The notes beneath the pieces were generated by a model. That model searched no databases. It was not told where the DNA came from and saw nothing but the letters and a program-made list of their open reading frames with translations. Made by a program: the position numbers and the translations under genes. Below are positions 1-56,545 of a DNA stretch of 56,545 nucleotides, piece by piece. Position 1 is the first letter of the stretch; every line of letters starts with the position of its first letter. The DNA is from Oscillospiraceae bacterium (GTDB lineage: Bacteria; Bacillota; Clostridia; Oscillospirales; Acutalibacteraceae): assembly GCA_015066445.1 (NCBI GenBank), contig SVOK01000011.1, forward strand, positions 1 through 56,545. The letters are read 5' to 3'.

Positions 1-45
1 GCATAACCATTTTGTATGTGATAAACTATTTGTGCTATTAGCCAT
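1..45 (-). CDS. tnpA: IS200/IS605-type transposase TnpA, 5' end only (cut by window edge)
   Basis: Only the first 15 codons are inside the window. They read MANSTNSLSHTKWLC, which matches the characteristic start of IS200/IS605 Y1 (HUH-type) transposases (M-A-N-x-x-N-S-L-S-H-T-K-W). An AGGAG ribosome binding site sits 6-10 bases upstream of the ATG at 45. The family moves single-stranded DNA using one catalytic tyrosine and recognises hairpins near the element ends; such hairpins lie just upstream at 130-186. The catalytic HUH motif and tyrosine lie outside the window, so activity cannot be judged. Confidence 0.8.
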   Translation of the reverse strand, partial: MANSTNSLSHTKWLC

Positions 46-189
46 TAAAATTCTCCTTCCGTAGTTCTCTAAGACTTGAACAACCTTATTGTACTACTTG
101 GGGAATTTTTTTGTATAACAACCGACGCGCACCCGCATAGCGGGTGGTTCTTTGGTTTACGCTTTTGCGTAAACCAGCCTAAAGGCACT
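46..189 (-). mobile_element. Left end of the IS200/IS605-type element (subterminal hairpins)
   Basis: The leader between the transposase start and the ppdK terminator contains three compact hairpins. These are CACCCGC-ATA-GCGGGTG (130-146), GGTTTACGC-TTTT-GCGTAAACC (154-175) and GCC-TAAA-GGC (177-186). Subterminal imperfect palindromes are what Y1 transposases of this family bind. The outer boundary of the element is not visible as a repeat, because the family makes no target duplication and has no terminal inverted repeats, so 189 is only an estimate. Confidence 0.55.
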
Positions 190-228
190 AAAAAAAAGAC
201 CCTGCGTACCTGAAAGGTACACAAGGTC
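190..228 (-). terminator. Intrinsic terminator of ppdK
   Basis: On the minus strand a 13-bp stem (positions 228-216 with 210-198, including two G-U pairs) closes a 5-base loop. It is followed by eight T residues. It lies about 110 bases past the ppdK stop codon, with no gene between. Confidence 0.8.
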
Positions 229-338
229 GTTTTTCTCATTATTCTCTTGTTTTTTCTTTTTTCTCTCACGCTAAAAAAGTTTGTCCTTTTTGAAGGTGGT
301 GAGGATAAAAAGGATTATACAAGAACAATGGACTATTA

Positions 339-2969
339 TTATTTCATATCCTTTATAGCAGCCTGTGCAGCAGCGAGGCGAGCGATCGGCACACGGAAAG
401 GTGAGCAGGATACATAGTCAAGACCAATCTTATGGCAGAACTCAACAGATACGGGGTCGCCGCCGTGCTCACCGCAGATACCGCAGTGAATTTCAGGACG
501 GGTCTTCTTACCGAGAGCTACAGCCATATCCATAAGCTTACCAACACCAGTCTGGTCAAGCTTAGCGAAAGGATCGTTCTCATAAATCTTTGCATCATAG
601 TAAGCAGAAAGGAACTTACCAGCATCGTCACGGCTGAAGCCGAAGGTCATCTGAGTAAGGTCGTTTGTACCGAAGCAGAAGAATTCAGCTTCACGAGCTA
701 CTTCGTCAGCAGTAAGACAAGCTCTGGGGATTTCCATCATAGTACCAACTTCGTACTTGAGCTCAACGCCTGCAGCTGCGATTTCAGCATCAGCAGTAGC
801 AACAACAACATCCTTAACATACTTTAATTCCTTAACTTCACCGGTAAGAGGAATCATAATCTCAGGAACGATGTTCCAGTCAGCATGAGCCTTCTTAACG
901 TTGATAGCAGCACGGATAACAGCAGCAGTCTGCATCTTTGCAATTTCAGGATAGGTAACTGCAAGACGGCAGCCACGGTGACCCATCATGGGGTTGAACT
1001 CGTGGAGACCTGAAATGATATTTTTGATATCCTCAACAGTTTTGCCCTGAGCGTCTGCAAGAGCCTTAATGTCAGCCTCTTCAGTAGGAACGAACTCATG
1101 AAGCGGAGGATCTAAGAAACGGATACAAACGGGGTTGCCTTCAAGAGCTTCGTAAAGCTTCTCAAAGTCGCCCTGCTGATAAGGAAGAATCTTTGCAAGA
1201 GCAGCTTCACGCTCTTCTACGGTATCAGCGCAGATCATCTCACGGAAAGCAGCGATTCTCTCAGCCTCGAAGAACATATGCTCTGTACGGCAAAGACCGA
1301 TACCTTCAGCACCAAGCTCACGAGCTTTCTTAGCATCAGCAGGAGTATCAGCATTGGTGCGAACCTTAAGAGTTCTGAACTCGTCAGCCCAGTCCATAAT
1401 TCTGCCGAACTCACCAGCGATTTCAGCATCAACAGTGGGGATAATACCATCATAGATATTACCTGTAGAACCGTCGATAGAAATATAGTCACCCTCATTG
1501 TAGGTCTTGCCTGCAAGAGTGAATTTCTTATTTTCTTCATCCATAATGATATCGCCGCAACCTGATACGCAGCAAGTACCCATACCACGAGCAACAACGG
1601 CTGCGTGAGAGGTCATACCGCCACGAACAGTGAGGATACCCTGAGAAGCCTTCATACCTGTAATATCTTCAGGTGAAGTCTCAAGACGAACGAGGATAAC
1701 CTTCTCGCCACGGCTGTTCCACTCTTCTGCATCTTCAGCAGTAAATACAACCTTACCGCAAGCAGCACCAGGAGAAGCACCTAAGCCCTTGCCTGCAGGA
1801 GTAGCAGCCTTAAGAGCCTTAGCATCAAACTGGGGATGGAGAAGTGTATCAAGGTTTCTAGGATCGATCATAGCAACAGCCTGCTTCTTGTCGATCATAT
1901 TTTCATCAACTAAGTCACAAGCGATTTTAAGAGCAGCCTTAGCGGTTCTCTTACCGTTACGGGTCTGAAGCATAAAGAGTTTACCGTGTTCAACAGTGAA
2001 CTCCATATCCTGCATATCACGGTAGTGATCTTCAAGGATAGCGCAAACCTTATTGAATTCCTCGAAAGCCTCGGGGAACTTGTTAGCCATCTCTGCGATA
2101 GGCATAGGTGTACGAACACCAGCAACAACGTCCTCACCCTGAGCGTTGGTAAGGAACTCACCCATAAGACCCTTTTCACCAGTAGCAGGATCACGTGTGA
2201 AGGCAACACCGGTACCGCAATCGTCACCCATGTTACCGAAAGCCATCATCTGAACGTTAACAGCGGTACCCCAAGAATAAGGAATATCGTTGTCACGACG
2301 ATAAACGTTTGCACGGGGGTTGTCCCATGAACGGAAAACAGCTTCAACTGCACCCATCAACTGCTCCTTAGGATCAGAGGGGAAGTCTTTACCGATCTTG
2401 TTTTTGTATTCAGCCTTGAACTGCTCTGCAAGGGTCTTAAGATCGTCAGCAGTAAGCTCAACGTCCTGAGTAACACCCTTTTCTTCCTTCATTTTGTCGA
2501 TAAGCTCTTCAAAATATTTCTTACCAACTTCCATAACTACGTCAGAATACATCTGAATGAATCTTCTGTAGCAGTCATAAGCCCAACGAGCGTTGCCTGA
2601 CTGAGCTGCCATAGTCTCAACAACTTCTTCGTTAAGACCAAGGTTAAGAATAGTATCCATCATACCGGGCATTGATGCACGTGCACCTGAACGTACAGAA
2701 ACGAGAAGGGGATTTTCCTTATCGCCGAACTTCTTGCCGGTGATTTCTTCCATCTTGTCGATGTACTCCATAATTTCTGCCTGAATGTCATCATTGATTT
2801 TTCTGCCATCCTCATAATACTGAGTGCAGGCCTCGGTGGTTACGGTGAAGCCCTGAGGAACAGGAAGACCGATTTTGGTCATTTCTGCAAGGTTAGCACC
2901 CTTACCGCCAAGAAGCTCACGCATAGAAGCGTCGCCTTCTTTAAAAAGGTAAACAAACTTTTGACTCAT
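339..2969 (-). CDS. ppdK: Pyruvate, phosphate dikinase
   Basis: This enzyme interconverts pyruvate, ATP and Pi with PEP, AMP and PPi in the cytosol. In anaerobic Clostridia it commonly serves PPi-linked glycolysis or gluconeogenesis. The 876 residues match the usual length of bacterial PPDK. The N-terminal nucleotide-binding domain begins with the GGKGANLAEM motif near residue 22. The swivelling phosphohistidine domain has GGMTSHAAVVARGMG near residue 455. The C-terminal PEP/pyruvate domain ends with the CGICGEHGGDP cysteine motif near 830. The start at 2969 has an AGGAGGT ribosome binding site 8 bases upstream. The gene stands alone with its own promoter-like region and terminator. Note that the regulatory threonine position two residues before the catalytic histidine is present (T-S-H), but no regulator gene is seen. 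Confidence 0.97.
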   Translation of the reverse strand: MSQKFVYLFKEGDASMRELLGGKGANLAEMTKIGLPVPQGFTVTTEACTQYYEDGRKINDDIQAEIMEYIDKMEEITGKKFGDKENPLLVSVRSGARASMPGMMDTILNLGLNEEVVETMAAQSGNARWAYDCYRRFIQMYSDVVMEVGKKYFEELIDKMKEEKGVTQDVELTADDLKTLAEQFKAEYKNKIGKDFPSDPKEQLMGAVEAVFRSWDNPRANVYRRDNDIPYSWGTAVNVQMMAFGNMGDDCGTGVAFTRDPATGEKGLMGEFLTNAQGEDVVAGVRTPMPIAEMANKFPEAFEEFNKVCAILEDHYRDMQDMEFTVEHGKLFMLQTRNGKRTAKAALKIACDLVDENMIDKKQAVAMIDPRNLDTLLHPQFDAKALKAATPAGKGLGASPGAACGKVVFTAEDAEEWNSRGEKVILVRLETSPEDITGMKASQGILTVRGGMTSHAAVVARGMGTCCVSGCGDIIMDEENKKFTLAGKTYNEGDYISIDGSTGNIYDGIIPTVDAEIAGEFGRIMDWADEFRTLKVRTNADTPADAKKARELGAEGIGLCRTEHMFFEAERIAAFREMICADTVEEREAALAKILPYQQGDFEKLYEALEGNPVCIRFLDPPLHEFVPTEEADIKALADAQGKTVEDIKNIISGLHEFNPMMGHRGCRLAVTYPEIAKMQTAAVIRAAINVKKAHADWNIVPEIMIPLTGEVKELKYVKDVVVATADAEIAAAGVELKYEVGTMMEIPRACLTADEVAREAEFFCFGTNDLTQMTFGFSRDDAGKFLSAYYDAKIYENDPFAKLDQTGVGKLMDMAVALGKKTRPEIHCGICGEHGGDPVSVEFCHKIGLDYVSCSPFRVPIARLAAAQAAIKDMK

Positions 2970-3050
2970 TTTAAGTCAACCTCCTATTTTTTTGGATATT
3001 ATCCATTTTTAACGTTATCCACCCAAACACGTAATTTAGGTATCCAACCT

Positions 3051-3056
3051 ATTATA
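3051..3056 (-). promoter_or_regulatory. Extended -10 promoter for ppdK
   Basis: On the minus strand a perfect TATAAT preceded by TGG (an extended -10 element) lies about 80 bases upstream of ppdK. The -35 match 17 bases further up is poor (TTTATT), so recognition would depend on the extended -10. Confidence 0.5.
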
Positions 3057-3160
3057 CCAACTTTTTAAAGAAAAATAAAGGATTTTTTTCATAAAAGGTA
3101 AAAAAAGTTAAAATTTATATTGCCATGCTGAAAAAATAATCATATTTTATGCAATTTTAC

Positions 3161-4657
3161 TTATTTCAGCTTATCTTTTGAGGGCAAACGGTAATAAAGC
3201 TTGGTGTTTTCTTTAATTATCTTAGCCAACCAGTCGTTTATACAGCCGTCAGCTATGCGCCATACCCAATTATCTCCAGATGTTGCGGGGGTGTTTATGC
3301 GGGCAGAATTATCGAGCCCTAAAAAGTCCTGCATCTGCAAAATAACAGTATCAGCAGAGGAAGCCAAAGCGGCTTTAATAACCTCCCAATTGAAGCTGTC
3401 ACTATCCCCTATCCTCAAATATTTACGCATAAATTCGATCTGCGAAGCTTTGGCATCTTTCATAAAGCCTATAATGGTATCGTTATCGTGAGTACCAGTA
3501 TAAACCACGCAATTTTTAATTATATTATGCGGAAGATAGCTACTCTCACTCTCAGGGTCAAAAGCAAACTGCAACACCTTCATTCCGGGGAAGCCTGTAT
3601 ATTTAAGAAGCTTTCTTACAGGCTCATCAATTGTGCCTAAATCCTCAGCTATAATATTAAGCTTACCGAGCTTTTTCTGCGCCACATCAAAGAAATTACG
3701 ACCAGGTCCTTTTATCCATTTTCCGTTTGCGGCAGTTTTTTCTCCCGCAGGGATACTGTAATAAGCGGAAAATGCTCTGAAATGGTCAATTCTTACAATA
3801 TCATAAAGCTTTGCAGAATAGCCTATACGGTTAATCCACCAGCTATAACCGTCCTTTTTCATATAATCCCAATTATATAAAGGATTTCCCCAAAGCTGAC
3901 CGTCATCTGAAAAAGCATCAGGTGGACAGCCTGCCACCGCAATAGGACAAAAATCCTCGTCCAATAAAAACTGCTTAGGATTGCTCCATACATCGGCGCT
4001 GTCCAAAGCTACATAAATTGGAATATCACCTATTATGTAAATACCCTTATTATTGGCATATTCCTTCAATTTAAACCATTGACTGCTAAAAAAATACTGA
4101 AGCATTTTATGAAAAGCTATACTGTCACCCAGTTCATTCTCAGCCTTTTTAATAAACTCCGCTTCCCGACTTTTATAACCCTTTTCCCAATAATCAAAGG
4201 AAGCTCCGTTATGATAATCCTTTATTGCCGCATAAAGGGAGTAATCGTTTAGCCAAAAGCTGTTTTCCTTTTCAAATTTTTTATAATCCGATGGCGTATT
4301 ATTTTTAAATCTGCTAAAAGCAATTTTGAGCACTCTATACCGATTTTTATACATAAGCTCATAGTCAACCTTCGAGCTATCCTTACACCATTTTATACCC
4401 TCTATCTCCGACTTTTCGAGAAAACCGCCTTTTATAAGCTCATCCAAATCTATAAAATAAGGATTTCCCGCAAAAGTGGAAACCGATTGATAGGGCGAAT
4501 CTCCAAAGCCTGTAATCCCAAGCGGCAATATCTGCCAATAGGTCTGCCCTGCTTTTTCGAGAAAGTCCACAAATTCATAGGCTTTTTTACCCAAAGTGCC
4601 TATTCCATATTCACTTGACAGCGAAAATATCGGCATTAAAATACCGCTTGCTCTCAT
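3161..4657 (-). CDS. malQ: 4-alpha-glucanotransferase (amylomaltase, GH77)
   Basis: This cytosolic enzyme transfers 4-alpha-glucan segments between maltooligosaccharides in maltose/glycogen metabolism. The 498 residues fit bacterial MalQ. The N-terminus reads RASGILMPIFSLSSEYGIGT. DSPYQSVSTFAGNPYFIDLD is the typical sugar-binding block. Later blocks include GDIPIYVALDSADVW, DIVRIDHFRAF (catalytic Asp nucleophile), NIIAEDLGTI (acid/base Glu) and YTGTHDNDT (third acidic residue), so all three catalytic acids are present. An upstream TTG codon would add one residue, but the AGGTG site is spaced correctly only for the ATG at 4657. The gene is monocistronic with its own promoter. Confidence 0.96.
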   Translation of the reverse strand: MRASGILMPIFSLSSEYGIGTLGKKAYEFVDFLEKAGQTYWQILPLGITGFGDSPYQSVSTFAGNPYFIDLDELIKGGFLEKSEIEGIKWCKDSSKVDYELMYKNRYRVLKIAFSRFKNNTPSDYKKFEKENSFWLNDYSLYAAIKDYHNGASFDYWEKGYKSREAEFIKKAENELGDSIAFHKMLQYFFSSQWFKLKEYANNKGIYIIGDIPIYVALDSADVWSNPKQFLLDEDFCPIAVAGCPPDAFSDDGQLWGNPLYNWDYMKKDGYSWWINRIGYSAKLYDIVRIDHFRAFSAYYSIPAGEKTAANGKWIKGPGRNFFDVAQKKLGKLNIIAEDLGTIDEPVRKLLKYTGFPGMKVLQFAFDPESESSYLPHNIIKNCVVYTGTHDNDTIIGFMKDAKASQIEFMRKYLRIGDSDSFNWEVIKAALASSADTVILQMQDFLGLDNSARINTPATSGDNWVWRIADGCINDWLAKIIKENTKLYYRLPSKDKLK

Positions 4658-4686
4658 CAAATCACCTCAATTAAAATATCTAATAT

Positions 4687-4715
4687 ATAATACCAAAATT
4701 CGCACCAAACTTCAA
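4687..4715 (-). promoter_or_regulatory. Sigma-A promoter of malQ
   Basis: On the minus strand TTGAAG (4715-4710), a 17-base spacer and TATTAT (4692-4687) lie about 30 bases before the malQ start. Confidence 0.65.
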
Positions 4716-4740
4716 CGGTTGTTTTCTGGAAAATAGATGA

Positions 4741-4781
4741 AAAAACAAAATTGCTCTTATGAGGGAAAATCATAAGAGCAA
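4741..4781 (-). terminator. Intrinsic terminator of the PHP phosphatase gene
   Basis: A perfect 12-bp stem (4751-4762 with 4770-4781) has a 7-base loop. On the minus strand it is followed by TTTTGTTTTT. It lies directly after the PHP gene and before the malQ promoter. Confidence 0.88.
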
Positions 4782-4788
4782 CAGTTTA

Positions 4789-5562
4789 TTAAAGAGATTT
4801 GATTTCAGGCTTTCCGATATAATTAAGGTTATATTTTTTAACCATTTCTTTGGCTTTTATTACCGAGTCACCGTCATAAGCATTAAATACATCATGCGCA
4901 TCAAAACCAAAGGTTACAGGGCACTGCTCCTCGCCTGCAACTTCCCAGAAATCCGACCTTGGGTAATTGCGGTTATCTCTGATTCCAAGGCAGTTTATTT
5001 CAAGTGGCACGCCATATTCTCTTGAAGCTATGCAGATTTTTCGCATTTCTTCTTTGAACAAAGCCTTTTCTCCCGTAAAATTAATCATATCAGGGTGAGC
5101 TACATAAGTAAAAACACCTGTCTTTATAGCATCAACCACACGTGATACATAGGTTTTTAGCTTATCTGCACTGTCGCTTCGCACAGCAGAATGCTCAATC
5201 GCCTCAGGGTATTCCTCATCAGGAAAATGCTCGCCTAAAATGAGATATTCTGCGCCATAGTCCTTGACAGTTTTAAGCATTTTATCGAATATATTGGGAT
5301 AATATTCCATCTCAAAACCAATTCTTATATCAATTTTATCCTCATACTTTTCACGTAAAGCCTTAATTGTGGAAAAATAATCTTCTACCTTTGAAGTGGG
5401 TACCCTGAAATTCGGCTCGTGACCGTCTGCAAATTTAAGCGGAGCATGGTCAGAAAAACCCATATATTTGATTCCGCACTCAATCGCTCTTTTAATATAC
5501 TCCTCTTCTGTACCCGAAGCGTGACCGCAACGGTAGGTGTGAGTATGATAATTGTAATCCAT
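4789..5562 (-). CDS. hisJ: PHP-domain histidinol-phosphatase (HisJ/HisK-like)
   Basis: This is a metal-dependent PHP-family phosphoesterase of 257 residues. The likely reaction is histidinol phosphate to histidinol, the step missing from the histidine operon at 21-28 kb. It starts MDYNYHTHTYRCGHA, where the HxH motif is the first PHP metal ligand. It continues with FSDHAPL, a GFEMEY block, LGEHFPD, YVAHPDM and, near the end, FGFDAHD. These are the expected ligand blocks of the HolPase PHP family. A GTG three codons upstream lies inside the ribosome binding site AGAGGTG, so the ATG at 5562 is preferred. Other PHP phosphoesterases share these motifs; the histidinol role is inferred from family and need. 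Confidence 0.82.
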   Translation of the reverse strand: MDYNYHTHTYRCGHASGTEEEYIKRAIECGIKYMGFSDHAPLKFADGHEPNFRVPTSKVEDYFSTIKALREKYEDKIDIRIGFEMEYYPNIFDKMLKTVKDYGAEYLILGEHFPDEEYPEAIEHSAVRSDSADKLKTYVSRVVDAIKTGVFTYVAHPDMINFTGEKALFKEEMRKICIASREYGVPLEINCLGIRDNRNYPRSDFWEVAGEEQCPVTFGFDAHDVFNAYDGDSVIKAKEMVKKYNLNYIGKPEIKSL

Positions 5563-5612
5563 TAGGAGCACCTCTCTTAAAAACTATTTTGCACAATATA
5601 GTATAAAATATT

Positions 5613-5638
5613 AAAACCCGACGAAACCGTCGGGTTTT
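5613..5638 (-). terminator. Hairpin terminator after tRNA-Arg
   Basis: A perfect 11-bp stem (5613-5623 with 5628-5638) has a 4-base loop. The T-rich 3' arm is continued by TAATATTTT on the minus strand, directly after the tRNA-Arg CCA end. Confidence 0.8.
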
Positions 5639-5640
5639 AA

Positions 5641-5717
5641 TGGCGCGCTGAAGAAGATTCGAACTCCCGACCTTCTGGTCCGTAGCCAGACGCTCTATCC
5701 AGCTGAGCTATCAGCGC
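5641..5717 (-). tRNA. tRNA-Arg(ACG)
   Basis: This is a 77-base cloverleaf. The acceptor stem GCGCTGA pairs with TCAGCGC, followed by discriminator G and an encoded CCA. The D arm is TAGCTCAGCTGGATAGAGC. The anticodon stem TCTGG/CCAGA encloses CTACGGA, giving anticodon ACG (A34 is normally modified to inosine). The T arm contains GTTCGAATC. Confidence 0.95.
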
Positions 5718-5740
5718 AAGTGTTTTTTGACCGCCATAGT

Positions 5741-5769
5741 ATAATATCACAAGTTTTTGATAAAATCAA
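5741..5769 (-). promoter_or_regulatory. Sigma-A promoter of tRNA-Arg
   Basis: On the minus strand TTGATT (5769-5764), a 17-base spacer and TATTAT (5746-5741) place the start about 18 bases before the mature 5' end. Confidence 0.75.
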
Positions 5770-5820
5770 GCATTATTTTATTTTTTTTGAAAAATATTAA
5801 AAATTTATTTCTTTTATAAC

Positions 5821-5849
5821 TTGACATTAGCGAAAATATAAAGTAAAAT
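5821..5849 (+). promoter_or_regulatory. Sigma-A promoter upstream of the tRNA-Leu leader
   Basis: Consensus TTGACA (5821-5826), a 17-base spacer and TAAAAT (5844-5849) sit just before the first leader copy. It is the only strong plus-strand promoter seen for tRNA-Leu, so the transcript would cross both leader copies. Confidence 0.75.
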
Positions 5850-5866
5850 AGCTAACGATGTCAATA

Positions 5867-6205
5867 ACTTTGAGCGGCAGCGATAAGGTTTTGGGTACCG
5901 CAAGCGGTCACGCATGCGGCTGCCAATAGGCAGTACTATTATTAGCAATATTTATTAGCCAATATTTTTTACAATTTAATATGCGGGTGTGGCGGAATTG
6001 GCAGCTTTGAGTTTGAGCGCCTCCTGCGGAGGATTCAGTGAAAACGAAAAGGCGCAGCGGTCAAAATACTTTGAGCGGCAGCGATAAAGTTTTGGGTACC
6101 GCAAGCGGTCACGCATGCGGCTGCCAATAGGCAGTACTATTATTGGCAATATTTATTAGCCAATATTTTTTACAATTTAATATGCGGGTGTGGCGGAATT
6201 GGCAG
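5867..6205 (+). repeat. Tandem duplication of the tRNA-Leu leader with truncated tRNA copy
   Basis: Bases 5867-6004 and 6068-6205 are the same 138-base sequence with two differences by eye (5887 G/A, and an A/G in the hairpin near 5945/6146). The offset is 201 bases. Each copy holds hairpin-forming leader sequence (ACCGC-AA-GCGGT, CTGCC-AATA-GGCAG and a T-run-flanked TTGGC/GCCAA stem) and the first 22 bases of tRNA-Leu. Only the second copy continues into a full tRNA. The 63 bases between the copies (6005-6067) are unrelated. The heptamer CTTTGAG occurs at 5868, 6005 and 6069, the edges of the units. Confidence 0.9.
5983..6004 (+). pseudogene. Truncated tRNA-Leu 5' fragment (22 nt)
   Basis: GCGGGTGTGGCGGAATTGGCAG is identical to the first 22 bases of the functional tRNA-Leu at 6184, then breaks into unrelated sequence. 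It has the 5' acceptor strand and half the D arm only, so it cannot make a tRNA. Confidence 0.9.
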
Positions 6206-6266
6206 ACGCACTAGCCTTAGGAGCTAGCGGAACTCCGTGCAGGTTCAAGTCCTGTCACCCGCACCA
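6184..6266 (+). tRNA. tRNA-Leu(TAG)
   Basis: This is an 83-base class II tRNA. The acceptor GCGGGTG pairs with CACCCGC, followed by A and an encoded CCA. The anticodon stem CTAGC/GCTAG encloses CTTAGGA, giving anticodon TAG. A short variable arm (GGAACTCC) and the T arm GGTTCAAGTCC follow. The plus-strand orientation is opposite to the flanking genes. Confidence 0.95.
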
Positions 6267-6277
6267 TTTTATGAGGT

Positions 6278-6320
6278 CCTCAAAGCCTTTGTTTATAAGG
6301 CTTTGGGGATTTTCTTTTTT
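6278..6320 (+). terminator. Terminator of tRNA-Leu
   Basis: A 12-bp stem with one G-U pair (6278-6289 with 6297-6308) has a 7-base loop, followed by ATTTTCTTTTTT. It lies 12 bases after the tRNA CCA. Confidence 0.85.
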
Positions 6321-6356
6321 GCCCACTGGTGCATTTGGGGGCTTATTTGGGGCTTA

Positions 6357-7409
6357 TTATACTAAAATAAGAATCAGCAATACCACTATTGCAATTATGA
6401 GTATTTTAAGCCATGTGGCATAATTGGGGAAAGCCTCTGCGATTTTATCAAGCACGCTTACATTTTCACCGTCAGGAGTCTCAGCTTCTGGGATAATTTC
6501 GCCAATAATATCTTCTACATCTGGCAGAGAATCTTGCGGCTTTTCTTGGTTAGGTGTGAGCTCCTCATCAGGGAATTGCTCTTTAAAAAGCTCATCACCC
6601 ACACTATTGTCAGGCAGTTCACTCCAGATATCATTCCCTATATTGTTTTCTTCGCTCTGTTCTAATGAAAAAGAAACTCTATCAACATAATCGTCACAAC
6701 GAATGCAATAACGTGACATTGTGCCTTCCTTTTCAGCAGTAGCTGGGCGGTCAACTGTCCATTTGTCCGAATATGTATGACCTATAGGGTCTGTATCCTT
6801 GTACTCCTTATGACCGCACAATTCACAAACACGCTCATTAAGGCCCTTATCAACGCAAGTGGGCTTTGATACCACGGTCCATTTACCATAATTCTTATGC
6901 GGGCAGTTTTCACCGTTAAATGCAACATTTATACCGCCTGGAGTTACTGTGGGCATTATTTTATCCAGATTCCAGTTGCAAAAATCGCCTCTGCTATACT
7001 CTAAACCGATTTTTGTAAGCTCAGCTTTTGCATTATCCTTAACCTGAAATTTAAGAATTATAATATTACCGTCATTGGTCTTATTGCGCATTTCACAGAT
7101 AACAAGTCTTATAAGCTTACGGTCAGGATGGTTTGCAATGGTATAATCATTAAAAATATCGCCGTAATAAGCACCTTTATACTTTAAAACCTCTGGGTCA
7201 TAGGTAATAGAAACCGTGACCGCCATTATGCCCGGATTTTCTGTAAGTTTTATCGGCACTGCAACAATATCACCCGTAATGCCTTCAACTGTTCCCACTT
7301 CTATTTTACCCTGATAAATATCTGCAGCAGATACTGCGGGTGCAGAGAAAATCAAGAGGGATAAAGCTACACAGATGCAAATAAAAAAGGAAAAAGCTCT
7401 TTTTTTCAT
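6357..7409 (-). CDS. Membrane-anchored cohesin-domain protein
   Basis: This is a 350-residue exported protein of unknown role. A signal peptide (MKKRAFSFF... ending near VSAAD) is followed by a cohesin-like beta domain at about 32-150, with VPIKLTENPGIMAVTVSITY and YDPEVLKYKG. Next come two repeated cysteine/histidine modules (about 155-235: CPHKNYGKWT, CVDK, CELCGHK, GHTYSDKWTVDRPA, CIRCDD), an acidic Pro/Glu-rich spacer and a C-terminal hydrophobic anchor (ILIIAIVVLLILILV). Cohesins bind dockerins in cellulosomes or surface glycosidases; no dockerin is in this window. The ATG at 7409 has AGGAG upstream; the in-frame start 15 codons earlier lacks a ribosome binding site. It has its own promoter and is not in an operon. 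Confidence 0.75.
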   Translation of the reverse strand: MKKRAFSFFICICVALSLLIFSAPAVSAADIYQGKIEVGTVEGITGDIVAVPIKLTENPGIMAVTVSITYDPEVLKYKGAYYGDIFNDYTIANHPDRKLIRLVICEMRNKTNDGNIIILKFQVKDNAKAELTKIGLEYSRGDFCNWNLDKIMPTVTPGGINVAFNGENCPHKNYGKWTVVSKPTCVDKGLNERVCELCGHKEYKDTDPIGHTYSDKWTVDRPATAEKEGTMSRYCIRCDDYVDRVSFSLEQSEENNIGNDIWSELPDNSVGDELFKEQFPDEELTPNQEKPQDSLPDVEDIIGEIIPEAETPDGENVSVLDKIAEAFPNYATWLKILIIAIVVLLILILV

Positions 7410-7444
7410 ACTTTTTCTCCTATGTTTAAAAAATATTATATTAT

Positions 7445-7473
7445 ATTTTACCATCTGCGCTCACCATTGTCAA
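7445..7473 (-). promoter_or_regulatory. Sigma-A promoter of the cohesin-domain gene
   Basis: On the minus strand consensus TTGACA (7473-7468), a 17-base spacer and TAAAAT (7450-7445) lie 36 bases before the ATG at 7409. Confidence 0.8.
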
Positions 7474-7491
7474 CAATTACCGCATTACCAA

Positions 7492-7529
7492 AAACAGGCT
7501 TGCAGCCTTTAATGCCGCAAGCCTGTTTT
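7492..7529 (-). terminator. Terminator of the GH112 gene
   Basis: A long near-perfect hairpin on the minus strand (AACAGGCTTGC arm pairing with GCAAGCCTGTT) is followed by TTTTTGG. It lies 7 bases beyond the stop of the phosphorylase gene. Confidence 0.85.
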
Positions 7530-7535
7530 TAAATT

Positions 7536-9704
7536 TTATATATTATACCATTTAATCTCATTAGCCTCTAAATGAAGCGGGAAGCTGTTACCGTTTTCGG
7601 TATAAACCACAGTATCCTGAGGCTCGTAGGTATTATTTACAACACAGTATTTGCCGTTAGCAACAAAAGCATGAACCTCAACATTGAAGTTTTCGGAATA
7701 CCATCTATTAAGGTCTGCTTCACCGTGAGAAGCCCACAAAATAGCACGGTAAAGAATACGGCTGTTTTCAAATGAATAAGGAAGACCGGAGATATAAACC
7801 GAGCGACCGTCACCAAAGCTGTTTACAGCCATCTGTACCTCTTTGTTGCGCTCAACAAGAATATCAGTACCCTCAAAGGCATAGATATTCTTTTTACCCT
7901 CACCGAAGTCGACCTCTTTTGTGCAGTCAGCAAGAATAAAGTGACCATCCTTCTGCTCCCAATTATGCTTTTCATAATTAAGGGTCAGACCTGTTTCCAT
8001 TTCAACGCCCAAAACCTTAGCGAGCTGGAGGAAATGACCCTGATACTGGTGACCTGTAGGCTCACCTACACCGATAAATCCGCCGCCGTTATGCACAAAG
8101 CCGCGTATAGCCGCAACGATTTCAGGATTTTCCCAATATTCACCGCCAGTGTGAGCAGTATCCGCATCGCCGACATTGATAATAACATCAATATCCTTTA
8201 AAATCTCAGGATTTTCGGCAATATCATCAAAGCTGATAAACTTAACGTCAAACGGTGCGCCCGAAAGAGCCTCAATAATACCCGCATAGGAGTAATTCTG
8301 CTTATAGTAGAGTGCGTGATGCACCATATGACAGCCCCATGCACGCATTTTGCCCCAAGAGTTAAGTACTGCTACTGTCTTAATGCAGTAAGGAGTAGTG
8401 CCCTTTACGTTTTCATAAAGCTCACGGAACTCGTTACATACAGACTCAATATAGTCAATAAACTCTGGGAACTGTAGTGCTAACTTCAGATAACCGCCGT
8501 AACCGATACGGTCAACAGGCTTACGAAGAATTGCTCTTCTTGCGGTTACCCAGTTTTCTTTAGCTTCCTTTACAGGGTCGCCGCCCTCATGGAAAACATC
8601 AGGGAAGAAATAGGGTAAGAATCTGCCCTCGGTATATTTAACACCTGGAATATCAGAGATAAGACGAAGGGTTGAACCGTTACCAACAGAGCCAACAACC
8701 GCATCAAGACCGATTGTCTTAAACTCGTCCATAAAAGGTTCGGTACCAATCCAATGGTCGCCAAGGAACATCATAGCCTCTTTGCCAAGCTCGTGAGTAA
8801 TATCTACCATTTCCTTAACAAGCTTTGCAACCTCTCTGCGTTGGAAAGCCTGAAAATCCTTGTATTCCTTAGAGGGAACACGGTACTGGTTGTTGTGATA
8901 GCCTTGGTCAATTATAAACTCGGGACGGAATTTATAGCCAACTTCCTTTTCAAACTGCTCCAAAATATAAGGTGAAACCGAAGCGGAATAGCCATACCAG
9001 TCAACAAACTTGAATCTTTTAAGCTCATCAAAAACAAGGGTGAACTGATGGAAAAATGTAGTATATCTTATAACATTTACATAAGGATGGTCTGCAACAA
9101 ATTTACGCAAACGCTCCATAGTAAATTTACGGGTTTTAGGCTGGCGCACATCAAAGGTAATCTGATGCTCGAAATCCTTCCAATCATTAGTAACCGCATT
9201 ATACATATGTACCGGGTCCCAGATAATATAAGCTAAAAAGCTTACAGTATACTCGTGATAAGCCTTTGTGTTTTTAATTTCAACACAGCCGCTCTCGCTA
9301 CAGTAATCCCAATCATCGGTAGAAACAACCTCACCCGAGGTACGGTCAATAACCTCCCACCAACGCTTAATATCGTCACGCTCGTTAACCTGCATAAGCT
9401 CATCGCTTATACCTTTCATAAGCTTAATGCTTAATGTGTCACCCAAAGCGGTGATAAAATCGGTCATAAGATAGCATTGCTGAACCTCGTCAGGATTAGC
9501 CTTTGCCCAGGCATTATCCTTACGGGTGGTATAATATGTAGAATAAATCTTAGCGTCAACCTCTCTTAGCTCCTGCGGAAAATCTGTACCGTCACAGTCT
9601 CTTACAGCATCGGCGCCAAGTCTCTTCATAATTTCTAAGGTCTCAGGTATAACGTCCACATCAGTAGGGATAGTTACTCTGCCCTTTTTTAAGTTATTTT
9701 CCAT
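7536..9704 (-). CDS. gnpA: 1,3-beta-galactosyl-N-acetylhexosamine phosphorylase (GH112)
   Basis: This is a cytosolic phosphorolysis enzyme that splits galacto-N-biose (mucin core) or lacto-N-biose (milk glycans) to alpha-Gal-1-P and the N-acetylhexosamine. The 722 residues and the start KKGRVTIPTDVDVIPETLEI are typical of GH112. The catalytic acid is the Asp of LGDHWIGTEP at residue 316, matching Asp313 of the characterised Bifidobacterium enzyme. A beta/alpha barrel is followed by a glutamine-amidotransferase-like domain (NVGDADTAHTGGEYWENP, about 510-530) and a C-terminal beta domain. The start has AGGAGG upstream. It is monocistronic; no NahK, GalT, GalE or transporter gene adjoins it. The choice between GNB, LNB and galactosyl-rhamnose substrates cannot be made by eye. 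Confidence 0.93.
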   Translation of the reverse strand: MENNLKKGRVTIPTDVDVIPETLEIMKRLGADAVRDCDGTDFPQELREVDAKIYSTYYTTRKDNAWAKANPDEVQQCYLMTDFITALGDTLSIKLMKGISDELMQVNERDDIKRWWEVIDRTSGEVVSTDDWDYCSESGCVEIKNTKAYHEYTVSFLAYIIWDPVHMYNAVTNDWKDFEHQITFDVRQPKTRKFTMERLRKFVADHPYVNVIRYTTFFHQFTLVFDELKRFKFVDWYGYSASVSPYILEQFEKEVGYKFRPEFIIDQGYHNNQYRVPSKEYKDFQAFQRREVAKLVKEMVDITHELGKEAMMFLGDHWIGTEPFMDEFKTIGLDAVVGSVGNGSTLRLISDIPGVKYTEGRFLPYFFPDVFHEGGDPVKEAKENWVTARRAILRKPVDRIGYGGYLKLALQFPEFIDYIESVCNEFRELYENVKGTTPYCIKTVAVLNSWGKMRAWGCHMVHHALYYKQNYSYAGIIEALSGAPFDVKFISFDDIAENPEILKDIDVIINVGDADTAHTGGEYWENPEIVAAIRGFVHNGGGFIGVGEPTGHQYQGHFLQLAKVLGVEMETGLTLNYEKHNWEQKDGHFILADCTKEVDFGEGKKNIYAFEGTDILVERNKEVQMAVNSFGDGRSVYISGLPYSFENSRILYRAILWASHGEADLNRWYSENFNVEVHAFVANGKYCVVNNTYEPQDTVVYTENGNSFPLHLEANEIKWYNI

Positions 9705-9739
9705 TATCTTTCCTCCTGCGAAGAATTTTTTACATCTTA

Positions 9740-9769
9740 AATATATATCAAATCACAATAAAAAGTCAA
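9740..9769 (-). promoter_or_regulatory. Promoter of the GH112 gene with nearby inverted repeat
   Basis: On the minus strand TTGACT (9769-9764), an 18-base spacer and TATATT (9745-9740) lie about 35 bases before the ATG. Immediately upstream, 9775-9802 holds an imperfect inverted repeat (GTGCAACATTA ... TAATTTGCAAC) that could be an operator. Confidence 0.55.
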
Positions 9770-9833
9770 TAGGCGTGCAACATTAGGTAAATAATTTGCA
9801 ACAAGTAAATATTTTAAAGAATAAAAGAAAACC

Positions 9834-9863
9834 GAGAACTCCGCACCGCAGTACGGAGTTCTC
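9834..9863 (-). terminator. Terminator of the EF-G-like gene
   Basis: A perfect 10-bp GC-rich stem (9834-9843 with 9854-9863) is followed on the minus strand by GGTTTTCTTTTATT. It lies 10 bases after the stop codon. Confidence 0.82.
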
Positions 9864-9872
9864 TGAACATAT

Positions 9873-11906
9873 TTACTTAGAAGCCTCAATAATTTTTTGT
9901 GCTATATTCTGCGGAACTTCCTCATATCTTGCCATTTCAAGTGTAAAGGAAGCTGTGCCCTGAGTAATGGAGCGCATAGCGGTTGAGAAGTCAGACATTT
10001 CGGCTATCGGCACTTCACCGATAATTTCCTGCATTTTATTTTCAACAGGATTCATACCTATAATACGGCCTCTGCGCTTATTGATATCACCAATAACATC
10101 ACCGAGCATTTCATCAGGAACTAAAACCTTTAGTGTGCCAATTGGCTCAAGAAGAGCGGGAGATGTCTGCGGAATACCCTCTTTATAAGCAATAGCGGCA
10201 GCCATTTTAAATGACATTTCAGAAGAATCAACAGGGTGATAAGAACCATCAACCAAAACAGCCTTAACGCCAACTAACGGATAACCTGCCAATACACCCT
10301 TTGCTGTACATTCACGAAGGCCCTTTTCAACTGCGGGGAAGAAATTCTTCGGAACTGCTCCGCCGAATACCTCGTCCTCAAATACAAGCTCTTCGCTGTC
10401 ACAAGGTTCAAATCTGATCCAAACATCACCGAACTGACCGTGACCGCCCGACTGCTTCTTATGTCTACCCTGAACCTTAACAGACTTTCTTATAGTCTCA
10501 CGGTAAGCAATCTTGGGAGCCTTAAGCTCAACCTCAGCTCCGAATTTAGTTTTTAATCTTGAAATAATTACATCTATATGCTGTTCGCCAAGAGCCTCAA
10601 GTATCTGTTCCTTGGTTTCATTATTCATATAAACAGATATGGTGCGGTCCTCCTCCATCATACGGTTAAGAGCAGATGTGATTTTTTCTTCATCGCCCTT
10701 AGCCTTGGGATAAACTGCAACCGAAAGAGAGGGAGCCGGAAAATTGATTGCTTCTACTGCAACATCGCCCTTTTCGGAAAGAGTATCGCCTGTGATAGCG
10801 CTACCCAGCTTTGCCACAGCGCCTATATCGCCCGCACAGATAGAGCTTGCGTCCTCTTGTTTGCCGCCCTTGAGCCACATAACCTTGGAGATACGCTCCT
10901 CGCCTTCATTTCGGCTGTTGATAAGACGCATATCATTAGTAACCTTGCCCGAAAGCACCTTAAAGTATGAAAGCTTACCAACAAACGGGTCTGCAATGGT
11001 TTTGAAAATGGTAAGAGCAGGACTTCCCTCAGCCTTGTAAGCAATTTCTTCACCGTCTGCATTTTTATAGGCGGAATCAGCGGCACTGGGCATAACCTGC
11101 AAAAGATTTTCCACCATCATTCCCACAGCGGCGCCGGTCTGCTGAATACCGCAGTAAACGGGGCAGATATCGCCGCTCTTAACGCCGGCTTTTAGACCCG
11201 AAATGATTTCTTCCGGTGTGAATTCTTCACCTGCAAAATATTTTTCCATAAGTTCTTCATCGGTGGTTGCAATGGCCTCAAGCAGCATACTGCGCATATC
11301 GTCAAGCTCGGTGCTTACAGGCATACGGTATTCCTTAGCAGTAATACCGTCAAAAGCGTAAGCCTTATTCTCAATTAAGTTTATGTAGCACTTAACCTCA
11401 TCATTTTCAATAAATGGAACTACAACAGGGCAGATAACTGCTCCGTAATTACCAGCAAGAGCAGATAAAACTCTATAGAAATGAGCGTGAGTGGAATCTA
11501 ACTTACCAACAAAGAAGGCAACACTCTTATTCTGCTTGCGAGCCTTTTCAAAAGCCTGCTTAGCGCCAACAGTAAGACCTGATTTACCTGATATTGCGAT
11601 TACTGCGCTATCTGCAGCAGCAAGAGCCTCACAAATACCGCCTGCAAAATCGAAAAGACCGGGGGCATCAATAAGATTAAGCTTTTGGCCGCCAACCTCC
11701 AAAGCATAAACTGCGGTAGAAACCGAAACCTTACGCTTCTTTTCTTCGGGGTCAAAATCCATAACAGTTGTGCTGTCACCGGTTTTGCCGATACGGTCTA
11801 TTGCTCCTGCATAATATAAAATAGCATCTGCCAAAGTGGTCTTACCCGAACCGCCGTGACCCAACAATGCTATGTTTTTAATTAGATTTTCAGAATACTG
11901 TTTCAA
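9873..11906 (-). CDS. Elongation factor G-like GTPase (not the main EF-G)
   Basis: This 677-residue protein has EF-G domain order: GTPase, domain II (about 280-370), domain III, domain IV (HKKQSGGHGQFGDVWIRFEP) and a C-terminal domain (EPIGTLKVLVPDEMLGDVIG, INKRRGRIIGM). The P-loop is GHGGSGKTT. Two GTPase motifs differ from canonical EF-G. G3 reads DAPGLFDF, where canonical EF-G has DTPGHVDF, so Leu replaces the catalytic His. G4 reads GKLD instead of NKMD. Canonical EF-G is usually encoded with rpsL/rpsG/tuf; this copy stands alone. It starts with TTG at 11906, 9 bases after AAAGGAG. It belongs to the FusA2-like paralog group, whose ribosomal role is not settled. Confidence 0.88.
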   Translation of the reverse strand: MKQYSENLIKNIALLGHGGSGKTTLADAILYYAGAIDRIGKTGDSTTVMDFDPEEKKRKVSVSTAVYALEVGGQKLNLIDAPGLFDFAGGICEALAAADSAVIAISGKSGLTVGAKQAFEKARKQNKSVAFFVGKLDSTHAHFYRVLSALAGNYGAVICPVVVPFIENDEVKCYINLIENKAYAFDGITAKEYRMPVSTELDDMRSMLLEAIATTDEELMEKYFAGEEFTPEEIISGLKAGVKSGDICPVYCGIQQTGAAVGMMVENLLQVMPSAADSAYKNADGEEIAYKAEGSPALTIFKTIADPFVGKLSYFKVLSGKVTNDMRLINSRNEGEERISKVMWLKGGKQEDASSICAGDIGAVAKLGSAITGDTLSEKGDVAVEAINFPAPSLSVAVYPKAKGDEEKITSALNRMMEEDRTISVYMNNETKEQILEALGEQHIDVIISRLKTKFGAEVELKAPKIAYRETIRKSVKVQGRHKKQSGGHGQFGDVWIRFEPCDSEELVFEDEVFGGAVPKNFFPAVEKGLRECTAKGVLAGYPLVGVKAVLVDGSYHPVDSSEMSFKMAAAIAYKEGIPQTSPALLEPIGTLKVLVPDEMLGDVIGDINKRRGRIIGMNPVENKMQEIIGEVPIAEMSDFSTAMRSITQGTASFTLEMARYEEVPQNIAQKIIEASK

Positions 11907-12211
11907 AATAATACACTCCTTTGGGATTCCGCAATCAAGCAGAAAATGTTATGAGAGTATTATAGCACACTTTATTAGCAAATACAAACAGTTTTTTTAA
12001 AAATCTTTAAAAATATTTTATTGAAAAGTCATAAATAACAATGGTTTGTCGAATTGCGGAGCAAAAAAATTACAAAATGTAATATTTTCAGGTCTCCAAG
12101 CCTCAAAAAAGTAACATTTTTGAAACTATTTGTAACCAAATTGTTTCTGCTTTTTTTAATTGTTTTAGTATATAATAAAATACAGAAATTTAAAGCTTGG
12201 AGGTGTTATTT
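11907..12211. other. Divergent intergenic region, no gene
   Basis: This stretch separates the EF-G-like gene (minus) from the secreted protein gene (plus). It holds the EF-G-like promoter near 11959-11987, a short palindrome ATTACAAAATGTAAT near 12070, and a TATAAT before the plus-strand gene (about 12172) without a convincing -35 box. I see no coding sequence. Confidence 0.6.
11959..11987 (-). promoter_or_regulatory. Promoter of the EF-G-like gene
   Basis: On the minus strand TTGTAT (11987-11982), a 17-base spacer and perfect TATAAT (11964-11959) lie about 50 bases before the TTG start. Confidence 0.65.
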
Positions 12212-12844
12212 ATGACAAAGCGTTTTTTGATTATTGCCGCAGTTCTTATAACCGCAACCGTTTTATCTGTTGCCGCATTTGCCTCTGCCGCTCCCGTAGC
12301 TGAAGTCAACCCAGCACCCGAAGCTAATGCGCAGGTTTTAACTGTTTCTAAAAATGACAAAAGCTCTGCCGATGCTTCCAAGATTTTAGAATCACGTTTT
12401 CTCAATATGCTCAACCACAGCTTTGTTTATAACAACACCTTTGATTCAGTTGAAGAAATGGTAAACGCTTCTATGCCTGCTCTCTTAAATTACCGTGACA
12501 GTGCTGATGATTCTTACATCGCAGAAAATTATGTTGCTGATTATCTTTTAAACATGTACGGTGTTGAGGTTGAAGATTTTTCTCAAATTAATACCGAGCT
12601 CGGCTACAAAGAGGGTTATGTTTACATTATCCCCAGAGGCTTCACAAACTACAGCCACAAAATCGTTTCTGTAGCAGCAAATGAGGACGGCAGCTTTACC
12701 GTAACCACTAAAATCACCTCTTCTGCTCATGACAGCGGTGATATTACCGAAACCTGCACCTCGTTGTTTGTTCCCAACGCTAAATCGGCATTTGGATATA
12801 GCATAATCTATTCAAACATCGGCTCTGAAGCTACCGCAATTTAA
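12212..12844 (+). CDS. Secreted protein of unknown function
   Basis: I do not recognise this family. The 210-residue product has a clear signal peptide (MTKRFLIIAAVLITATVLSVAAFASA), an Ala/Pro/Glu-rich spacer, then a soluble mature domain of about 170 residues without cysteines. It contains a YIAENYVADYLLNMYGVEVEDF stretch (split here only by reading) and a C-terminal beta-rich part. A TTG five codons upstream overlaps the GGAGGTG ribosome binding site, so the ATG at 12212 is chosen. The gene is alone on the plus strand between minus-strand units and has its own terminator. Function cannot be assigned. Confidence 0.75.
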   Translation: MTKRFLIIAAVLITATVLSVAAFASAAPVAEVNPAPEANAQVLTVSKNDKSSADASKILESRFLNMLNHSFVYNNTFDSVEEMVNASMPALLNYRDSADDSYIAENYVADYLLNMYGVEVEDFSQINTELGYKEGYVYIIPRGFTNYSHKIVSVAANEDGSFTVTTKITSSAHDSGDITETCTSLFVPNAKSAFGYSIIYSNIGSEATAI

Positions 12845-12860
12845 TAGCACTCCAATTATT

Positions 12861-12900
12861 AAACCTCTTAGTCTTTCGGCTAAGAGGTTTTTCTGTTTTT
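12861..12900 (+). terminator. Terminator after the secreted protein gene
   Basis: An 11-bp stem AAACCTCTTAG/CTAAGAGGTTT (12861-12871 with 12880-12890) is followed by TTCTGTTTTT. It could weakly serve the convergent aldo/keto reductase gene too, whose side has TTTAATAATT. Confidence 0.88.
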
Positions 12901-12907
12901 TAAAATA

Positions 12908-14032
12908 TTAAGTTTTTTCAAAAAGACTTGCTGCTCTTTTTAAATGCTCTGTAATTTTTATATGCTGTGGACAAACGCTTTCACAGTTTTTGCAGTCAAT
13001 ACAGTCAGAAGCCTTACCGCACCCGTTTGCCGCACGGCTATATCTTGCCTTGGCGCCCTCCAAATTGTTATATTTATCATAGCCGTTAAGCACACCTAAA
13101 ATTTTATTTATAGGAATATTCTGCGGGCAGTCCTTAACGCAGTATTTACAGTTGGTGCAAGCAACCTGAGGTATGCTATCTAAAATATTTCTTACCTTTT
13201 CTATTGACTCAAGCTCGTTATTGGACAAGCGCTTGAAATTTTCCATAAAAGAAAGGTTATCCTCCATCTGCTCTATATTTGACATTCCTGAAAGAACAGT
13301 TATAACCCCATCTAAGGAAGCGGCAAAGCGTATTGCCCAGGAAGCTACCGAAGCGTTTTTATCAAGCGACTTTAAAACATCTACAGCACTGTCAGGCAAG
13401 GACGCCAAGGTTCCACCCTTTACAGGCTCCATAATAATTACAGGTTTATTATGACGTCTTGCCACCTCATAGCATTTGCGGGATTCAATTTCGGGGTGTT
13501 CCCAATCGGCATAATTAATCTGAAGCTGTACAAACTCTGCCTCGGGGTGAGCGGTCAACAGCTTATCGAGCGCAGAGGAGTTATCGTGAAAAGAGAAACC
13601 AAAATGACGAATAAGTCCTTTAGCTTTCAGCTCTTTCACAAAATCCCAAAGACCTAAGTTTTCAAAGATTTCAGTTCGTTCTCCACCGAGATTATGCAGT
13701 AAATAATAGTCGAAATAACCAGCCTCAGTGCGCTCTAAAGAGGTATAAAAATACTGCTTTACCTCTTCTGCGGTTTTAGTTTTATCCCATGCAGGAAGCT
13801 TGGTAGCAAGCTGAAAGCTCTCTCTCGGGTAGCGCTTTACAAGGGCATCTCTTGCAGCGTATTCAGACTGTCCCTCACCATAAACATAGGCAGTATCAAA
13901 ATAGGAAAATCCCTTTTCCATAAAAAGATCCACCATTTTTTTGGTTTGCTCAAGATCAATTTCCTCGCCGTTCATCGGCAAGCGCATAAGCCCAAAGCCT
14001 AATTTTTTAATTTCTTCGCCTAAATAAGCCAT
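12908..14032 (-). CDS. Aldo/keto reductase with C-terminal 4Fe-4S domain
   Basis: This 374-residue oxidoreductase has an AKR barrel (residues 1-275). LGFGLMRLPM starts it, FDTAYVYGEG carries the catalytic Asp-Tyr pair, TKLP the lysine and LLHNLG the histidine. A ferredoxin-like tail has CTNCKYCVKDCP and CIDCKNCESVCP cysteine clusters (about 290-302 and 340-352), so two Fe-S clusters are likely. This architecture is common in anaerobic Firmicutes; the substrate is not known. It is the last gene of a three-gene minus-strand unit and starts 3 bases after the SGNH gene stop, so translation is probably coupled. Confidence 0.92.
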   Translation of the reverse strand: MAYLGEEIKKLGFGLMRLPMNGEEIDLEQTKKMVDLFMEKGFSYFDTAYVYGEGQSEYAARDALVKRYPRESFQLATKLPAWDKTKTAEEVKQYFYTSLERTEAGYFDYYLLHNLGGERTEIFENLGLWDFVKELKAKGLIRHFGFSFHDNSSALDKLLTAHPEAEFVQLQINYADWEHPEIESRKCYEVARRHNKPVIIMEPVKGGTLASLPDSAVDVLKSLDKNASVASWAIRFAASLDGVITVLSGMSNIEQMEDNLSFMENFKRLSNNELESIEKVRNILDSIPQVACTNCKYCVKDCPQNIPINKILGVLNGYDKYNNLEGAKARYSRAANGCGKASDCIDCKNCESVCPQHIKITEHLKRAASLFEKT

Positions 14033-14035
14033 ATT

Positions 14036-14677
14036 CTACTCCAAAAATTCAATTATTTGATTCTTAATCTCGGTCATACCGTTTTTGGTTGGATGCCCGT
14101 TCATTTTTTCAATATTTTCGAGTGCTACATATTCTACACCATAATGCTCGCAAGCGGTTTTTAAATTTTCTGTTATTTCAGCTTTTAACTCGCTGTTTAT
14201 AATACAGATTATTTTAGTGTCCGGCAGGCAGGCTTTAAGTCTATAAAGCAAATAACAAGCTGCGGGGCAAAAGCTGAAAAGCTCCTCACTTTTCCAGTCG
14301 GAAAATTTAAGCTCGCCTATAGGAGACGGCACCCAATTATCATTTGTACCGCCATAAACAAAAAAGGTATCAATTTTATTTTCCTTGAAAAAGCCCTCAT
14401 TAATAAGGCTATCAAGCCTACCTATAAAGCATCTGTCTGAACAGTCAGCATTACCGTAGCCAGTTTTGCAAATTGTTGTACCCGACCAGCTGCTGTTAAT
14501 CACTAAATCTGATTTTGTTTCATCTAAAAGCTGTTTCCACCAGGTATCGTTTACAGTCTTAACATTAAGCTCGGGGTGGAGCTCGGCTCCGTAATAAGTA
14601 GCAAAGCCATCAGGTATATTGTTTTCAAATGTTGAATAGCTATCACCCAGAATAAATACATTTCCCAAATCCATCAT
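14036..14677 (-). CDS. SGNH/GDSL-like hydrolase-fold protein
   Basis: This 213-residue protein resembles the SGNH hydrolase fold. Block I is FILGDSYSTF near residue 9, with Ser as putative nucleophile. Block III is YGGTND near residue 112. A late GHPTKNG supplies the His near residue 196 (the usual DxxH is replaced by a GHP context). It lacks a signal peptide, so it acts inside the cell, perhaps on an acyl or acetyl ester. It lies 16 bases after a HAD phosphatase and 3 bases before an aldo/keto reductase. A start two codons apart (MM) is ambiguous; the AAAGGA site suits the first ATG. Confidence 0.7.
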   Translation of the reverse strand: MMDLGNVFILGDSYSTFENNIPDGFATYYGAELHPELNVKTVNDTWWKQLLDETKSDLVINSSWSGTTICKTGYGNADCSDRCFIGRLDSLINEGFFKENKIDTFFVYGGTNDNWVPSPIGELKFSDWKSEELFSFCPAACYLLYRLKACLPDTKIICIINSELKAEITENLKTACEHYGVEYVALENIEKMNGHPTKNGMTEIKNQIIEFLE

Positions 14678-14693
14678 AAAACCATATCCTTTA

Positions 14694-15332
14694 TCATTCC
14701 ATATTCCTTAACAGCTCTATCGCCTCGTCAAGACTTTTAAGCTCGGCAAACATTATTGCTTTTATATCACTGTCAAATTCAGCCACATCAGGCACTCCAA
14801 TACATTTCATACCTGCTCTATAACCTGCTTTTATACCATTTGCCGAATCCTCAAAAACAAAGCACTCCTCAGGAGCAACGCCTAACCTTTTGGCGGCAAG
14901 CAGAAAAACATCGGGCGCAGGCTTTCCGTTTTCAACATCGAGGCTGCCGGCAAATGCACCGAAATAATTAAAAACTCCAACCTCTTTTAAATTGCGGATT
15001 ATACTCTCTGTTGATGCTCCTGATGCTACCGCCATTTTTATATTTTTAGATTTTAAAAAGTCAAGCAGCTCCAAAGCGCCTTCTTTAAGTCTTATAACCC
15101 CATTTTCTGAAATATATTCCAAAACATTCTGCTTAAAAGATTGAATATCAAGAGTTGGAAAATGGGTTTCAAGATAGCTTGTCCAGCCAGCTTCATTCAT
15201 TCCGCAAACATTAGAAATGTGTTCACCCACACCCTTAATACCTTGCTTTGCGCCGCTGTCTTCCCAAGCAGGTATATAAATTTGTTGGGTATCAAGAAGT
15301 GTACCGTCCATATCAAAAATAGCACTAAACAT
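14694..15332 (-). CDS. HAD-superfamily phosphatase (beta-phosphoglucomutase-like)
   Basis: This 212-residue cytosolic HAD protein has a subfamily I cap. Motif I is FDMDGTLLDT (nucleophile and acid Asp at residues 7 and 9). Motif II is VASGAS near 102. The lysine is in GKPAPDVFLLA near 138 and motif III is FEDSANGI near 160. The small helical cap places it with beta-phosphoglucomutase/sugar-phosphate phosphatases. It opens the HAD-SGNH-AKR unit. Its ribosome binding site lies only a few bases after the cysK terminator, leaving no room for a promoter between them. Confidence 0.88.
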   Translation of the reverse strand: MFSAIFDMDGTLLDTQQIYIPAWEDSGAKQGIKGVGEHISNVCGMNEAGWTSYLETHFPTLDIQSFKQNVLEYISENGVIRLKEGALELLDFLKSKNIKMAVASGASTESIIRNLKEVGVFNYFGAFAGSLDVENGKPAPDVFLLAAKRLGVAPEECFVFEDSANGIKAGYRAGMKCIGVPDVAEFDSDIKAIMFAELKSLDEAIELLRNME

Positions 15333-15351
15333 ATAAATACACCTTTAATTC

Positions 15352-15376
15352 AAAAAGCCGATTTTATCGGCTTTTT
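15352..15376 (-). terminator. Terminator of cysK, abutting the next ribosome binding site
   Basis: A 10-bp stem (15352-15361 with 15367-15376) has a TTTTT end on the minus strand. It ends 6-12 bases before the ribosome binding site of the HAD gene at 15332. Confidence 0.8.
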
Positions 15377-15379
15377 ATT

Positions 15380-16309
15380 TTAATCTTCAAATAAAGGAGT
15401 GGAAAAATACCTTTCAGCAGTATCAGGCAATACAGTTACAACCGTTTTACCCTTGCCGAGCTTTTTAGCAAGTCTTATTGCCGCTGCAACATTTGTGCCA
15501 CTGCTTATACCGCACATAATGCCCTCTTTTGCTGCCAAATCTTTAGAGGTCTGGAGGGCTTCCTCGTCCTTAATAATGCAAACATCGTTATAAATTTTAG
15601 TATTAAGTATATCGGGGATAAGGCCGTCACCTATACCCATCTGAATGTGAGTTCCTATTGAGCCACCTGATAAAATAGCCGCATTTTCGGGCTCAACCGC
15701 CCAGATGGTAATATCGGGATTATGAGCCTTTAAAGTCTCACCAATGCCTGTTATAGTGCCGCCTGTACCAATACCTGAGCAAAAGCCGTGGATAGGAGCG
15801 TTTACCTGCTCAAGGATTTCTGTTCCTGTTCCTTTACGCTGAATTTCAGGGTTAGCAGGATTTTCAAACTGCTGAGGAACGAAAACATTCGGGTTTTCAG
15901 CTTTCATTTTAAGTGCTAAATTCAAACATTCTTCAATACAAAGCCCTATATTTCCTGCATCGTGAACTAAAATAACCTCTGCTCCATAATGACGGACCAG
16001 CTTTCTGCGTTCCTCACTTACAGAGTCGGGCATAATTATTTTAACCTTTAAACCTCGTACCGCTCCCACAAGAGCAAGACCTATTCCCTGATTACCGCTT
16101 GTTGGCTCGACTATTATTGTATCCTTGTTAATGAGTCCCTTTTTTTCAGCATCAAGAATCATATTAAAGGCTGTGCGTGTCTTTATTGAGCCACCCACGT
16201 TAAGACCCTCAAATTTAACCAAGATTTCCGCATCGTCAGGTCCTGTCATATGCTGAAGCTTTATCATAGGGGTGTTACCCATAGCCTCTAAAATATTATT
16301 ACAAATCAT
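15380..16309 (-). CDS. cysK: Cysteine synthase A (O-acetylserine sulfhydrylase)
   Basis: This PLP enzyme makes cysteine from O-acetylserine and sulfide. The 309 residues match CysK. It begins with ILEAMGNTPMIKLQ. The PLP lysine is K43 in GGSIKTRTA. The substrate loop reads PTSGNQGIGLA. The phosphate-binding glycine loop is GTGGTITGIGE and the C-terminal serine motif GISSGTN follows. Two changes from the classic sequence are seen: Asn-Gln-Gly instead of Asn-Thr-Gly in the substrate loop, and Thr after the PLP lysine instead of Asp. Both lie in active-site loops; some Firmicutes homologs carry NQG. It follows a HAD phosphatase by 37 bases, probably in one transcript, and ends in its own terminator. 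Confidence 0.9.
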   Translation of the reverse strand: MICNNILEAMGNTPMIKLQHMTGPDDAEILVKFEGLNVGGSIKTRTAFNMILDAEKKGLINKDTIIVEPTSGNQGIGLALVGAVRGLKVKIIMPDSVSEERRKLVRHYGAEVILVHDAGNIGLCIEECLNLALKMKAENPNVFVPQQFENPANPEIQRKGTGTEILEQVNAPIHGFCSGIGTGGTITGIGETLKAHNPDITIWAVEPENAAILSGGSIGTHIQMGIGDGLIPDILNTKIYNDVCIIKDEEALQTSKDLAAKEGIMCGISSGTNVAAAIRLAKKLGKGKTVVTVLPDTAERYFSTPLFED

Positions 16310-16346
16310 TTTACCGTTGCCGCCTTATATAAATATTAAAAGTATA

Positions 16347-17015
16347 TTAATTTTGCTCGTTTACAAGCTTCATCATAGTTTCTCCTTCGTCTATGTAAAC
16401 AGTAGCTGTATTTTTCAGCTCATCGTGGTCAAATGTATGCTCATCATAAATACCCACTGTTAAAAAGCCTGCATCAGACGCTGTTGTAAGAGCTAAAGCC
16501 GAATCTTCAAACACACAAGTTTCAGCCTTTTTTGTACCCAAATAATCAAGCGCTGCATAAAAAACATCAGGAGCTTCTTTTCCCTTGCCAACATCAGCGC
16601 AGGAAATAATTTTACTAACGTAATTATAAAGTCCGCATCTTTCAGCAGCAAATTTTATAAGCTCAGGCGCTGTTGCAGATGCTATACACATCGGTACTTC
16701 TTTTGCTTTCAGATAATCAAGGTACTGTGCTACGCCGTCCTTAAGAGTGACCTGTTCACGGTAAAACCGTTCTGTTACTTCTACTGCAACCTTATGTACC
16801 TGCTCGCCGCTCTCACCTAAATTATAATTGCGGTGTATCATTTCGGCGCCCTCAACCAAAAGCATTGTGCGTATAGCTCTGTCATCCTCAAATGAAGGGC
16901 GGAAGCCTTTGCCACGCCCAAAACGCAGACCCAATTCTTCCCAAATTATTTCCCACACTCCGAGAGAATCTATAAGTGTACCGTCCATATCAAAAATAGC
17001 GCCTTTAATATCCAT
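16347..17015 (-). CDS. HAD-superfamily phosphatase
   Basis: This 222-residue HAD hydrolase has motif I FDMDGTLIDS (Asp9 and Asp11), motif II IASATA near 112, lysine in GKGKEAPDVF near 145 and motif III FEDSALAL near 168. It has a helical cap with an unusual GRGKGFRPSFEDD stretch near residue 33. The closest general group is beta-phosphoglucomutase/phosphoglycolate phosphatase-like; the substrate is unknown. It is the promoter-proximal gene of a HAD-cysK unit. The ribosome binding site is AGGGAGAG before the ATG at 17015. Confidence 0.87.
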   Translation of the reverse strand: MDIKGAIFDMDGTLIDSLGVWEIIWEELGLRFGRGKGFRPSFEDDRAIRTMLLVEGAEMIHRNYNLGESGEQVHKVAVEVTERFYREQVTLKDGVAQYLDYLKAKEVPMCIASATAPELIKFAAERCGLYNYVSKIISCADVGKGKEAPDVFYAALDYLGTKKAETCVFEDSALALTTASDAGFLTVGIYDEHTFDHDELKNTATVYIDEGETMMKLVNEQN

Positions 17016-17050
17016 TATATTCTCTCCCTAAAGAACTTGTTAACTTATAT

Positions 17051-17079
17051 ATTTTACACACTTATCCAAATAAAGTCAA
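17051..17079 (-). promoter_or_regulatory. Promoter of the HAD-cysK unit
   Basis: On the minus strand TTGACT (17079-17074), a 17-base spacer and TAAAAT (17056-17051) lie about 35 bases before the start. Confidence 0.75.
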
Positions 17080-17097
17080 TTTATTTAACAATAAAAC

Positions 17098-17775
17098 TTA
17101 AATAATCCCAAAAAGCATACAGCCTATGGTATTGATTGCAAAATTAGCAAACATATGCACAAGCCACGAGGTGTAAATATTATTGCTTTTAGAATTAAGG
17201 AAATTGAAAATTATTCCGCCGACAAAAAGTCCCACCATAGCAAGTAAAAACAGCCATACCGAAAACCAACCCGACATAATCGCTATATGATAAGCGGCAA
17301 ACAAGGCGGCGCTCAAAATATATGCTGCCTTTATATCCCAGAATTTTTTAAGGCTTAAAAAAACAAAGCCCCTGAAGAAAAATTCCTCTAATAAGGAATT
17401 CACAAAGGAAATATAAAGCGCAACAATTATAAAATTCTCACGGTTAACTCCAACATCGCCCGTAAGAGCGCCTGTTATTGCCGAAAAATCAAATACATCT
17501 TTTAAAAGAAGATACGCGCCGAGTATCAATAAATATAATGGCACACAAAGCAAAATTGCTGTTTTAAATCCCTTTTTCTCAAATTTAAACACCTGTTTCA
17601 GCTCTAAACCTTTGTCAAAAAAAGAGGAAATCACGGGTAGTATCAAAAAGATGCAGATTTTTATTGCGGCCTTTATCCAATATCCGGGTTTCCAAAAGCC
17701 GTCTACCACAGCCATAACAAAACAGCAAAACAACGCAATTACAGAAATAAAAACAGCTCTTTTTTTATCTGTCAT
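17098..17775 (-). CDS. CPBP-family intramembrane metalloprotease
   Basis: This 225-residue protein is predominantly hydrophobic, with about six to eight membrane segments. The CPBP (CAAX-protease/bacteriocin-processing) signature is present: EEFFFRGFVF near residue 130 (EExxxR), ALFAAYHIAI near 160 (FxxxH type) and a third block with N/H near the C-terminus (FANFAIN). These residues form the metal site of Rce1-like proteases. It starts 13 bases after the histidine phosphatase gene, so the two share a transcript. The substrate is unknown; self-immunity and surface protein maturation are known family roles. Confidence 0.85.
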   Translation of the reverse strand: MTDKKRAVFISVIALFCCFVMAVVDGFWKPGYWIKAAIKICIFLILPVISSFFDKGLELKQVFKFEKKGFKTAILLCVPLYLLILGAYLLLKDVFDFSAITGALTGDVGVNRENFIIVALYISFVNSLLEEFFFRGFVFLSLKKFWDIKAAYILSAALFAAYHIAIMSGWFSVWLFLLAMVGLFVGGIIFNFLNSKSNNIYTSWLVHMFANFAINTIGCMLFGII

Positions 17776-17788
17776 TTATTTTCACCCA

Positions 17789-18493
17789 CTAAAGCTCTAT
17801 TTTGTTATCGTATATCATATCCTCGTTCTGTGCGTAAAGATGGGACATATCCGAAAAGCACAGGCACCTGGGTGCTGTTATACCGTTTGGATTATTCTTA
17901 AATTCCAATACTGTAACACCTGTATGAGTATATGAAAAGGAGGACCACATAATATGAAACGGAATATGCAGAAGAACTGAAAGCCACGCTCTTGCAAATG
18001 CCGAATGGCAGAAGAGCGCTACCTTTTCCTCATTATTTCTTAAAATTTTATATACTCCGTTTTCTTTTTTGTAGCCGAGTCTTTCTAAAAAATCGTTACC
18101 GTGTCTCTCAATAAAATCAACCGCCGACTTAATATCGGACTCATTTATTCCGGCGCAGGTAAACGCTTCATTATAATTAAGGTCAACATTTCCGTTTTCA
18201 AGGTAATATGTATTCTGCACATTTGTAATTGATTTGAGCTTGCCGTCCGGAAAGGGGGTGAGTCGCTCGTCGCCAATTTCGTGAGTCCACTCCTCGATAT
18301 TGCATTCAAGGCCTAAAAGTCTGCAAGCAGGCTCGGCTGTTTCTAAGGCTCTGCCCATAGGGGAAGAAAAAATTCTGTCAATATGAGAATCGCAAATCCT
18401 TTTTCCAACCGCCTCTGCCTGTCGTTTGCCACGCTCTGTAAGAGAATCGGTAACATAAACAGGGTCCCCGTGTCGCACTATATATAAAAGCAT
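17789..18493 (-). CDS. Histidine phosphatase family (phosphoglycerate mutase-like) protein
   Basis: This 234-residue protein begins MLLYIVRHGDP, with the RHG motif whose His is phosphorylated during catalysis. DSLTERGKRQAEAVG and FSSPMGRALETAEP supply the next conserved Arg/Glu blocks. LFCHSAFARAW near residue 180 supplies the second catalytic His. The insert between blocks is longer than in PGM itself, so a phosphatase of unknown substrate is more likely than dPGM. An upstream GTG-type start would add eight residues, but TGAGGTGAC is spaced for the ATG at 18493. Confidence 0.88.
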   Translation of the reverse strand: MLLYIVRHGDPVYVTDSLTERGKRQAEAVGKRICDSHIDRIFSSPMGRALETAEPACRLLGLECNIEEWTHEIGDERLTPFPDGKLKSITNVQNTYYLENGNVDLNYNEAFTCAGINESDIKSAVDFIERHGNDFLERLGYKKENGVYKILRNNEEKVALFCHSAFARAWLSVLLHIPFHIMWSSFSYTHTGVTVLEFKNNPNGITAPRCLCFSDMSHLYAQNEDMIYDNKIEL

Positions 18494-18618
18494 ATCAGTC
18501 ACCTCAAAAAACACCATAATTGCAGCTTATAGAAACGCTAAAAACAGCGCTTCGACTAACTATAATTATTGTAACATAAGTTTATAAAGTAGTAAATATC
18601 AAAATCTTTAAAAAAATA

Positions 18619-18639
18619 AAGGCAGGTTAAACCTGCCTT
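18619..18639 (-). terminator. Terminator of the lipoprotein gene
   Basis: A 9-bp stem AAGGCAGGT/ACCTGCCTT with a 3-base loop (18619-18627 with 18631-18639) is followed on the minus strand by TATTTTTTT. Confidence 0.85.
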
Positions 18640-18652
18640 CGTTTTTTAACAT

Positions 18653-19306
18653 TTAGTTTACTCTTTCAAATACCATAGGATAAAGCTCATCTGCGAGGTC
18701 TTTTAAATCTTCATCATCATCGCCGCCAACAGATTCAATAAGCTTTAATTCATCACCGTTAAGCTCATAGGTTTCATAAACATCTTCATCAATTTCATAA
18801 TCTAAACCGTCAGACATAAAGAGCTTTCCGTCCTTAACCTCAAAATTGCCTTCATCGGTCATATCATCTACCATTTTATCCAGAACTTTCTCACCTAATG
18901 CTTCATCAACAAGCTCATCTAAATCAACTTCGGAAGCTTTGAGCAATTCGTCAACACTCATATTAAGGCCAGTATCTTCAAGATAAGCTTCAAAATAATC
19001 CATCATACCGTCTTTAAGATCTTCTTTAGCATCTTTGAGGGTATCTTCCAAGCTATCTTCATCTACAGTTCTTTTATATGTACCATCGCTATTGAAGATG
19101 AGCTGCATAACGATTTCAAAATCCTCAATCACAACATATTCTGCCATTTCATCATCTAAGCCCATACCTTCATTAAAGAAGTCGGTCATATCGATTTCTG
19201 ATTCCCATTTTCCTACGAACTTTTTCTGCTCATTACAACCTGTAAACATAAACAGCATTGTAAGAACTAATCCTAAGCATAAGGCAATTGATAAACACTT
19301 TTTCAT
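18653..19306 (-). CDS. Acidic lipoprotein of unknown function
   Basis: This 217-residue product has a lipoprotein signal (MKKCLSIALCLGLVLTMLF... with lipobox FTGC, Cys24 as lipidation site). The mature part is very acidic (many Asp/Glu runs, for example EDLKDGMMDYFEAYLED). KFVGKWESEIDMTDFF and FNSDGTYKRTVDEDSL suggest a lipocalin-like beta-strand start, as seen in the general group of small Clostridia lipoproteins. No enzymatic motif is visible. It is monocistronic with its own promoter and terminator. It is divergent from the DUF3810 gene. Confidence 0.75.
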   Translation of the reverse strand: MKKCLSIALCLGLVLTMLFMFTGCNEQKKFVGKWESEIDMTDFFNEGMGLDDEMAEYVVIEDFEIVMQLIFNSDGTYKRTVDEDSLEDTLKDAKEDLKDGMMDYFEAYLEDTGLNMSVDELLKASEVDLDELVDEALGEKVLDKMVDDMTDEGNFEVKDGKLFMSDGLDYEIDEDVYETYELNGDELKLIESVGGDDDEDLKDLADELYPMVFERVN

Positions 19307-19346
19307 AAAAAATTCCTCCTCAAAATATAACTGTTAGGATAAATTA

Positions 19347-19374
19347 AGTATATCACATACAACGAAAAAGTCAA
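19347..19374 (-). promoter_or_regulatory. Promoter of the lipoprotein gene
   Basis: On the minus strand TTGACT (19374-19369), a 16-base spacer and TATACT (19352-19347) lie about 40 bases before the ATG, divergent from the promoter at 19404. Confidence 0.7.
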
Positions 19375-19403
19375 TGAATTATATTGTAAAAATCCGCTTT
19401 GTG

Positions 19404-19432
19404 TTGACAAAGAAACCGAAAAATATTAAAAT
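19404..19432 (+). promoter_or_regulatory. Promoter of the DUF3810 gene
   Basis: Consensus TTGACA (19404-19409), a 17-base spacer and TAAAAT (19427-19432) precede a GCAAGGAGTG ribosome binding site and the ATG at 19457. Confidence 0.82.
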
Positions 19433-19456
19433 ATTTATATTGCAAGGAGTGAAAAA

Positions 19457-20563
19457 ATGAAACAAAAACCTTTGTGGCTTAAATGGGTGTTATGTGCTGT
19501 TCCTGCCGTTATAGCAGCACTTATGTATTTTTTACTGCCGCTATTCCCTGACTTTACAGAAAAAGTAATATCGGGCGGAATTTTCAGAATAATTGCCTTT
19601 CCTTTAGAATGGATAATATCCATATTACCCTTTTCCTTAACCGAAGCAGTTGTGGTTTTATGCATTCCACTTTTAATCTCATTGCTTACTATATGGATAA
19701 TAAGAATAATCAAATCAAAAAAGCGGCTTATTACAATAGAACGAGGCTGCCGATTTGTGGCTTGGTGTTTAACACTTGCTTTACTTATATTTATGATAAT
19801 GCACGGTGGCAATTATTCGAGAAAAACAGTTTCCGAATTAATGAAGCTCCCCGACCGACGTTACACTGCTGAGGAGTTATATACCTTGACCGCAGACTTA
19901 GCAAAAAAAGCTTCCTCTGCCAGAGAAAAGCTTAAGGAAGACGAAAACGGCTGTACTATACTTTCGGTTTCGCTTTCGGATTATCTTTTGCTTGCCGATG
20001 ACTGCTATGATAATTTAAAAGAGGAATATCCGTTTTTGAAAACAGGCGTATGGCGGGTTAAATCGGTTGCGCTATCCCATCTGTGGTCATATACAGGAAC
20101 TACTGGGGTATACTGCCCTTGGATAGGCGAGGCCAATGTCAATACAGACATTCCCCACCACGAAATCGGTCACACTGCAACCCACGAGATAGCTCACACT
20201 ATGGGCTTTGCAAAAGAGGACGAATGTAACTTTCTCGGTTGGCTTGCCTGCTCAGTGAGCAATAATCCCGATTATGAATACTCTGGATATATGCAGGCTT
20301 ATATTTATTGCTCCAATGCACTTTACAAGGCTGATAAAGAGCTGTGGAAAAAAGCCGCCGCGCACCGCTCTGAGGGTATGCTCAGGGATTTAAAACAAAC
20401 AAACTCTTATTGGGAAAGCTTTGAGGGCGAGGTTATGGAAACCTCACAAAGCTTTAATGATAGCTTTATTAAAGCCAACGGAGTTGAAAGCGGAGTGCTG
20501 AGTTACAGCCAGATGGTGGAGCTTATGCTTAAATTCTATGATAAAAGCGGTCTTTTAAACTGA
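19457..20563 (+). CDS. DUF3810-family membrane zinc metalloprotease-like protein
   Basis: This 368-residue protein has three N-terminal membrane helices (about 7-30, 45-85 and 99-116) followed by a cytosolic or extracellular domain. The metal site is the sequence HHEIGHTATHEIAHTMGF at 234-251. It holds the zincin motif HEIAH (243-247) and, overlapping just upstream, a second HEIGH (235-239). An acidic EDE follows at 254-256 as possible third ligand. DUF3810 proteins carry a single HExxH, so the doubled motif is notable. The gene is monocistronic. Its substrate is unknown. Confidence 0.82.
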   Translation: MKQKPLWLKWVLCAVPAVIAALMYFLLPLFPDFTEKVISGGIFRIIAFPLEWIISILPFSLTEAVVVLCIPLLISLLTIWIIRIIKSKKRLITIERGCRFVAWCLTLALLIFMIMHGGNYSRKTVSELMKLPDRRYTAEELYTLTADLAKKASSAREKLKEDENGCTILSVSLSDYLLLADDCYDNLKEEYPFLKTGVWRVKSVALSHLWSYTGTTGVYCPWIGEANVNTDIPHHEIGHTATHEIAHTMGFAKEDECNFLGWLACSVSNNPDYEYSGYMQAYIYCSNALYKADKELWKKAAAHRSEGMLRDLKQTNSYWESFEGEVMETSQSFNDSFIKANGVESGVLSYSQMVELMLKFYDKSGLLN

Positions 20564-20573
20564 CCCCAAACTT

Positions 20574-20608
20574 AAAACAGCGCAGCATAATAAATGCAGC
20601 GCTGTTTT
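20574..20608. terminator. Bidirectional terminator between the DUF3810 gene and the 57-residue gene
   Basis: The stem AAAACAGCGC/GCGCTGTTTT (20574-20583 with 20599-20608), with an inner GCA/TGC pairing, is flanked by A and T tracts. It lies between two convergent genes and can serve both. Confidence 0.8.
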
Positions 20609-20616
20609 TAAATTAA

Positions 20617-20790
20617 TTATTGGTCTTCCGTTTCAGAAGCCGTTTCTTCATTATCATCCCTGTTTGCCCATTCATCAGCTTTCTTTACAGCCTTTGTGCC
20701 TGTTTTAACCAATGTTTTGCCTAAATCACGGAAAGCGTGACCCAAGCCTCTGCCCGTTTCTTTCCAAGCATCTTTTAAATCATTTGCCAT
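20617..20790 (-). CDS. Small conserved-looking protein, 57 residues
   Basis: The reading frame runs from ATG at 20790 to TAA at 20617, with AAGGAG nine bases upstream. The product starts MANDLKDAWKETGRGLGHAF and continues with RDLGKTLVKTGTKAVKKADE, then an acidic tail ending SETEDQ. The first 45 residues are strongly amphipathic and basic, compatible with a membrane-surface or nucleic-acid-bound helix; the tail is acidic. There is no signal peptide or cysteine. I do not recognise a named family, although the codon pattern and ribosome binding site make it a convincing gene. Confidence 0.75.
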   Translation of the reverse strand: MANDLKDAWKETGRGLGHAFRDLGKTLVKTGTKAVKKADEWANRDDNEETASETEDQ

Positions 20791-21095
20791 AATCGAATGC
20801 TCCTTCTCAATTAATAACTATTATATTTATATTAACATAATATATAAATAAAATCAAGTTTTAGAATACACCATATAGAAAACTAATCCAAACGCACTTA
20901 CATTCTTACCCAAAGGGCAAATTAAAGTTTAGCTATATGAATTATATTCCCTTTGTAGGGGAGGGTTTCAATGCCCTCCCGCAAAAAATCAGTAATTAGC
21001 GGTCAGTCACAGAGACCTGCCCATACAATATTCTTTAAATATTTGCCACAGATAAACATTAATTCGGTTTTTACTAAAAAACTCTAATTTTTCTA
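20791..21095. other. Intergenic region with degraded palindromic repeat
   Basis: No gene is seen here. The stretch holds the divergent leader of the 57-residue gene, an AT-rich segment and, at about 20952-21030, the repeat described separately. The his operon promoter follows. Confidence 0.6.
20952..21030. repeat. Dispersed intergenic palindrome-type repeat
   Basis: TGTAGGGGAGGGTTTCAATGCCCTCCCGC contains the inverted repeat GGGAGGG (20959-20965)/CCCTCCC (20974-20980). About 45 bases later GGTC...GACC makes a second small stem. The 'TGTAGGGGNGGG...CCCNCCCG' form is a recurrent intergenic, non-coding repeat of gut Clostridia. Only one copy is in this window, so the repeat status is from memory of the type. 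Confidence 0.45.
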
Positions 21096-21124
21096 TTGAC
21101 TTTAGTACGGTGATGTGTTAGAAT
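21096..21124 (+). promoter_or_regulatory. Promoter of the histidine operon
   Basis: TTGACT (21096-21101), a 17-base spacer and TAGAAT (21119-21124) lie 35 bases before the yerC start. No T-box or attenuator hairpin is visible between promoter and first gene, so control probably rests on the encoded YerC repressor. Confidence 0.8.
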
Positions 21125-21158
21125 AGCGAAGTATTAAAAATCAGGAGAATTGTGTGTT

Positions 21159-21452
21159 ATGCAAAGAAAAAATAAAAGCGCTCACGAAAAGCTTTTCAAA
21201 GCAATATTATCCTTGAAATCCAATGAAGAATGTTCTGCTTTTTTTGATGATATCTGCACCATTCAGGAATTAGAGGCATTGGCTCAGAGATTAGAGGTAG
21301 CCTGCCTTTTGAAAGAGGGAAAAAGCTATATAGATATCAATAAAGCCACCGGAGCCAGCACAGCCACTATTTGCAGAGTGAGCAAGTGCCTTAATTACGG
21401 CGAGGGCGGCTATGCTACCGCTATTGAAAGGTTGGGAAACAATGATATTTGA
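21159..21452 (+). CDS. yerC: YerC/TrpR-family transcriptional regulator of the his operon
   Basis: This is a 97-residue helix-turn-helix protein. The trailing part GKSYIDINKATGASTATICR is the TrpR-like reading of the HTH, followed by VSKCLNYG. TrpR/YerC proteins bind operator DNA as dimers; in Firmicutes YerC (HisR-like) proteins are often the first gene of, or adjacent to, histidine synthesis genes and are thought to repress them. The ATG at 21159 is preferred over a TTG three codons earlier, which would overlap the AGGAG site. The stop overlaps the next gene by 11 bases, so it is co-transcribed with the pathway. Repression of this operon is inferred from position. Confidence 0.9.
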   Translation: MQRKNKSAHEKLFKAILSLKSNEECSAFFDDICTIQELEALAQRLEVACLLKEGKSYIDINKATGASTATICRVSKCLNYGEGGYATAIERLGNNDI

Positions 21453-23010
21453 CCAAAGTATTTTAAAATTTGACGAAAAAGCCATTTTAACCTTAAGACA
21501 GCTCTACCGTGAATACGGTTACCGTCAGTTTAAAATGAGCAAATTTGAGGAATATGACCTTTACTCCAAAAACAAGGATTTTCTGGTTTCCGACGGGGTT
21601 ATAACCTTTAATGATGTTGGCGGTAAGCTTTTGGCATTAAAGCCTGACGTTACATTATCTATAATAAAAAATTCCAAGGATATAACCGACCAATGCGAAA
21701 AATTTTACTATAACGAAAATGTATACCGAATTTCCGAAAGCTCACATTCTTATAAAGAAATTATGCAGACCGGTCTTGAATGTATAGGAAGCATTACCCC
21801 TGCTGAGGTTTCAGAGGTAACCGAGCTTGCCGCCCGCAGTCTTTCTCTGATTTCCAAAGATTTCAAATTAGAATTAGCTCATATAGCACTTCTCAATGTG
21901 TTCTTTGAGGATTGCGGTATCGTAAATGCCACGAAAACTGCTGCATTTAAAGCTATTGCTGAGAAAAACGCAGGCGAGCTTAAGTCTTTGCTTTCTCCGG
22001 AGCAATTCGGTGTCCTTAAATGCCTTATTGAAAACTACAAAACGCCCAAGGACAGCTTAGCCGCCTTAAGCAAATGTGCCGTTTCCGAAAAAGCAAAGAC
22101 TTATATATCTGAGCTATCCGCTATATGCGAAAAGCTGACTGCCAATGGTTATGAAAATAATATCGTGATAGATTTTTCGATAATCAGTGAGGACAGCTAT
22201 TACAGCGGTATAGTTTTTAAAGGCTTTATAAACGGAATAGCTTCTCGTGTGCTATCGGGCGGTCAGTATGACAAGCTGATGCAGCGTATGGGCAGAAGCG
22301 CAGGTGCTTTAGGCTTTGCGGTTTACCTTGACAGCCTTGAAAGGCTTGAAGAAATCTCCGCCAACCACGAGGATAACAGCTTTATTAACATAGCACTTCC
22401 GAAAGGCAGACTTGGAGAAAAGGTTTACTCTATGTTTGAAGCAGCGGGGTTTGACTGCCCCTCAATTAAAGAAACCAATCGAAAGCTTATCTTTGAAAAC
22501 AAAGAAAAAGGACTTAGATTTTTCTGGGTTAAGCCATCTGATGTTGCGATTTATGTCGAACGCGGTGCTGCCGATATCGGTGTTGCAGGCAAAGATATTT
22601 TACTCGAATACTCCCCCGATGTTTACGAACTTTTAGACCTTAATATCGGCAAATGCCGTATGGCGGTTGCGGCTAAAAAAGATTTTTGTGATGACACCTC
22701 AAAAACACTCAGAGTTGCCACTAAATTTTCTAACATAGCCAAAAACTACTATGCAAAAAAATGCCGTGATATTGATATTATTCATCTTAACGGCTCTATA
22801 GAAATAGCACCGATACTTGATTTATCCGATGTTATTGTAGATATCGTTGAAACGGGCAAAACCTTGCTTGAAAATGACCTTGCTCCTTTTGAGACAATTG
22901 TTCCGATAAGCGCAAGGCTTATATCAAACAAATCCTCCTTTGGATTTAAAACCGAAAGAATTGAAAAAATAAAAAAAGGACTCCTGTCTGAGGTGAAAAC
23001 AGATGATTAA
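21442..23010 (+). CDS. hisZG: Fused HisZ-HisG: ATP phosphoribosyltransferase regulatory and catalytic subunits
   Basis: This protein makes phosphoribosyl-ATP, the first step of histidine synthesis. Two normally separate chains are fused in one 522-residue frame. Residues 1-305 are HisZ, a histidyl-tRNA synthetase-like regulatory subunit (YGYRQFKMSKFEEYDLY, GGKLLALKPDVTLSI, late LSGGQYDKLM). A short SANHEDN linker leads to a short-form HisG at about 314-522 (INIALPKGRLGEKVYSMFE, ADIGVAGKDIL, HLNGSIEIAPILDLSDVIVDIVETGKTL). The start at 21442 has AAAGGTTGG upstream; ten further N-terminal codons lack support. It overlaps yerC at 5' and hisD by 8 bases at 3'. The frame is continuous through the linker, so this is not a frameshift artefact visible here. 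Confidence 0.92.
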   Translation: MIFDQSILKFDEKAILTLRQLYREYGYRQFKMSKFEEYDLYSKNKDFLVSDGVITFNDVGGKLLALKPDVTLSIIKNSKDITDQCEKFYYNENVYRISESSHSYKEIMQTGLECIGSITPAEVSEVTELAARSLSLISKDFKLELAHIALLNVFFEDCGIVNATKTAAFKAIAEKNAGELKSLLSPEQFGVLKCLIENYKTPKDSLAALSKCAVSEKAKTYISELSAICEKLTANGYENNIVIDFSIISEDSYYSGIVFKGFINGIASRVLSGGQYDKLMQRMGRSAGALGFAVYLDSLERLEEISANHEDNSFINIALPKGRLGEKVYSMFEAAGFDCPSIKETNRKLIFENKEKGLRFFWVKPSDVAIYVERGAADIGVAGKDILLEYSPDVYELLDLNIGKCRMAVAAKKDFCDDTSKTLRVATKFSNIAKNYYAKKCRDIDIIHLNGSIEIAPILDLSDVIVDIVETGKTLLENDLAPFETIVPISARLISNKSSFGFKTERIEKIKKGLLSEVKTDD

Positions 23011-24286
23011 AATTATGAAATACGGCGAGGTTTCCGCCGAAGAAATATTTGCAAGAGGAAAAACCTCCTTTGATGTGGCAGATATCGTTGCAGATATTAT
23101 TGAAAATGTAAAGCAAAACGGCGATAAGGCGCTTTTTGAATACTGCGAAAAATTCGATAAAGCAAAGCTTAGCTCTTTAGAGGTTTCTGCCGAGGAAATT
23201 GACGAAGCTTTTAAAACGGTTGAGCCAAGATTTATCGAAATTCTCGAAAAAGCAGCCGAAAATATCCGTGAGTTCCACAAAAAGCAGGTAAGAAACAGCT
23301 TTATTATTAATGAGCAGGACGGTATTGTTACAGGTCAGAAGGTGACACCTATTGAAAAGGTTGGACTTTATGTACCCGGTGGTACAGCGGCTTACCCCTC
23401 TACCGTGCTTATGGACAGTATTCCTGCTAAAATTGCAGGCTGTAACGAAATTTGCATCACCACTCCCCCTTCAAGTGACGGTAAGGTTAATCCCGTAATC
23501 TTAGCAGCTGCTAAAATTGCAGGAGTTGACCGCATATTTAAAATAGGCGGTGCTCAGGCTGTTGCCGCTTTAAGCTACGGCACTGAAACCGTACCCAAGG
23601 TTGATAAAATAGTAGGTCCAGGTAACGCATTTGTTGCAGAAGCCAAGCGTCAGGTTTTTGGCAGAGTTTCTATTGATATGATAGCAGGTCCAAGCGAGAT
23701 TTTAGTAATTGCCGATTCTAAAAGCGACCCACGCTTTGTGGCAGCAGACCTTTTATCCCAAGCAGAGCACGATAAAATGGCAAGTGCCGTCTTAGTTACT
23801 GACAGTATGGAGCTTGCAAACAAGGTAAGCAAAGAAATAGAAAAGCAGTTGAAAGAACTTCCTCGTGAGGAAATTGCCCGCACATCTATAGATAACAACG
23901 GTAAAATCATTGTAGCAGATGATATTGCTGATGTTATTGCGGTTTCTAACGAAATTGCTCCCGAGCATTTGGAGCTTTGCGTTGATAATCCGTTTGATTA
24001 TCTTGATAAAATCAAAAACGCAGGCAGTATATTTATGGGCAGATATTGCCCTGAGGCTTTGGGTGATTATTTTGCAGGTCCTAACCACACACTTCCTACG
24101 TCAGGTACTGCCAGATTTTCAAGTCCGTTATCTGTTGATGATTTTGTTAAGAAATCGCAGTATACCTATTACACTAAGGAAGCTTTAAGCAAAGTGGCAG
24201 AGGACGTAGCTTTCTTTGCAGAAAAAGAGGGACTTTCTGCGCACGCTAAAAGTGCCACAGTAAGATTTATTGACGAGGCAAAATAA
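23003..24286 (+). CDS. hisD: Histidinol dehydrogenase
   Basis: This zinc enzyme carries out the last two steps of histidine synthesis, oxidising histidinol to histidine with NAD. The 427 residues and blocks YVPGGTAAYPSTVLM, IDMIAGPSEILVIAD, LLSQAEHDKMA (metal-site Gln and His), GNAFVAEAKRQVFG, APEHLEL and PNHTLPTSGTARFS are those of HisD. The ribosome binding site GAGGTG sits in the end of hisZG, 7 bases before the ATG. The stop overlaps hisC by 1 base. Confidence 0.96.
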   Translation: MIKIMKYGEVSAEEIFARGKTSFDVADIVADIIENVKQNGDKALFEYCEKFDKAKLSSLEVSAEEIDEAFKTVEPRFIEILEKAAENIREFHKKQVRNSFIINEQDGIVTGQKVTPIEKVGLYVPGGTAAYPSTVLMDSIPAKIAGCNEICITTPPSSDGKVNPVILAAAKIAGVDRIFKIGGAQAVAALSYGTETVPKVDKIVGPGNAFVAEAKRQVFGRVSIDMIAGPSEILVIADSKSDPRFVAADLLSQAEHDKMASAVLVTDSMELANKVSKEIEKQLKELPREEIARTSIDNNGKIIVADDIADVIAVSNEIAPEHLELCVDNPFDYLDKIKNAGSIFMGRYCPEALGDYFAGPNHTLPTSGTARFSSPLSVDDFVKKSQYTYYTKEALSKVAEDVAFFAEKEGLSAHAKSATVRFIDEAK

Positions 24287-25347
24287 TGAGCAGATTTTTA
24301 AATGACCGACTACAAAAAATTGAAAGCTATACTCCGGGCGAGCAACCGCAGGACAAAAAATATATAAAGCTTAACACAAACGAATCCCCTTATCCCCCGT
24401 CCGAGGGAGTTATAAAAGCCATAACAGAGGCTGAAATAAAGGATTTAAGACTTTACTGCGACCCCGAGTGCAAAAAGCTTAAAAATGCACTTGCTGAATG
24501 CTATAACACAGAGCCCAAAAACATATTTCTTTCAAACGGCTCTGACGATATTTTAAACTTCAGCTTTATGGCTTACGGTCAAAGCGGTGCCGCATTTCCT
24601 GATATAACTTACGGTTTTTACAGCGTTTTTGCCGAGCTTTACGGCATTGAAACCGAAATTATACCCTTAAAAGAAGATTTTACTATTGACATAGGGCGCT
24701 TTTGCGGTCAAAATAAGTTAGTGGTAATCGCAAACCCAAATGCGCCAACAGGAATTGAGCTTTCGCTTGATGAAATCGAGAAAATTGTAATCTCTAATCC
24801 TGACAGCATTGTGCTTATAGACGAGGCTTATGTGGACTTTGGGGGAACCAGCTGCGCCGAGCTTACAAAAAAATATAAAAACCTTTTATGCGTGGGTACT
24901 TTTTCAAAATCACGCAGTATGGCAGGTGCCAGACTCGGTTTTGCGATAGCAAGCAAGGAAATTATCGCAGATTTAGAAAAAATTAAATATTCTACCAATC
25001 CTTATAACATCAACCGTTTAACACAGGTAGCAGGTGTAAAAGCGATTGAGGAAAATGATTATTATATGGATAACTGCAAAAAAATCTGCGATACAAGAGA
25101 ATATACCGTAAAAGAGCTTGAAGCCTTAGGCTTTGAGGTGTTACCCTCTAAGGCTAACTTTGTGTTTGCGAAAAGAGATAAAATAAGCGGTGAGAAGCTG
25201 TATTTAAAACTTAAAGAAAACGGTGTGCTTGTGCGCCACTTTACCGCCGAACGGATAAAGGATTTCAACCGCATAACCATTGGGAGCCGAGAAGAAATGG
25301 AAATGTTTATTAAAACAGTTAAAGAAATTTTAGGAGAAAAAATATGA
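24286..25347 (+). CDS. hisC: Histidinol-phosphate aminotransferase
   Basis: This class I/II PLP aminotransferase converts imidazole-acetol phosphate to histidinol phosphate using glutamate. It has 353 residues. KLNTNESPYPPS, SNGSDDIL, ANPNAPTGI, LIDEAYVDFGG and the PLP-lysine segment FSKSRSMAGARLGFA are all characteristic of HisC. The ATG at 24286 lies inside the hisD stop (TAATG), indicating translational coupling. The TGA overlaps the hisB ATG (ATGA). Confidence 0.96.
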   Translation: MSRFLNDRLQKIESYTPGEQPQDKKYIKLNTNESPYPPSEGVIKAITEAEIKDLRLYCDPECKKLKNALAECYNTEPKNIFLSNGSDDILNFSFMAYGQSGAAFPDITYGFYSVFAELYGIETEIIPLKEDFTIDIGRFCGQNKLVVIANPNAPTGIELSLDEIEKIVISNPDSIVLIDEAYVDFGGTSCAELTKKYKNLLCVGTFSKSRSMAGARLGFAIASKEIIADLEKIKYSTNPYNINRLTQVAGVKAIEENDYYMDNCKKICDTREYTVKELEALGFEVLPSKANFVFAKRDKISGEKLYLKLKENGVLVRHFTAERIKDFNRITIGSREEMEMFIKTVKEILGEKI

Positions 25348-25931
25348 GAACAGCTGAAATCAGCCGTAAAACCAACGAGACGGATATTAAGTTAAAGCTT
25401 AACATTGACGGTACGGGAGAGAGCAAAATAAATTCAGGCTGCGGTTTTCTTGACCATATGCTCACACTTCTTGCCCGTCACGCAAGATTTGATTTAGAGG
25501 TTACCTGCAAGGGTGACACAGAGGTTGACTACCACCACACAGTCGAAGACATAGGCATTGTGTTGGGTGATGCTTTAAAGCAGACTTTAGGCGATATGAG
25601 AGGAATTGTGCGTTACGGAAGCTTTTTACTTCCTATGGACGAAACCCTTATTCTTTCCGCAGTGGATATTTCGGGCAGAAGTCATTTGGCTTATGGACTT
25701 GAAATACCCGCACAAAAGGTTGGCGATTTTGATACCGAGCTCACAGAAGAATTTTTCATAAGCGTTGTGCGTCATGCTGATATAACACTTCATATTAATC
25801 AGATAAGCGGTACTAATTCTCACCATATAATCGAGGGTGCATTCAAATCTGTTGCCCGTTCTTTAAAGGCAGCAGTAGCAATAGACAAAAGCTTTGCTGA
25901 CGAAATCCCCTCTACTAAAGGAGTTCTTTAA
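25344..25931 (+). CDS. hisB: Imidazoleglycerol-phosphate dehydratase
   Basis: This Mn-dependent dehydratase has 195 residues and is monofunctional; it lacks the HAD histidinol-phosphatase domain of E. coli HisB. The metal-binding repeats GFLDHMLTLLARH, DYHHTVEDIGI, GRSHLAYG and the second half SVVRHADITLHI, SHHIIEGAFKSVARSL are present. Because phosphatase is absent here, a separate enzyme is needed; the PHP protein at 4.8-5.6 kb is the candidate. Starts within hisC's stop; ends by overlap with hisH. Confidence 0.96.
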   Translation: MRTAEISRKTNETDIKLKLNIDGTGESKINSGCGFLDHMLTLLARHARFDLEVTCKGDTEVDYHHTVEDIGIVLGDALKQTLGDMRGIVRYGSFLLPMDETLILSAVDISGRSHLAYGLEIPAQKVGDFDTELTEEFFISVVRHADITLHINQISGTNSHHIIEGAFKSVARSLKAAVAIDKSFADEIPSTKGVL

Positions 25932-26542
25932 TGATAGCAATAATTGATTACGGCGTTGGAAACCTGTTTTCACTTGTGAGCTCCTTTAAAGCAATAGGGG
26001 CTGACACGGTTATAACAGGGGATATCGAGACTATAAAAAAAGCAGACAAGCTAATTCTTCCGGGTGTGGGAGCATTTGGTGATGCTATTAAAAAGCTCAA
26101 AGAAACCTCTCTCGACAAGGTTTTAATTGAGCAAGCCCAAAACGGCAAGCCTGTTATGGGAATTTGTCTTGGAATGCAGATGCTTTTTGAAAAGAGCTAT
26201 GAATACGGTGAGCATGAGGGATTAGGTCTTTTAAAGGGTGAAGTTGTGCCAATGGAAAACCGATTACCTGAAAATCTCAAAATCCCCCACATCGGTTGGA
26301 ATGCCCTCATTTTCAAAAAGGAAAATCCGCTTTTTAAATACATAAATAACGGAGACTGCGTTTATTTTGTACATTCATATTATGCCGAAGGGTGCGATGA
26401 CTCGCTTTTAGCTACCGCAGAATACGGAAAAGAACTTACCGCAGCAGTAGCAAAGGGCAATATTTACGGTTGCCAATTCCACCCCGAAAAAAGCGGCAAT
26501 GTGGGACTTAATATTTTAAAAGCATTTTGCGAAATGGAGTAA
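25931..26542 (+). CDS. hisH: Imidazole glycerol phosphate synthase, glutaminase subunit
   Basis: This 203-residue class I glutamine amidotransferase supplies ammonia to HisF. The nucleophile Cys lies in GICLGMQMLF near residue 80, and the His/Glu pair in CQFHPEKSG near 183-187. LPGVGAFGDA forms the oxyanion strand. The ATG overlaps the hisB stop by 1 base (TAATG). Confidence 0.96.
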   Translation: MIAIIDYGVGNLFSLVSSFKAIGADTVITGDIETIKKADKLILPGVGAFGDAIKKLKETSLDKVLIEQAQNGKPVMGICLGMQMLFEKSYEYGEHEGLGLLKGEVVPMENRLPENLKIPHIGWNALIFKKENPLFKYINNGDCVYFVHSYYAEGCDDSLLATAEYGKELTAAVAKGNIYGCQFHPEKSGNVGLNILKAFCEME

Positions 26543-26545
26543 CAG

Positions 26546-27259
26546 ATGAAAATTTTCCCTGCAATAGATTTGTATGACGGCAAAGCCGTCCGCCTTTATA
26601 AAGGCGATTACGATAATATGACCGTTTACAGCGAAAATCCAATAGAAATAGCCCGTGATTTTGAAAAAAAAGGCGCAAAATTTGTTCACTTGGTGGACTT
26701 AGAGGGTGCTAAGGACGGTACTACCCCCAACCTTAATATCGTAAAGCAGATAGCCAACGAAACAGAACTTTTCACCGAAATCGGCGGCGGTATTCGTTCA
26801 ATGGAAACGGTTGATAAGTATCTCCAAAACGGAGTTGACCGTGTGATTCTGGGCACAGCCGCTGTAAACGACCAAGCTTTCTTAAAAGAAGCTATTGCTA
26901 AATACGGTGACAGAATAGCTGTTGGTGTTGATATTAAAGACGGTTTTGTTGCAATAAAAGGCTGGCTCGAAAAATCGGAATATAATTGCTTCGAGTTTTG
27001 CGAAAAAATGCAAAGCCTTGGTGTTAAAACTCTTATTTGCACAGATATTTCAAAGGACGGTGCAATGCAAGGCACTAACCGAGAGCTTTACAAAGAACTT
27101 TCTCAAAAATTCAACCTTGATATCACTGCCTCGGGAGGTGTATCCACAATGGACGATATCAAAGCCTTGCGCACTCTTGACCTTTATGCCGCAATAATCG
27201 GCAAGGCTTATTATATAGGCGCTATTGATTTAAAAGAAGCTTTGGAGGCGGCGGAATGA
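26546..27259 (+). CDS. hisA: ProFAR isomerase
   Basis: This beta/alpha-barrel enzyme isomerises ProFAR to PRFAR. The 237 residues have the two-fold phosphate-binding repeats of the family: FPAIDLYDGKAVRLYKG at the start with the catalytic Asp8, GGGIRSMET, and DISKDGAMQGTN with the second catalytic Asp near 170. It starts 3 bases after hisH and overlaps hisF by 4 bases. Confidence 0.96.
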   Translation: MKIFPAIDLYDGKAVRLYKGDYDNMTVYSENPIEIARDFEKKGAKFVHLVDLEGAKDGTTPNLNIVKQIANETELFTEIGGGIRSMETVDKYLQNGVDRVILGTAAVNDQAFLKEAIAKYGDRIAVGVDIKDGFVAIKGWLEKSEYNCFEFCEKMQSLGVKTLICTDISKDGAMQGTNRELYKELSQKFNLDITASGGVSTMDDIKALRTLDLYAAIIGKAYYIGAIDLKEALEAAE

Positions 27260-28014
27260 TCACTAAAAGAATAATCCCCTGCCTTGATGTTAAAAACGGC
27301 AGGGTTGTTAAAGGTACTAATTTCAAAAATCTTAATGATGTTTCCTCTCCAGTTGAGCTAGGTAAATACTATAGCGACTGCGGTGCTGACGAGCTTGTAT
27401 TCTATGATATTACCGCTTCAAGCGACGGCAGACAGCTTTTTACCGAAATTTTAACCGAGGTGGCGCAAAACATCTTTATTCCGCTTACAGTTGGCGGCGG
27501 AATAAACACAATAGAGGATTTCGACCGTGTGCTTAAATGCGGTGCAGATAAGGTTAGCGTAAATTCGGGAGCTATTAAAAACCCCGATTTGATAAAAGAA
27601 GCAGCGCAAAAATACGGTAATCAATGTGTTGTGATTTCAGCCGATGTTAAAAGGGTTGACGGAGAATTCCGTGTGTTTGCCAAGGGTGGCAGAGAGGACA
27701 CAGGAATGGAAGCCATCAGCTGGATTAAACGCTGTGTGGATAACGGAGCGGGTGAAGTGGTTGTAAACTCTATTGATACCGACGGTGTTAAAAAAGGCTT
27801 TGATTTAGAAATGCTTAAAGCTGTATGCGAGGTTGTAAAGGTGCCGGTTATAGCCTCAGGCGGAGCTGGTTCAAAAGAGGATTTTATAACCCTTTTTAAA
27901 GAAATACCTGATATTGATGCGGGGCTTGCCGCTTCAATTTTCCATTTTGGTGAGGTTCAAATCTCCGGCCTTAAGAAAACTCTTAAAGAAAATGATATTA
28001 CAGTTAGATTATAG
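27256..28014 (+). CDS. hisF: Imidazole glycerol phosphate synthase, cyclase subunit
   Basis: This is the 252-residue barrel partner of HisH. It starts IPCLDVKNGRVVKGTNF (catalytic Asp11), with GGGINTIEDF, NSIDTDGVKKGFD (second catalytic Asp near 176) and ASGGAGSKEDF. It overlaps hisA by 4 bases and is directly followed by hisIE. Confidence 0.96.
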   Translation: MITKRIIPCLDVKNGRVVKGTNFKNLNDVSSPVELGKYYSDCGADELVFYDITASSDGRQLFTEILTEVAQNIFIPLTVGGGINTIEDFDRVLKCGADKVSVNSGAIKNPDLIKEAAQKYGNQCVVISADVKRVDGEFRVFAKGGREDTGMEAISWIKRCVDNGAGEVVVNSIDTDGVKKGFDLEMLKAVCEVVKVPVIASGGAGSKEDFITLFKEIPDIDAGLAASIFHFGEVQISGLKKTLKENDITVRL

Positions 28015-28023
28015 GTGACAAAA

Positions 28024-28680
28024 ATGATTAATATTAACGAGCTTAAATTTGATGAAAACGGTCTTATCCCTGCAATAGTTGTGGATAATCTCACAAAAAA
28101 AGTGCTGACCTTGGCTTATATGAATGAGGAAAGCCTTAAAATCTCTATGGAGAAGGAGCTTACCTGCTTTTACAGCCGCTCCCGTCAAGAATTGTGGCTT
28201 AAAGGTGAGACCAGCGGTAACTATCAGCATATAGTATCCATTACTGCTGATTGCGATAAGGATGCATTAGTAGTGGTGGTTGAAAAAGACGGTCCTGCCT
28301 GCCACACAGGTACAGATTCCTGCTTTACTGCTCCTGTATTTAAAAGTGACAGCAAGGCAGAATTTTCGATGGACAGCCTTTATGAGCTTTTAAAAGAACG
28401 CAAGGCAGAAATGCCCGAGGGCTCATATACAACCTATCTTTTTGAAAAAGGTATTGATAAAATACTTAAAAAAATCGGCGAGGAATCTACCGAAGTTATT
28501 ATCGCCGCCAAGGCTGACGATAAGGCAGAAACAATTTACGAAATTGCAGACCTTGCTTACCACATTTCAGTTATGATGGTGGAAATGGGAATAAGCGTCC
28601 AGGATGTGCGAAAAGAATTAGCATCCCGCCATGTTATCGACCATAAGGTTAAGCAGGAAAAAATGACCGGAAATAAATAA
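28024..28680 (+). CDS. hisIE: Bifunctional phosphoribosyl-AMP cyclohydrolase / phosphoribosyl-ATP pyrophosphatase
   Basis: This 218-residue fusion performs steps 2 and 3 of histidine synthesis. Residues 1-110 are the cyclohydrolase ([26 protein letters not shown], metal-site [15 protein letters not shown]). Residues about 118-210 are the MazG-like pyrophosphatase ([40 protein letters not shown]). A GTG three codons upstream lies in the AGGTGA ribosome binding site, so the ATG at 28024 is chosen. It is the last gene of the operon and ends in a strong terminator. Confidence 0.95.
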
Positions 28681-28708
28681 TTGCAATTAAAATTCTTTAA
28701 AAGCAAAA

Positions 28709-28737
28709 GCTCCTCACAAACCAGTGAGGAGCTTTTT
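28709..28737. terminator. Bidirectional terminator between the his operon and the EEP gene
   Basis: A perfect 9-bp stem GCTCCTCAC/GTGAGGAGC (28709-28717 with 28724-28732) has T5 on the plus side and an A-tract before it, so it also works for the convergent minus-strand EEP gene. Confidence 0.9.
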
Positions 28738-28750
28738 GCCTTAGTTATAA

Positions 28751-29521
28751 TTAAAATTCAATATTTACACAAACAGGATAATGGTCGGAAAGATAAATTC
28801 CGTCTATCTCATCGTCCCATAGCTCAGCGGTATAGCTGTATTTATCATTTGTGTGGTAGTAAATATAATCTATTTTATGGGCATTCGTGAAATTGCCGTA
28901 GCCGTGAAAAGTAAACTCAAACTCATCAGTTAAATCGGTCATCTTAAGGGGCGCTTTATTATTGAAATAATCGATAGTTTCTTCGTGCGGCTTAGCATTA
29001 AAGTCACCTAAAACAAAGAAAGGTGTTTTATATCTTTCGTCTGCTTCAACTATTCTTTCAAACAGCTCCTTTGTCTGAACTAAACGAATTTCAGGAGTTA
29101 AATAATCTAAATGCACATTATAGAATGTAAACAGCTTTTTACTCTCTATATGCTTTAACATTGCTCTCTGGCAAATGCGGGGGCAACCGCTCTCAGCGTC
29201 CTTGCTTTCGGGAACATAGGGTGTTTTTGAGTGCCAGAAGCAGTCAAGTCCGCAAAGCTCCATTGTAGCGTTACGGAAAGCAACGCAAAGACCCTCACCG
29301 CCAAAATCAGCATTTCTGCCGTTAAATATAAATGTATATTCTGGCAAACCATTCTTTAATGCCGAAATTATTTCGGGCTTACCCTCTTGAATACAAATAA
29401 CATCAGGTAATTCCTTTTTAATTTTGGCAACCGCCATTCCCTCACGGTGGATAAAACCGTTAATGCCGTCGCCTATCCACTGATTTCTGATATTATAGGT
29501 TACTACTTTTATTGTGCTCAT
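28751..29521 (-). CDS. Endonuclease/exonuclease/phosphatase (EEP) family enzyme
   Basis: This 256-residue cytosolic EEP-fold protein carries the expected metal and catalytic blocks: VVTYNIRNQW (Asn), ICIQEGKPE (Glu), YNVHLDYL (His/Asp), VLGDFNAKPH (Asp-x-Asn), HKIDYIYYH and YLSDHYPVCV (Asp-His). The fold covers AP endonucleases, sphingomyelinase-like and sugar/inositol phosphatases; no tail or signal peptide narrows it. Its ATG overlaps the stop of the GH94-like gene by one base, so it is translated with it. This suggests a role in handling the phosphorolysis product, but that is only inferred. Confidence 0.85.
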   Translation of the reverse strand: MSTIKVVTYNIRNQWIGDGINGFIHREGMAVAKIKKELPDVICIQEGKPEIISALKNGLPEYTFIFNGRNADFGGEGLCVAFRNATMELCGLDCFWHSKTPYVPESKDAESGCPRICQRAMLKHIESKKLFTFYNVHLDYLTPEIRLVQTKELFERIVEADERYKTPFFVLGDFNAKPHEETIDYFNNKAPLKMTDLTDEFEFTFHGYGNFTNAHKIDYIYYHTNDKYSYTAELWDDEIDGIYLSDHYPVCVNIEF

Positions 29522-32007
29522 TATAAAGACACCTCAATCAGATTTTTCTCTTTGCATAATTTGTCACTCGATATAAAATAATAGCCATTATATCTGTTTT
29601 GGGTTGGAGCAGATATTGAGATTTCCTCTCCATTAACGGTAAGGGAGCTCTCACCCTTGCGTTTATAGCTTATATCAAGTGTTTTCCCTTGGTATTTAAT
29701 GCTAAAAGACATTTCATTCCAGGCCTCAGGCATGCTCGGTTCAACTGTTACACCACCCGATGTATAATCCACTCCGCAGAGCCATTCATAAGCCGCACGC
29801 ACACACATTGCAACCGTTCCTGTAAGGAAAGTGAGCATTCCACGATGTCTGAAGGACGGAAGCTCCTGCCAGCAGTTGATAATAGCATAAGGGGCTGTCA
29901 TTACAGCAGAGGTCGGATGTTTATCCTGATAGCAGGGTAACATCCATTTAATAACTTCAAATAAATCGTCACCCTTACCTGCTCTTCCCAAAGCTCTTGC
30001 AAGGAAGCCCTGTGAGCCGTGGTTATAGTTATTACCGTTTTCACCCATAAATGCTGGCACATCTCCGCTTGCAGTTCTGCCAACCTTAGCTATAGGCTTA
30101 GCACCAAGCGGTGGATAGAAAAGTCTGTATCCGAATTCGCTTTTCAGCATATCCTTAACTGCGAATACCTTGTCAAGTTCTTCCTTTTTAGCGGTGCCGC
30201 TTATAACAGCATACCAGTTGGAGGGACCGTAAGGTCTTTCTTCGCCGTCAGGGTCACAGTCAGAGAACAGCCATTTACCATCATCATTAAAAACGCTGTT
30301 ATAATAGCCTTTTTTATTTACTGCGCTTTCACGCAAGCTCTCTTTAAATTGAGGAATAAATGCATTATAAGCGGCAATTTTCTCGGTATTCTTACCAAAA
30401 GCTTCGCAAAGCTCTGCCATATAACCGAGAGCATTTATAGTCTGGCAGGTAACCATAACTGATTCTCCCCTACCCTCAAGACCAGCTCCGTTTACAGAAT
30501 CAAGCCAGTCACCGCCTCTGATTTTGCAAAGCCCGTGCTCACCGATATTTTCAGGAGCTAAATAATAATCCATAGCGGCTATCATATGCTCCCAAACGGT
30601 GGACTCTGTATCGCTGTCAAGCCAAGGAAGCTTTTCTTCGATAACAGAAGTATCGCCCGAATAGGTTACATACTTATAGAAAAATTCAAGCACAGCCACA
30701 CCACCGTCAACATAAGGGCGTTCATCGTGTTTGCCTTTTCTGCCTGCGGCGGAATATTGGCGCAAGAACCAACCGTCTGTACGTTGACAGCTCAGAAGTG
30801 TCAAAAGAACCTCTCTACAGCTTTTAAGGTCGGTATAAATAAGAGCGCTGTAATCATTAGCGCTATCTCTCGTGCCTCTCATACCGCTCGGCCAACCACG
30901 GTCAAGAGAAGCTACCCAGTTCATCTGAATAGGCACCCAATAGTTCATATAATAATTGAACATCTCGTCAGGAGTTTTAACTGTGTTTACGCTGCAAATA
31001 TCATCATAGAAAGCCTTAACCTCAGCTACCTTTGCGCCGAATTGTTCTTCAGAAAACCATTGAAGTGATTTAAAGGCATCCTCTTTTGATGCCATAGAGC
31101 CGTCCTCACGGTTAGAGGGCATTGAAAGCACCTGAGTTAAAGTCTTGGTCTCGCCCGCATCCAAATTCCACTCATACTCCATTGCATATACAGGAGGACA
31201 AGCATAAATCTGCGCATCATCCATATATTCACCATAGCCGTTAGTTCTGTCAGCCGGTATTCTGAGCTCGCCGCTTACTGCAAATTCAGGGCAATAAACC
31301 GAGCCGTTACCCACAAACTTTTCAAGGCTAAGCTCCGTATTTTTAAGTCCCTCGCCATCTGTAAACATTACCATTGTGCGTCGCTTTGATTTATCTCCCG
31401 AAGGATTAAGCAGCTCTGTCCAGAAAACGCCTTTATCTGCTTCATTGCCGAAACCGCTTCTTAAATACCACTCGTTTTTATCCCAAGGAGCAAGCATTGC
31501 CTCGTTGCAATAGGGTACTAAAAAAGGTTTAAGCTGCAAATGAGCTGTATTTTTCTCGGTATTAGTAACCGAAAGCTTCATTGCTATTTCTTTACCGTGG
31601 AGAGGAATTGCAAGCTCGGTTTTAAGCTTTAAGCCGTTATATGTAAACTCATATACTGCCTTTTCAGGTAAAAACGATATTGAAAGGTTTTCTGGCTCTA
31701 TACCGCTGTCAGCTCCGTTTATCTGAGGGCGGAAATAGTTATTGAACGGGGCTTCTTCGTTCTTTTTTATCCACACAAGCCAATTTGAAAAGCGCTGACC
31801 GCTCTCTCTTTTGAAGAGCATTATATCAGCAGGAGGGTTATTCTGCGCATAAACAGGACCGTATTGGTCAACCTTCATAAGAATATCTCGGTTTTGGTAA
31901 ATATATTCCCAAGCGGCAGGCAGATTAAGAGATTTAATATTAAAGCCTGCGCAGTTTGGGATAAACTCACCCAAAAGTCTTTTATTATCATTGTAAACCT
32001 GATACAT
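29521..32007 (-). CDS. GH94-like (glycosyltransferase 36 type) sugar phosphorylase
   Basis: This 828-residue cytosolic protein shows GH94 organisation: an N-terminal beta sandwich (1-280), a linker helix, an (alpha/alpha)6 barrel from about 350 and a C-terminal two-layer jelly roll ending in a GGVTVEPSMPEAWNEMSF segment. The barrel holds RGTRDSANDY, a TDGWFLRQY block, GGDWLDSVNG with the general-acid Asp503, GRGESVMVTCQTINALGYM and ENGNNYNHGSQGFLARAL. GH94 enzymes phosphorolyse beta-gluco-oligosaccharides to alpha-Glc-1-P. Conserved positions are there, but the N-terminus is not that of cellobiose, chitobiose or sophorose enzymes as I know them, so the substrate is unknown. The ATG at 32007 has AAAGGA six bases upstream; the TTG/ATG extension above it lies within the preceding hairpin. 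Confidence 0.8.
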   Translation of the reverse strand: MYQVYNDNKRLLGEFIPNCAGFNIKSLNLPAAWEYIYQNRDILMKVDQYGPVYAQNNPPADIMLFKRESGQRFSNWLVWIKKNEEAPFNNYFRPQINGADSGIEPENLSISFLPEKAVYEFTYNGLKLKTELAIPLHGKEIAMKLSVTNTEKNTAHLQLKPFLVPYCNEAMLAPWDKNEWYLRSGFGNEADKGVFWTELLNPSGDKSKRRTMVMFTDGEGLKNTELSLEKFVGNGSVYCPEFAVSGELRIPADRTNGYGEYMDDAQIYACPPVYAMEYEWNLDAGETKTLTQVLSMPSNREDGSMASKEDAFKSLQWFSEEQFGAKVAEVKAFYDDICSVNTVKTPDEMFNYYMNYWVPIQMNWVASLDRGWPSGMRGTRDSANDYSALIYTDLKSCREVLLTLLSCQRTDGWFLRQYSAAGRKGKHDERPYVDGGVAVLEFFYKYVTYSGDTSVIEEKLPWLDSDTESTVWEHMIAAMDYYLAPENIGEHGLCKIRGGDWLDSVNGAGLEGRGESVMVTCQTINALGYMAELCEAFGKNTEKIAAYNAFIPQFKESLRESAVNKKGYYNSVFNDDGKWLFSDCDPDGEERPYGPSNWYAVISGTAKKEELDKVFAVKDMLKSEFGYRLFYPPLGAKPIAKVGRTASGDVPAFMGENGNNYNHGSQGFLARALGRAGKGDDLFEVIKWMLPCYQDKHPTSAVMTAPYAIINCWQELPSFRHRGMLTFLTGTVAMCVRAAYEWLCGVDYTSGGVTVEPSMPEAWNEMSFSIKYQGKTLDISYKRKGESSLTVNGEEISISAPTQNRYNGYYFISSDKLCKEKNLIEVSL

Positions 32008-32020
32008 ATTATTTCCTTTC

Positions 32021-32053
32021 AAAAACAGACGCATATTTTATGCGTCTGTTTTT
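32021..32053 (-). terminator. Terminator hairpin directly before the GH94-like gene
   Basis: A perfect 15-bp stem (32021-32035 with 32039-32053), with a TTT loop on the plus strand and TTTTTG after it on the minus strand. The hairpin begins 6 bases after the stop of the duplicated gene at 32059 and ends 2-4 bases before the ribosome binding site of the GH94-like gene. Confidence 0.85.
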
Positions 32054-32058
32054 AAGTT

Positions 32059-33042
32059 TTATTCGTAATCTTTAAGATGTGACCACAAATCAAGGTCGCA
32101 AAGCTTCATTTCACGAAGCTCTCTGCCAATTTCTATCATTCTTTCCTCTAACTTATTCCAACGCTCAGGGTTCTTTAAATCGAAACGCCAGTCAAGAGAT
32201 TCATTGCTTTTCCAAGAACGCCAGGTATAGCAGAAAAGTCCGCCTGGATTCTTGCGGTCCATCAAAAGCTTATAAAGTACATTGAGATTTTCTATGCAGA
32301 AATCCTCTGTAGCATCAGGAGAGTTATAACGAGTCCAGGTGCAAGGAACGTGCCAGAGATAGAAATTATCTCTACCCATCATTTTAATCATTATATCGGT
32401 AAGCTCGTTAAACTTATCGTAATCAGCGTGACTGTACCAGTCAAAGCCGACATCAGTTAAGAAACGGCAGGAACGAGGGGTGATAACATGCTCAAGCATA
32501 CCGAACTCGGGGTCGGTTGATCTTGGGTGCGTACCCTCCTTAATCTCATAAAGCGAGAAAATTGACATCTGACGCTTGCCGAATTTTGCCATATACTCGG
32601 AAAACTCCTCAAAAACATCAACATCAACGTGAAGCATAGGCTCATCATACTGGAAGCCGATAACCGCATCCCAAAGACCTGCATCCTTAGTTTCCTGCAC
32701 GAGTTTTTCAATTTCATCCTTCCAACCAGCTTTTAGCTGATAAGACTTCTTGCCCTTAATTTCAACCATAACCATCGGAAAATAATATACCCATGTGCCG
32801 CAACCCATTGCTTTAATTCTTCTGAGGTTATCACGGTCACTTCTATCAAGACGGTAGATATAGAAATTCATATAATCAAGATTTTCTTGATAGTCGCACA
32901 TTTCTCTGTCATAACCGTCGTGAGCAAAATAATTGCTATCACGATAGCCTCTACTGTCTCTGCCACCCTGTCCAAAATGGTAGATACCAAAGCCCAGCTT
33001 ATCTGTAGCATAAGGCATACCGTTTGCTAATGTTTTTTCCAT
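32059..33042 (-). CDS. Unrecognised TIM-barrel-like protein, second of a tandem pair
   Basis: I do not recognise this family. The 327-residue product has no signal peptide and looks soluble and cytosolic. It has a run of strand/helix units suggestive of a beta/alpha barrel: LGFGIYHFGQGGRD, TWVYYFPMVMVEIKGKKS, AVIGFQYDEPMLHVDVDVF, RQMSIFSLYEIKEGTHP, FDWYSHADYD, FYLWHVPCTWTRY and GGLFCYTWRSW. The strongest catalytic candidate is QYDEP at 131-135 (Asp133/Glu134). It is about 82% identical, ungapped, to the gene just upstream (my hand count). The transporter context suggests a glycan-processing enzyme. The ribosome binding site and leader are duplicated along with the frame. Confidence 0.7.
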   Translation of the reverse strand: MEKTLANGMPYATDKLGFGIYHFGQGGRDSRGYRDSNYFAHDGYDREMCDYQENLDYMNFYIYRLDRSDRDNLRRIKAMGCGTWVYYFPMVMVEIKGKKSYQLKAGWKDEIEKLVQETKDAGLWDAVIGFQYDEPMLHVDVDVFEEFSEYMAKFGKRQMSIFSLYEIKEGTHPRSTDPEFGMLEHVITPRSCRFLTDVGFDWYSHADYDKFNELTDIMIKMMGRDNFYLWHVPCTWTRYNSPDATEDFCIENLNVLYKLLMDRKNPGGLFCYTWRSWKSNESLDWRFDLKNPERWNKLEERMIEIGRELREMKLCDLDLWSHLKDYE

Positions 33043-33069
33043 TTTTATAACCTGCCTTTCGACAATTTT

Positions 33070-34053
33070 TTATTCATAATCTTTCAAATGTGAATACAAA
33101 TCAAGCTCATTTAATTCGATTTCACGGACCTCACGTCCGATTTCAATCATTCTTTCCTCTAACTTATTCCAACGATTTGGATTTTTGGAGTCGAACAACC
33201 AATCAAGGCTTTCTTTACTTCTCCAGGAGTGCCAGGTATAGCAGAATAGTCCGCCCGGATTTTTACGAGCCATTAAGAGCTTATAAAGTACGTTAAGGTT
33301 TTTAAGGCAAAATTCCTCATTAGCATTCGGGTCGTTATAACGGGTCCAGGTGCAAGGAACGTGCCAGATGTAGAAGTTATCTCTGCCCATCATAGCAATA
33401 AGCTCATCAAGATAAGCATCAAAAACATCATAATCAGCGTGGCTGTACCAATCGAAACCAACGTCTGTTAAAAAACGGCAGGAACGGGGGGTGATAACGT
33501 GGTCAAGCATACCGAATTCGGGGTCACCTGCTTTCGGGTGTGTGCCCTCTCTTATCTCATACATTGAGAAAAGTGCCATCTGACGCTTGCCGAATTTTGC
33601 CATATAGCCTGAAAATTCCTCAAAAACATCAACGTCAACGTGGAGCATCGGCTCATCATACTGAAAGCCCGCAATAACATCCCAAAGACCTGCTTTTTTT
33701 GTATCCTCAACTAATTTTTCAATTTCGTCCTTCCAGCCTGCCTTTAGTTGCCAAGACTTTTTACCCTTAATTTCCACCATAACCATCGGGAAATAATAAA
33801 CCCAGGTAACACAGCCTATTTCTTTAATTCTTCTGAGATGGTCGTGGTCACTTCTATCCATACGATAGATATAAAAATTCATATAATCAAGATTTTCCTG
33901 ATAATCGCACATCTCACGGTCATAACCGCTGTGAGCAAAATAGTTGTTATCACGAAAACCTCTGGCATCTCTGCCAGCCTGACCGAAATGATATATGCCA
34001 AAGCCTACTTTATTAGAAGCATACGGCATACCATTTGCTAATGTTTTTTCCAT
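33070..34053 (-). CDS. Unrecognised TIM-barrel-like protein, first of a tandem pair
   Basis: This paralog of the next gene has the same length, start (MEKTLANGMPYA), QYDEP motif at 131-135 and C-terminus (SHLKDYE). Changes cluster at 210-230 (VFDAYLDELIAMMGR against KFNELTDIMIKMMGR) and in positions likely on the surface; the putative acid pair, aromatic and His residues are kept. The genes sit 27 bases apart on one transcript, after two permeases. A separate hairpin (34108-34140) intervenes between the permease gene and this one. Function is inferred only from the cluster. Confidence 0.7.
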   Translation of the reverse strand: MEKTLANGMPYASNKVGFGIYHFGQAGRDARGFRDNNYFAHSGYDREMCDYQENLDYMNFYIYRMDRSDHDHLRRIKEIGCVTWVYYFPMVMVEIKGKKSWQLKAGWKDEIEKLVEDTKKAGLWDVIAGFQYDEPMLHVDVDVFEEFSGYMAKFGKRQMALFSMYEIREGTHPKAGDPEFGMLDHVITPRSCRFLTDVGFDWYSHADYDVFDAYLDELIAMMGRDNFYIWHVPCTWTRYNDPNANEEFCLKNLNVLYKLLMARKNPGGLFCYTWHSWRSKESLDWLFDSKNPNRWNKLEERMIEIGREVREIELNELDLYSHLKDYE

Positions 34054-34107
34054 TTTTAAAACCTGCCTCTCATTAAGCGGAACTTAAAAAATCCCTATAT
34101 AATTTTT

Positions 34108-34140
34108 TTGCACTGCCGAATAATATATTCAGCAGTGCAA
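34108..34140 (-). other. Strong intra-operon stem-loop without a T-tract
   Basis: Stem TTGCACTGC (34108-34116) pairs with GCAGTGCAA (34132-34140), with an inner GAATA/TATTC stem. On the minus strand it is followed by AAAAAAATT rather than T, so it is not a normal intrinsic terminator. It lies between the permease gene and the tandem pair, where a stabilising or processing hairpin would adjust relative mRNA levels. Confidence 0.6.
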
Positions 34141-34152
34141 TATTAAGCGCAA

Positions 34153-35097
34153 TTATTCGCCTGTAAGACCAGAACGCTCAACACCAGCAATAAACTTACG
34201 CTGAAGTGCAACATATACTATGAAGAGAGGTGACAAGCAGACTGTGGTAGCAGCCATTACAACGCCTCTGTGGTACATAACCTGTACTTCATTAGAAATC
34301 TGATTCATAGTATCGCCGCCGGTCATATCATTCTGCATCTGAGCCATCATACTCTGGAGCATTTCAAGCATCTGGGGCAAAAGATACATATCGGCAGATT
34401 TAATATAAATCGAAGGCTCGTAAGCATCGTTAAAGTGCCAAACTATCGAAAGAAGTATACAAACAATAAGAGTAGCGCCTGTGGACGGAAAAACAACCTT
34501 AATAAAGGTTTTGAAACGACCACAACCATCAATCATAGCGGCCTCTTCCAAGGATTTGGGTATTCTTAAGAAGAACTGTCTGAAGAGGAATATGAATATA
34601 CCGCCTCTGAGCCCGAAGCCGAAGAAGGTTGGCAATATCATTGGCATGAATGTGGTATCAAGACCAACATTTGACCAAGTGATATATGACGGAATAATAA
34701 TAGTCTGCGCAGGAACAAGAATAGATAAGATTACTATTCCGAAAAATACGTTCTTTAAAGGGAACTTAAAACGGGCAAAGCCGTAAGCTACTAAAGAACA
34801 GGAAATTACGTGACCCACTGTGCTGATAACGGTAACAAGCAAAGAGTTCCAGCCTGTTTCAAACACTTCAAGTGCCTGCCAAGCCAACGCATAGTTTGAA
34901 AAGGTTGGATCTCTTGGGAACCACTTAACAGTATTGTTAGTTATATCGCTATAGCTCTTGAAAGAGTCTACAATCATACTCAAAAAGGGATACAGGAATA
35001 CAAAAGCCAAACCTGTAAGCAACAAATAAACCACAAGCTTGAAAATTATCGAAGCGGGTTCAATATTTTTTAATGAAGTTGACAGTTTTTTTTCCAA
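34153..35097 (-). CDS. CUT1 sugar ABC transporter permease (MalG-like), pair 2
   Basis: This 314-residue inner membrane subunit has six predicted segments (for example VYLLLTGLAFVFLYPFLSMI and LLVTVISTVGHVISCSLVAYG). The cytoplasmic EAA loop reads EEAAMIDGCGRFKTFIKVVFP and docks the ATPase. The frame opens upstream, but the GGGAGGG site is spaced for a TTG at 35097, before EKKLSTSLKN; a start further up would lie in the previous gene. It is 13 bases after its partner permease. No ATPase is encoded here, so a shared MsmX-type ATPase from elsewhere must power it. Confidence 0.9.
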   Translation of the reverse strand: MEKKLSTSLKNIEPASIIFKLVVYLLLTGLAFVFLYPFLSMIVDSFKSYSDITNNTVKWFPRDPTFSNYALAWQALEVFETGWNSLLVTVISTVGHVISCSLVAYGFARFKFPLKNVFFGIVILSILVPAQTIIIPSYITWSNVGLDTTFMPMILPTFFGFGLRGGIFIFLFRQFFLRIPKSLEEAAMIDGCGRFKTFIKVVFPSTGATLIVCILLSIVWHFNDAYEPSIYIKSADMYLLPQMLEMLQSMMAQMQNDMTGGDTMNQISNEVQVMYHRGVVMAATTVCLSPLFIVYVALQRKFIAGVERSGLTGE

Positions 35098-35110
35098 GTG
35101 TATCCCTCCC

Positions 35111-35992
35111 TTAATCCTTAACCTTGTTAACAAACGGTCGCATAATTGCGAAAATTATCGCAACCAAGAGTATTACAAACAGGAAGAATACCCAGCTCAT
35201 TGCAGCGGAATTTTCCCATTCCTTAAGTGCGAAACCTGTATTCTGAATATGTCTGAACAGCAGGTTATCCGCATTAATGAAGCAGTCAACAGTTGAATAA
35301 ATAAGGTTCATAAGTATTGTGGGAGTGAGCATCGGCAAAGTGATAAGCCAGAACATTTCCCATTCTGTAGCAGAGTCAACACGTGCCGCCTCATAAAGAG
35401 TTGGAGACACGCTCTGCAAACCTGACAGATAAATGATTATCTGAACACCGCACTTCCAAAGTATTGAAGAAATAAGGTTAAGGAAGTCGGTAGCAAAAGC
35501 TGTAAACTCGGCGCCGAAGAAAATCTTTACCTCCATAGGAAGCAATATATTTTGAGCAGCCTCCATAGCTTCGCCCTGAACGCCCTGACCCAAAAGCTGA
35601 GTCATAATAAAACCTGAACCCAAGATAACGGGTAGGAAGAATATTGTTCTGTAAGCTGTTCTGCCTGGGAATTTGCGGTTAAGGAGAATTGCTATGAACA
35701 ATGCAAATACGTTTGTAAGAGGTATCTGCGCCAGCATTTCAGTTGCTGTTGTAGCAAAGTGCTTTACATACCAGGCATCTTCACGGAACATAAACTTATA
35801 ATGCTGGAGTCCTGCCCATTCAATCTCATATTCAGACATATTAAGTACGTTTACAAAGCTTAACTGAATTGAACGGAAAATGGGGAACGCAAAAAACAGA
35901 CAAAAGCCAATTATCCAAGGAGATATGAAGGCTAAGCCGGCAAGCGCATCTCTGCGTTCAGTTATTGTAGGCTTCTTGAACTTCAATTTCAT
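35111..35992 (-). CDS. CUT1 sugar ABC transporter permease (MalF-like), pair 2
   Basis: This 293-residue permease partners the one at 34153. It has an N-terminal anchor (AFISPWIIGFCLFFAFP), six segments and EAA loop YEAARVDSATEWEMFWLITLP. Its ATG overlaps the DUF5696 gene end by 4 bases, tying it to that gene. This pair (35-34 kb) is distinct from the pair at 42-40 kb, giving two CUT1 translocators in one operon. Confidence 0.92.
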   Translation of the reverse strand: MKLKFKKPTITERRDALAGLAFISPWIIGFCLFFAFPIFRSIQLSFVNVLNMSEYEIEWAGLQHYKFMFREDAWYVKHFATTATEMLAQIPLTNVFALFIAILLNRKFPGRTAYRTIFFLPVILGSGFIMTQLLGQGVQGEAMEAAQNILLPMEVKIFFGAEFTAFATDFLNLISSILWKCGVQIIIYLSGLQSVSPTLYEAARVDSATEWEMFWLITLPMLTPTILMNLIYSTVDCFINADNLLFRHIQNTGFALKEWENSAAMSWVFFLFVILLVAIIFAIMRPFVNKVKD

Positions 35993-38214
35993 TGTGCGCT
36001 TCCCCCTTCGATAACAACATAGTTTTCTGACGGAACTTCTACTCCGTTCACGTTAGCTGTCTCATTTCCATAATTGATGTAGATACTGTTGCCGCCCTCA
36101 TAGGTTACGATAACAACATCATCAGAAACAACCTTATGGTCTATCATAGTTTCTTTAGCTGTAAAGCCTAATTTTGTATTAAATTCTTCGATACACTCAT
36201 TAACAGTGCCCATATGCTCCTCATAATCGGTAGCAAAAGCAGTGTCTGCATAAGTGTTCTTGATAAGTTCAGAGGTATTGTAGGTCAAAACGAAGTTGGG
36301 CTGACTTCCGTATTCGATCCACTTTAATTTCTGCTGATCAAAGTCTGCTGACATATTACCTGCAATATTGCCGGTATATGGTATGTAGCCGTGAACTATC
36401 ATCTGATAGAAAGGAATTGAATAAACCATTTTGGTATTTTCGCTTCCCTTTTCGGGCATATCATAAATAGCGTTAACTGTTGACAGCATATAAGCATTAC
36501 CGCCCTGAACAGCAGTCTTCATTTTATTTTCAGCAGCAACCTTAGCTGTTTTAACAAAAGCAAGTGCTGTTTGCGAACGGATAAGTCTACCGCCCTTAGA
36601 ATAGTCATCATAGAGATAATAGCCTGCTTTTTCAAAAGCGATACCATTTGCGTTTACATCTTTGAAGTAAGGAATTCTCTTGTTATTGAATTTCTTTAGC
36701 TCTACTAACGCATTACGCAAATAGCTTTCATAAGCACCGTCTGTTATAGGCAGATTCATCTCATTATAAACTGCCTGACTGTTTGCGTTAAAGCCTACGC
36801 CATCCTTAATAGCAGCAACATAATCTGCTACCATATAGGACTCGATTTTATTATCCTCAAAGTATTTATTAAGTGCAGCCAAATCCTTTTTGCTACCTAA
36901 AATCTTAGCTAGCTTATCACCTGATGGGTTAAGACCGTAGCCACCCTCTTGCCAGCCAAGCATATAAATACGAAGGTTATCTCTCTTATCTTTATCGACA
37001 GCTTCTATGATTTTTTTGGTCTCATCAAAGGTGGTTAATGCTTTAAGGCTGGTATCCATACCCGAGTTACCCTTAGTAGCCATTACTATCTGAAGGTTTG
37101 CCTTAACATCATCATTGTTGCCTGAACTCTTATTAAGAAGACCCTTGCGAAGCATAAACTCCCTTATAACAGAAGCCATATCACCGTAAGTGATATTACG
37201 GGTTGAATTTTGAATGAAGAAATACTGAATACCGTAATCTCCTGCTGACAAATCCTTTTCAACCTGTGTTATCTCAACATCGGTAGGAGATATGAACGAA
37301 TAGGATTTACGATACATACAGGAAGCCACCATACGGTTGTAACCTGTAGCAGAAAATGCAGGCTGCAAGGTTGCATAAGCATTTTCGTCACCCTCGGTTA
37401 CATAAGAGACAACGCCTGTTTTACCGTCAGTAATACCGTATGCCGGAAGCATTACGTTTTGCTGACCCTGATTTATACGTTCATCTATCTCATCAAGATC
37501 AAATGAGTTCTGGAAATAGAAGAAGGTTGAAAGAGGAGTTGTGTCACCCGAAACACCGAACTTATAGAGAGAGCCACTTCCGTCGGGATAAACAACAAAA
37601 CCGTCTTCATTGTTTTTTACAGCGCCCATCATCGGGAACAGGGTGATACTTGTTATACCGTAAATATCCTTTTCCTTGATAGATTTAACCGGTATGCGGG
37701 CTTTAAGACCGCCCTCATTAAGCCAAACCTCTATAGTAAAGGTTATTCCGTAATCAGCAAAGGTGAGCTCTAAAGCTATACCGTTTTCCAAAGCCTTTTC
37801 CTTGATATCAACGGTAGTAGAGGTGGTATCAAAAACATCCTCTAAGCCCTTAAAGTCGGTATAACCAACCTGACAGAGCCTATACATTGATTTATCAAGC
37901 TCAAGGTCACCCTCAGAGGTATAGAATGCAGCGCTTGTACCGCTTGTAAAAACCACATTAGAAACAGTATCAATAACATTAAAAGTATTGCTATCACGCT
38001 GGTAAGTGAGCTTTTTACCGTCAACCTCACCTAAAGTAATGATATTTTCGGAAGAAAGAACTGTATCTGTATACTTTGGTGTATCAGTAACCTTAGTTTC
38101 CAATAGTGAATAGTCAACTGATTTTTTAGGTATTATAATCCATACAGCAAGGGCAGCTATGGCTACAACGAGCACTAATGCGGTTATAATAACAATTTTT
38201 GTTTTTTGTTTCAT
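35989..38214 (-). CDS. DUF5696-domain protein
   Basis: This 741-residue protein has a short cytosolic N-terminus, one signal-anchor helix (IVIITALVLVVAIAALAVWIII) and a large extracellular part. It carries the DUF5696 signature with GFVVYPDGSGSLYKFG, LPAYGITDGKTGVVSYVTEGDENA and, near the end, VVIVTYEGGNSIYINYG. A central barrel-like region includes MLGWQEGGYGLNPSGDKL. DUF5696 genes occur in Firmicutes beside YIP1 proteins and CUT1 permeases; the molecular role is not established. The gene is 17 bases after the YIP1 gene and overlaps the next permease by 4 bases. Confidence 0.82.
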   Translation of the reverse strand: MKQKTKIVIITALVLVVAIAALAVWIIIPKKSVDYSLLETKVTDTPKYTDTVLSSENIITLGEVDGKKLTYQRDSNTFNVIDTVSNVVFTSGTSAAFYTSEGDLELDKSMYRLCQVGYTDFKGLEDVFDTTSTTVDIKEKALENGIALELTFADYGITFTIEVWLNEGGLKARIPVKSIKEKDIYGITSITLFPMMGAVKNNEDGFVVYPDGSGSLYKFGVSGDTTPLSTFFYFQNSFDLDEIDERINQGQQNVMLPAYGITDGKTGVVSYVTEGDENAYATLQPAFSATGYNRMVASCMYRKSYSFISPTDVEITQVEKDLSAGDYGIQYFFIQNSTRNITYGDMASVIREFMLRKGLLNKSSGNNDDVKANLQIVMATKGNSGMDTSLKALTTFDETKKIIEAVDKDKRDNLRIYMLGWQEGGYGLNPSGDKLAKILGSKKDLAALNKYFEDNKIESYMVADYVAAIKDGVGFNANSQAVYNEMNLPITDGAYESYLRNALVELKKFNNKRIPYFKDVNANGIAFEKAGYYLYDDYSKGGRLIRSQTALAFVKTAKVAAENKMKTAVQGGNAYMLSTVNAIYDMPEKGSENTKMVYSIPFYQMIVHGYIPYTGNIAGNMSADFDQQKLKWIEYGSQPNFVLTYNTSELIKNTYADTAFATDYEEHMGTVNECIEEFNTKLGFTAKETMIDHKVVSDDVVIVTYEGGNSIYINYGNETANVNGVEVPSENYVVIEGGSAQ

Positions 38215-38231
38215 TTATGCCACCCTTTCTG

Positions 38232-38852
38232 TTATTTAAATAAGAAATCTTTTTCTGACCACAGTTCCTGTGCAAACAAGAATATCTGTGAATCCAATGC
38301 AAATGCAAGTAAAAGAACGACTACTATAAGGAACATTGCAATAACAATTATTATTGTAAAGAATATTGACTTCCAGAAAGAAATATTATTCGCTTCCTTA
38401 AAGGTGATGTAGAGCAAAAGAATTACCCAAGCCCACATAATCGTACTTAACGCAGAATAGAAGCCTTTTTCGGATGCTGCCAATACCTGAGAAAGAATAA
38501 TCATAATAGGTCGTATTACGATTACAGGTACCATACTGTAAGCACTGAGCAGTATTGTTTCCTTAAAGGTTGACTCTCCGCCCATTATAGTCATAAAAGC
38601 ATAACAAGCAAATGCCCATAAAATAACGATTAAAACCTCGGAGCCAACCTCAAGAAAAAGGTTAGCATTTTTCGGTTGAGTTGAAGAAACAGTATAGTTA
38701 ACTGTGTAAACCGAAAGAATTCTGAGAAATGCACACAGAACGAAAGGAAGAACCATTGCTAAAAAAGGAATTTCTTTACGCTTTCTTTTAATAAGCGTTA
38801 CCATTTCCAAAGGATGAAAAAGCATCATAAAAGCGCCTTTAATCCACCACAT
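38232..38852 (-). CDS. YIP1-family membrane protein
   Basis: This 206-residue membrane protein has five predicted helices (for example FLAMVLPFVLCAFLRILSVY, VLIVILWAFACYAFMTIMGG, ILLSAYSMVPVIVIRPIMII). GESTFKETILLSAYSMVP is the conserved YIP1 loop. Bacterial YIP1 proteins commonly accompany DUF5696 and sugar permeases; function is unknown, perhaps holding the complex. It lies 3 bases from the NHL-repeat gene and 17 from DUF5696. Confidence 0.82.
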   Translation of the reverse strand: MWWIKGAFMMLFHPLEMVTLIKRKRKEIPFLAMVLPFVLCAFLRILSVYTVNYTVSSTQPKNANLFLEVGSEVLIVILWAFACYAFMTIMGGESTFKETILLSAYSMVPVIVIRPIMIILSQVLAASEKGFYSALSTIMWAWVILLLYITFKEANNISFWKSIFFTIIIVIAMFLIVVVLLLAFALDSQIFLFAQELWSEKDFLFK

Positions 38853-38855
38853 ATA

Positions 38856-40295
38856 TTAATGCACTCCCTTTCCGCCCCACAACTCTTGTCTGAGCTTTTT
38901 GATAAAGTTGCGGCTAAGCTTAATAAGTATAATAATAACAGCAAATACAACAACTACTACAGCAACAACTATACCGAAATGCTCTTGGAAAAGGTTGTAT
39001 CTGAGCTTTTCAAAAACCTTACCGTAGTTTTCCTGATCTTCACCCTGATAGAACTCTTCTTTAGCAGATTCGTAATCTCCGTTCTTATATTCTATCTTAC
39101 CAATCATCTGACGTGCTAAGGTATAATTTGAATTCTTCTTTCTTACATCTTTCCATAATTCATAAGCCTCATCGTACTTACCGTCTTCAAAAAGCGAAAT
39201 TGCATTATGGATAGTTAATGTGAACTCTGTCGGCTCAAAAACCTGAACTCTACCGAGAGCGGAGTCAAGCGTTACGAGCTTATCGTCTTCACCGATTACA
39301 ATAGAGCTTATAATGTTGAAAACAGATTTACCGTCACCCTTACCGCCGAAAGCACCCAAAAGGTTACCCTCGCTATCATACTGATAAATACAGCCTGTGT
39401 TCTGCTCGGAAACAAATATAATTCCAAAGCTGTTTACTGCAATGTCAGTAAAAATCGGAGTGGTTTTAGCGCCGTTGCTGTCATAAATGGATTCACCGTA
39501 ATCACCGGTAGGATAGATATTACTTCCTACTGTGTTGATTACGCTTATACGCTGATCATCTGCAAGACCTACAGCATAAAGTCTGCCATCATCAGCGAGA
39601 CAGAAGTTAGCATAAGAATCAGGCTCACGCTTTACCATCTGCATCTTCTGCTTCTCGGTAGCAAATTTACGGTAAATATAATCCCATAAATCAAAGCCTA
39701 CCTTATTGTCGCCAACATAACCCTTAAAGTTATTTAAAGCGTCAATTGTCATAAACTGTTTACCCTGAATAACATATATAAAGTTACTTACTTCATCAAA
39801 CGCAACTTTTGAAGGTGAGAAATACTCAACATCGTAAAGAAGGTCAGATTCAGGCTTCACAAAGCTTTCAAGGTAATTGAATTCACTATCCAAGTGGATA
39901 ATACGTCCGTTTCCTGAGTCGGCAATATAAATATCGCCATGCTCGTCAGCAGAAACGCCTGTTGGTGAAGAAAGAGATGTACCGTCAGCCTCTTCGATTT
40001 CAGCCAGAACATTAAACGAAGTATCAAGCTTTAAAACACGGTTATTACCTGTATCGGCAATATAATAAAAGCCTTTTTTATCATAGAACAAATCCTGAGG
40101 GTCGCTTAATTTTTTAGTATCAGTACCCTTGAATTCTGATATAACAGCCTCATTCTCAAAGAGGGTTGGAACAGTTATATGTTTATCATCATCAAGTATA
40201 TAGCTGTTACTTACAGGCATAATAGCCGAAGAAGGCACTGCAAAGCACATCGCAAGTACTAAAACTGCAATTAATAAGCTAATAGCTCTTTTCAT
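38856..40295 (-). CDS. NHL-repeat beta-propeller membrane-anchored protein
   Basis: This 479-residue exported protein has a signal peptide (MKRAISLLIAVLVLAMCFAVPSSA). NHL-type propeller blades follow: DPQDLFYDKKGFYYIADTGN, SSPTGVSADEHGDIYIADSG, then NSFGIIFVSEQNTGCIYQYD. A TPR-like helical segment at about 383-435 (FEDGKYDEAYELWKDV, NGDYESAKEEFYQGED) comes before a C-terminal helix (FGIVVAVVVVVFAVIIILI) that anchors it, with a basic tail inside. Such proteins could bind glycan or protein partners at the cell surface. It lies 12 bases after a permease gene in the same operon. Confidence 0.85.
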   Translation of the reverse strand: MKRAISLLIAVLVLAMCFAVPSSAIMPVSNSYILDDDKHITVPTLFENEAVISEFKGTDTKKLSDPQDLFYDKKGFYYIADTGNNRVLKLDTSFNVLAEIEEADGTSLSSPTGVSADEHGDIYIADSGNGRIIHLDSEFNYLESFVKPESDLLYDVEYFSPSKVAFDEVSNFIYVIQGKQFMTIDALNNFKGYVGDNKVGFDLWDYIYRKFATEKQKMQMVKREPDSYANFCLADDGRLYAVGLADDQRISVINTVGSNIYPTGDYGESIYDSNGAKTTPIFTDIAVNSFGIIFVSEQNTGCIYQYDSEGNLLGAFGGKGDGKSVFNIISSIVIGEDDKLVTLDSALGRVQVFEPTEFTLTIHNAISLFEDGKYDEAYELWKDVRKKNSNYTLARQMIGKIEYKNGDYESAKEEFYQGEDQENYGKVFEKLRYNLFQEHFGIVVAVVVVVFAVIIILIKLSRNFIKKLRQELWGGKGVH

Positions 40296-40307
40296 ACAAT
40301 GTCCTCC

Positions 40308-41189
40308 TTACTTAATACCTGAGTGCGCCATAGTAGCAATTACTCGACGCTGCATGAGTGTGTAAATGATTATTGTTGGCAACAAAGTTATAAGTGTTGC
40401 AGCTGCCATAGCACCTGCTCTTGTAAGAGCAGCACCACTACCGATAGAAGAAACTGCCAAAGGCAAGGTTCTCATTGAAGTATCAGTAATGTATACCATA
40501 GGAGCAAAGGAGTCGTTCCAGCTTGCTGTGAACGAGAACACAACCAAGGTACTGCAAGCAGGCTTCATGAATGGGAATACTATTTTACTGAATATCTGCC
40601 ATTCATTAGCACCGTCAAGTCGGGCAGCTTCAAGCAAAGCGTTTGGCAACTGATCACAGAACTGCTTTACAAAGAAGAAACCGAACGAGCCTGCAACCTT
40701 AGGTATTATAAGTGCCCAATATGTATCCATAAGACCGAGGTTATTAACAACCAGATAGTTAGGAATGGTGTTAAGTGTAGTCGGGAACATAAGGGTTGCA
40801 ACTATAACGGAGAATATCAGATTTTTGCAAGGCAAATCAAGCTTTACAAGACTGTATGCACCGATAGAAGAAACGAAAATTGTTAGTAAAACGGTAACTA
40901 CCGAAACAAATACACTGTTTACAACATAGCGCAAGAACGGAACCGAGCTACTTCCTGTTGCAAACAACAAATCTCGGAAGTTGTTTAGCGTGGGATTCTT
41001 AACAAAGAACTGGGGTGGGAAGCGTAACAGCTCATCCAAAGGCTTGAAGGCTGTACAAATTACATACACAAGAGGTAATGCTGTAAAGCAAACGAAAGCT
41101 AATACGAACAAGTAAACCAAAACTCTTGATGTAGATATTTTAATATGCAGTTTTCCAAAACGGATATGAAAACCTTTTCTAACTCTCAT
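40308..41189 (-). CDS. CUT1 sugar ABC transporter permease (MalG-like), pair 1
   Basis: This 293-residue permease has six membrane helices. Its EAA loop is LEAARLDGANEWQIFSKIVFP. The long N-terminus (MRVRKGFHIRFGKLHIKISTS) precedes the first helix VYLFVLAFVCFTALPLVYVI. It is 18 bases after its partner and belongs with the solute-binding protein upstream. Confidence 0.93.
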   Translation of the reverse strand: MRVRKGFHIRFGKLHIKISTSRVLVYLFVLAFVCFTALPLVYVICTAFKPLDELLRFPPQFFVKNPTLNNFRDLLFATGSSSVPFLRYVVNSVFVSVVTVLLTIFVSSIGAYSLVKLDLPCKNLIFSVIVATLMFPTTLNTIPNYLVVNNLGLMDTYWALIIPKVAGSFGFFFVKQFCDQLPNALLEAARLDGANEWQIFSKIVFPFMKPACSTLVVFSFTASWNDSFAPMVYITDTSMRTLPLAVSSIGSGAALTRAGAMAAATLITLLPTIIIYTLMQRRVIATMAHSGIK

Positions 41190-41207
41190 AATTTCCTCCC
41201 CTTCCCT

Positions 41208-42119
41208 TTATTCGTCTTTGCTGGACAGTAAGAATGATACCAAACGTCCGAACAAGAATGTGATAAGGAACAAAATAACTGTTACAGCCGAAGCGTAACC
41301 CATTTCGTACCTCTGGAACGCATAGTCGTAAATATGCGCAACCATCGTATGACCTGCATAGTTAGGTGTCGGGAAGCCTGCGAAGGATGTGATAATATCG
41401 AATACGCCGAATGAACCCGAAATTGTATTAATAGCACCGAAAAGAAGCTGAGGCTTCATCTGGGGCAGAGTGATGTAATAAAGCTCTGCAAATCTGCCCT
41501 TGATACCATCGATAGCGCCTGCTTCATAAAGCTCTTGGTTAACGTTCTGCAAACCTGCCATAAATACAAGGAAGCCCGTACCCATACCCATCCAGACCTG
41601 AATGAAAATACATACCGGAAGAATAAGGTCAACGTCCTGATTCCAAAGTATCGGTGAATCTATAAGACCCAAACGCATAAGAGCGTTATTTATAAGACCG
41701 TAGCTATCTGACGAGAAGAAATAAAGCCAGATAACACTCATTGCCGCACCACTTGTTAGCGAAGGAGCATAGAAAGCAAGAGCGAAAGCAGTTCTGCCCT
41801 TTAAATCGTTAAGTACCCAAGCCATAATAAACGACATAATATAACTTATAGGACCTGCGATACAAGCGAATACTAAGGTGTTTTTAAGTGACAAAAGAAA
41901 GATTTCGTCGTTAAGGAATAACTGCTTGTAGTTATTGAAGCCAACAAAATCCTTACGGTTTAAAAGGTCAAAGTTTGTTACACTGTAAAGTGCGGACTGC
42001 ACAACAGGAGCCAAAGTAAACAAACAGAACAGAACAAAGAACGGGAGGAAGAAAAGTATAGCAAGAGTTCTGCTACTTAATGAACGATCTTTCTTTATTG
42101 CTAAAGATTTGGTTTTCAT
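41208..42119 (-). CDS. CUT1 sugar ABC transporter permease (MalF-like), pair 1
   Basis: This 303-residue permease has an N-terminal helix (AILFFLPFFVLFCLFTLAPV) and an EAA loop YEAGAIDGIKGRFAELYYITLP. It starts inside the solute-binding gene stop (TAATG), with the ribosome binding site GGAGGAG in the last codons of that gene. This is the most direct partner of the binding protein. Confidence 0.93.
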   Translation of the reverse strand: MKTKSLAIKKDRSLSSRTLAILFFLPFFVLFCLFTLAPVVQSALYSVTNFDLLNRKDFVGFNNYKQLFLNDEIFLLSLKNTLVFACIAGPISYIMSFIMAWVLNDLKGRTAFALAFYAPSLTSGAAMSVIWLYFFSSDSYGLINNALMRLGLIDSPILWNQDVDLILPVCIFIQVWMGMGTGFLVFMAGLQNVNQELYEAGAIDGIKGRFAELYYITLPQMKPQLLFGAINTISGSFGVFDIITSFAGFPTPNYAGHTMVAHIYDYAFQRYEMGYASAVTVILFLITFLFGRLVSFLLSSKDE

Positions 42120-45022
42120 TATTTATCTCCTCCTTTTTTATCTAATCCTAATTCTTCACGTTTACGTGAAAGCTCAATATTAATAGCCTCGATAGCCTCT
42201 TCCAAGGAAGCGCGTGGCTTATAGTTACCTGTCATACATCTTGAAATAGCATTTGTCATATGGCGTGTGGTAAAGTAACCGCCGGGAACATAAGGAGCTT
42301 CAACAACGCCCTCCCAGCTCTTTTCAATAACAGCTAACTCATCTGTACTCCAAGGTAATGAACGGTAAGCTTCTACGTTAGCAGTACCCCATCTGGCTGA
42401 AAGGCCGAGTATTGATTCGAGACGCTGACCATATTCGGACTGAGTTTTAGCTGAAGTCCACCATTTAAGGAATTCCCAAGAAAGCTCGGGCTCTTTGGTG
42501 GTCTCCATAATAACAGATACTGTACCTAAAGCTTCACCGGTAGAACGGTTAAGTGTACCGTCCTCATTAACAGTTGCCGGAACAGGAGCAATTGCCCACT
42601 TACCTACAAGCTCGGAAGCACCGTACGCAATAGTAAGATAATCTGCCATGCCACCTATACCGATAGGTGTTTCACCAGTACGGAAACGGTTGATAAAGCT
42701 TATAGCATATGGGAAACCATAATCCTTATAGTTGCCTATAAACTGGTCAAATGCTCTGAAAGCAGCATCGCTGTCAAGAGCGGATTTACGTTTGTCATCA
42801 GTGTAAAGCTGACCACCGTTCTGATAAAGGAAAATGTTGAAGCTCTGAGGTATATACATCTGGAGATTATGCTGATACAGCTTGGGCAACATCTCATTGT
42901 ATACCTCGTCCCAGGTATCAGGTATTTCAATATGTAATTTTTCGAATACGTCGGTTCTGTATATAAGTGACTTGAATTCCATTGTTTCAGGTAAGCCGTA
43001 TACACTGCCTTCGTAGGAAATCGGGTTATAAAGCTGTTCCAAGGTATAGGTTTTATGCTGTTCAAAATCCTTGAACTCGGTAAGATCCTTAATAACACCA
43101 CGAATAGCATACTCAGCTGTATTACCGCCCGCCATATTAAGAACAACGTCAGGCTCCTTACCTGCATTTACAGAAAGCAACAATGTGTTAACAGTACCTG
43201 CGAATGCGCCTTCAGGCAAGAGGTTTACTTTAAGGTTAACGTTATGCTCAAGTGCAAATTCGCTATCTGCGAGATCCTTTATGATTTCAGCCCATTCTTT
43301 ACTCTTAGAAAGCCAAACCTCAAGGTCTTTAGCTTTTTTGCCTGTATTAGCATTTAATGAGCCTACTGCGTTATAGTCCTTAGTGTAAGAAAGAACAAGG
43401 TTTTTAATGGTATTAACAATAAGATCCCAGAAGGTCTGCTTGGGGTTGGGAAGCTCTTTTTCAGGGCTTGAAAAAACAATGTAATCAACAAACAAAGACT
43501 GAGTTTTAAGAGTTGTCAGCCATTCACCCATATTAGTGATAGTGCTGGTAAAATCAGCAAGGCCTGCCGGAATAGCATCAGGGTCATTCTTATAACCTTC
43601 GATTGTGGTTATAGCCTGACGGATACTGTTTTCAACAGTGGCAGTTTTATTTGTAGTTGCCTGAATTCCCTTGATACAGTCATTAAGAACATCAATTATA
43701 TCCTGCAAATCACCAATAAGAGCGGGGATAGATTTATCCAACTCATAATCGTAGTTAAGGTCAGGAGACTGGCCTGTAACCATAACTATATTCTGATAGC
43801 AGTTTGAAAGCATTGAGTTTGCCTGAGTTACCTTGTGAATGATATCAGTGGAATCGCCGTTAACAGCGGTCATAGTAAGGGTGTGCTCACCTTCTTCTAA
43901 ATAGAAAAGGTAAGGCTCCTTACCATCGGTAAGAGTATTAGTCTGCCATTTAGCATCATATTCAAAAACATATTCCGCCATTTCAGCGAAAGGAATTTTA
44001 TCGTCAATTTCGATTCTTCTTGAAGAAGGCATACCGCTGTTAGCATTCTGAACACTTCTGAGCGCTAACTTATAAAGACCGGTTTCCTTTACGGTAAACT
44101 TCCAGGTAATGCTCTTGCCGCCTGCATTCCATGTGTTACCGCCGATGCCGTTGAACTTCTTAGAAGTGATAGCCAAAGGCTCCATAGTGGAATCAGAGTC
44201 AGAAGCGATAAGGATTGAAGAAGCACTCTTATCGTAAATATTCGCAAACTTTTCAGCCTGGAACTTTATCTGCTTTGTAGCGTTCTTATAGCCTTTTTCT
44301 TTATACTCGGCTTTAACCTCTTTGTATGAAGGTAATTCCTCGGAAGCTTTTATGGAAATTTTAGAAATTTGAACGGGTTGGTTAACATAGTTTATACTAA
44401 GAGTATGCTCGCCTGCAGTAATAGCAAACTTCAAGGGTTCGCCATACATACCTGCGTTATCATAAATCGGTGTGGTTTTCCAGCGCTTAACCTCGGTCTG
44501 AGAGGGCATAACCTCATCGCCTAAGTTATTGGTCTTGGGTTCATTTGAATCCATAAAGCTACGCTTGAAAAATACGTTCTTAGCTTCTTCAAAAGGATAT
44601 TCACCGTCTATCTGGATACCTCTCGAAACGTCCTGAGAGTTACCGCCGATACAATAATAATCTACATATATTGTATAAAGACCGTCAGACGGAACTGTGA
44701 ACTTATATGTAACATCTCTATTGTTATGGTCGGTATAAATAACCTGTCCCTTAGTTTCATCCTCCTTTATAAGTGGGTTACCCCCGATATAAGAGAAGAT
44801 GTCAATATCACTTTCAAAAGAAGCAACCGTATCCCAGTCATTGTCTTTTTGATACTCGCTGTAATAATAAGTATCATAAATTACATCAGATACGGCAGAA
44901 TCATCAGTATATTCCAGTCTTTCGGCAAGTGATTGGGCGCCTACCAAGGTTGCAGTTTCAAACAGCATAACAGCTGCAAGAGAAATTGAACCTATCGTTT
45001 TTAAAATAGATTTTCTGCTCAT
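42119..45022 (-). CDS. Extracellular solute-binding protein fused to jelly-roll-like modules
   Basis: This 967-residue exported protein joins two kinds of part. After a signal peptide (MSRKSILKTIGSISLAAVML... to VGAQS) come two beta modules at about 60-240 and 245-400, each ending with an EHTLSINYVN or EHTLTMTAVN strand typical of carbohydrate-binding jelly rolls. A helical segment follows (about 410-510: two amphipathic stretches around DIIDVLNDCIKGIQATTNK). The last 420 residues are a sugar-binding SBP domain (VNLLPEGAFAGTVNTLLLSV, YGLPETMEFKSLIYRTDVFE, GETPIGIGGMADYL, SWEFLKWWTSAKTQ). There is no lipobox, so attachment is not by lipid; the signal may be uncleaved. The ATG at 45022 has AAAGGA eight bases upstream; thirty extra codons lack a site. 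Typical SBPs have about 430 residues. Confidence 0.88.
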   Translation of the reverse strand: MSRKSILKTIGSISLAAVMLFETATLVGAQSLAERLEYTDDSAVSDVIYDTYYYSEYQKDNDWDTVASFESDIDIFSYIGGNPLIKEDETKGQVIYTDHNNRDVTYKFTVPSDGLYTIYVDYYCIGGNSQDVSRGIQIDGEYPFEEAKNVFFKRSFMDSNEPKTNNLGDEVMPSQTEVKRWKTTPIYDNAGMYGEPLKFAITAGEHTLSINYVNQPVQISKISIKASEELPSYKEVKAEYKEKGYKNATKQIKFQAEKFANIYDKSASSILIASDSDSTMEPLAITSKKFNGIGGNTWNAGGKSITWKFTVKETGLYKLALRSVQNANSGMPSSRRIEIDDKIPFAEMAEYVFEYDAKWQTNTLTDGKEPYLFYLEEGEHTLTMTAVNGDSTDIIHKVTQANSMLSNCYQNIVMVTGQSPDLNYDYELDKSIPALIGDLQDIIDVLNDCIKGIQATTNKTATVENSIRQAITTIEGYKNDPDAIPAGLADFTSTITNMGEWLTTLKTQSLFVDYIVFSSPEKELPNPKQTFWDLIVNTIKNLVLSYTKDYNAVGSLNANTGKKAKDLEVWLSKSKEWAEIIKDLADSEFALEHNVNLKVNLLPEGAFAGTVNTLLLSVNAGKEPDVVLNMAGGNTAEYAIRGVIKDLTEFKDFEQHKTYTLEQLYNPISYEGSVYGLPETMEFKSLIYRTDVFEKLHIEIPDTWDEVYNEMLPKLYQHNLQMYIPQSFNIFLYQNGGQLYTDDKRKSALDSDAAFRAFDQFIGNYKDYGFPYAISFINRFRTGETPIGIGGMADYLTIAYGASELVGKWAIAPVPATVNEDGTLNRSTGEALGTVSVIMETTKEPELSWEFLKWWTSAKTQSEYGQRLESILGLSARWGTANVEAYRSLPWSTDELAVIEKSWEGVVEAPYVPGGYFTTRHMTNAISRCMTGNYKPRASLEEAIEAINIELSRKREELGLDKKGGDK

Positions 45023-45180
45023 AAACTTAATCCTTTCTAAAAAGCAATAAAGTCGCCACATAGCACAATAAAGGCTTGCGGCATTAACCCGAACCGTTAT
45101 AAAATTCCACATAAAATTGCCAAGTTGGGAACACTTTCAAAAAGGGTTGGCCTAAATTAGCAATATTTATAGATTTTACA
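45023..45180 (-). other. Long 5' leader of the binding-protein operon
   Basis: About 158 bases separate the promoter from the SBP start. They hold small possible stems (GGCCAA...TTGGC, and GCCGCA...TGTGGC) but no recognised riboswitch, T-box or coding frame with a ribosome binding site. Confidence 0.4.
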
Positions 45181-45185
45181 CAACA

Positions 45186-45252
45186 ATTCTACCATTTTCC
45201 TATAAAAATAGCAATGTAATAATGTTTCAAATTTGTGTACAAATGTTGCATC
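45186..45252 (-). promoter_or_regulatory. Promoter and activator-type site of the binding-protein operon
   Basis: On the minus strand TTGCTA (45214-45209), a 17-base spacer and TAGAAT (45191-45186) form the promoter. Upstream, two direct repeats read AATGTTGCA (45242-45250, plus strand) and AATGTTTCA (45221-45229), exactly 21 bases apart, that is two helical turns. The same arrangement recurs at 48813-48879. Such pairs just above a weak -35 are typical of AraC-type activator sites; no such regulator gene is in the window. Confidence 0.7.
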
Positions 45253-45408
45253 ATCAGTCGCAAGGTTTAATCTTTCTTTGTTAATAATAACATTACAAAG
45301 TGCGAATGTATAGATATTTTCTTTACTTTTTTGACAAAAAAACGAGATTTCGTCATATTTTTTAAGATTTCTTTTGAACAATTTTTAATACTCTAATCAA
45401 AAGGACAA

Positions 45409-45439
45409 AAAACCGCTGCGCTTTTAGCGCAGCGGTTTT
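45409..45439 (-). terminator. Terminator of the large secreted protein gene
   Basis: A perfect 13-bp stem (45409-45421 with 45427-45439) ends on the minus strand in TTTTTT. It lies 21 bases after the stop codon and separates this gene from the binding-protein operon. Confidence 0.92.
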
Positions 45440-45459
45440 AAGTTTAAATATTATGTAAT

Positions 45460-48400
45460 TTATTCAAAAACCTGACCTTCCCATTTAAGGGCACGTGAGC
45501 GTACAAGGTCTGCAAAGCTTGAATAGAAGCTTATATCATCAATATAAACTGTCTTGCCTGTAAGTTCGCCATTCTTATTGCAGAATGTAACCTTAACATC
45601 GAGAACCTGATTATAATCAAGCTCGGCGTTAGAAATTATAAATCCATCCTTTTCCACAATAAACATATTCTCTTTAGGAATAACTACCCAGCCACGGAAA
45701 CCATCAGGAACAACAAGCTCGCCTGTTTTCTTGGATATTACACCGTACTTATCGATAAGATAATACCATTTATCGCCGTACTCCCAATATTCTATACCGT
45801 CGGTCGAGTTATCAGTAAGAGCAAGGTCAAGTGTTGTATCACCTGCGCCGTTAGGCATCTCTACCCAGAAAGCAGTACCTGCTCCGATAACAAGTTCTTC
45901 CGACTTACTTGTTGAAGCGAAATCAATATAGCTTTCACCTTCAGGCATTGTAAGCTTTAAGCTACGTTCATCAAATGAATGGTCACTCTTTTCGATTACA
46001 AGCTTTTCGCTGAAACCGCTAAGGCCTGCATTCTTTGCATTGCCAGAGCCATCATTCGTAACCATCATATTGGTGTTTTCAAATGTGCCTGCATCGTAGG
46101 TTGCAAGTAATCCATCAAGACCGATTTCTTCAAACAGTTTATCGGTATCGTAAATAAGTGAGAATTCATCTATAACAAATGTATGGTCATACTTTTCAGT
46201 ATCAGGAATTTCGTTTCTTGTATAGTAGAAACCGAACTGTGTAAGGCTGTTAGCCTTAATAAATTTATACCAAGTGGTATCTACAGAACCGTATTTCATA
46301 GAAACTGTGTTGCCTGCATTTAACACACAGTAAACAGTGCCTTTGAAATTACTGATATTGATACCATCCTTCGCACGGAGCACAGTTTCGCCATCATCAC
46401 TGATAGCAATTATCTCCGCCTTAACATAGTTCGAGTTTCCGCTTGCACGCAAACCAAAATACATTTTATAGGAATCGTTACCTAAATCAGGAATATCAAC
46501 ATGGAAGCTATAGCCTGATATATTATGTATCTGTTCTACACCATTTGTATCAACCTTAAAGGTTATTTCCTGAACTATACGCTTGTTGCCAAGAGTCTTT
46601 ATAGCCATACCCTTACCATCGGGTGAATCGTTATCAACAATAGATTTCTCAAAATAAGTATCGCTAAGCCAGCTCCAAGTATTATTACCCACGCCTGTAC
46701 CATTGTTAACAACTACAACGTTAGGACCGTCATAAGGAGGCTCTATTGTATATTCATAAGTTGCCATACCGCTGACAACATTAGAGCTGTTAACAGCAAT
46801 TGCCTTTATAGTAGTAGCTTTTTTGAGCTCAATATAGGAAGCATCTTCCTGACCGTTACCCATGCTGAAGGTCTCATATTTGATTCCGTTCTTCAAAACA
46901 CCGTCTTCAACAATGGGAGTTGTACCGTCGGTAGTATAGTAAATGGAGCAGGTGTCACCCGCATAAAGGAATACCTGAGTATCCATAGGAACGGCATCAC
47001 TGCCGGGATCAGCTGTTGGAGGCATAGGACGCTTCGGCTGTTTGTCAAGGTCAGCAATAAATGTCTCGAAATCAGCAATAGCTATCATATGGTCCATAGT
47101 AAATGTCTTATTATAATAAGCAGCGTGGCTTTGATAGAAGGTTACACACCAGAAACCTGTTGAGGCAAGATATTCGCGCCAAGTGCTTCTCGAGGTATCG
47201 CCCCAGTTATCACGAACGCATTCGCCGTCAAGCTTTAAAATATAGAAGCCTTCAAAATTATCAAGCTTGGGAGCTTCTTTGAATTCTTCATAAATACCTG
47301 TGGTTGTGTTATAAAGACCTATCGTTCCTCTGAAAGCATTAACCTCACGGTTAATACAAGCACCGAGGCTGTTATTAAAGCCCTCGGGAGCACTCACCCA
47401 GAAAGCAATAGCTTCCTGTGCGGCAAGTAGATCAACGTCCATATTGTTAACCATCTGTACCCCCATCATACTTGCGCCGCCGTTACCGCCGATTCCCTTA
47501 TAGAACATGGCGTTACCGTAAGGTGAAAGGGTATCTACCAAGGTTTTTTCTACATTTACGCCCTCATGAGCAGATCCGTTTGAAGCGGTTGAAAGGTCAT
47601 CAAAGGGATTAAGCACTGCAACATTAGGTAAGGTTTCATCATAAAGCTCATAATCAACAGAAATTGTAAGACTTTCATATCCGTCCTTATAAGCTACAGC
47701 CTTTAATGTGCAGTTTTCTGTAATTTTTGGCTTAGCATCTGCGCTGTATTTGGTAGAAGTATTATCAGGCTGAGTGCCGTCAGTAGTATAGTAAATCTCA
47801 GAGCCTTCCTCACCGTTAAGTGTGATTTCGGTGTTCTTCTGCACAATACCGCTTGGAATACTTGCCTTTGGCGGATCAATTGAAAGCTTGCACTCTGCAA
47901 GAGCTTCCTCGGCATCATAATAAAGGGTTAATTCATCAAACACCATAGTCTGACCTTTGATGCTATAATCATAGTCAAGATAGAAACCGAATGAAGTCAT
48001 ACCATATTTATTAATAAACTGCGACCAGGTATAAGGACCGCCGCCATTATCACCCCAGGTAGGAGTAAAGGTGTTTTGGGTTTCATCAGGAATAAGAATA
48101 AGTATAGTACCCTTGAAATCACTAAGCTTGTTGAAATCCTCAATAACATTACCGTCAGCACTTATAGCATATCTTTGACCCTTCAGTCCATACTGCTGAG
48201 CATTAATATAAAAGCTGAAAAACGCATTAGTATTTCCCGCTTTATTAGCGTCAGGCAATTCTACATAAACACTTATTGCCTTAACGTTTTTCACATCAGG
48301 AGCAGAAGTGGTATCTGCCTTTAAACCAAAAACATTGGCTTTCGTCATATCGTCAACAGCTGTAAGGCTTAAGGCTTTACCGTCAGATGAGCTATTATCT

Positions 48401-48588
48401 ACCGTACCGCTTTTATAATAAGCACTGTTAATCCAACCAAAGGTATTTGTGCCATTTCCTGTACCGTTATTAACAACAACCGGTTCAGGTACTGTGTCAG
48501 CAAATACAAAAGTACCGATACCTAACGATGTGATTACTACTGCAATAACAGTAAGTATTGCGATAAAACGCAGCTTAGAGTTTTTCAT
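45460..48588 (-). CDS. Large secreted multi-domain protein with chitobiase-like C-terminal repeats
   Basis: This 1042-residue product has a signal peptide (MKNSKLRFIAILTVIAVVIT... to FVFAD) and no anchor. A jelly-roll-like module starts VVVNNGTGNGTNTFGW (about 37-225). A chitobiase/hexosaminidase C-terminal-type repeat is at about 235-310 (EIYYTTDGTQPDNTS). A second jelly-roll follows (about 320-495) with DMDHMIAIADFE-like ending as read (MDHMIAIADFETF). Another chitobiase-type repeat is at about 515-615 (SIYYTTDGTTP). Then a copy of the first module occurs (VVVVNNGTGVGNNTWSW, about 625-800) and a fourth beta module ends near YIDDISFYSSFADL. There is no visible catalytic domain, so a glycan-binding or scaffold role seems likely. 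Its promoter matches that of the binding-protein operon. Confidence 0.8.
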   Translation of the reverse strand: MKNSKLRFIAILTVIAVVITSLGIGTFVFADTVPEPVVVNNGTGNGTNTFGWINSAYYKSGTVDNSSSDGKALSLTAVDDMTKANVFGLKADTTSAPDVKNVKAISVYVELPDANKAGNTNAFFSFYINAQQYGLKGQRYAISADGNVIEDFNKLSDFKGTILILIPDETQNTFTPTWGDNGGGPYTWSQFINKYGMTSFGFYLDYDYSIKGQTMVFDELTLYYDAEEALAECKLSIDPPKASIPSGIVQKNTEITLNGEEGSEIYYTTDGTQPDNTSTKYSADAKPKITENCTLKAVAYKDGYESLTISVDYELYDETLPNVAVLNPFDDLSTASNGSAHEGVNVEKTLVDTLSPYGNAMFYKGIGGNGGASMMGVQMVNNMDVDLLAAQEAIAFWVSAPEGFNNSLGACINREVNAFRGTIGLYNTTTGIYEEFKEAPKLDNFEGFYILKLDGECVRDNWGDTSRSTWREYLASTGFWCVTFYQSHAAYYNKTFTMDHMIAIADFETFIADLDKQPKRPMPPTADPGSDAVPMDTQVFLYAGDTCSIYYTTDGTTPIVEDGVLKNGIKYETFSMGNGQEDASYIELKKATTIKAIAVNSSNVVSGMATYEYTIEPPYDGPNVVVVNNGTGVGNNTWSWLSDTYFEKSIVDNDSPDGKGMAIKTLGNKRIVQEITFKVDTNGVEQIHNISGYSFHVDIPDLGNDSYKMYFGLRASGNSNYVKAEIIAISDDGETVLRAKDGINISNFKGTVYCVLNAGNTVSMKYGSVDTTWYKFIKANSLTQFGFYYTRNEIPDTEKYDHTFVIDEFSLIYDTDKLFEEIGLDGLLATYDAGTFENTNMMVTNDGSGNAKNAGLSGFSEKLVIEKSDHSFDERSLKLTMPEGESYIDFASTSKSEELVIGAGTAFWVEMPNGAGDTTLDLALTDNSTDGIEYWEYGDKWYYLIDKYGVISKKTGELVVPDGFRGWVVIPKENMFIVEKDGFIISNAELDYNQVLDVKVTFCNKNGELTGKTVYIDDISFYSSFADLVRSRALKWEGQVFE

Positions 48589-48987
48589 AGTAGTTGTTCT
48601 CCTTTATATATTTTATTAATTTGTTGCAAAAAAGCAAAGTGTACAGCGTTGTTAAATCATATTCTTTGAGTTCAATACTATCACAGTAATAACTTCGGCA
48701 AGCAACGCATATTTCATCATTTTTTTAATGAAAACGACAAAATATTTATCACACTATTATATCAAATGTTGATATAATCTTTTCTACAAAACAGCTAACT
48801 ATTACACTATAATTATACTTGTTTTTTGTCATAATAACAATGACATTATGTTTCTTGTTTTTTGCTAAATGTTGCATCTCACAGAAGAGGCAATGATTTA
48901 AAACATTATTTTTCAGCATAAGTAATCAGAGATATCTTTTTGGTTTTAAATCGATAAACATTCCAGAAATTTGAACAACGCTCATAA
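48589..48987. other. Long intergenic region before the secreted protein gene
   Basis: No gene is seen. It contains a 5' leader of about 218 bases with a 9-bp stem (TTATATCAA/TTGATATAA) near 48757-48778, the promoter with upstream repeats (48813-48879), and AT-rich sequence up to the ribosomal operon terminator. Confidence 0.55.
48813..48879 (-). promoter_or_regulatory. Promoter and activator-type site of the secreted protein gene
   Basis: On the minus strand TTGTTA (48841-48836), a 17-base spacer and TATAAT (48818-48813) form the promoter. Upstream are TATGTTTCT (48848-48856, plus strand) and AATGTTGCA (48869-48877), 21 bases apart and placed as in the promoter at 45186. The shared twelve-base word AAATGTTGCATC (48868-48879) is identical at 45241-45252. 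Confidence 0.7.
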
Positions 48988-49020
48988 AAAAAGCCGATGT
49001 CAAAACGACATCGGCTTTTT
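48988..49020 (-). terminator. Terminator of the ribosomal (alpha) operon
   Basis: A perfect 14-bp stem (48988-49001 with 49007-49020) is followed on the minus strand by TTTTTTT and ends the transcript after rplQ and its structured 3' UTR. Confidence 0.9.
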
Positions 49021-49032
49021 AATTGTTTTAGC

Positions 49033-49141
49033 TTTAGTACACACATTATCAGCACTGTGAACACTAAATACGGCTTAAATATTTTTATACTTTAAGCCTT
49101 GTTCCCCAACAAAGGCGTGCTGTGCCAATGTGAGTACTAAA
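49033..49141 (-). ncRNA. Structured RNA in the 3' UTR after rplQ
   Basis: On the minus strand the ends pair over a long helix: 8 bp (49134-49141 with 49033-49040), a mismatch, 6 bp (49127-49132 with 49042-49047), an internal loop, then 6 bp (49117-49122 with 49050-49055). Two hairpins fill the middle: CTTTGTT-GGGG-AACAAG (49098-49114) and GGCTTAAA/TTTAAGCC (49072-49079 with 49091-49098), which partly compete for the same GGC. This lies between rplQ and the terminator. A conserved 'L17 downstream element' is known from Lactobacillales in the same place; whether this is related is unclear. Confidence 0.6.
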
Positions 49142-49174
49142 TAGACAATCGCAAAAGTGCATTGTCCTATGAAG

Positions 49175-49516
49175 TTATATTAACTCAATAATTGCCATCT
49201 CAGCAGCGTCACCACGACGGGGACCTACTCTGACAATACGGCAGTAACCGCCATTAACCTCAGCATACTTAGGAGCGATTTCGTTAAATAGCTTTGCTAC
49301 AACGTCTTCCTTAGTAATGAAAGCTAATGCCTGACGCTTATTGCTTAAATTATTAACTTTAGCGAGTGTAATATACTTCTCCGTCATTGCTCTAACTTCC
49401 TTAGCACGGGTAACGGTGGTTTCAATTTTACCGTTCTCCAAAAGGAAAGTAACCATAGCTCTGAGCATAGCGGTTCTGTGTTCGCTGGTTCTTCCGAGTT
49501 TACGGGTACCTGGCAT
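49175..49516 (-). CDS. rplQ: 50S ribosomal protein L17
   Basis: The 113 residues start [20 protein letters not shown] and contain [20 protein letters not shown], the conserved core of bL17. This is the last gene of the alpha operon. The sequence ends at the conserved [18 protein letters not shown] tail. Confidence 0.97.
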
Positions 49517-49587
49517 TTCTATTCACTCCTTAAACAGTGATTTTAGTCAGATGGCTAAGCGGCAAAACCGTTAGCGCATCAAATAAA

Positions 49588-50538
49588 TTAATCGTTTTCC
49601 TTTTTGAGGGTAAAGCCGAACGAATTAAGCTTAGCAATAACCTCTTCCAAGGATTTGCGGCCCAGGTTTCTCACCTTCATCATATCCTCTTCGGACTTGT
49701 TGATGAGATCCTCAACCGTATTGATACCTGCACGCTTCAAGCAGTTGAAGCTACGAACAGAAAGATCAAGCTCATCGATAGTGAGATCGAGAACCTTTTC
49801 CTTCTCGCTGTCGGTCTTTTCAGCCATAATGCTTTCAACTTCGCTTACACCCTCTGCGAGGTCAAGGAAGAGCTCGAAGTGTTCTATAAGAACCTTAGCA
49901 GACATAGAAACTGCTTCGTTTGCTTTGATAGAACCGTCGGTCCAAACCTCAATGGTAAGCTTGCCCTTATCGGTAACGTTACCAACACGGGTATTGTCAA
50001 CCGAGAAGTTAGCTTTAAGCACAGGCGTATAAATAGAGTCGACAGGAATTACGCCGATTATATTCTGAGCGGGCTTATTCTGATCAGCCGGAACATAACC
50101 GCGGCCCTTATCAAGTGTCATTTCCATATTAAGAGTAGCACCTGCGGAAAGGGTTGCGATATACATATCGGGATTAAGAATTTCAACCTCTGAATCGGCC
50201 TTTATAGAAGCTGCGGTAACAACACAAGGACCTTCAGCCTCAATATAAATCTTCTTTGCCGTATCTGCATGAAGCTTTGCAATAAGACCCTTGATGTTAA
50301 GGATGATTTCAGTAACATCCTCTTTAACACCGGGGATAGTAGTAAACTCATGCACAACACCGTCAATTTTAACAGATGTAACTGCTACACCGGGAAGTAT
50401 GGAAAGAAGAACTCTTCTCATACTGTTACCCAAGGTTGTGGCATATCCACGCTCTAAGGGCTCCATAACGAATTTACCGTATTTGCCGTCTGCAGTCATC
50501 TCAACGGTATCAATTCTGGGCTTTTCAATTTCTATCAT
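49588..50538 (-). CDS. rpoA: RNA polymerase alpha subunit
   Basis: The 316 residues include the N-terminal dimerisation domain ([40 protein letters not shown]), a linker of about 20 residues, and the C-terminal domain with two helix-hairpin-helix motifs ([39 protein letters not shown]) that contacts UP elements and activators. The gene lies in the usual position between rpsD and rplQ. Confidence 0.97.
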
Positions 50539-50615
50539 TTAAAAGCTCCGTTTCTCCGTACATCATAATTTTTAATAAAGAAGCCTTGTACGGCAGGCTT
50601 AAGAATACCCTAATA

Positions 50616-51242
50616 TTACTTAGAGTAAAGCTCGACGATAAGCTGATCTTCAACAGGAGCATCAATCTGATCTCTGTTGGGAAGAGCTATAACCTTAGCG
50701 GTAAGAGCTTCACGGTCAACATCTATCCACTCGGGAACAGGGCGAGCAGAGTTAGCCTCTACAACAGCCTTGATTTTGTCAAGACCGCGTGCCTTTTCAC
50801 AGATGGATACAACGTCGCCTGCCTTTAAAAGGTAGGAAGCGATGTCAACACGCTTACCGTTTACTTCATAGTGGCCGTGGCCAACAAGCTGTCTTGCTTC
50901 TGCACGAGAAGAAGCAAAGCCTACTCTGTAAACTACATTGTCAAGACGGCTTTCGAGAATTCTAAGCAGGTTATCACCTGTAATGCCGGGTTTTCTCTCA
51001 GCAATCTCAAAATAATGATGGAACTGATTTTCCTGAACGCCATAGAAACGTCTTGCGGTTTGCTTAGCGCGAAGCTGCAAGCCGTATTCAGATGACTTCT
51101 TTCTACCCTGTCCGTGCTGGCCGGGAGCATAAGCTCTGATACCAACAGAACACTTTTCAGAATAGCAGCGCTCGCCCTTAAGGAAAAGCTTTTTACCCTC
51201 ACGGCGGCAAAGTCTGCATACTGCACCGGTATATCTTGCCAT
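50616..51242 (-). CDS. rpsD: 30S ribosomal protein S4
   Basis: The 208 residues start [20 protein letters not shown]. Four cysteines (C9, C12, C26, C31) mark the zinc-binding C+ form of uS4. The S4 RNA-binding domain is at about 98-165 ([21 protein letters not shown], split here by reading). In many bacteria S4 represses its own operon; no leader structure is evident here. Confidence 0.97.
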
Positions 51243-51288
51243 CTATTGCACCTCCAAATTTAACTGCAATTTCTAAATTTTTTAATAA

Positions 51289-51687
51289 TTAAACGCGTCT
51301 TCTCTTAGGAGGACGGCAACCGTTATGAGGAATGGGGGTAACATCCTTAATCATGCTAACCTCAAGTCCTGCTGTCTGTAAAGCACGGATAGCAGCTTCA
51401 CGACCGGCACCGGGTCCCTTTACGTATACTTCAACAGTCTTTAAACCATGCTCCATAGCAGCCTTAGCAGCGGTTTCTGCTGCGCTCTGTGCTGCGAAAG
51501 GAGTAGATTTTCTTGAGCCTCTGAATCCTAACTCACCAGCAGAAGCCCATGAAAGAGCATTACCCTGTGTATCGGTGATAGTTACGATAGTGTTGTTGAA
51601 GGTAGACTGGATATGGGCAGCGCCACGTTCAATATTTTTCTTTTCACGGCGACGACGTGTAGCAGTCGCCTTCTTAGCAGTAGCCAT
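51289..51687 (-). CDS. rpsK: 30S ribosomal protein S11
   Basis: The 132 residues have [35 protein letters not shown] and the C-terminal THN-like [15 protein letters not shown] tail typical of uS11. The gene lies 16 bases after rpsM, in the standard order. Confidence 0.97.
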
Positions 51688-51703
51688 ATTATCTTCCTCC
51701 TAC

Positions 51704-52072
51704 TTATTTCTTCTTGTTAGCTATGGTCTTCTTAGGACCCTTACGAGTGCGTGCGTTTGTTTTGGAGCGCTGTCCTCTTACAGGAAGGCCCTTGCGATGA
51801 CGCAAGCCTCTATAGCTACCGATTTCGATAAGTCTTTTGATATCAAATGCGATAGTACGACGACGGTCACCCTCAACCTGAAGGTTGTGGTCGATGTATT
51901 CACGCAGCTTTGAAATATCGTCTTCAGTTAAGTCCTTTACTCTGGTATCGGGGTTAATACCGGTATCAGCAAGGATTTTTTTAGATGTAGTAAGACCGAT
52001 TCCGAAAATGTAAGTGAGGCCTATTTCAACTCGCTTATCATTAGGAAGGTCAACACCAGCAATACGTGCCAT
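51704..52072 (-). CDS. rpsM: 30S ribosomal protein S13
   Basis: The 122 residues begin [21 protein letters not shown] (split by reading) and hold [11 protein letters not shown] and [19 protein letters not shown] with the basic C-terminal tail that reaches the tRNA site. GGAGGTG lies before the ATG. Confidence 0.97.
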
Positions 52073-52107
52073 TAATCAAAGCACCTCCATTTTTATAACT
52101 CGCGCAA

Positions 52108-52221
52108 TTAACCCTGACGCTGTTTGTGCTTGGGGTTCTCACAGATAACCATGATTCTACCCTTGCGCTTGATAATTTTGCATTTTTCGCAAATCTTTTT
52201 AACAGAAGGTCTGACTTTCAT
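52108..52221 (-). CDS. rpmJ: 50S ribosomal protein L36
   Basis: This 37-residue gene is missed by length cut-offs. The product starts [20 protein letters not shown] and ends [10 protein letters not shown]. It is the zinc-binding C+ form (C11, C14, C27, H32). The ribosome binding site GGAGGT precedes the ATG at 52221. Position between infA and rpsM is standard. Confidence 0.96.
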
Positions 52222-52264
52222 TCGGATTATACCTCCTTGAATTTTTCAAATGCAGTAATCTGCA

Positions 52265-52483
52265 TTACTTGGAACGCCATGTAATGCGTCCCTTGGATAA
52301 GTCATACGGAGACATCTCAACTGTCACCTTATCACCGGGAAGAATTCGTATAAAGTTCATACGAAGCTTGCCGGAAATATGAGCGAGTATCTGATGTCCG
52401 CCTTGAATTTCTACCTTGAACATTGCATTAGGCATAGCCTCAACAACGACGCCTTCAAGCTCTATCATGTCTTCTTTAGACAT
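52265..52483 (-). CDS. infA: Translation initiation factor IF-1
   Basis: This 72-residue S1/OB-fold protein has [40 protein letters not shown] and [20 protein letters not shown], matching IF-1. AAAGGAGG lies 5-8 bases upstream of the ATG at 52483. Confidence 0.97.
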
Positions 52484-52496
52484 TTTGGTTCCTCCT

Positions 52497-52736
52497 TTAA
52501 TTCACTGAATCTCTGTAAATCGCAAGTGCTTTACGCAGCGATTTATTAGTTCTAAAGCTTTCTGCACTCAAAACGGTATTTGTGAAGCATAAATGCTTTG
52601 GATTTTTAAGCTTAGGTCTTTCTAAAGGTCTTTCCTTTCCGTCACAAACGGAAACAAAATTTTCCTTTTCTATGACCACAACTAAAAAGTTTCCTTTATC
52701 TCTGCCCGCTTTTGAGCAAACTATCTGTCCTACCAT
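52497..52736 (-). CDS. KOW-domain RNA-binding protein (L14e-like)
   Basis: This 79-residue protein begins [20 protein letters not shown], a KOW-type opening like archaeal/eukaryotic L14e. [16 protein letters not shown] follows. Such genes lie between map and infA in many Clostridia; a ribosome-associated or RNA-binding role is thought likely but unproven. Start and stop are tightly packed with infA (13 bases) and map (14 bases). Confidence 0.85.
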
Positions 52737-52750
52737 AATGCACCTCTTGA

Positions 52751-53500
52751 TTACAATAAGGTCATAATTTTAGGACCGTCAGCCGTTATTACGACTGTAT
52801 GCTCAAAATGAGCTGAAAGAGAACCGTCCTTTGTCAGAACTGTCCAACCGTCCGGTAATATTTTAACGTCAGATTTACCTGCGTTTACCATTGGCTCAAT
52901 AGCCAAGGTCATACCGGGCATTAATCGGATTCCCCTGCCGGCTGTTCCGAAATTCGGAACCTCCGGAGCTTCGTGCAAAGAAGTACCGATGCCATGACCG
53001 ACAAACTGTCTCACAACAGAGTACCCTCTTGCCTCAACATACGACTGCACAGCGTGACTGATATCACCGATTCTGCCGCCTGCTACTGCCGCAGCGATAC
53101 CTTCGTAAAGGCTCTCCTTGGTAGTATCCATCAGCCGCTTCGCCTCGGGAGAAACATCTCCGCAAGCGAAAGTGGCGGCGTTATCGCCATGATACCCTTC
53201 AAATTTAGCGCCGAGGTCGATACTTACTATATCGCCTGCTTTAAGCACTCGCTTAGAAGTCGGTATGCCGTGAATTACTTCGTTGTTTATTGATATACAG
53301 GCGGTAGCGGGATAGCCCTCATAATTTTTAAAATTGGGCACTCCGCCTTGGCTTCGGATGTAATCCTCAGCGAGCTTATCAAGCTCTGCTGTAGTAACAC
53401 CCGGTTCAACCGCCTTGCCTGCTGTTTGTAATGCTCCTGCCGATATTCTGCAAGCTTCTCTCATAATTTTAAGCTCGCGACCGGTTTTAAGCACTATCAT
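52751..53500 (-). CDS. map: Methionine aminopeptidase, type I
   Basis: This dinuclear-metal enzyme removes the initiator methionine. The 249 residues hold the metal ligands: Asp in SIDLGAKFEGYHGDNAATF (two Asp), FVGHGIGTSLHEAPEVPNFG (His), AIEPMVNAG (Glu) and AHFEHTVVIT (Glu). It lacks the N-terminal zinc extension of longer forms (type Ia). The gene begins just 2 bases after the adk stop. Confidence 0.97.
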   Translation of the reverse strand: MIVLKTGRELKIMREACRISAGALQTAGKAVEPGVTTAELDKLAEDYIRSQGGVPNFKNYEGYPATACISINNEVIHGIPTSKRVLKAGDIVSIDLGAKFEGYHGDNAATFACGDVSPEAKRLMDTTKESLYEGIAAAVAGGRIGDISHAVQSYVEARGYSVVRQFVGHGIGTSLHEAPEVPNFGTAGRGIRLMPGMTLAIEPMVNAGKSDVKILPDGWTVLTKDGSLSAHFEHTVVITADGPKIMTLL

Positions 53501-53502
53501 AT

Positions 53503-54135
53503 CTAAATCTCCAATGCTGCGAGTACAAGACGGGTAGTATCCTTAACCTCATCCTGACCCTCTACGCACAAAAGCTTACCGCAGGATTTATAGTAATCCT
53601 TGAGCGGCTCGGTCTGCTCGTGGTAAACATTAAGTCTGTTTTTAACAGTCTCAGGCTCGTCGTCCTTACGGATTACAAGCGCACCGTCACAGAAATTGCA
53701 TTTACCCTCAACTGCAGGCTTTTTATACTCTGTGTGATAGCTGGCACCGCACTTTTCACAAACTCTTCTGCCTGACATACGCTTAACGATTTCTTCGTCT
53801 GCAACCTCAATGGATAAAGCAGCGTCAATATCGAAGCCTAATTCGTCAAGTGCTTCGGCCTGCGGAATTGTGCGGGGGAAACCGTCGAGAATGTAGCCGT
53901 TCTGGCAGTCACTCTCGGCTAAGCGCTCCTTAATGATGCCTATTACAACATCATCGGGAACAAGATTTCCCGCATCAATGTAAGATTTAGCCTTAAGTCC
54001 CATTTCCGTTCCGTTTTTAAGTGCAGCACGGATAATGTTGCCGGTGGAAATGGTGAGAATATTATATTTTTCAGAAATAACTTCTGCCTGAGTGCCTTTA
54101 CCTGCACCAGGTGCTCCCAAAAGTATAAGCTTCAT
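53503..54135 (-). CDS. adk: Adenylate kinase
   Basis: The P-loop GAPGAGKGT is at residues 7-15. The LID domain carries four cysteines (CEKC and CNFC) as zinc ligands, the form usual in Firmicutes. The 210 residues include LDGFPRTIPQAE. It lies between secY and map in the standard position, transcribed with the ribosomal genes. Confidence 0.97.
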   Translation of the reverse strand: MKLILLGAPGAGKGTQAEVISEKYNILTISTGNIIRAALKNGTEMGLKAKSYIDAGNLVPDDVVIGIIKERLAESDCQNGYILDGFPRTIPQAEALDELGFDIDAALSIEVADEEIVKRMSGRRVCEKCGASYHTEYKKPAVEGKCNFCDGALVIRKDDEPETVKNRLNVYHEQTEPLKDYYKSCGKLLCVEGQDEVKDTTRLVLAALEI

Positions 54136-54150
54136 CCCAAATCTCCTCTA

Positions 54151-55461
54151 TTAATCAAGGAATCCCTTATAATGACGCATCATCATCTGAGACTCAAGAT
54201 TACGTACTGTGTCAAGAGCAACACCAACCATAATCAGTACAGAAGTACCGCCGAGTGATACGTTAATAGCACCAACGTTACCGATGATTATAGGAAGAAT
54301 TGCGATAAGACTGAGGAAGAGAGCTCCCATCAGAGTTATTCTTGACAAGATTTTTGAAATAAAATCAGAAGTGGGCTTGCCGGGTCTGATACCGGGGATT
54401 GCACCGCCGTTTTTACGCAGGTTGTTAGCCATTTCAATAGGATTAAACTGAATTGTTGCATAGAAGTAAGCAAAACCGATAATCAAAATGAAATAGATTA
54501 CTGCGTAGAAAACACCCTGAACACTAAACAAGGTTAAGAACTTGTACCAAGAAGTGTTGGTGTTCTTCACAAATCCGAGTATCATAGTGGGAAGCATAAG
54601 AATTGAAGAAGCGAAGATGATGGGCATAACACCGGACATATTAACCTTAATAGGCATATGTGTGTTCTGTCCGCCGTACATCTTGTTTCCTACAACACGC
54701 TTAGCATACTGAATGGGGATTCTGCGTTCTGCAGCTGTCATCCAAACAACGAAAGCGATTATGATTAAGAAAGCAATAACTATACCGATAACTGCAAAGT
54801 AGTATTTGTACTTTGTAAAGTATACCCACAGGGAATAGAATGCCTGAGGTCCGCGGGACAAAATACCTGCGAAAAGAAGTATTGATATACCGTTGCCGAT
54901 ACCCTTTTCATCGATACGCTCACCCAACCACATTACAAGCGCTGAACCTGCTGTAAAAGCAAGAATGATAACAAATGCAGCGAATATTGTTGCTGCAACA
55001 CCCTCAACACTCAGATAATTGCTACCCTTAAGATAGAAGAAGTAAGCAACACCTTGAATAAGTGCTAATATTACAGTAGCATAACGTGTGATCTGAGCTA
55101 ATTTCTTCTGACCTTCTTCGCCTTCCTTGGAAAGTCTCTCAAGTGCAGGAATAGCCACACAGAGAAGCTGTACGATAATGGAAGCGTTGATGTACGGTGT
55201 AACCGACATTGCGAAGATAGCGCCGTATTCAAGACCACCACCGGTCAGAATTGAAAGATAGCTGAAAAATTGGTCGCTTGAAGCTTGTTCAGTACCTACA
55301 TTCGCAAGAGCTGCCTGAGCAGCCTCTCTTAAGGCACCAAAATCAACATATGGCACAGGAATAACTGCACCTATACGGAAAATAAGAATAATGAAAATAG
55401 TAAATAAAATTTTATTACGTATTTCCTTAATCTTCCAAGAGTTCTTTAATGTTTCAAGCAT
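54151..55461 (-). CDS. secY: Protein translocase subunit SecY
   Basis: This is the channel of the Sec translocon: 436 residues with ten membrane helices, starting [20 protein letters not shown]. The plug and lateral gate region contain GGGLEYGAIFAMSVTPYINA. GLAGTTALVM-like channel elements are replaced by LAFTAGSALVMWLGERIDEKG. The last loop has GIRPGKPTSDFISKILSRIT. It starts within the rplO stop codon. Confidence 0.97.
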   Translation of the reverse strand: MLETLKNSWKIKEIRNKILFTIFIILIFRIGAVIPVPYVDFGALREAAQAALANVGTEQASSDQFFSYLSILTGGGLEYGAIFAMSVTPYINASIIVQLLCVAIPALERLSKEGEEGQKKLAQITRYATVILALIQGVAYFFYLKGSNYLSVEGVAATIFAAFVIILAFTAGSALVMWLGERIDEKGIGNGISILLFAGILSRGPQAFYSLWVYFTKYKYYFAVIGIVIAFLIIIAFVVWMTAAERRIPIQYAKRVVGNKMYGGQNTHMPIKVNMSGVMPIIFASSILMLPTMILGFVKNTNTSWYKFLTLFSVQGVFYAVIYFILIIGFAYFYATIQFNPIEMANNLRKNGGAIPGIRPGKPTSDFISKILSRITLMGALFLSLIAILPIIIGNVGAINVSLGGTSVLIMVGVALDTVRNLESQMMMRHYKGFLD

Positions 55462-55898
55462 TAGATCACCTCTGCCTTTCCGCCGGCAGCATTGATCTTT
55501 TCGGCAGCTGAAGCAGAGTAAGCGTTAAGCTTAACTGTGAGCTTCTTTGTAAGCTTTCCGTTTCCTAAAACCTTAACAGGAAGATTCTTCTTGATGATTC
55601 CTTTTTCTGCCAAAGCAGCAGCATCAACAGTAGTACCGTCCTCGAACACTTCTAAAGCGGACACGTTGATTGCCAACCATTCCTCGGCAAAGATATTATT
55701 GAAGCCGCGCTTAGGAACACGTCTCTGGAGAGGCATCTGACCACCTTCAAAGCCGGGTCTCATACCACGACCTGCACGGGCATGCTGACCCTTGTGACCC
55801 TTACCAGCGGTTTTACCCTGACCGGATCCATGGCCTCTGCCTATGCGCTTAGACTCCTTAGTTGAGCCTATAGCCGGAGCTAATTCATGCATTTTCAT
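55461..55898 (-). CDS. rplO: 50S ribosomal protein L15
   Basis: The 145 residues start [20 protein letters not shown] and contain [19 protein letters not shown]. The ATG at 55898 has AAGGAGGTG seven bases upstream; sixteen in-frame codons above it lack a site. The stop overlaps the secY start by one base. Confidence 0.96.
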
Positions 55899-55972
55899 TG
55901 TTCGCACCTCCTTGCTTGATTCACAGTCAAATAACTGTATCGCCACATAGTGACTTTTTTGGTTAAGGACAA

Positions 55973-56170
55973 TTAAGCCTTAACTTCGGTAACCTCAACG
56001 AGGTGGCTTACCTTGTTGATCTTGCCTCTGGTCTGAGCATTGTCAGGCTGGATTTTAATGTCGCCAACCTTGAAAAGACCTAAGGCATTAACAGTTGCGA
56101 TTTGGTCCTTTTTAGAACAGATTATGCTCTTAACGAGCTTTACCTGAAGGGCAGTCTTTTTAGTAGCCAT
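55973..56170 (-). CDS. rpmD: 50S ribosomal protein L30
   Basis: The 65 residues have [20 protein letters not shown] and [12 protein letters not shown], the uL30 core. Standard place between rpsE and rplO. Confidence 0.95.
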
Positions 56171-56184
56171 TAATCTGTTCCTCC

Positions 56185-56545
56185 TTAACCTACGATTTCC
56201 TTGACAGACTTGCCACGAACAGCAGCAACCTCTTCAGCGCTGCGAAGAGCTGCAAGACCTGCTACAGTAGCACGTACTACATTGCAAGGATTGTTAGAAC
56301 GTAAAGCCTTTGTACGAATGTCGGAAATACCAACAGTCTCAACAACTGCACGAACTGCACCGCCTGCGATAACACCGGTACCAGGTGCAGCGGGCTTTAA
56401 GAGAACTCGACCTGCGCCGAATTCACCAATGATTTCATGGGGAATTGTTGTACCCTTTAAAGATACCTTAATAAGATTTTTCTTAGCGTCCTCGATACCC
56501 TTACGGATAGCGTCCGGAACTTCGCCGGCCTTACCCATACCGTAA
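56185..56545 (-). CDS. rpsE: 30S ribosomal protein S5, C-terminal part (5' end beyond the window)
   Basis: The frame is open to the right edge and reads [20 protein letters not shown], then the conserved S5 domain 2 with [20 protein letters not shown] and [15 protein letters not shown]. Residues before this lie outside. The internal methionine near 56538 is not the start. It is the first ribosomal gene seen of the spc operon. Confidence 0.96.

Follow-up and report, generated by a model that had tools for sequence, protein, structure and literature searches.

A candidate dual CUT1 importer cassette with variable glycan-processing enzymes in an Oscillospiraceae genome

Do two CUT1-type permease pairs, three further membrane proteins and a group of cytosolic enzymes, all encoded in one block of an Oscillospiraceae genome, belong to a single system for glycan uptake? 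The window analyzed here, a stretch of 56,545 nucleotides, is contig C20 of a 1.75 Mb genome that is 87% complete. Below, C numbers denote contigs of this genome (G000), other G numbers further genomes, and L numbers loci. The block (28751-48588) comprises 13 genes, all on the minus strand, between ribosomal protein and rpoA genes, which lie upstream, and genes for histidine synthesis; no regulator was found beside it. Pfam searches recovered the gene set named in the original prediction, with the domains given there. The genes are listed in order of transcription, preceded by a candidate operator:

48835-48854, plus strand: candidate operator, common to the AraC/QY promoter region at C13 (a weak lead)
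45460-48588, minus strand: secreted protein of CHB_HEX_C/Fn3-associated repeats (Pfam)
42119-45112, minus strand: SBP-fusion, a long N-terminal part plus SBP_bac_1 (Pfam)
41208-42119, minus strand: perF2, permease of pair 2 (24.7 bits against a Pfam cut-off of 26.4; EAA-loop scan)
40308-41189, minus strand: perG2, permease of pair 2 (Pfam domain, EAA-loop scan)
38856-40295, minus strand: NHL beta-propeller protein with a TPR-like stretch and a TM segment at both ends
38232-38852, minus strand: YIP1 membrane protein, about five TM segments
35989-38214, minus strand: DUF5696, N-terminal membrane helix and GH129-like ectodomain
35111-35992, minus strand: perF1, permease of pair 1 (Pfam domain, EAA-loop scan)
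34153-35133, minus strand: perG1, permease of pair 1 (Pfam domain; solved relatives SugB, MalG and AlgM2)
33070-34053, minus strand: QY2, tandem paralogue of QY1 (82% identity)
32059-33042, minus strand: QY1, TIM-barrel protein with a QYDEP motif, without signal sequence
29521-32034, minus strand: GH94-like phosphorylase, 837 aa (Pfam GH94, E 6.5e-41)
28751-29521, minus strand: EEP-fold enzyme, 256 aa, without signal sequence (Pfam Exo_endo_phos, E 6.4e-14)

The single direction of the genes had been predicted and is observed. Their description as mostly overlapping did not hold: four of the 12 junctions overlap and six are gaps of 3-27 bp, and the block is therefore better called mostly close-packed. 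The two larger gaps measure 99 bp (between QY2 and perG1) and 347 bp (ahead of the SBP-fusion gene). Approximately 600 residues precede the SBP domain of the fusion, with weak, below cut-off Golvesin_C-like matches, and Met31 (45022) appears the likelier start. Pfam recognized no catalytic domain in the secreted repeat protein, which has a paralogue of 58% identity at C13. An end near RSRAxxWEGQVFE is common to the C-termini of three secreted repeat proteins (window 45460-48588, C13 and C37); the G023 and G032 copies carry a hydrophobic, TM-like C-terminal segment instead. Elsewhere in the window (21412-23010), a single 532-residue protein joins HisZ-like and HisG domains, which are usually separate subunits.

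The core cassette in other genomes

The window's genome contains three further cassettes, at C37, C39 and C26. Orthologous loci are present in three genomes of the same genus, G023, G032 and G060, whose permeases share 63-86% identity with the window's. In comparisons with these three, pair 2 is better conserved than either pair 1 or DUF5696. With the window's genome included in both counts, DUF5696 was detected in 72 of 99 relatives at E up to 1e-20 and, in a draw across the phylum, in 26 of 299 genomes at E up to 1e-30; many carriers have several copies.

We examined 40 further DUF5696 neighborhoods from 39 genomes and 22 families, hand-picked for family spread (20 of the 48 phylum-draw places, and 20 of the relatives' places among the matches listed). 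These were searched in six frames with profiles built on sequences of the window, its paralogues and G023/G060; DUF5696 itself is present by selection. NHL, YIP1, perF1 and perG1 were found in all 40 neighborhoods, SBP-fusion, perF2 and perG2 in 36, and the complete cassette in order in 34. The NHL and YIP1 profiles match one frame in 21 of the 40. The original prediction had named comparison of neighborhoods as its test, and for the core this rules out a random mixture of genes, the same order being shared by relatives and by loci from the phylum draw.

The cassette divides into half A (SBP-fusion, perF2, perG2) and half B (NHL-YIP1-DUF5696-pair 1). The halves are swapped in L062 and L070, and half A is absent from L056 despite 5.8 kb of room; because of these arrangements, half B looks like the constant unit. 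The other loci without half A are L055, an 8.7 kb contig that begins at NHL, and L058 and L061, where another gene stands before NHL and the contig ends within ~2.5 kb.

The only plasmid records matched were from Butyrivibrio fibrisolvens and Paenibacillus cellulosilyticus. The former carries all eight core genes in identical order under NCBI names, with two SBP genes downstream. The latter (L108) keeps the core order, with a 719-residue 'YIP1 family protein', the size of the NHL/YIP1 fused form, replacing NHL and YIP1. Downstream of the Paenibacillus cassette lie two SBP genes and four genes for LLM flavin oxidoreductases, and no glycosidases; the cargo of the cassette therefore need not always be a glycan.

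Among the four own-genome cassettes, C37 and C26 form the closest pair for seven of seven core genes. The lead is clear for perF2, perG2 and DUF5696; in the remaining four genes it amounts to one percentage point. This pattern is consistent with joint descent of the core genes. At C39 the SBP-fusion reads as two ORFs (G000:C39:78225-81025). A natural split is weakened by the second ORF, which by eye has no signal sequence, and for this reason the gene may be broken by a frameshift or misassembled.

These observations bear on whether the cassette is one system or two ordinary, independent CUT1 importers that are co-transcribed, with NHL, YIP1 and DUF5696 serving cell-surface or wall upkeep instead of forming transporter parts. 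Independence would suit the complete appearance of each permease pair, the two kinds of SBP, the exchangeable or separable halves and a gene-history agreement that in 4/7 genes amounts to only one point; it is hard to reconcile with the company that NHL, YIP1, DUF5696 and pair 1 keep in every one of the 40 neighborhoods and with the same order annotated on both named plasmids, and we regard it as unlikely. We favor, with a probability of about 0.58, reading the core as a conserved module of two CUT1 ABC importers, employed here for an oligosaccharide, with cytosolic processing by the QY, GH94-like and EEP proteins. The data establish which genes are present, their order and its recurrence, the predicted folds, the loops for ATPase docking and the GH94 motifs. 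Complex formation, topology, binding as opposed to trimming by DUF5696, enzyme activities and substrate are what we infer in this reading.

Permeases, energy supply and a second binding protein

Each importer has two BPD_transp_1 permeases, perF2 lying 1.7 bits under the Pfam cut-off. All 16 permeases encoded by the four own-genome cassettes have an EAA-type loop, which led us to reject the possibility that pair 1 is dead and non-coupled. A stricter EAA pattern, applied to all cassettes, matched 14/44 perF1, 41/46 perG1, 39/42 perF2 and 32/38 perG2 sequences.

As predicted, no ATPase is encoded among the 13 genes. The UgpC model gave 28 matches in the genome, a single one of them over cut-off (C11:14190-15320), and on the Paenibacillus plasmid ugpC lies directly before SBP-fusion. 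A motif scan of the 40 neighborhoods, on greedily picked ORFs that miss genes in several loci, yielded one ABC ATPase (L081), outside the cassette. The absence of a local ATPase, together with an unlinked UgpC/MsmX-type ATPase in the genome, agrees with the proposal of ABC import powered by a shared MsmX-type ATPase.

The original prediction left out a probable second SBP. In 14 of 39 loci the gene immediately following perG1 matches an SBP profile (excluding L070, where SBP-fusion itself is next), a count in which some matches had also served to build the profile. Five of six tested SBP genes following perG1 match Pfam SBP_bac_1. In G023 and G032 a matching 570-residue SBP lies within the locus, before SBP-fusion and not next to pair 1. 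The window's genome encodes such a candidate outside the block, at C13; this protein has no Pfam match and matches AlgQ2 at E 2.5e-32. Besides the AlgQ-type SBP, the C13 locus (G000:C13:43975-56794, L031) encodes an AraC-like regulator, called by sequence alone, a QY lipoprotein, a QY protein of 1554 residues and the paralogue of the secreted repeat protein; it is likely the partner of the window block. Pair 1 probably has its own AlgQ-type SBP; on the basis of the G023/G032 arrangement, this is here probably the one at C13. The operator candidate common to both loci is a weak lead: the pattern is defined by the two sites, one in the window and one at C13, that match it perfectly over 18 positions, and the next best has three mismatches; the pattern has eight matches against three for a reversed control, and an equal best match arose in 7 of 500 shuffles, the comparison being one chosen among 13.

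In the mechanism that we propose, the secreted repeat protein and SBP-fusion would collect glycan at the cell surface, and SBP-fusion would deliver it to pair 2. Pair 1 would work with its constant partners, the NHL propeller, YIP1 and the membrane-anchored, GH129-like DUF5696, and would also use the AlgQ-type second binding protein, here probably from C13. One shared UgpC/MsmX-type ATPase would drive both pairs.

Barrel proteins and the variable enzymes

The predicted fold of DUF5696 matches GH129 enzymes (NagBb, ZgGH129) over its full length at 10-15% identity. GH129 structures were also matched by a DUF5696 profile; a single DUF5696 sequence found no match among solved structures. The position of the LDGW-motif acid, as in NagBb, is acidic in 1 of 44 DUF5696 sequences. 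This acid is missing in aligned ZgGH129 as well and is therefore not a GH129-wide feature. We accordingly dropped the idea that DUF5696 has lost the GH129 catalytic acid, as the active Zobellia enzyme also does without it; that raises the chance of an active DUF5696 and leaves our main reading slightly less sure. DUF5696 may be an active GH129-like exo-glycosidase that trims glycan at the outer face before import, a role compatible with a dual importer. We consider this possible rather than probable: identity to the GH129 structures is low, and across residues 545-625 no column is acidic in at least 70% of the 44 sequences. D486 of ZgGH129, mutated in a Michaelis complex according to the entry title, falls outside the DUF5696 profile alignment. 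At G000:C1:7739-9430 (L034) a GH129-type protein has a DUF5696-like C-terminal part, with QY and GH36 genes nearby.

QY1 and QY2, foreseen as two cytosolic barrel-like proteins, are predicted to adopt a (beta/alpha)8 fold. In clan GH-A, the acid/base Glu follows barrel strand 4 and the nucleophile Glu strand 7. With strands taken from DSSP, without superposition, E134 directly follows strand 127-133 and is invariant in 16 of 16 sequences; after strand 228-232 there is no invariant acid, and W230 and P233 are invariant. Judged on the model, the QY proteins would share the clan GH-A barrel and lack its strand-7 nucleophile. Searching solved structures by QY sequence gave a single match, at E 0.41. 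The nearest named relatives of the QY genes come from Clostridia MAGs and more distant ones from Oscillospiraceae MAGs, one from roe deer colon; viral contigs held none.

The claim that no extracellular hydrolase is encoded holds for the block and fails genome-wide. QY proteins with signal sequences, called by eye, are found at C13 and C37, and in G023 and G032 within the orthologous locus; secreted QY proteins are thus probably encoded elsewhere in the window's genome. That genome has four cohesin and 13 dockerin matches (11 dockerin over cut-off), a small cohesin protein lying within the window (6357-7454), and on account of these matches a small cellulosome-like system may carry some of the secreted QY proteins.

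The assignment of the putative phosphorylase as GH94-type was borne out. Its best PDB match is 4zle (E 1.9e-33), and aligned with solved relatives it keeps the GDWxD, ENG..NH and TGT motifs; we take the DWxD Asp to be catalytic and the others to include phosphate-site residues. Across 295 genomes of the order, such a protein was detected at E 1e-60 in two, the window's own among them. Relatives are found in G060 (72% identity) and G508 (35%); in the G508 neighborhood no core gene matched, and the GH37-like gene of G060 has a relative 7 kb away. Far from the block, the window encodes a second phosphorylase, a lacto-N-biose/galacto-N-biose phosphorylase (7536-9704).

The core is constant and the enzymes change between loci. 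G060 has a GH36-type enzyme, two QY proteins, the GH94-like enzyme and a GH37-like enzyme; G023 and G032 have GH36-type, QY, GH35 and GH127 enzymes, GH36 being assigned by similarity to a domain-scanned C1 protein. In the window's genome, GH3 and calcineurin-like phosphatase genes accompany the C37 cassette, GH16 and GH2 that at C39, and GH43 that at C26.

The solved relatives of the EEP protein are 3l1w (uncharacterized, closest, E 2.9e-22), 3g6s, 3mpr and 4c1r, a mannosyl-6-phosphatase (E 5.4e-15). The last of these, the phosphatase that follows the C37 cassette and the flavin oxidoreductase cargo in Paenibacillus would fit a locus that handles a phosphorylated glycan or a non-glycan, with EEP as the key enzyme and the GH94-like and QY proteins acting on its product. 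We think this quite improbable, since no EEP relative turned up in the stretches fetched from G023, G032 and G060, nor in their whole genomes at E 1e-20; these genomes encode instead GH36-type with GH35 and GH127, or GH37-like, enzymes. Under the dual-importer reading, QY1 and QY2 would hydrolyze and the GH94-like enzyme phosphorolyze the imported chain in the cytosol, and EEP would dephosphorylate a sugar phosphate or a phosphorylated substituent. The mechanism originally put forward was right in outline; it had overlooked that the transport core is widespread and the enzyme end variable, as well as the secreted QY proteins.

Comparison with known systems

The novelty is the conserved dual-importer core and the QY family, not the single combination seen in the window. 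Open-access PubMed Central literature yielded no paper on DUF5696 and nothing relevant on a YIP1/NHL/ABC transporter combination. If the constant neighbors work together, they would constitute a common, apparently undescribed route for complex-sugar uptake, and the cassette suggests roles that can be put to the test for three protein families, as well as a candidate for a new family of enzymes. A bolder reading, which we hold only tentatively and with some doubt, is that NHL, YIP1, DUF5696 and pair 1 form a new ABC importer complex with a GH129-like barrel as glycan receptor or gate, a Firmicutes counterpart of SusCD in role, linked to a second, more conserved importer, and that QY is a new glycoside hydrolase family with unusual placement of the catalytic acids.

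Among the individual proteins, DUF5696 resembles GH129 (NagBb, ZgGH129) in full-length fold and profile match, and differs in its distant sequence and membrane anchor. The GH94-like protein shares catalytic and phosphate-site motifs with GH94 phosphorylases and with the GH94 domain of cyclic beta-1,2-glucan synthase, although similarity to these is low. As in Gram-positive polysaccharide utilization loci, G023 and G032 group an AraC-like regulator, SBPs, permeases and glycosidases; in the window's genome, however, a different contig carries the regulator and the secreted QY proteins. Similarity to the AlgS-AlgM1M2-AlgQ1/Q2 alginate importer lies in the match of perG1 to AlgM2 (E 1.9e-10) and of the C13 SBP to AlgQ2, but SugB and MalG outscore AlgM2 for perG1, and the cassette has extra subunits. 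Finally, the cassette is like CUT1 importers with a shared MsmX/UgpC ATPase in its EAA-loop permease pairs, its SBP and the lack of a linked ATPase here, the UgpC-type ATPase being encoded elsewhere in the window's genome and beside the cassette in Paenibacillus. Unlike those importers, it combines two permease pairs with NHL, YIP1 and DUF5696, and its SBP is fused to a long N-terminal part.
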